The position numbers and the translations under genes are program-made. Below, piece after piece: positions 1 to 21,979 of a stretch of DNA of 21,979 nt (within the stretch, counting starts at the first letter, position 1; each line of letters begins with the position of its first letter). The DNA comes from Baffinella frigidus (lineage: Eukaryota > Cryptophyceae > Cryptomonadales > Baffinellaceae). The DNA lies in contig MU646532.1 of NCBI GenBank assembly GCA_026770585.1, forward strand, positions 454,537 through 476,515, read 5' to 3'. The notes under the pieces were generated by a model that saw only the letters and a program-made list of their open reading frames with translations, was not told where the DNA came from and did not search any database.

Positions 1-235
1 CGTACGTCGGTTATCGGGTATCGGGTATCGGGTATCGATTTTAGGGTGGAGGGTGGAGGGTGGAGGGTGGAGGGTGGAGGGTTTGGGGGTGTAGGGTGTA
101 GGGTGTCGGGTGTCGGGTGCCGTGTGTCGTGTGTCGTGTGTCCGGTATCAGGTATCGGGTATCAGGTGCAGGAGGGTCTAGGGTTTAAGGTGAAGAAAAA
201 TTAATTAATTCGTCCAATTATGAGGAATTGGAAGG
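1..235. repeat. Degenerate telomere-like repeats
   Basis: Runs of TATCGGG, GGAGGGT and TGTCGGG units with local homogenisation. They are variants of TTTAGGG and not a clean telomere: exon H lies directly after them. Confidence 0.8.
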
Positions 236-252
236 GTTTGGGGGTGGCGTGC

Positions 253-299
253 CTGATCCATCATGGACATTTCCCCCTCTGCGAAGACGAATCGCTTCC
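253..299 (-). CDS. Exon H (47 nt), last exon visible
   Basis: After acceptor GAAACAG the frame reads (G)KRFVFAEGEMSMMDQ and ends at a possible GC donor CAG|GCACGC in phase 0. It might instead run a few codons further (ARHPQT). The rest of the gene lies to the left of the window. Confidence 0.55.
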
Positions 300-3200
300 C
301 TGTTTCGGGCTTCGGGTTTAGGTTTTAAGGTTCTCCGTCGTTTGTCGGTCATTTTTTGGTTTTCTGGGCAGTTTGAAGGTTGGCTCAATCTGACATCGAT
401 ATTTCCCCCTCTGCGAAAACAAAGCGCTTTTTTATCTCGGGTTTCGGGTTTCGGGTTTCGGGTTTCGGGTTTAGGGTTTGGGGTTTAGGGTTTGGGGTTT
501 AGGGTTCAGGGTATAGGGTTTAGGGTTTAGGGTTTAGGGTTTAGGGTTTAGAGTGGGGCGTGCAGTGTAGTGTGTGTGAGGGTGCCCTTTCTGGACCCTT
601 GACCCTTCTGGATTGAGGTACAGATCAAAAGCCGTTCTGCCCAACCCATACAGCAAATTCTGGTTCTCTCTGAGTCCATTTGGGCTCAGCAGTTTGGTGC
701 GCCCGGGCTCTTTCCCACCTCAAAGTTGAGGGACGTGTACCGCACACCCAGCGTATCAACTTGAGAATAGTGTGACAGTCAACCCGCATGAGTCAAGCCC
801 GCCCGCCACATCGCGGCATTAGAGTAGTATTAAGTTGATCACTTTTCAAAAGGCTGGGGGGCCTCTCTCGAGGTCTTCTTGGTGCACACCATGTGAGGGT
901 AATAAAAAAATAAAAAAGCAACCCACGTGAGGCAGAGATAGGCGTCCAGGAGCACCCCTGGCACAAAACCGGGGCAGGTACCCCCCCCCCCCCACACACA
1001 CACACCCGTCCTTACCACCGCTCTCGCATCCCTCTCTCTCTCTCCTCCTCTCCCGCCTGTCTCTCAGCTCTTATCTCAGAAAAGGGATTTTTAAATTCGT
1101 TTTCTTAAGTCAATTCCTGTACAAATTCGTCAACTTATTCTTTTCTCTGCGCATAAGTTGACAAATCTGAAGGGGGATTGACTTAAGAAAACGAATTTGA
1201 AAATCCCTTTTCTGAGATAAGCTCTTCCTCTCCATCCCCGCACCCACCCTCGGGGCCCTAACGGGTAAAACACGAGGGTTCCGGAGATCGGGCGGTCAAA
1301 ACTCGATGGTTCAGGAGGTCGGGGGTGGGTACGAGGGTTGAGGGGGGCAGGGGGTGGTGCCTGGCAGCTTCATGAGCTCGGCTGCGATCGATCGGAACCG
1401 GTCCACGTTGCTGATTTTGGGCACCTGGTTTGGGGTTGATGGTTTGAGGTTGAGGGTTGAGGGTTGCGGGTTGAGGGTTGAGGGTTGCGGGTTTAGGGTT
1501 TAGGTTTTAGGGTTTAGGGTTTGGGGTTTAGAGTTTAGGGTTTAGGGTTTAGGGTGTATGCAGTCAGGGAGAAGGGAGCGCAGTGTGGGATGTGAGAGGG
1601 GTTTCGAGGTTGGAGGTTACATCACCTGCCATAAACTGGAGACGATTCTTCTGTGTGACGGTGCTGGCTGGAAAAAATATGCAAGAATGGCGTTCTGCCT
1701 CGGTCCTGGCTATACAACCAACCCAACTCTGGCTGGAAAAAATGCAGGCCGATTTGCAGGTGTTGAGCCGGTTTCGTGTTTCAGCGTTAAGAGTTCAGGG
1801 GGTTGGGTTCAGGGTGTGGGGGGAGGGTGGCTACCTCGTCTTTCTTGCCATTCTTGACCACAATCCCCGCCTGCGGCTTTAGGGTCTAGGGGTTAGGGTA
1901 GGGTTGAGGGTTGAGGGTTGAGGATTTAGGCTTTAGGGTTTAGAGTTAACGGTGTGGGGTGTAGGGTTTAGGGTTTAGGGTGTGGGGTTTAGGGTTCAGG
2001 GTTTAGGGTTCAGGGTTCAGGGTTCAGGGTTCAGGGAGACCTGGGTAAGGTGAGGGGGTTGTAGTCGGTCTGAGTGCGGTTTACGGTTTAGGGTAGCAAG
2101 AGGGTTCATGGTTCAGAGTAGCTAGAGGGTTGATGGTTTAGGATAGCTAGAGGGTGCTAGAGGGTGCATAGCGATTTTAGGGTTTAGGGTTTAGGGTTTA
2201 GGGTTTAGGGTTTAAGGGAGACCTGGGGGAGAGGGTTGTAGTCCGTCTGGGTGCTAGAGGGTGCATAGCGATTTTAGGGTTTAGGGTTTAGGGTTTAGGG
2301 TTTGAGGGATTAGGGTTTAAGGGAGACCTGTGGGAGGGGGTTGTAGTCCGTCTGGGTGCGGAGCAGCACGATCCAATATCTGGTGTTGGGTTTAGGGTTT
2401 AGGGGTTAGGATTTAGGGTGTAGGGTCTAGGGTTTAGGGTTTGGGGTTTAGGGTTTGGGGTTTGGGGTTGAGGGTTTGGGGTTTAGGGTTTAGGGTTTGG
2501 GGTTTGGGGTGTGGGGTTTAGGGATTGGGGTTGAGGGTTTGGGGTTAAGGTTTTCGGGCCTAGGGTTTAATGTTTAGGGTTTAGGGTTTAGGGTTTAGGG
2601 TTCAGGTTTCAGGGCTTAGGGTTTAGGGTGTAGGGTTTAGGCTTTAGGGTGTAGGGTTTAGGGTTTAGTGTGGGGGGTTCAGGTTTTAGGACGTAGGGTT
2701 TAGGGTTTAGTGTTTAGGGTTTAGGGTTTAGGGTGTGGGGTTGTACTTGATGGTGTGCGGAAGGTGCTTGAAAAACACCGTCGGATCCACTTCGTACGTA
2801 AGCGGCGTTAAGTCAACCTGCGGAAGTTGCCGGGGGCGTTAAGTTGTCAGTGGTGTTAAGTCAACCTGCGAAAGATGTCCGTGTGGTTGACTTTCGGGGC
2901 TGGGGGGACGTGGGGGCAGGTGCCAGGGTACCATCGAGGGTTCAGGATTGAGGGTTCAGGGTTTTAGTGTTCAGTGTAGTGTTTCAAACACTATCTGAGA
3001 CTTTACAAACACTTGACCTAGTGGCACGGTGATTCCACGAATACGTCGTGTTCATCCGGGAACAAGTATTTTTCTTTTAAAAAATCCGCACGAAGATTAC
3101 TACACAATTGCTTCGGACGTGACCTGTTGTGTAGTAATTTTCATTGCCAGCTTCTAAAAGAAAAACACGTGTTCCCGGATCAGGATGGCACACGGCGTTG

Positions 3201-4870
3201 AGATCTGTGCAACCCTACAACCTACACCTGAAACATGAAAAAGAAACACTGGGTTATGCACAGGTTATGAACCTTGGCCTTAGAGCGCTGTGCAGAGAAG
3301 TTGGCCACCGACAAACGGGGAAATGGGGAAATTGGAGCCATTTTGTGCCCTTTTGAGAAATTCATGGTACTGAATTTCTCAAAAGTTGACAAAATGGCTC
3401 CAATTTCTCGATTTCCCATTATTTCCCGTGGCCAACTTCTCTGCGCAGCGAAACACTGGGCCATGCACTGGTTATGAACCTTGGCCTTTCACGAGCCGCG
3501 GTTGGTGGTGTTCAGGGCTCAGGGCGTAGGGTTATGGGTGTAGGATTCTGGGGTTAGCACAGGTTACGGACCTTAGCCTACCACAAAGTGCGGCTCGTGT
3601 GGTTAGGGTTCACGGCTCAGGGCTTCGGGTGTAAGGTTGAGGGTGTGTTCAACCTTGGCCTTCCGCGAGCCGCGGTTGGTGGTGTTCTTCTGCCCGTTGG
3701 GCTTCACCAGCGTACCGCTCACCCTCGTGCCAGCCCCACCGGCAGGCTAGTTACCCCCAGAGAGGGACAGAGAGAGAGAGAAAGAGAGAGAGAGACAGAG
3801 AGAGACAGAGAGACAGAGAGACAGAGAGAGAGAGAGAGAGGAGGGGTGGGAGAGAGAGAGGAGGGGTGGGAGAGAGAGGAGGGGTGTGAGAGAGAGAGAG
3901 AGGAGAGAAAGAAACGCTACACTGGCGTGTACACAGGTTATGGACCTTGGCCTTCCACGAGCCGCGATTGGTGGTGTTCTTCTGCCCGTCGGGCTTCACT
4001 AGCGTCCCGCTCACCGGCATCAGCGGGCTCTCTCTCTCCCGCGCACCATCAAGGGTTGACGCCCTGCACCCTACCCCCTCAACCCTACCCCCTACACCCT
4101 ACACCCTCAACCCTACACCCTCAACCATACGCCCTGAACCCTACACCCTGTACCCTACAGGTAGGGTTGAGGGTTAAGTCAGGGTGCAGGTTGTGAACCT
4201 TGGCCTTCCATGAGCCGCGGTTGGTGGTGTTCAGGGCTCAGGGGTCAGGGGTCAGGATGTAGGATTCTGGGGGTATACACAGGTTACGAACCTTAGCCTA
4301 CCACAAAGTGCGGCTCGTGTGGTTAGGGTTCACGGCTAAGGGTTTCGGGAGTAAGGTTGAGGGTGTGTTCAACCTTGGCCTTCCATGAGCCGCGGTTGGT
4401 GGTGTTCTTCTGCCCGTCGGGCTTCACCAGCGTCCCGCTCACCGGCATCAGCGGGCTCTCCGAATTCAGCACCTTTGGGGGTTGAAGGGTTAGGGGTTGG
4501 GGTTCATCATCGAAAAATCCTTGTTTCTTCACCGGCATCAGGTTGCTCTCCGAATTCAGCATCTTTCGGGTTGAGGGGTGAGGGTTCAGCATCGAGAAAT
4601 CCTTGAATGCGCGTGGGGTTCCTTCTCCGGCATCAGCCACACAGCGGGCTACGAAGGGGTTTTCGGGCTCTGGGAGCCCGAGTTTCCGTGACCTTATCGG
4701 TAGGAACCCCCCTATGCCCCTACGGATTGCCTACCGTAGGGTCCTAGGTCTTATCGCTTAAGGGTCATTCGAAATCCCTTCGAAGTCCGCTGTGTGGGGA
4801 GGGTGTCATGAATAACGGGGGGTGTCTCTCATGGGACATCGAATGGCGTGACCCGGATGGGTTCTTGCTG

Positions 4871-4920
<50 letters not shown>

Positions 4921-4936
4921 ATCTCTCACACACACA

Positions 4937-4967
<31 letters not shown>

Positions 4968-7900
4968 TGCTCTCCGAGTTCAACCCCTGGTGAATTCAGC
5001 GCCAATTCAGCACCTGCGCAATCCAGCGCCAATTTCACGCGTCTCTCCTTAGATTATATCTCAGATTTCGGTGGGGATTGGAGCCATTCTGTACATGTAG
5101 AGTTTAAAAACTCTTCGATTTGTACCAGAAATCGTTTAGATAGACAGTTTATGAGATAGCATCTATGAAAGGGCCCGATGAAATTCAGAAACCGCATCCA
5201 AAGGCACGTTCATAGGCTAACTGCCTGAAAATGGGGTAGTTAGGCATACGGCATTGCCTAGGACCTCCTACCGTAGGCCGAGGGATCCTAGGACCAAAAA
5301 GTCTCGGCCTACGGTAGGAGCTCTCCGAGTTGGCACGTGACACTCAGGTTGGCACGTGACACCCAGGTTGCTCACACTCAGGTTGCTCTCCACGTCACAC
5401 TCAGGTAGCTCTCCCAGTCCTGAATGTGAGCACCTCTTCAATCCAGGAAGGGTGTCTCCCGAGTCCTGAGTGTCACGCGCCTTTGGATCCGGCTTCTGAA
5501 TTTCATCGGGTCGTTTCATAGATGCTATCGCACAAACTGTCCATATAAACGATTTCCGGTACAGATCGAAGAGTGCTCTCCGAGTTCAGTACCTCTTCAA
5601 TCCAGGAATGCAGAATACAGCACCGGGGGGGTTCCTCGCCACACAGGCTCTGCAACGTCACCACTATCACATTGATCGGCATTAGGTTACTCTGGGAGTT
5701 CAACACTTGGTCGGCATTAGGTTGCTCTGCGAGTTCAACACTTGGTCAATTTAGCGATACAGGAAATCTGAATTCAGCACGGGGGGGGTTCCTCGCCCCA
5801 CATGCGGGGTGAGGGCAGAGCCCCCCCCCTCCCCCCAGGCTCCGTCACCTCACAGATCCTACCTAATGGTGCATGGTGCGGGGTTCTTCCTTTGGGTGCA
5901 CGGGCTCTACAAAAGGCGTGCGACTCCAGGTTCGCACCCCTTTTGTAGAGCCCGTGCACCCAAAGGGAGAACCCCGCACGGATTGACATGGCTCACCCCG
6001 GCCCTCGCGACAAACGGGGGTCCTCTGGAAAAACACGTTTACGCCTTTGGTCGAATCACATGTTCTCCTGGTACGAAGCGATCCCGAGTCCATCGGCGCC
6101 CCGGGACACGCCCAATTTGGTAGGGTTCAGAAAGCTACCCCACCCCCGGGAATTCCGTCCAAACTTGTGGGACCACACAGCGGACTTCGAAGGGATTTCG
6201 AATAACCCTTGAGCGACAAGACCCACGATCCTACGGTAGGCAATCCGTAGGGGCATAAGGGGGGTTCGGTAGGCAATCCGTAGGGGCATAAGGGGGGTTC
6301 CTACGGATGAGGTGACCGGAAATGGCTTGATTCTGAACATTTTTCCCTTTCGTAGCCCGCTGTGTGGCGCGGCTTTTCCGAAATCGACAGGCAGGCTCTG
6401 GGGGTTCAGTAGAACTAACAACTCGCCGTGTTGCCTCCTAAGATCAAGGCTTCAACAGCTCCAATTCCCACAACTTTGGAAGGAATTCCTGGGGGGGGGG
6501 TTGACTTTTAACCTGTGTGGAACCAGTGTGAGCTGAAGAGCGCTCTTCAGCCCGAAATCGAAAGGCAAGCTGTGGGGGTTCAGTAGGACTCTTGGTGGTG
6601 CCTTCTGAGATGTCCACACCAGGCTACCCCAGCACCCTGTTCAAACCTCGAGTGTAGGCTTTTTGTATGGAGTTGGTCACGTGGCTACACGGAAAGGGTG
6701 TAGCCACGTGACCAAACAAATGAAAATTACCACACCTGACTCACTTGTATAGATACCCGAGTTCTAAAGTGGGTGCTTGATCCGCCTTGTGTGGGATGCC
6801 CTGGTCCCGGTCGAAGAAATCGAGCAGCCGCCGCATCGAACCCCCGCCTATTCTCAAGTTGACAAGCTGAGTCCGCGGTACAAACCCGTCAACTTTTCCG
6901 CTCCAAAGCGCCTGCCCGGGCTCACCAAACTGGGGAGCCAAAATAAAGTGGGACAGAGCCACCCTGGAGGCAGGGTGGGGGTATTTTGAGCATTCTCAAG
7001 TCAACTCCCCTTGGAATGGACTGAGATCTCAGTCCCCCGTGATGAATGGATCTGGTACAAAACGGTCTTATAAGTATTTTAGTGGTACAAATCCTGTCAA
7101 CTTTTGCGATAAAGGGTTATTCGGGATTGGCCGCAAGTCCCCTCCAGGGTGGCTAGGACTCGCCTTGTTGCGTTCTGAGATGACGTTTTGATCCTGGTCG
7201 AAAAAGTCCATCAGCAGCCGCATCGGAACGGTCCCCTCCCCAACCTGCAGGGTGCATGGTTCAGGGTGTCGTGTTCAGGGGTTGGGGTGTAGGGTTTCGG
7301 GTTTCGGGTTTCGGGTTGGGGGTCGGGGTATTCCGCGGCACCGTACCCTCCCCTGCCTGGTGTAGGGTGCAGGCTTCAGGGTTGGGGGTTGGGGTTTCGG
7401 GTTTCGGGTTTCGGGGTTCGAGCAGCATCAAACCCGTAGCCTCCCACACCTGATGCGTGGTGCGAAGTGAGCTGGGTTGACTTAAGGTCCTCCGAGGTTC
7501 ATAACCTCTTGTAATGTAGGCACGGCTCAGGCATGGGCGCCTTTTTTGCAGGAGGCCGATTCGTGAACTTCGCGAAATAGTCGAATCCAGAATCCGTTAG
7601 AAGCCTCTGGCGGATGCATGGGTGCAGGGTGTGTGGTCCAGGGGTTGGGGTTTGGGGCGTAGGGTTTCGGGTTTCAGGTATGGAGCAGCAGCCGCATCGG
7701 CACGTACTCTCGCCCTCCTGGCGTAGGGTGCAGGGCGAAGGGTGTAGGGTCCAGGGCGTAGGGTCCAGGGTGTGGGGTTGCGCTAAGGGTTCAGTGGAGT
7801 CGAGCAGATCGAGCAGCAGAGGCATCGGCAAATTGCCCTCCCTCAGCTGGCGCAGGGTGCAAGGCGCAGGGTTCGGTGGTTGGGGGGTGGGGTTTGGGGT

Positions 7901-8740
7901 GGAGGGTCTAGGATTGATGGTGTATGGTGTGGGGTTTAGGGGTGAGGGATTGGGCTGTATGGTGCATGATGCGAGGCGTAGTTGTTGTTTTGGGGGGTTG
8001 AGGGTTCGGCTTATGGTATTGGTGTGCGCGCTTAGTTTTGGGTCCAAGGCTCGGCCGTGCAATCCTCCACGCGGGTGTATCTCTCCGCCAACCCTCCCGG
8101 TTGGACTAAATCATCAATTTTAGACTTGGGTTTTACCCTTGCAGAGACCCCGGATCCGGGGTCTCTGCAAGGGTAAATCAAGGGTAAATCTGAAATCTGA
8201 AATCGACGATTTGGTCCCCACTCGTGAGGGTTGGTGGCTGGTCGCGACGCCAGCGACCGTCTCGCCGTGCAGCCCCTGCCGCATGCGGCGGGTCGCAACA
8301 GGGTGCACACACGCCACCACTGTGGCCCCTGCTCGCCGCCCGCCATCCCTGCGCAACGTCTCGAGCTTCTCTCAGCGCCCCCCCCCTCGGGGAATCGGCT
8401 GGGAGAGTGTGAGGGCGGACCTCATGCTTGCGCAGAAGCCGCTTGTCATACAGCTCGATCATGAGCACACAGTCAGGCAGCTCCGGTGTCTTGGTGACTG
8501 TGAAGATGAACGAATCGTCCAGGAAGAAGTCGCAGCCGTCCACCATGAGCTTCGACGTCTGCGGAGGCGAGACCCACTCCTTCGTGTCTGGCCGCCATAT
8601 TCCCACCGTGACCTTCGCTGAGTTCTGCGCCGGTTCCAGGAACCTCCCCCAGAGGTTGGAAACCTTGAGGGTGCGAGACGCGATCTGGAAGCCGGCTGGA
8701 TCGGGAAAGACACGGTCCTGATCGCGCTTGGCCGCCAGCC
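253..8740 (-). CDS. C2-domain-like protein gene, at least 8 exons, both ends incomplete
   Basis: This gene is transcribed leftwards. Exons read by eye are 8740-8421 (A), 7244-7164 (B), 4472-4374 (C), 2817-2747 (D), 2379-2328 (E), 1870-1835 (F), 1424-1361 (G) and 299-253 (H). Exons B to H add up to 450 nt or 150 codons, and every junction is phase-compatible, including the split codons at D/E and G/H. Exon A ends with LYDKRLLRKHE and B starts with VGEGTVPM, which together match the late-strand pattern of C2 domains (LYD...KHD-IGE-VP). C2 domains often bind membranes or proteins, but calcium-binding aspartates cannot be judged here. The rest is unrecognised. Three of the proposed donors are GC rather than GT. 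The start codon and the C-terminus were not found. Exon calls rest on open frames, acceptor AG and phase, not on transcripts. Confidence 0.72.
387..428 (-). pseudogene. Exon H shard
   Basis: The - strand encodes KKRFVFAEGEISMSD followed by a stop, a copy of exon H with substitutions, lying upstream of it. The surrounding bases (ATTTCCCCCTCTGCGAARAC) align base by base with the intact exon. Confidence 0.6.
429..552. repeat. TTTAGGG/TTTCGGG tract
   Basis: A run of TTTCGGG units passes into nearly perfect TTTAGGG units. The tract lies in the intron between exons G and H, with the G-rich form on the + strand, so the sense (-) strand carries CCCTAAA. Confidence 0.85.
553..1020. other. Intron stretch with weak coding-like signal
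   Basis: No confident exon. On the - strand 603-690 can be read as NQNLLYGLGRTAFDLYLNP and 723-760 as RYTSLNFEVGK, but they are in different frames and have no convincing splice sites; the G/H phase is already satisfied without them. A poly-C and CA run lies at 979-1006. Confidence 0.35.
1071..1220. mobile_element. MITE-like inverted-repeat element, 150 bp
   Basis: Arms 1071-1114 and 1177-1220 are 44 bp inverted repeats with one mismatch, starting TTATCTCAGAAAAGGG. An inner pair (GTCAACTTAT/ATAAGTTGAC) lies in the loop. The flanks share GCTC on both sides, a possible 4-5 bp target-site duplication. There is no coding capacity. Confidence 0.8.
1361..1424 (-). CDS. Exon G (64 nt)
   Basis: After acceptor AAACCAG the frame reads VPKISNVDRFRSIAAELMKL P. 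It ends in phase 1 if the donor is the GC form CCAG|GCACCA. The two bases at the start of exon H complete a glycine, giving MKLPG-KRFVFAEGE. The helical-looking RFRSIAAELMKL and the GC-rich codons support coding. Without the GC donor no acceptable GT lies nearby. Confidence 0.6.
1430..1557. repeat. TTGAGGG/TTTAGGG tract
   Basis: Units of GGTTGAGGGTTG pass into TTTAGGG. The tract lies just upstream of exon G in the sense direction, so CCCTAAA and CCAAACCAG lead directly into its acceptor. Confidence 0.8.
1664..1751. repeat. Short direct duplication
   Basis: CTGGCTGGAAAAAATATGCA at 1664 recurs as CTGGCTGGAAAAAATGCAGG at 1731. The surrounding segment is open in two + strand frames but shows no recognisable product, and it lies inside the intron between exons F and G. 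Confidence 0.6.
1835..1870 (-). CDS. Exon F (12 codons)
   Basis: After acceptor CCGCAG the frame reads AGIVVKNGKKDE and ends at donor GAG|GTAGCC, 36 nt, phase 0 at both sides. An alternative acceptor AAAG would add Pro-Gln in the same frame (to 1876). The segment is short, so the call leans on phase agreement and the sharp contrast with flanking repeats. Confidence 0.55.
2041..2254 (-). pseudogene. Two exon E 3' shards
   Basis: At 2223-2254 the - strand has ACGGACTACAACCCTCTCCC and CAG|GTCTCCC. At 2041-2079 it has ACCGACTACAACCCCCTCAC, six extra bases and CAG|GTCTCCC. Both repeat the second half of exon E with its donor and lie downstream of it, separated by TTTAGGG repeats and short direct repeats (GCTAGAGGGTGCATAGCGAT). 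Confidence 0.62.
2328..2379 (-). CDS. Exon E (52 nt)
   Basis: After acceptor CACCAG a single A completes the lysine codon from exon D. The frame then reads YWIVLLRTQTDYNPLPQ and ends at donor CAG|GTCTCC in phase 0. The coding block stands out sharply from the TTTAGGG repeats on both sides. I do not recognise the product. Confidence 0.65.
2747..2817 (-). CDS. Exon D (71 nt)
   Basis: After acceptor CCGCAG the frame reads VDLTPLTYEVDPTVFFKHLP then HTI plus AA, ending at donor ATCAA|GTACAA in phase 2. This joins the single base of exon E to complete a lysine codon. The predicted joint HTIK-YWIVLL reads smoothly. An internal AG just before GTGGATCC could give a shorter exon. Confidence 0.62.
2836..2865 (-). 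pseudogene. Exon D 5' shard
   Basis: Immediately upstream of exon D the - strand has another CGCAG|GTTGACTTAAC followed by CACCACTGACAACTTAACGCC, a degenerate copy of the acceptor and the first codons of exon D. It forms a direct duplication spanning the acceptor. Confidence 0.5.
3054..3180. mobile_element. Inverted-repeat element, 127 bp
   Basis: The outer arms start ATCCGGGAACA and are about 30 bp. An inner pair ATTACTACACAA/TTGTGTAGTAAT lies inside. The motif GAAAATTACTACA recurs at 12972 and 15661, and GAAAATTACCACAC at 6721 and 11807, suggesting a dispersed family. Confidence 0.7.
3244..3488. mobile_element. MITE-like element with 75-80 bp arms, flanked by 40 bp direct repeats
   Basis: The palindromic element 3286-3450 has arms beginning CGCTGTGCAGAGAAGTTGGC and containing AAATTGGAGCCATTTTGT. 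On both sides lies a direct repeat (3244-3282 and 3449-3488) starting GAAACACTGGG and ending in TTATGAACCTTGGCC, which is the exon C donor region. A single arm of the same family is at 13140-13219. Confidence 0.75.
3473..3606 (-). pseudogene. Short exon C 3' shards (block 1)
   Basis: Segments at 3481-3511 and 3563-3606 match the last third of exon C. They keep the donor context GCCAAG|GTTCATAACC or a decayed version (GCTAAG|GTCCGTAACC). The first has a stop in place of the tryptophan. This block is duplicated as a unit at 4187-4373. Confidence 0.55.
3654..4032 (-). pseudogene. Two larger copies of exon C 3' region
   Basis: Copies at 3946-4032 and 3654-3740 encode MPVSGTLVKPDGQKNTTNRG and a near-identical SGTLVKPNGQKNTTNRGS, each followed by the lysine-rich end and an AAG|GT donor. 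The first is truncated at its 5' side by a CT/GA microsatellite. The second carries CGG for TGG near its end and diverges before MPV. Both lie downstream of intact exon C. Confidence 0.6.
3762..3906. repeat. GA-rich microsatellite
   Basis: Imperfect (GA)n with GACAGAGA and GAGGGGTGGGAGAGA subunits. It is open in several frames but is low-complexity sequence, not a gene. It truncates an exon C copy. Confidence 0.9.
4040..4165. repeat. CCCTACACC tract
   Basis: Units of CCCTACACCCT and CCCTCAACCCTA lie on the + strand, a local reversal of the prevailing G-rich orientation in this gene. The tract ends in an inverted pair of CCTACAGGTAGGGTTGAGGG. Confidence 0.75.
4187..4330 (-). pseudogene. Short exon C 3' shards (block 2)
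   Basis: Segment 4197-4230 encodes NTTNRGSWKAK next to donor GTTCAC. Segment 4288-4325 is a decayed version with the same junction context. Together with 4331-4373 this block repeats 3473-3653 closely, including AGGATTCTGGGG and CACAAAGTGCGGCTCGTG. Confidence 0.55.
4374..4472 (-). CDS. Exon C (33 codons)
   Basis: After acceptor CCCAAAG the frame reads VLNSESPLMPVSGTLVKPDG and then QKNTTNRGSWKAK, ending at donor AAG|GTTGAA. Its length is 99 nt, phase 0 at both ends. It is chosen over its copies because it alone has both the 5' part (VLNSES) and the intact 3' part (RGSWKAK). I do not recognise the segment; by position it follows the C2 strands. Confidence 0.65.
4502..4636 (-). pseudogene. Exon C 5' shards
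   Basis: At 4531-4569 the - strand reads MLNSESNLMPVK after CGAAAG, a copy of exon C's first third. At 4585-4636 a further copy of the region carries CTGATGCCGG. The element at 4637-4797 begins exactly where it stops. Both contain the shared stretch AAGGATTTYTCGATG. They lie upstream of exon C in transcription order. Confidence 0.55.
4637..4797. mobile_element. CCACACAGCGG element, copy 1
   Basis: A 161 bp element with imperfect terminal inverted repeats CCACACAGCGGGCTACGAAG and the complement of CTTCGAAGTCCGCTGTGTGG. A conserved core contains GTAGGAACCCCCCTATG and CCTACCGTAGGGTCCTAGG. It has no ORF of note. It interrupts an exon C shard at its left edge. Confidence 0.85.
4868..4965. repeat. 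CT/CA microsatellite
   Basis: (CT)n with a short (CA)n interruption. Open frames across it are low-complexity artefacts. The next bases on the right are an exon C 5' shard. Confidence 0.9.
4967..4998 (-). pseudogene. Exon C 5' shard
   Basis: The - strand has TTGAACTCGGAGAGCAACC, equivalent to LNSESN of exon C, next to the CT microsatellite. Nothing further of the exon is present. Confidence 0.5.
5110..5574. mobile_element. Element with ~100 bp inverted arms and tandem-repeat interior
   Basis: Arms 5110-5209 and 5474-5574 are inverted copies of each other (ACTCTTCGATTTGTACCAGA on one side, its counterpart on the other) with scattered mismatches. The interior holds a separate hairpin (5265-5320) and 5331-5470, short tandem units built on CAGGTTGCTCTC and CACGTGACAC. 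The right arm abuts an exon C shard. Confidence 0.75.
5265..5320. repeat. Hairpin, 18 bp arms
   Basis: CTCCTACCGTAGGCCGAG pairs with CTCGGCCTACGGTAGGAG. The arm shares CCTACCGTAGG with the core of the CCACACAGCGG elements. Confidence 0.75.
5574..5745 (-). pseudogene. Three exon C 5' shards in tandem
   Basis: The - strand contains GTACTGAACTCGGAGAGC (5574-5603), TTGAACTCCCAGAGTAACC followed by CTAATGCCGAT (5671-5711), and TTGAACTCGCAGAGCAACC followed by CTAATGCC (5712-5745). These correspond to LNSESNLMPI. The last two form a tandem duplication of about 38 bp. Confidence 0.55.
5876..5979. mobile_element. Inverted-repeat element, 48 bp arms
   Basis: Arms begin GTGCGGGGTTCTTCCTTTGG and contain GTGCACGGGCTCTACAAAAG. 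Their counterpart follows after about 9 bp. There are only a few mismatches, so it is probably recent. It lies in the intron between exons B and C. Confidence 0.8.
6173..6367. mobile_element. CCACACAGCGG element, copy 2 (inverted, with internal duplication)
   Basis: Same termini and core as the 4637 copy but in the opposite orientation. It is 195 bp because the segment CGGTAGGCAATCCGTAGGGG plus the following 13 bases is tandemly duplicated (6234-6266, 6267-6299). Confidence 0.85.
6380..6612 (-). pseudogene. Two exon B 3' shards in a direct duplication
   Basis: The blocks 6380-6448 and 6554-6612 repeat each other (GAAATCGAMAGGCARGCTST, GGGGGTTCAGTAG). Each ends in a copy of the exon B 3' region seen at 7154-7182 (TAGGACTCGCC...TTCTGAGATG). 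The donor neighbourhood AACAAGGCGAGT appears as AACACGGCGAGT and ACCACCAAGAGT. They lie downstream of exon B in transcription order. Confidence 0.5.
6673..6715. repeat. Hairpin with 18 bp arms
   Basis: TTGGTCACGTGGCTACAC and GTGTAGCCACGTGACCAA are a perfect inverted pair around a 7 bp loop. GAAAATTACCACAC follows immediately. Confidence 0.8.
6784..6852 (-). CDS. Alternative copy of exon B, open reading frame retained
   Basis: This copy reads GGGSMRRLLDFFDRDQGIPHK and keeps the same 3' junction form, AAG followed by GCGGAT. It lacks the VP residues of the 7164-7244 copy but keeps LLDFFDRDQ, arguably closer to a conserved core. No stop or frameshift is present in the aligned part. It could be an alternative (mutually exclusive) exon or a recent duplicate. 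The acceptor is unclear: the upstream bases are TTGAGAATAG. Confidence 0.45.
7164..7244 (-). CDS. Exon B: end of C2 domain (27 codons)
   Basis: After acceptor CTGCAG the frame reads VGEGTVPMRLLMDFFDQD and then QNVISERNK, 81 nt, phase 0 on both sides. Joined to exon A it gives RKHE-VGEGTVPM, the expected C2 strand order. The donor would be the non-canonical AAG|GCGAGT. At least five other versions of this exon lie within 1.5 kb (7797-7846, 7681-7726, 7422-7453, 7331-7366, 6784-6852), so I cannot be certain that this copy is the one used. Confidence 0.65.
7331..7453 (-). pseudogene. Two short exon B 5' shards
   Basis: At 7331-7366 the - strand has CAGGCAGGGGAGGGTACGGT, giving AGEGTVP as in exon B, then the match is lost. 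At 7422-7453 there is CAGGTGTGGGAGGCTACGG and GATGCTGCTCG, a more decayed copy. Both sit in TTCGGGTTT repeats upstream of exon B. Confidence 0.45.
7681..7726 (-). pseudogene. Exon B-like 5' shard with a frame break
   Basis: The - strand has CGCCAG|GAGGGCGAGAG followed by CCGATGCGGCTGCTGCTCC, corresponding to GEG..PMRLLL of exon B, but the two halves are out of frame. It is flanked by TTTCGGG/TAGGG repeats. Confidence 0.5.
7797..7846 (-). pseudogene. Exon B-like copy (REGNLPMPLLLDLLDS)
   Basis: The - strand reads REGNLPMPLLLDLLDS after GCGCCAG, clearly related to GEGTVPMRLLMDFFDQ of exon B. The match then stops and runs into telomere-like sequence without the exon's 3' part. It is a 5' shard lying upstream of exon B. 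A frame is open, so use as an exon cannot be excluded. Confidence 0.55.
8103..8218. mobile_element. Inverted-repeat element with perfect 46 bp central palindrome
   Basis: The centre 8132-8177 is two 23 bp arms with no spacer, meeting at GGATCC (TTTACCCTTGCAGAGACCCC on the left). Weaker outer arms (GGACTAAATCATCAATTTTA and the counterpart around GACGATTTGGTCC) extend it to about 116 bp. It lies downstream of exon A. Confidence 0.8.
8421..8740 (-). CDS. Exon A: C2-domain core
   Basis: The open frame contains TLKVSNLWGRF, a basic/aromatic stretch KVTVGIWRPDTKEW, FFLDDSFIFTV and then CVLMIELYDKRLLRKHE, alternating hydrophobic strands as in a C2 beta-sandwich. The donor GAG|GTCCGC at 8420/8419 ends the exon in phase 0. 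The 5' edge is uncertain: an acceptor TAG gives 8740, an acceptor CAG gives 8717, and the frame stays open to an ATG at 8768. High third-position GC supports coding. Overlapping open frames in the same segment are shadows. Confidence 0.75.
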
Positions 8741-8907
8741 CTACACACGCACGGCCCATCCGGCTCATCCCCTTCGATCCGCCTCGCCGCCCGAGCGCGG
8801 CTGGGCCTTGCCGTTCGCCCGCTTATCACCTCATGCCCACGGCCAACACACCACGAACCTCAGGGGATCCTCAGCGCCCGCCCGCCTTCCAATCACGGCC
8901 TGTCGGT

Positions 8908-8976
8908 AAAAGTCGCAATGTAAAAAGTAAAATCATTGTTGGGAAAAAAAACTTGTTCATAAATGGTCAAAACCAC
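8908..8976. repeat. Dispersed repeat, copy 1
   Basis: AAAAGTCGCAATGTAAAAAG followed by TAAAATCATTGTTGGGAA matches 11687-11766 in the same orientation. Both continue to ACTTGTT and ATGGTCAAAA. It is AT-rich against GC-rich surroundings. Confidence 0.8.
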
Positions 8977-9000
8977 ATGCTTTCGCTCAAAATCTCGGTG

Positions 9001-9055
9001 CGGCGCAGGTGGAGGCGGGCGAGCTTCAAGTATGGGTCGTCGAGAACAACCGAAA
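9001..9055. other. Coding-like block, strand undecided
   Basis: On the + strand, after GCGCAG, the frame reads VEAGELQVWVVENNRK. On the - strand it reads LDDPYLKLARLHLRRT, which could be the start of a C2 domain and would place it upstream of exon A. Neither has a clear partner splice site, so I leave it unassigned. Confidence 0.3.
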
Positions 9056-9182
9056 AGGGGGGGCGCATCACTGCACCACGGGCTCGGTTCAACCCCAGTG
9101 GGTAGTTCCGGGGAGCTCATCCGTAGATCGTTCCCATCTCCTCAAGAGTGAGGTGGGCGCTGGCCTCCGATGTGAGTGTAAA

Positions 9183-9228
9183 ATAAAGCACCAAAGCACC
9201 AAAGCACCAAAAAGCACCAAAAATTGGA
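9183..9228. repeat. AAAGCACC minisatellite
   Basis: Five units of AAAGCACC or AAAAAGCACC in tandem. Confidence 0.85.
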
Positions 9229-9279
9229 CCCAGCCCAGCACCAATGAATATCCCTCGCTCCGGCGGCGGAGGTCGGATC

Positions 9280-9625
9280 CCAGCGATTTTTGGCTCGCTG
9301 CATGCGTCTCGGTACGGCGCGTCGGCTGACGGCGGTCGGCGCCGCGTACGCGGCGCGGGCGTCGACGAGCCGCTGGACTCGGGAACGGCTCTTCGCCAAG
9401 GGGCAGAACTGCTCAACGAGCGCCCAAACACCCCCCCTCGTGCCAGGCTGCATCCCCTCCCTGCTCCTTGTGCACGTTCTGTTGCGTGCACACTCAGCCA
9501 CGCGTGCATGCGCCGCTGCTCCCGCGTGTGTCCTTGCGTGCGATCATCTGCCATTTGCCCCTTCGCGCATGTGGCACCTCGCGATAGCGCCCCGTGCTCA
9601 TGCGCTACTGCTCCCATCTGACACC
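9280..9625. other. GC-rich intergenic block, possible 5' exon or promoter region
   Basis: The stretch is GC-rich, and both a + frame (LTAVGAAYAARASTSRWTRE) and a - frame (AKSRSRVQRLVDARAAYAAP) are open with GC-ending codons. It lies between the two divergent genes and could hold a 5' exon of the C2-like gene or promoter sequence. I see no product match. From 9430 it becomes pyrimidine-rich with GTGCGT/TGCGTGCA repeats. Confidence 0.3.
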
Positions 9626-10135
9626 CGCACATTGGGGGAACCTCTACACATGACAGTGCTAACGGGGATGGGTGCTAACGGGGATGGATGCTAATGCAGC
9701 CGGGCTCTAACGCATGTGGATGGGCTAACAGAGAGGACCAGACGGCGATTAGTTGAGTCCTCCCGACGCTCAGTGTAAGTTAGGGACGTGCTATCGCGCA
9801 ACTACCTAGGTAGACCCTTACGGAGACGAGTCGCTCCCCATGTGTCTTTGCTGTCTCTGACGCATCTGGATTGACTCTGACGCATTTTTCTAGCTCTGCC
9901 TCACTCGGGTCGACCGACTATTCTCAAGTTGCACTGAACGCTAAACACTAAACACTAAACACTAAACACTAACTGAAGCGTGTGGGTAGGCATTGACGCG
10001 AATGGGGGAGCTCTAACGCGTGTGGATTGGCTCTGACGCGTGTGACTTGCCCCTAACCCTTAACCCCTACCCCCTCCCCCCCAACACCTAACACCTAACC
10101 CCTAACCCCTAACCCCTAACCCCCTAACGTCACGC
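9625..10135. repeat. Intergenic short tandem repeats
   Basis: This contains GTGCTAACGGGGATGG units (9656-9697), GACGCATCTGGATTG-type units, ACTAAAC units (9944-9975) and CCCCTAA units (10050-10129). The segment 9893-9933 (GCTCTGCCTCACTCGGGTCG and onward) recurs at 16698-16740 and 16986-17025 inside the dehydrogenase gene. ACATTGGGGGAACCTCTACA at 9630 recurs at 10288. No gene seen. Confidence 0.7.
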
Positions 10136-10433
10136 GTGAACGCTAATGCGGGTGGGCACTATAATGGGTCGGTGTTTGACAGTGCTAACGGGATTATCAA
10201 AATTCCCGATCTCCTCCCCCCACTGTGTAACCTAGGGGAAACCCTTCCACATCAACCTCTCTCACTCTCTCGCTCGCTGACTTCCGTACATTGGGGGAAA
10301 CCTCTACATGCGTTTGGTTTGACATCTGTCTCATCTCACACCCCCACACAATCCCTCTCACCTTGTGGGGTATCCGTGGCTGGAGCTTTTATACTTCAAC
10401 CATGGGATACCATGAGCCTCAAAGGAGGCTGAC
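10136..10433. other. Intergenic, no gene seen
   Basis: An open + frame exists, but its composition is unlike the confirmed exons and part of the sequence repeats 9620-9655. Nothing functional is recognised. Confidence 0.4.
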
Positions 10434-11040
10434 TTGGGCTCGGTGTGTGTGCGAGCGTGTTCCCGGTTGGGGACTCCTCAAAGACCCCAAGAGAGCCACC
10501 CTGTATCCCCTCTTCACGAGCCTCTGCACTGGAGAGCTAAACGCGATCCGAAAGCAAAAATGCTTTTTCTGCAGATCCCTTCTACGGAACGGCGTGTCGT
10601 TGGCATATGTTGGGAGAAATTAAAACCTAAAGGACCTAAAGGAACACCCACTGAGCCTCTGCACTGGAAAGGACCTAAAGAGCGAAACGCGATCCGAAAG
10701 CAAAAATGCTTTCTCTGCAGTCCTTTCTACGGAAGGGCGTGGCGTTGGGCTATGTTGGGAGCATTTAAAACCTAAAGGACGAAAAGGACTGCCATCAACC
10801 CACTGACTGAAGGACCTAAGCAAAAATGCTTTCTCTGCAGTCCTTTCTTCGTACGGAAGGGCTTGTCGTTGGCATATGTTGGGAAAAATTAAAACCTAAA
10901 GGACCTGAAGGACCAGTTCCGGTGTCCGCCTATGTTGGGAGCTCGAAGAACCTAAAGGACCTAAAGGCAGAACCAGTTCCGGTGTCCGTCTATGTTGGGA
11001 GCTCGAAAAACCTAAAGTGATTATAAAGGACCTAAAGGAA
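10434..11040. repeat. Composite 'CCTAAAGGA' repeat, progressively truncated tandem copies
   Basis: The first unit (to about 10650) contains GAGCCTCTGCACTGGAGAGC, AAAGCAAAAATGCTTT, CTGCAG, a CTACGGAAS...GTCGTTGGC block and ATGTTGGGAG, ending AAAACCTAAAGGACCTAAAG. Shorter copies follow at 10656-10790, 10805-10910, 10925-10968 and 10975-11040. An inverted copy lies at 19025-19200. Open frames here are repeat-derived. Confidence 0.8.
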
Positions 11041-11080
11041 CAAGAACACCCTTCCTCGGCTACAGGGGTACCTCGGCTAC

Positions 11081-11199
11081 AGGGGTACCTCGCTCATAAA
11101 AACCGCGCCCCCCCCCCCCCTGGGACCACCGTAAGGCCCTAGGCACAGGCCTGCTGTAGGGTCCTAGGGGGTGGCGGTTTCTTATGAACGAGGTACCCC
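11081..11199. mobile_element. GGTACCTCGCTCAT palindromic element, copy 1
   Basis: Arms GGGGTACCTCGCTCATAA...ACCGC and their inverse enclose C- and G-runs and CCCTAGG motifs. Direct repeats CAAGAACACCYTTCCTCG (11041 and 11204) flank it, possibly a long target duplication or part of the host repeat. Confidence 0.8.
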
Positions 11200-11455
11200 G
11201 GTACAAGAACACCTTTCCTCGTTTCCTTAAAAGTTAAAAACATTCAGGAAATCGGTCGATACACGGTAAGAAAACGGCTCGCGTTTATTAATTTATGAAG
11301 GACCGCGGACCAGTAGGGAAATGAGTCAGGTTGCTGCCCACCAGCGGCAGTCTGCTCGCCAGCCGACTGGAGAGGGAGAGGGAGAAGGGGAGGGAGAGAA
11401 GGGAGGGGCAATGAGGCAGTCTGCCCCGCCTGCGGGAACCAGTATTCGTTTGCAG
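11200..11455. other. Intergenic, no gene seen
   Basis: Unique-looking sequence with a GGGAGAGGGAGAAGGGG purine tract. The open - frame has no recognisable features. Confidence 0.4.
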
Positions 11456-11576
11456 TACAGGGTACCTCGCTCATAAGAAACCGCCCCCCCCCCTAGGACC
11501 CCCCTAGGACCCTAGGCATGGTCCTACTGTAGGGTCCTAGGGGGGGGCGGTTTCTTATGAGCGAGGTACCCCTGTA
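11456..11576. mobile_element. GGTACCTCGCTCAT palindromic element, copy 2
   Basis: A nearly perfect palindrome: CTCGCTCATAAGAAACCGCC on the left matches the right arm. The loop carries CCTAGGACCCTAGGCATGG. Same family as 11081-11199. Confidence 0.85.
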
Positions 11577-11686
11577 GCCTGTCTAGTTAGCGCGACAATC
11601 TGAAGTTGCGAGTCGTTGAGCTTGGCCAGCAGCCTTTAGGACCTTTAGCTCTCTTTAGGTCCTTTACTCTGCGTTCCTACGGCTTA

Positions 11687-11850
11687 AAAGTCGCAATGTA
11701 AAAAGTAAAATAATTGTTGGGAAAAAAGTAAAATAATTGTTGGGAACACTTGTTGATGGTCAAAATTAATCTTCATACAAGTATTAATTTATTGCTTTTG
11801 GCAACGAAAATTACCACACGATTTGCACATAAAAGTAATAGTATTGTAGA
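11687..11850. repeat. Dispersed repeat copy 2 and partial TATTAATT element
   Basis: The first part matches 8908-8976, with AAAGTAAAATAATTGTTGGG duplicated. From 11762, CAAGTATTAATTTATTGC and GCAACGAAAATTACCACACG match the left half of the element at 20963-21111. Confidence 0.75.
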
Positions 11851-11945
11851 TTTCGGCTTGGCGCGGAATTCACTTCGGGTCGGGGGGATCGAGAAAATCA
11901 AAAAAATCGAGGGTGGAGTAGCAGGCGTTTTGTGTGGTAACATGA

Positions 11946-12047
11946 TGTTCCCCCACTCCTCACAAAAATCTGAGGGCACTTTCGTGAAACAGAATTGAAA
12001 GTTGGTCCACAAATGTGGTTTCAGATTTTCGTGAGGAGTGGGGGAAC
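11946..12047. mobile_element. Inverted-repeat element upstream of ACADSB
   Basis: TGTTCCCCCACTCCTCACAA with AAATCTGA pairs with the inverse ending GTGAGGAGTGGGGGAACA. It lies 160 bp before the start codon and might overlap the promoter. Confidence 0.8.
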
Positions 12048-12207
12048 ACCTCCAAAAACGGCCTGAAGTTTTACTTCACCCAGGCGGGCCCATCCGGAGG
12101 GATTTGTTTTTCAAAAAAACGTTTTCCTCCACTTTTGCCAACTTTTCCAAGGGTCGACAACTTACCCGCCCTCAAAAAAACGTAATGATTTTTGCGACCC
12201 CCACCCA

Positions 12208-12528
12208 ATGTTGCAGCTGCAACTTGCCCCGGCAGCCATGCTGCGCCGCGCCGCGCAACGCGCCCCAACCATTGCCTCCATCGCCTGCCCCCCCGCGGCT
12301 GGCCCGGCACGCATCCTGCGGTCTTGCGTGTCTGCAGCTCCTTTCCACCCTCCCGCGTTCCTCCAGTTGCGCACGAAGCAGGCGTTCTCGGGGAACTGGT
12401 GGGGGCGGGGGATGTGCGTCGAGGCGGCGGCGGACGAAGTGCGGCATGCGGTGACGACCTTCTCGGAAAACGAGGAGATGATGCGGGAGAGCGTGCGGCG
12501 CTTCGCAACTGAAGTGCTGGCACCGAAG
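12208..12528 (+). CDS. ACADSB: ACADSB exon 1: presequence and start of N-terminal domain
   Basis: 107 codons. ATG at 12208 opens the frame; ATG at 12238 ([10 protein letters not shown]) is an equally good start for a targeting peptide. The mature part includes [23 protein letters not shown], the usual first helix of the family. The donor is AAG|GTAGTT, phase 0. No frameshift. Confidence 0.88.
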
Positions 12529-15500
12529 GTAGTTCCGCCTCCCTGCACATCTGGCAGAATCGTATGCGGGCTGCGTGCCGAGTTTCTGGTCATGCGATGC
12601 AGGGATCTCGCTGGCAAGAATGCGCACGGTTCGCCCCCCTGCCTGCTCGCAAGAACGAAGCCTCCGACGCGTGCTCGCATGGGACGTTGCAACTAATCGA
12701 GTAACGCTGGGCAGGTGGCGGACATGGACAGGGCCGAGGCGCTGGACCCTGCGGTGCTCGCCGCGTGCTTCGACGCCGGCATCATGGGCATCGAGGCGCC
12801 TGAGGAGTACGGAGGTATCGCTCCCCCACCAGCAACCCGAAGCGGACCAAATCCGGATCTTGGTGCGTATTTGCGATCCATAGGACCCTATGGTAGCACA
12901 TCCCTAGGGACCTCGAGATTTCCTAGTGGGTGAATAGATGGCTGGTATACCTTAAAGTGTACCTCTTGGTGAAAATTACTACAGGCGGCAACCCCGATTT
13001 GAGCCGCTTCGGTTGCCAGGCCTTGCAACGGGTCTGGCAACGATTACCAGACCCGTTGCTTTCATAGTAACATGACAACGTCACCCTCCAGACCCAGCAA
13101 CTCAGCAGCACTGCCGCCGCGTTTCCAGCGGGGATAGAGCGCTGTGCAGAGAAGTTGGCCACGGGAAATAATGGGAAATCGAGAAATTGGAGCCATTTTG
13201 TCAACTTTTGAGAAATTTCACGCGACGATGACCTGTACATCAAATACCTCTGTTTTCAAAGTCAACTCGCCGTCAATCGCCCACAAATCTGTCAACTTAT
13301 CCGGGTTCCGGATTACAATACTTTTAGAAGTGCAGGAGTAATAGAAAGACGCAACAAAAACACACCTGTTTGATACAGATGCCATTGTCGCGTGGGCCCA
13401 CCCCCGCCATCCGACCATTCACCCCTGAACCCTTGAGAAGGTGCGGGGAGGGTTTTGCCAAACCCTAAACCCTAAAACCCCTGAACCTGAACCCTGAAAC
13501 CCCTAACCCCTAAACCCTAAACCCTGAACCCTAAACCTCAGACCCTACACCCAACCCCCAAAACCCGAAATCCCACACCCGAAACCCAAACCCCTCAAGG
13601 TTCGGGGATGGGGTTCACAGCAGCATGCCTCGCAGTGGAGGAGATCGCAAGGTCCCAGCCCCTCAACAAAATAACCTTGGGAAATGGCAAATGGCTCCAA
13701 GGGCACCCCTTCAAAGCCTCCGTGCCACCCTCCATTCTTCGTCTTCTTCTTATTTATTGCTCTCGATGCAGTTCCTGAATCAGGCCCTGTAGCCTTGAGT
13801 TGAGTGATACAATTGTCTATGAGCCTTGAGAAACGGGCCCGCCTCGGAGACGTGAGCCGCTCAAACTCGCTGCAACACAAAGCTTACCTCGGGGTTTCTA
13901 GCTTGCGGTGCAGATTAAATCGCACTGCCACACAACGGGCTGAGAAGGAATTGGCGGCCCATTTCGGGCCACCTTTCCGTTACCTTATCCGTAGGAACCC
14001 CCCTATGTCCCTACGGGTTGCCTACCGTAGGATCCTAGGTCTCATTGCTTAGGGGTTATTCCGAACCCCTTCGAAGTCCGCTGTGTGGTGTCACACGCTC
14101 TGTGTTCCTCACTGCGACACAGCTCTGTGCAACACGCACGCTCTGCTGTGTGTTGCAGCGAATCCAGAAACAAAGTGGATCCGGATTCGCTACGTCACAG
14201 AGAATCCAATTTCCACAGAGAATTCACTTTCTAGATTGTGAAACTTGATTTGCGTTTCTAGATGGCGGTGCAAATCAAGTTTCACTCGTCAAATGGGCGT
14301 GCTAACCTGCTCGAGGACTTGATCGCCTTCTGGAAATGGGACGATCTTGCTAGTGGACACGCGCCGCTAAACCCTGAACCCCAAATCCTAAACCCCAAAT
14401 CCTAAACCCCACGCCATAAACCACCCAAAACCTAAATCCTAAAACCAAAACCCCAAAACCCCAAACCCCAAACCCAAACCCCAAAACCTAAAACCCAAAC
14501 CCCCAAACCCCGAACCCCACACCCTAACCCCAAACCCTAAACCCCTCACTCAGAGCGGTAATGGTGGACATCCAAAACACCCCCTAACACTGAACACTAA
14601 ACTCTCAACACTAAACACTATATACTAAACACTCAACACTAAACACTCACCAGTAAACACTCAACACTAAACATTAAACACTAAACACTAAACAATGAAC
14701 AATAAACACCAAACACTGAACCCTAAACCTCACCCAGAGTGGACCCTTCCGTGGCGGTAATGGTGGACATCCAAAATACGCTCCTCATCACCGCCTTCAT
14801 GCGGTCTCGCCCACCCCCCTTTTTCAATCTGAATTGTTACCCCCTTTTTCAATCTGAATTGTACCCCCCTTTTTCAATCTGGATTGTACCCCCCCTTTTC
14901 AATCTGAATTGTTGCCCCCGGTCTCTCTCGGGAGCCTCCCGCACACAAATTTGAATTGACCCAGTTGACTTTGGGGCGAAAGTTGACAAGGCCTTGAGGA
15001 GCGCGACGGTTGACTGAACTTTGAACACCATATGGTGGGTTACGAGGGGTTCCGACCAGCTAGATTTAGCGGTAACGTGACCAAATTTGCATCAGAAAAT
15101 CCTTACCGTTAACTGTCCCCTGGGCAAGTTGACTTTTGATGAAAGGTCCCCTGGGCAAATTGACTTTCCACCTGCCTCACGCGTATGTGCACAGACGCGG
15201 TCGCGACCTCCTACCTCTCCTGAACCCTAAACAACCCCCTAACCCCCCTAAAACCCAAAAACAGGTTCGGGACCCCAGAGCAGAAATCCACCTACCTCAC
15301 GCGCATGTGCACTGACACGATCTTCAGCTTCTATCCTCTGCCTCCCCTAAACCTAAACCTAAACCTAAACCTAAACCTAAACCTGACCCCCCATATTGCA
15401 CGGCGGTGGCAGAGGCGTCCGCGTGCGACAAACGGCTCCAATTCCACACGCTATCTGACTTTAGCGGGGTAAAACAGGTACGGCACTCCAGGGCAAAGGA

Positions 15501-18500
15501 CCAAGTTCCCACCAGCAATCCGCAGCAGCTTTTACCGGATCCTCCCAAGGATTCGGGTATTTGATTTGAAAAAAACATCTTTCCTGCGACCCTACGGTAG
15601 GAAACCCTAGGGACCTCGAATTACTGACGGGAGATACCGAAGAGATTTCTTCGGTTTAGCTGAAAATTACTACAGTGCCCGATCCGGTTAAAGGCTGCTA
15701 CTGGTTGCTGGCGGTCCTCACGCGCTTGTGCAGAGCCACGATCTGCTGCTTCAAGCTTCTGCCTCCCCTAACCTAAACCTAAACCTAAACCTAAACCTAA
15801 ACCCAAACCTAACCCCCCGGGGTAAAACAGGTATGGCACCGCAGAGCTGAAATCCACGTACCTCACGCGCATGTGCACTGACACGATCAGCAGCTTCGAG
15901 CCTCTGCCTCCCCTACACCTGAACCTAAACCTGAAACCTAAATCCAAACCTCAACCTAAACCTAAATTTAAACCTAAACTTAAACCTAAACCTAACCCCC
16001 CGGGGTAGAACAGGTACGGCACAGCAGAGCAGAAATCCAAGTACCTCAATCGCATGTGCACAGACACGGTCGCGCGCCTCTACCTCTCCTGAACTCTAAA
16101 CAAACCCCTCAACCCCCTACACCCAAAAACCAGGTACGGGACCCCAGAGCAGAAGACCAAGTACCTCACGCGCATGTGCACAGACACGGTGGCAAGCTTC
16201 TGTCTCTCGGAGGCCGGGTCGGGATCCGACGCCTTCGCTCTCAAAACCTCCGCCAAACTCGACGAGGTTGCGCCCTGCTGAACGTAAATTGATTTTGTAA
16301 ATTCCCTGATTTTGTAAATTCAGCTGTCCACACAAGCGGACTACGCAGGAAAAAAAGCGTCAGCATCAAGGCATTTCCGGTTACGTTAACCGTAGGAACC
16401 CCCCTATGTCCCTACGGGTTGCCTACCGTAGGGTCGTAGGTCTTATCGCTTTAGGGTCATTCGAAATCCCTTCCAAGTCCGCTGTGTGGAGAGCTCGAGC
16501 GACGTCTATGAAACGGCGAGGTTTTGGAACGTTGGACTCTGAGAGAGTTTGACTTCACGCTACCTCTCGGCGGCCTGTTCGGGGTCAGATGCGTTCGCCC
16601 TCAAGACCTCCACCAAACTCGACGAGGTTAGGGGTTAGGGGTAAGGGGTTAGGATAGAGGGTATCTCGCCTAGATACGGCTAAGCTGGACGAGGTCTGGC
16701 TCTGCCTCACGCGGGTTGGCTGACTACTCTTAAGTTGACATGCGTTGACAACTCGTAAGTTGACATGCTCGGGATCTCTTAAGTTGACATGCGTTGACAA
16801 CTCTTAAGTTGACATGCCCGGGATCCGACGCCTTCGCCCTCCAGACCTCCGCCACGCCTGACGAGGTTAGGGGTTAGGAGTGAGGGTTTATGGGGTTAGG
16901 GTTTCTCACCTTGATTTGCTCGGGGTCCGACGCGTTCGCCCTCACGACCTCCACCACGCTCGACCAGGCCGGTTTCTGATATCTAGCGCTGCCTCACTTG
17001 TGTTGACTGACTACTCTTAAGCTGGTCCGTTGGCCACACGAAAACATCAAAACACACCGGCAAACGTTGACGGTCTCCGCGGGAGGCTACGGGGCACGTC
17101 CCTCCCCGGGTTTCCGGGGAAATCCGGGGAGGGACGTGACGAATTGCTGACTTTTGGCGTGTTTCTTGGGCAAGAATTCAATAATTAACTTAAGCACGGT
17201 TCCTGGTAGTGTTCCCAGTGGTAGTACCAGCATGGTCAACTTTGGGGCGTGTTTCATTCTTGTCGCGCGGCCAACACATGAGAAAACGAATGGCTCCAAC
17301 TGCTAAAATGGCTCCAACGGAACAGGCGACAGGCGAGTGGGTGCTGGACGGGACCAAGGCCTGGATCTCCAACTCCGCGGAGGTCCGAACCCTTTGGTCG
17401 CAACCCTAACAAACCCTACTTATACCCGACTCGATGGTGGCCGGTGAGTGGTGACTTGCACGTGCGGTTTGATCAACTGTCTGGATGATGATGATCATCG
17501 AGACACACGGCCGTGGTGCCCGGGCACGATCGAGTCGGGTGTAAGTAGGGGAACCCCGAAACTCGCCCCCCGTGTTGGACGGGACCAAAGCCTGGTTCTC
17601 CAACTCCGCGGAGGTGTGCGCCTAAACCTTAACCTTAACCTAAACCTAAACCTAAACGTCAACATAAGCCCAAACCTAAACCGTCCGAGTCTGCTCACAC
17701 CCGACTCGATCGTGCCCGAACCCCAAAACTCGCACCCCGTGCTGGACGGGACCAAAGCCTGGTTCTCAAACTCCGCGCAGGTTTGTGCCTGAATCTAAAT
17801 CTAAACCTGAATCTAGACCTAGACCTAAACCTAGACCTAGACCTAGACCTAAACCTAGACCTAGACCTCAACATAAACATAAACATAAACATAAACATAA
17901 ACATAAACATAAACATACACCGAAACGGATCTCACACTCCGCGGAGGTCCGTGCCCCGAACACTCTATACCCCGAAACCCGACACGCGAAACCTTACACC
18001 CTACACCCTACAACCTGCACCCTTCACACTCGACCTTAGGCCCTCAGCCCTCCAGCAGTGATAAGAGGCCTAACCTCCAAGTTCCCCCCACCCTTGGACC
18101 TAACCTCCACCCTGGGAGGTTAGGCCTCTTATCACTGCTGGAGGGCTGAGGGCCTAAGGTCGAGTGTGTAGGGTGCAGGACCTGTAAGGTCTCGCGTGTC
18201 TGGAGGCCTAACCTCCAGTTCCCCCCACCCTTGGAGGTTAGGTCTGCGCTTCAACTCCAACCTAATCCTAAACCTAGACCTAAACCTGAACTTAATCCTA
18301 AACCCAAACCTAAACCTAAACCTAAACATAAAAACAAACATAAACATAAACGTACACATAAACATGAACATGAACATAAACATAAACATAAACATAAACA
18401 TAAACATAACCCCAAACCTCAACCTAGACCTACACCTGCACCTGCACCTAAACCTAAACCTAAACCCAAACCCAAACCCGAACCTAAACCCAAACCTAAA

Positions 18501-21500
18501 CCAGGCCGGCCTGTTCGTGGTGTTCGCCAACGCCGACTTTACAAAGAGCCACAGGGGCATCACGGCCTTCATCATCGAGAGGTGATCAACCCTCAACCCC
18601 AACTCAGAAGTTGAACCGGGGGTGGGGCAACGGTGTAGGGGTCAGGGAAACTCGGGATTGGTCTTTGAGCCCGACCCCCGGTAAAAACATCATCATTGAG
18701 AGGTCAGAGAACCCCCCCCCGTCTGTGTACCAGGGTTGAGTGATGGTCAAATCCCTCTCAAATCCAGGGACCGGAATTCCGGTCCCAGCTTATTCATCTT
18801 AAAAGTCCATTTCCCTTAGGATGCAGGTGAAAGTTTTTAGATCCCTTTAAAATTGAATCACGTCCTCGCTTGGCAGCGGAAGCCCTTTGAGCCCTTCACA
18901 AATGGCTCCAAGGTGCATGCCTTTTGAGCCCTTGGTTGGATGCGCGCAGGAGCAACCCCGGGCTGAGTGTCGGGAAGAAGGAGGAGAAGCTGGGCATCCG
19001 CGCAAGCTCCACCTGCGAGGTACCCATCCTTTAGGTCCTTTAGGTTTTAAATGCTCCCAACATATGCCAACGACACGCCCTTCCGTAGAAAGGACTGCAG
19101 ATAAAGCATTTTTGCTTTCGGATCGCGCTTCGCTCTCCAGTGCAGAGGCTCGTGAAGAGGGGATACAGGGTGGTTCTCTTGGGATGTTTGAGTTGATCCA
19201 GAGGATATCTCACTCGCGCATGCACCGAACCCATACGGCACCTCCCGTGTAAAGCGCGACACGTTTTCCACGTGAATCGCTTTACACAAAGCGCGAAACG
19301 CGTGAACCCCCACCCCTTCCTGATGACCTCTTGTGTCGCTCTATCTGTGAGTTATCCCAAAACTCAAAGAGAGAGATGACATTGCGTGTAGTGCAGATCA
19401 AAACCAACATGTCCTCCGTGTATTCTCTTCCGTGACGACCTTGTAAGACCGCGACCTTAACGCAAAAAAACCTCAGCCCTAAGGAAGGGAGTATGAGTCA
19501 TGGTCATGACCCCCCTACGTGTAGGCCTAACCACACATCAGACTTCGAAGGGATTCTTGAATAACCCATGAGCGATAAGACCTACGACCCTACGCTAGGC
19601 AACCCGTAGGGGCACAGGGGGGTTTCTATAGATAAGGTAACGGAAAGGTGGCCCGATTTGGGCCGAAAATCCCTTCGAAGCCCGCTGTGTGGGTAGGAGC
19701 GTATGATGGTATTGTCGAAATGGGCTTCGCGCGGAATCGAGGTCAGGTCAGGAAATCAGGAAATCCCCAAAAAGTCAACTTCTATGCTATCTTAGGCATG
19801 GTTTTTATCTCAAAATAGCATCTCCCGCCCATAAGATGACACAAAAATGCAAAACAATGGGGAAATGTTGCTGACCTGGCCTCGATTTTTTCCGCGCGGA
19901 GCCCATTTCGACAATAATCAAGGTCTCTCTCGCAGGTGCGGCTCGAAGGGTGCCGCGTCACCGCCGACGCCGTCCTCGGACAGGTTGTGAACCTCCCGCA
20001 CCTATCCCTTACGTGACCAGTGGGGTCGTACGCCCTACCGTAGGGCCCTAGGACCTGCCCGTCCTGGGCCAGGTTGCGAGCCCCCCGCACCCATCGTCTC
20101 TCGGCGCCCCTACTCAGACACAGCCCCGGTGGGGACCGATGGGGGCGGACACTCCCCTGTGTGAGGACTATCCGGGGATAGGCCCGCCTCGGCAGACGTT
20201 GGAGCCATTGGCTGGAGAGGAAGCAACCCAGTCCCTGGCAGCGCACCCTGGCGCTATCCCTTAAGTGCCCAGTAGGCGCATACGCCCTACCGTAGGGCCC
20301 TAGGACCTGCCTAGGGCTTCCACGGGCGATTATTCGCGCGTTAGTCACTTAAGGGATAACCCTCAACAGCAGGTTTCAAGCTCCCCCGTACCCCTAGACC
20401 TGAACCTGGACCCTGAACCCCAACCCCTAAACCTTTAGGGTGTTTCCTAACCCCTGAACCTTGAGGGGTTTCCCTGACCTCAAAACTGTCAGCCCCCCCG
20501 GCCACGCCAGATTGGAGCAGGGTTGTGACTGTCTTAATACCGTACCCTGGTACGGTATTGCCTTTTGAAAACAACTGCCTCAGGAGAAATTGACTTTTGG
20601 CGGCACCTTCCTGGAATGTGGCGTGGCCCCCGTGCGCCTCTACCTAAACTCAACTCCTGGACCAGGAAGGTGCGGACCTAACGGTTTAGGGGTTAGGGTG
20701 GTCCAGGACCTAACGGTTTAGGGGTTAGGGTGGAACCGTGCTTAAGTTAATTATTGAATTTTTCCCTAAGAAAAGGTGCACCCTAACCCCCAAACCGTTA
20801 GGGATTTTCCTAACCCCAGCATCTTGAGGGGTTTCCCTGACCTCAACACTGTCAGCCCCCCCCCCGGTACGCCTCAACCTAAACCCTCCTGAACCACCAC
20901 CCCTTCACCCTCTTGGGGGGCGACGGTTTTCTTGCACTGGTGGCGGAAAATTGGCGAGACCAAATTCATCTCTACAAAAGTATTAATTAATTGCTGTGGG
21001 CGCAACGAAATTTACGACACAAATGCTCTACTATTACTTTGATGAGAAAACCGTGTAGTATGTTTTGTTGTCCAATAGCAATTATTAATACTTCTATGGG
21101 GATTAAAATAGAGTGATTCAGAGCCCTTGTTCGCAGGTGGCGAGACACCCCGTTATTCATGGCACCCTCCCCACACAGCGGACTTCGAAGGGATTTTGAA
21201 CGAACCCTGAGCGATAAGACCTAGGACCCTACGGTAGGCAACCCGTAAGGACATAGGAGGGTTCCTACGGATAACGTAACGGAAACTCAGGGCGCAGCGC
21301 CCAAAAATCCCTTCGTAGCCCGCTGGGTGGGGTGCAAGAAAGCGAATCGGGCTTCTGCAAACAAGAGAGACCTGAGGGTTGCGAGACTTCAGAGACGTCC
21401 GAGTGTTGACAGAGACTTCTCAGGGTTTACTTTTGGATCACTTATCTCTCGCTTGCAAGTCGGTGACGGGTACAAGATGGCGATCTCGCTCCTCAACGAG

Positions 21501-21699
21501 ACCCGCATCAGCATCGGTCAGGATATCCGTAGGAACAACCCTATGGAGTATCCACTTGTGGGTTAGGTCATGGAGAGATCCCTTCGAACTCCGCCGTGAG
21601 GGGTAGTAATATGGCTTCTCTCACGAGCAGGTCGGTGACGGGTACAAGATGGCGATCGGGCTCCTCAACGAGGGTCGCATCGGCATCGGGGCCCAGATG
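12208..21699 (+). CDS. ACADSB: Short/branched-chain acyl-CoA dehydrogenase, mitochondrial; 10 exons, 3' end outside window
   Basis: Flavoprotein family that removes two hydrogens from the alpha-beta carbons of short or 2-methyl-branched acyl-CoA (isoleucine/valine breakdown, beta-oxidation) in the mitochondrial matrix and passes electrons to ETF. Exons: 12208-12528, 12715-12814, 13601-13652, 14738-14803, 16134-16266, 17326-17382, 18505-18581, 18950-19019, 19936-19983, 21631-21699; 993 nt, 331 codons, all junction phases agree. The N-terminus is arginine-rich and low in acid ([11 protein letters not shown]), as in mitochondrial presequences. Family landmarks in order are [23 protein letters not shown], the dehydrogenase signature [39 protein letters not shown] and [13 protein letters not shown]; the last and IQNTLL favour ACADSB among family members. 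The C-terminal helical domain with the expected catalytic glutamate lies beyond the window. Confidence 0.9.
12715..12814 (+). CDS. ACADSB: ACADSB exon 2
   Basis: After acceptor GGGCAG the frame reads [19 protein letters not shown] then [14 protein letters not shown], matching the family's 'lGlmGieVPEeYGG' region. The donor is GGAG|GTATCG, phase 1. The intron before it is 186 bp, the shortest in the gene. Confidence 0.9.
12815..13600. other. ACADSB intron 2
   Basis: Contains an inverted pair GCAACGGGTCTGG/CCAGACCCGTTGC (13025-13059), the GAAAATTACTACA motif (12972), one arm of the CGCTGTGCAGAGAAG element (13140-13219) and a CCCTAAA/CCCTGAACC tract (13450-13595) leading into the exon 3 acceptor. 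No exon shards seen. Confidence 0.7.
13140..13219. mobile_element. Single arm of CGCTGTGCAGAGAAG element
   Basis: The bases match the 3286-3450 element's right arm (inverted) almost perfectly, including GGGAAATAATGGGAAATCGA, but no second arm follows. A truncated or recombined copy. Confidence 0.8.
13601..13652 (+). CDS. ACADSB: ACADSB exon 3 (52 nt)
   Basis: Found by protein pattern and phase: after acceptor CTCAAG, two bases complete a glycine, then [16 protein letters not shown] and AG. It fills exactly the gap between EEYGG and VDPSVAV expected for the family (small-residue stretch, then hydrophobic-VEEIA). The donor is CAAG|GTCCCA, phase 2. Confidence 0.82.
13928..14088. mobile_element. 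CCACACAGCGG element, copy 3
   Basis: 161 bp, same length and orientation as copy 1, in ACADSB intron 3. Its left terminus is more diverged (CCACACAACGGGCTGAGAAG). The core is GTAGGAACCCCCCTATGTCC. Confidence 0.85.
14285..14370 (-). other. Antisense coding-like block in intron 3
   Basis: The - strand reads [14 protein letters not shown] between a possible acceptor CACTAG and a donor CAG|GTTAGC. On the + strand the frame [14 protein letters not shown] is also open. It is unlike the repeats around it. It may be a stray exon fragment from another gene; no function can be given. Confidence 0.3.
14370..14735. repeat. CCCTAAA and AACACTAAAC tract with exon 4 shard
   Basis: Units of CCCCAAACCC and CCCTAAA are followed by CACTAAACACT units. 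At 14546-14581 it holds CTCAGAG then CGGTAATGGTGGACATCC, a copy of the acceptor and middle of exon 4 lacking 15 bp (TGGACCCTTCCGTGG). Confidence 0.85.
14546..14581 (+). pseudogene. Exon 4 shard
   Basis: CACTCAGAG joined to CGGTAATGGTGGACATCC and AAAACACC, matching exon 4's acceptor and the bases coding VMVDIQNT, with an internal deletion at the VDPSVA codons. It lies upstream of the intact exon. Confidence 0.7.
14738..14803 (+). CDS. ACADSB: ACADSB exon 4 (66 nt)
   Basis: After acceptor CACCCAG the A completes an arginine codon, then [21 protein letters not shown] and CG. It ends at donor CG|GTCTCG in phase 2. The preceding 360 bp are CCCTAAA/AACACTAAAC repeats. Confidence 0.88.
14816..14912. 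repeat. Four tandem CCCCCTTTTTCAATCTGAA units
   Basis: About 25-27 bp units with TTGTTA or TTGTAC linkers start 13 bp after the exon 4 donor. Confidence 0.9.
15165..15222 (+). pseudogene. Exon 5 5' shard a
   Basis: Begins within the exon 5 homology (CTGCCTCACGCGTATGTGCA) and continues to CTACCTCTCCTGAAC. It resembles shard e, but the acceptor and first codons are missing and replaced by AATTGACTTTCCAC. Confidence 0.65.
15265..15345 (+). pseudogene. Exon 5 5' shard b
   Basis: Follows acceptor AAACAG and encodes [19 protein letters not shown], then FSFYPLPP, and runs into CCTAAACC repeats. It is open but lacks the SEAGSGSD signature and any donor in place. Confidence 0.75.
15713..15770 (+). 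pseudogene. Exon 5 5' shard c (decayed)
   Basis: TCCTCACGCGCTTGTGCAGA and GCCACGATCTGCTGCTTC match the middle of the exon with several changes. It ends in CTTCTGCCTCCCCTAACC like shards b and d. Confidence 0.6.
15831..15912 (+). pseudogene. Exon 5 5' shard d
   Basis: Follows acceptor AAACAG and encodes [20 protein letters not shown] then SFEPLPP before CCTACACC repeats. Open, truncated before the signature. Confidence 0.75.
16014..16090 (+). pseudogene. Exon 5 5' shard e
   Basis: Follows acceptor GAACAG and encodes [20 protein letters not shown], then RLYLS and a stop. It ends in CTCTCCTGAACTCTAAAC, the same ending as shard a. Confidence 0.75.
16134..16266 (+). CDS. ACADSB: ACADSB exon 5: FAD/acyl-CoA dehydrogenase signature
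   Basis: 133 nt. After AACCAG the G completes arginine, then [20 protein letters not shown] and [24 protein letters not shown], ending at donor GAG|GTTGCG, phase 0. [13 protein letters not shown] fits acyl-CoA dehydrogenase signature 1. This is the only complete copy; five 5' copies precede it and four 3' copies follow it. Confidence 0.92.
16328..16489. mobile_element. CCACACAGCGG element, copy 4
   Basis: 162 bp in ACADSB intron 5, starting 61 bp after the exon 5 donor. Termini CCACACAAGCGGACTACGCA and CCAAGTCCGCTGTGTGG; the core is conserved. Confidence 0.85.
16564..16626 (+). pseudogene. Exon 5 3' shard f
   Basis: Encodes [21 protein letters not shown] and keeps the junction GACGAG|GTTAGG. 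It copies the exon's last 21 codons with the signature's SE-G residues changed (SEAG to SAAC). It is followed by GTTAGGGG repeats. Confidence 0.78.
16682..16694 (+). pseudogene. Exon 5 3' shard i (12 nt plus donor)
   Basis: AAGCTGGACGAG|GTCTGG repeats only the final KLDE codons and donor. What follows (GCTCTGCCTCACGCGGG) recurs after shard h. Confidence 0.5.
16718..16816. repeat. Tandem AAGTTGACATGC repeat
   Basis: Two ~50 bp units, each with CTCTTAAGTTGACATGCGTT and GACAACTCKTAAGTTGACAT, ending GCYCGGGATC. The second runs straight into shard g, so the exon shard's GGATCC is shared with the repeat end. Confidence 0.85.
16818..16865 (+). pseudogene. Exon 5 3' shard g
   Basis: GACGCCTTCGCCCTCCAGAC and CTCCGCCACGCCTGACGAG|GTTAGG encode the [13 protein letters not shown] form of the exon end. 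It follows directly on tandem AAGTTGACATGC repeats. Confidence 0.72.
16919..16967 (+). pseudogene. Exon 5 3' shard h
   Basis: GGGGTCCGACGCGTTCGCCC then TCACGACCTCCACCACG and CTCGACCAG|GCCGG: the exon end with a GAG to CAG change and a GC at the donor. Confidence 0.7.
17095..17138. repeat. Hairpin CACGTCCCTCCCCGG
   Basis: A 15 bp inverted pair around a GTTTCCGGGGAAAT loop in intron 5. Confidence 0.8.
17176..17203. repeat. 28 bp perfect inverted match to 20732-20759
   Basis: ATTCAATAATTAACTTAAGC plus ACGGTTCC occurs as its exact reverse complement 3.5 kb away in intron 9. Similarity extends outward with mismatches (TTTCTTGGG versus TTTCTTAGGG). Confidence 0.85.
17326..17382 (+). CDS. ACADSB: ACADSB exon 6 (19 codons)
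   Basis: After acceptor GAACAG the frame reads [19 protein letters not shown], the conserved 'y.LnG.K.WIt.a' strand pair of the middle beta domain. The donor is GAG|GTCCGA, phase 0. The two downstream copies read WFSNSA, so this one with WISNSA is preferred. Confidence 0.88.
17410..17546. repeat. Inverted pair around CCCGACTCGAT
   Basis: CCTACTTATACCCGACTCGA at 17415 is the inverse of TCGAGTCGGGTGTAAGTAGG at 17530. A third piece, ACACCCGACTCGATCGTGCC, lies at 17698. These sit between exon 6 and its shards and are duplicated along with them. Confidence 0.7.
17572..17613 (+). pseudogene. Exon 6 3' shard j
   Basis: Encodes [14 protein letters not shown] with donor GAG|GTGTGC, a copy of the last 14 codons of exon 6 with Ile to Phe. 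Preceded by GAACCCCGAAACTCGCCCCC, not by an acceptor. Confidence 0.78.
17625..17670. repeat. CCTAAA tract
   Basis: CCTTAACCTAAACCTAAACC between shards j and k. Confidence 0.8.
17739..17780 (+). pseudogene. Exon 6 3' shard k
   Basis: Encodes [14 protein letters not shown] with junction CAG|GTTTGT. It shares the Phe change and the left flank (GAACCCCAAAACTCGCACCC) with shard j, so j and k derive from each other by tandem duplication of about 167 bp. Confidence 0.78.
17790..17920. repeat. CCTAGA/CCTAAA and CATAAA tandem repeats
   Basis: Hexamers CCTAAA and CCTAGA give way to (ACATAA)n. They code for simple dipeptide runs in all frames and are not genes. Confidence 0.9.
17927..17946 (+). pseudogene. 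Exon 6 3' shard l
   Basis: CGGATCTCACACTCCGCGGA followed by G|GTCCGTG copies the last seven codons (WISNSAE read as RISHSAE) with the donor form of the intact exon. Confidence 0.65.
18014..18245. mobile_element. Long hairpin with ~60 bp arms, plus a shorter copy
   Basis: CCTTAGGCCCTCAGCCCTCC and CAGCAGTGATAAGAGGCCTA form the left arm, exactly matched on the right (to 18180). A second small hairpin, GGAGGCCTAACCTCC to GGAGGTTAGG at 18200-18242, repeats the tip. Confidence 0.85.
18255..18504. repeat. CCTAAA/CATAAA tract before exon 7
   Basis: Hexamer repeats run directly into acceptor AAACCAG of exon 7. The C-rich form is on the sense strand. Confidence 0.9.
18505..18581 (+). CDS. ACADSB: ACADSB exon 7 (77 nt)
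   Basis: After acceptor AAACCAG, preceded by a long CCTAAAC tract, the frame reads [18 protein letters not shown] then ITAFIIE and AG. The donor is GAGAG|GTGATC, phase 2. It matches the family's 'adlf.v.a..d..kg.rGitaFlve' segment. Confidence 0.9.
18687..18712 (+). pseudogene. Exon 7 3' shard
   Basis: ACATCATCATTGAGAG|GTCAGA repeats the last codons of exon 7 (TTCATCATCGAGAG|GTGATC) and lies in the following intron. Confidence 0.6.
18767..18786. repeat. 20 bp perfect palindrome
   Basis: GGGACCGGAATTCCGGTCCC, in intron 7. Confidence 0.85.
18950..19019 (+). CDS. ACADSB: ACADSB exon 8 (70 nt)
   Basis: After acceptor GCGCAG the G completes arginine, then [18 protein letters not shown] and SSTCE, the conserved 'pGl..gk.e.[10 protein letters not shown]' region. 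The donor is GAG|GTACCC, phase 0. An inverted copy of the CCTAAAGGA repeat begins a few bases after the donor. Confidence 0.9.
19025..19200. repeat. Inverted copy of the CCTAAAGGA composite repeat
   Basis: The reverse complement matches 10480-10650, including CTCTGCACTGGAGAGC, AAAGCAAAAATGCTTT and ATGTTGGGAG. It begins within a few bases of the exon 8 donor. Confidence 0.82.
19247..19287. repeat. Hairpin GTGTAAAGCG
   Basis: GTGTAAAGCG and CGCTTTACAC form an imperfect inverted pair enclosing ACACGTTTTCCACGTG. Confidence 0.65.
19531..19692. mobile_element. CCACACAGCGG element, copy 5 (inverted)
   Basis: 162 bp in intron 8, opposite orientation to copies 1, 3 and 4. The ends are CCACACATCAGACTTCGAAG and CTTCGAAGCCCGCTGTGTGG. 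Confidence 0.85.
19711..19916. mobile_element. Inverted-repeat element next to exon 9 acceptor
   Basis: Arms begin ATTGTCGAAATGGGCTYCGC and contain AATCGAGG and CAGGTCAG. The interior is AT-rich. It ends 19 bp before exon 9. No coding capacity. Confidence 0.78.
19936..19983 (+). CDS. ACADSB: ACADSB exon 9 (16 codons)
   Basis: After acceptor TCGCAG the frame reads [16 protein letters not shown], the family's 'l.fe.v.vP...vLG' strand, ending at donor CAG|GTTGTG in phase 0. The acceptor lies 19 bp after the end of an inverted-repeat element. Confidence 0.88.
19999..20312 (+). repeat. Exon 9 3' shard and flanking direct repeats
   Basis: CCCGTCCTGGGCCAG|GTTGCG at 20049 copies the end of exon 9 (GCCGTCCTCGGACAG|GTTGTG), followed by CCCGCACCCATC. 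Segments 19999-20061 and 20245-20312 also repeat each other (TATCCCTTACGTGACCAGT / TATCCCTTAAGTGCCCAGT; TACGCCCTACCGTAGGGCCC). Confidence 0.7.
20390..20880. repeat. Intron 9 direct repeats
   Basis: CTTGAGGGGTTTCCCTGACC and CTCAAMACTGTCAGCCCCCC occur at 20460 and 20823. GGACCTAACGGTTTAGGGGT is tandemly duplicated at 20673-20730. A hairpin AATACCGTACC/GGTACGGTATT lies at 20536-20559, and the 28 bp partner of 17176-17203 at 20732-20759. Confidence 0.75.
20963..21111. mobile_element. AT-rich inverted-repeat element
   Basis: Arms around AAAAGTATTAATTAATTGC and AGCAATTATTAATACTTC, with inner TTTACGACACAA. Its left half is related to 11762-11850. Confidence 0.72.
21171..21330. mobile_element. CCACACAGCGG element, copy 6 (inverted)
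   Basis: 160 bp in intron 9 with ends CCACACAGCGGACTTCGAAG and CCCTTCGTAGCCCGCTGGGT GG. The core is intact. Confidence 0.85.
21461..21606 (+). pseudogene. Near-complete upstream copy of exon 10 fused to element-like sequence
   Basis: 21461-21513 encodes [20 protein letters not shown], a copy of exon 10 with changes at conserved positions. It lacks a clean CAG acceptor (GCAAG|T) and a donor. At GGATATCCGTAGGAACAACC it changes into a diverged half of a CCACACAGCGG element (to about 21600). Confidence 0.7.
21631..21699 (+). CDS. ACADSB: ACADSB exon 10 (23 codons), last in window
   Basis: After acceptor CGAGCAG the frame reads [23 protein letters not shown], matching the conserved 'G.Gyk.a...L..gRi.iaaq' segment. 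The donor is ATG|GTACCG, phase 0. The upstream copy at 21461 differs at conserved residues ([11 protein letters not shown]), so this copy is taken as functional. Confidence 0.9.
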
Positions 21700-21748
21700 G
21701 TACCGCCCATCAAATGAAATAACGTCCCCCCCTCCCCCCTGGGCCTGG

Positions 21749-21780
21749 CCAGATGGTACCTCCCCTCAACTGAAATAACT
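21749..21780 (+). pseudogene. Exon 10 3' shard
   Basis: CCAGATG|GTACCTCCCCTCAA with CTGAAATAAC repeats the exon 10 end and intron start (21692-21723) about 57 bp downstream. Confidence 0.72.
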
Positions 21781-21892
21781 TGGCATTGTTGGGATAGGAT
21801 TGGCCTTGAAAAGAATAAGTGTTGGCGTTGTTTCATTGTTTTCGTGGCTAACAGATGCAAAACCCGCTCTGCGCGGGCCTTTCTCACACGTA

Positions 21893-21979
21893 CACACACT
21901 CTCTCTCTCTCCTTCTCTATCACACACACACACACACACACACACACATGCTCTCTCTCTCACACACACACTCTCTCTC
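21893..21979. repeat. CT/CA microsatellite at window end
   Basis: (CT)n and (CA)n runs lie in the intron after exon 10. Open frames here are low complexity. Confidence 0.9.

Follow-up and report, generated by a model that had tools for sequence, protein, structure and literature searches.

Intron growth is usually ascribed to transposons and simple repeats, and whole-exon tandem duplication is known as a source of mutually exclusive exons. Introners, which are intron-creating transposable elements, are described as agents of rapid intron change in diverse eukaryotes, including unicellular ones (PMC9860276), and small tandem duplications produced by fill-in at DNA breaks are described as an established repair product (PMC8355091). 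Here, we analyzed a 21,979-nucleotide stretch of the genome of Baffinella frigidus, a cold-water cryptophyte alga (contig MU646532.1, positions 454,537 to 476,515; the window), in which two unrelated genes are accompanied by partial copies of their own exons (shards) in the adjoining introns. Tandem duplication itself is known; what is new here is the halo of half-exons around exons, of which a literature search of open-licence full texts returned no report.

We fixed the exons, 10 of ACADSB on the plus strand and 7 of a C2-like gene on the minus strand, before searching for copies (Table 1). The joined ACADSB exons gave a single open frame of 321 amino acids, the product of which was 99% identical to the B. 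frigidus protein P0002 across 77% of its length, and the human ACADSB structure 2jif matched it with an E value of 2.5e-79. Three JGI proteins of short contigs (P0122, P0123, and P0124) support exons A to G of the C2-like gene at 71-73% identity; the donor of its exon B is apparently GC, and its C2 domain match is weak (E value 0.093, under the Pfam cut-off). Pfam searches with one frame of the C2-like gene and with ACADSB exon 5, as well as a PDB search with the 46 amino acids of exon 5, returned no matches.

Table 1. Exons and partial exon copies in the window (window coordinates; numbered exons belong to ACADSB and lettered exons to the C2-like gene)
Feature	Position	Strand	Remarks
ACADSB (short/branched-chain acyl-CoA dehydrogenase), exons 1-10	12238..21699	+	GT-AG junctions, single frame
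Exons 1-5	12238-12528, 12715-12814, 13600-13651, 14738-14803, 16134-16266	+	
Exons 6-10	17326-17382, 18505-18581, 18950-19019, 19936-19983, 21631-21699	+	
Exon 4 shard, upstream intron	14555..14580	+	bases 17-42 of 66; score 47
Exon 5 shards (n = 6), upstream intron	15175, 15265, 15478, 15716, 15831, 16014 (range 15175..16088)	+	4/6 begin at exon base 1, 6/6 end by base 75; scores 34-85
Exon 5 3' shards (n = 3), downstream intron	16564..16967	+	donor side included; bases 71-133, 87-133, 86-133; scores 51-76
Exon 6 3' shards (n = 3), downstream intron	17572..17946	+	bases 16-57, 16-57, 38-57; scores 30-69
Exon 9 3' shard, downstream intron	20059..20095	+	last 14 exon bases and intron start; score 44, intron flank included
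Exon 10 5' shard, upstream intron	21459..21517	+	bases 1-59; score 88
C2-like gene, exons A-G	1371..8717	-	P0124 = exon A; P0122/P0123 = exons B-G
Exons A-D	8421-8717, 7164-7244, 4374-4472, 2747-2817	-	
Exons E-G	2328-2379, 1835-1870, 1371-1424	-	3' end of G uncertain
Exon B 5' shards (n = 3), upstream intron	7814-7900, 7686-7756, 7336-7411	-	with intron 3' end; scores 51-62 with intron flank
Exon B internal piece, downstream intron	6802-6838	-	bases 20-56 of 81; score 39
Exon B weak 3' pieces, downstream intron	6584-6612, 6421-6444	-	scores 24-28, both 28 with flank
Exon C 5' shards, upstream intron	4529-4561, 5575-5592	-	score at least 26
Exon C weaker 5' shards, upstream intron	4624, 4969, 5712, 5767 (region 4529..5780)	-	
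Exon C 3' shards (n = 4), downstream intron	3946-4032, 3654-3723, 4199-4232, 3480-3513	-	scores 58-159
Exon D 5' shard, upstream intron	2846-2865	-	borderline; score 25
Exon E 3' shards (n = 2), downstream intron	2223-2254, 2052-2079	-	scores 54, 46
Exon H start, two 5' copies	253-278, 391-410	-	71-bp direct repeat at 79%

Each exon was aligned to its adjacent introns on both strands, with shuffled introns as the control. At a score of at least 26, there were 25 sense copies and no antisense copy, with 0.275 expected from shuffles; lowering the threshold to 24 gave 28 sense and 1 antisense (0.65 expected), and lowering it to 22 gave 36 and 2 (2.3 expected). A preliminary description of this DNA had counted more than 25 shards, which was about right, and had proposed that 5' parts of exons lie upstream and 3' parts downstream. 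When we sorted the 25 matches by hand, regarding an exon end as reached if the copy came within 6 bases of it, the 5' end was reached by 7 of the 12 upstream copies and the 3' end by none, while 12 of the 13 downstream copies reached the 3' end and none the 5' end; the proposed rule thus held for all end-reaching copies in the window (7/7 and 12/12). The remaining fragments (6 of 25) were internal, and no copy comprised a whole exon. In a scan of the whole window, all matches scoring at least 30 were on the same strand and in an adjacent intron, and three matches at 26-27 lay elsewhere, one of them antisense.

The exon-by-exon list given in the preliminary description was borne out in part. 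Copies were clear at a score of at least 26 upstream of exons 4, 5, 10, B, and C and downstream of exons 5, 6, C, and E. The exon 4 copy is present but internal by alignment and does not include the 5' end ascribed to it; downstream of exon B there is an internal piece, its 3' pieces being only weak; the exon D copy is borderline; and the exon 9 copy reached its score only when the intron flank was included. Copies listed downstream of exons 7 and 10 are short and were seen by eye only, the alignments having returned the intron matching itself, and the two 5' copies of exon H exist but no intact exon H lies in the window.

We further examined polarity in 50 exon segments of kinesin, TCP-1, and kinase genes outside the window, taken from family-search lists with 600-bp flanks; in this sample, "end" denotes the boundary of the HMM-matched stretch and not a demonstrated splice site. 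The first two lots (42 segments) were hand-picked before any copies were viewed; short matches in the kinesin and TCP-1 lists took precedence, and some rows were skipped (e.g., C942 exons and long matches), so that no single strict rule applied. Two C123 segments and one C506 segment come from genes in which shards had already been observed at other exons. The third lot comprised eight kinase segments, namely the first six loci with matches of at most 210 bp, when the list was followed by E value and a single locus was taken from each contig, and two further matches inside them. Segment C23:405798, the HMM match of which spans an intron, was kept in the polarity counts and excluded from the codon counts. 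Four loci chosen for overlapping HMM matches (L030-L033) were excluded from the 50 and are polar by eye.

Partial copies occurred within 600 bp of 20 of the 50 segments, on 15 contigs, and numbered 58 in sense and 4 in antisense orientation. Upstream copies reached the 5' end of the segment in 23 cases and the 3' end in none; downstream copies reached the 3' end in 15 cases and the 5' end in none. These counts support the earlier suggestion of serial tandem duplications, each broken once within the exon and once within the intron. Twenty of the 58 fragments were internal, 3 violated a rule based on the fragment center, and none was a whole copy. By the center rule, 28 of 29 exon-sides were polar (p = 5.6e-8, assuming independent sides, although some exons come from the same gene). 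The suggestion that the pattern is genome-wide stands for three protein families, as far as a single assembly could be read. No shard lay within 600 bp of 30 of the 50 segments. A TCP-1 family search yielded 14 exon matches with no strongly overlapping pair within one gene, and the 600-bp alignment found shards at some of these same exons, which implies that shards are mostly too short for such an overlap screen.

The repeat units themselves run from intron into exon. At exon C, an 85-bp unit consisting of 51 intron and 34 exon bases is directly repeated (4439-4523 and 4529-4605, 80% identity), with 5 bases between the two copies (4523 to 4529). Such continuity was also observed for exon 10, where homology extends 14 bp into the intron, and for the exon B units; it is established for these exons, not for every shard. 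Besides, the upstream shards of exon 5 have 19 states in common, some of them at junction bases, in which they depart from the exon, and shards of exon 6 likewise share states and junctions. This indicates that the arrays of exons 5 and 6 grew by re-duplication, and, as judged from these sequences, many shards are re-duplicated shards rather than separate exon-breaking events.

Of two candidate features of the junctions, one was rejected as a general trait and the other altogether. Telomere-like motifs were found at the broken end in 13 of 25 window junctions (p 6e-4; a set fixed by hand and not identical to the 25 copies scoring at least 26) and in 13 of 58 outside (p 0.17); since the enrichment was not repeated outside, no breakpoint signature is established. 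Several pairs of 5' and 3' shards from a single exon seemed by eye to have a common breakpoint, but re-pairing over 12 exons gave p 0.36. Separately, we observed that CCCTAAA-like arrays around these exons almost always have the C-rich strand in the sense direction.

Taken together, the halo most probably arose through recurrent local tandem duplications that had one breakpoint inside an exon and the other inside an intron, after which the broken copy decayed. Local tandem duplications would recur in introns, and their ends may land inside short exons, so that introns lengthen; with a break in the exon, the gene would retain an intact exon, placed outermost, and acquire a half-exon in the intron: upstream, a 5' half and its acceptor; downstream, a 3' half and its donor. 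Joining of break ends with fill-in may be the duplicating step. Whole-exon copies with both splice sites are presumably purged by selection because such a copy would be spliced in, and we infer this filter solely from their absence. Half-exons, missing one splice site, would presumably be ignored by splicing, decay, and be duplicated again inside the intron. Polarity alone is no discovery because any direct tandem duplication with one exonic break gives such geometry; the surprise is the frequency of shards together with the missing whole copies.

It has to be considered whether the shards are instead functional, the lone upstream acceptors and downstream donors being decoy or alternative splice sites or exon-definition signals kept by selection. 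Indeed, in the window the acceptor AG persists in 6 of 7 5' shards and the donor GT persists in 10 of 11 3' shards, and outside it none of 62 nonsynonymous shard codons had become a stop. Exon-shard substitutions favor codon position 3, as expected when constraint acts on the exon but not on the shard, with an excess of 2.3 in the window and 3.3-fold outside; about 2 is expected if shards are free and exons equally constrained, and that model leaves the outside value unexplained, as do CpG sites the excess itself. We therefore rejected the position 3 excess alone as proof of shard neutrality. However, in ACADSB the damage lies mainly on the shard side: at 40 of 43 amino acid differences (one exon 10 fragment, 10-35, excluded), the residue of the intact exon is commoner among relatives than that of the shard. 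When window and outside shards were pooled with one random shard per exon, about 1.2 of 39 nonsynonymous codons were stops versus 4.2% expected (gapped shards were excluded from this analysis and from those of CpG sites and splice-site retention), and 30 of the 50 segments have no shard. We thus consider a function for the shards unlikely.

The same polarity is predicted if the shards are remnants of intron birth through tandem duplication of an exonic AGGT, a route treated in PMC3443670; by our reasoning, the new intron would hold copies of the 5' part of the following exon and of the 3' part of the preceding one. Shards of exons 10, B, and C, however, bear 14 to 60 bp of intron sequence on the splice-site side, implying that the intron predates the duplication, and multiple shards of one exon form arrays. 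This origin is thus disfavored for exons 10, B, and C and very improbable overall, although it could hold for single shards directly at a splice site.

Transposition or insertion of exon pieces, e.g., through capture by an element, is scarcely credible: many MITE-type inverted-repeat elements do occur in these introns (one family occupies six sites in the window; a 23-base MITE piece had no match in viral contigs), but insertion predicts no polarity, the copies are sense strand and adjoin their own exon, and a search of the readable part of the assembly with 201 bp around exon 5, a single exon, hit six places, all within the ACADSB gene, and no dispersed copy. A mis-joined or collapsed repeat or a merged haplotype is equally hard to credit; the assembly searched (382 Mb, 1,364 contigs) does not match the size of the published assembly (534.5 Mb, 10,880 scaffolds, as given in PMC9756366), but one consistent geometry recurs at 20 of 50 segments on 15 contigs, and outside copies differ from their exon by a median of 12.5%, with 21 gaps, while window shards carry 122 substitutions and 1 gap opening, a scarcity of gaps that is partly a property of local alignment.

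Repeated tandem duplication with decay thus remains our preferred reading, and it may extend further. The published Baffinella genome is 6.1 times the size of the Guillardia genome. A broader proposal, tentative and just short of probable, is that serial half-exon duplication is a main route of intron growth here, with exon recognition as the filter that purges whole copies, so that introns keep a fossil series of their neighbor exons; together with CCCTAAA-like arrays, it could explain a large share of the Baffinella genome at its sixfold size relative to Guillardia. The surviving halves set against the missing whole copies amount to a natural experiment on splicing tolerance, and if shards retain older exon states, they would be internal fossils for dating duplications and rooting exon changes.

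Compared with known systems, the halo resembles the whole-exon tandem duplications behind mutually exclusive exons in being made of local tandem exon copies in the same orientation, but those keep the whole exon and both splice sites, whereas none of the 58 outside and 25 window copies is whole. Introners likewise bring rapid intron change, unicellular eukaryotes included, yet they are described as dispersed families inserting into genes (PMC9860276), whereas the shards are pieces of the local exon; since the exon 5 copies are not dispersed in the part of the assembly searched, the shards do not fit introners, and the main text of that paper contains no match to Baffinella, crypto, or Guillardia. 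The fill-in duplications made by CST/Pol alpha-primase are likewise short, direct, and beside the break, with a geometry that leaves one intact and one partial exon; as described in PMC8355091, they arise at breaks induced in human and mouse cells, whereas the record in Baffinella has built up over evolution, in units of approximately 85 to several hundred bp. Finally, intron gain by tandem genomic duplication, as outlined in PMC3443670, likewise takes place within a gene, involves coding sequence, and deposits exon copies in the intron; there, a new intron arises from exonic sequence, whereas in Baffinella no new intron is required and existing introns would be lengthened through a break in the exon paired with one in the intron.

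Partial copies of exons (shards) lying in the adjoining introns were directly visible in the first self-comparison of the window, and we compared every exon with its own flanking introns in sense and antisense, using dinucleotide-shuffled introns as a control. At a score of at least 26, there were 25 sense matches and no antisense match, with 0.275 expected from the shuffled introns. Sorted by hand according to end and side, the 12 upstream matches included 7 reaching the 5' end of the exon and none reaching the 3' end, and the 13 downstream matches included 12 reaching the 3' end and none reaching the 5' end; 6 of the 25 were internal. This bears out, for both window genes, the polarity noted in the preliminary description. 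In a scan of the whole window, all matches scoring at least 30 were on the same strand and within the adjacent intron, and three matches scoring 26 to 27, one of them antisense, were located elsewhere. Splice dinucleotides were largely retained in the window shards (acceptor AG: 6 of 7 shards; donor GT: 10 of 11), and homology continued into intron sequence beyond the splice-site side for 51 bases at exon C of the C2-like gene, 14 at ACADSB exon 10, and 36 to 60 at exon B, where 60 is the limit of the query. Exon C is the simplest case, with an 85-bp tandem repeat unit consisting of the 3' end of the intron and 34 exon bases. When 201 bp around ACADSB exon 5 was searched against the available part of the genome assembly (382 Mb in 1,364 contigs), the 6 places matched were all within ACADSB.

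The ten plus-strand GT-AG exons of ACADSB join into a protein of 321 amino acids, which showed 99% identity to a Baffinella frigidus acyl-CoA dehydrogenase across 77% of its length and matched human ACADSB (2jif) with an E value of 2.5e-79. The public Baffinella ACADSB model (P0002) apparently lacks, at residues 249-250, a segment after GAQM that relatives (P0004, for instance) possess, with additional valines at two junctions, which is perhaps a gene-model error. In the minus-strand C2-like gene, exon A resembled P0124 and exons B to G resembled P0122 and P0123 (JGI proteins from short contigs), with 71 to 73% identity; its C2 label derives from a Pfam match under the cut-off (E = 0.093). Exon B of this gene apparently ends at a GC donor (AAG|GCGAGT; 7156-7163), a boundary consistent with the residues of the homologue. 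The GC content of the window, 53.9%, equals the value given for Baffinella sp. CCMP2293 (PMC9756366).

Beyond the window, exon-level family matches numbered 64 for kinesin, 14 for TCP-1, and 145 for kinase, and 50 segments were sampled before any search for neighboring copies: a first lot of 21 (12 kinesin and 9 TCP-1), a second lot of 21 (kinesin and TCP-1), and 8 kinase segments, the first two lots being hand-picked from lists without one strict rule. The sample covers three protein families in part of one genome of one strain, at the level of DNA alone. At least one shard was found within 600 bp on either side at 20 of the 50 segments, spread over 15 contigs, with 58 sense versus 4 antisense matches. 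Taking an end as at most 6 bases from the end of the HMM-matched segment, we counted 23 upstream fragments at the 5' end, none at the 3' end, and 16 internal, and 15 downstream fragments at the 3' end, none at the 5' end, and 4 internal; no copy spanning both segment ends occurred among the 58 fragments. Scored by the position of the fragment center, polarity was seen in 55 of 58 fragments and in 28 of 29 exon-sides (p = 5.6e-8, assuming independent sides). The sole contrary exon-side, upstream at C941:57617 (contig:position), holds an internal fragment of bases 44-78 of 105, and the remaining two exceptions are upstream fragments at C441:266864 that end well before the 3' end. Four more loci, chosen for overlapping HMM matches, showed the same polarity by eye; at one of them, a kinesin P-loop exon has three 5' halves upstream and one 3' half downstream.

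The core of the first reading, tandem duplication with one breakpoint in the exon, stands and was replicated on this second sample. A direct tandem duplication with ends in the exon and the upstream intron would necessarily leave a 5' half ahead of the intact exon, and the mirror duplication, with ends in the exon and the downstream intron, would leave a 3' half behind it. Such geometry leads one to expect the polarity, and the polarity counts against an origin mainly in dispersed insertion. By our own estimate, if ends were placed freely, roughly one third of units of about 200 bp would take in an entire exon of about 100 bp, and none of the 58 outside and 25 window fragments is a whole-exon copy; whole copies are presumably eliminated since they would be spliced in. 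Small tandem duplications are known to arise when breaks undergo fill-in synthesis and are then joined end to end (PMC8355091), and the duplicating step in this alga might be of this kind.

With regard to history, the shards of one exon have states in common, among them junction bases, in which they depart from the exon itself: 19 for the shards upstream of exon 5, 11 for those downstream of it, and 10 for exon 6. By eye, two groups, each with its own junctions, can be told apart among the shards upstream of exon 5, and a larger repeat unit (15167-15335 versus 16036-16204, 82%) spans one shard and part of the next copy, implying that the duplications were nested and serial, and hence that exon-breaking events were fewer than shards. 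At 40 of 43 amino-acid differences in ACADSB, the residue of the intact exon was the commoner among 59 relatives, the opposite holding at 3. If the exon is constrained and the shard is free, differences at codon positions 1, 2, and 3 should stand at about 1:1:2. The window counts (28/353, 28/355, and 66/360) fit this expectation, and the outside counts (49/776, 54/780, and 165/766) exceed it at position 3. CpG sites do not account for this excess. At third positions occupied by A or T in the exon, the shard base was different in 46 of 101 cases, which suggests that many changes occurred on the exon side.

The window contains other repeats as well. Copies of a MITE-like family occupy introns of both genes, a 23-base piece of it having no exact match in viral contigs, and many other hairpins were found both in introns and between the genes.

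Other repeats in the window
Feature	Positions	Orientation	Similarity
MITE-like family	4636-4828, 6166-6267, 13927-14089, 16374-16493, 19530-19693, 21142-21331	both	80-93% identity
Hairpins	1070-1221, 3054-3180, 3286-3450, 5876-5979, 8132-8177, 11078-11203, 11456-11576, 11946-12048, 17095-17138, 17996-18199		70-100% self-complementary
Intergenic repeat family	10477-10975; 19027-19192 (ACADSB intron 8)	inverted at 19027-19192	up to 93% identity

Besides, CCCTAAA-register heptamers numbered 495 sense versus 25 antisense in the introns of the two genes, and 1 in the intergenic stretch between them. At 43 loci elsewhere, counted as whole loci around exons, there were 1421 sense versus 64 antisense, with a sense majority in 30 of the 32 loci having at least 3 heptamers (p = 2.5e-7), whichever strand carried the gene. 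In sense orientation, the C-rich form is similar to a branch-point or pyrimidine context, and the opposite form (TTTAG|G) would present acceptor-like sites; the strand bias might have arisen through selection against that opposite form. A special role of telomere-like repeats at breaks was unsupported outside the window.

The kind of process is already known. Tandem genomic duplication is an accepted way for introns to be gained (PMC3443670), and introners belong to the dispersed elements (PMC9860276). The published genome of this alga, at 534.5 Mb, is 6.1 times that of Guillardia, and the word "intron" is absent from the main text of the paper describing it (PMC9756366). Our searches of open-licence literature turned up no account of half-exon halos, and as far as they reach, the novelty lies in the density of shards, their restriction to half exons, and the share they may have in the growth of introns. 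In the AGGT model of intron gain, new introns arise from exonic AGGT, whereas in Baffinella the duplicated unit includes intron sequence (exons 10, B, and C), so that existing introns grow.
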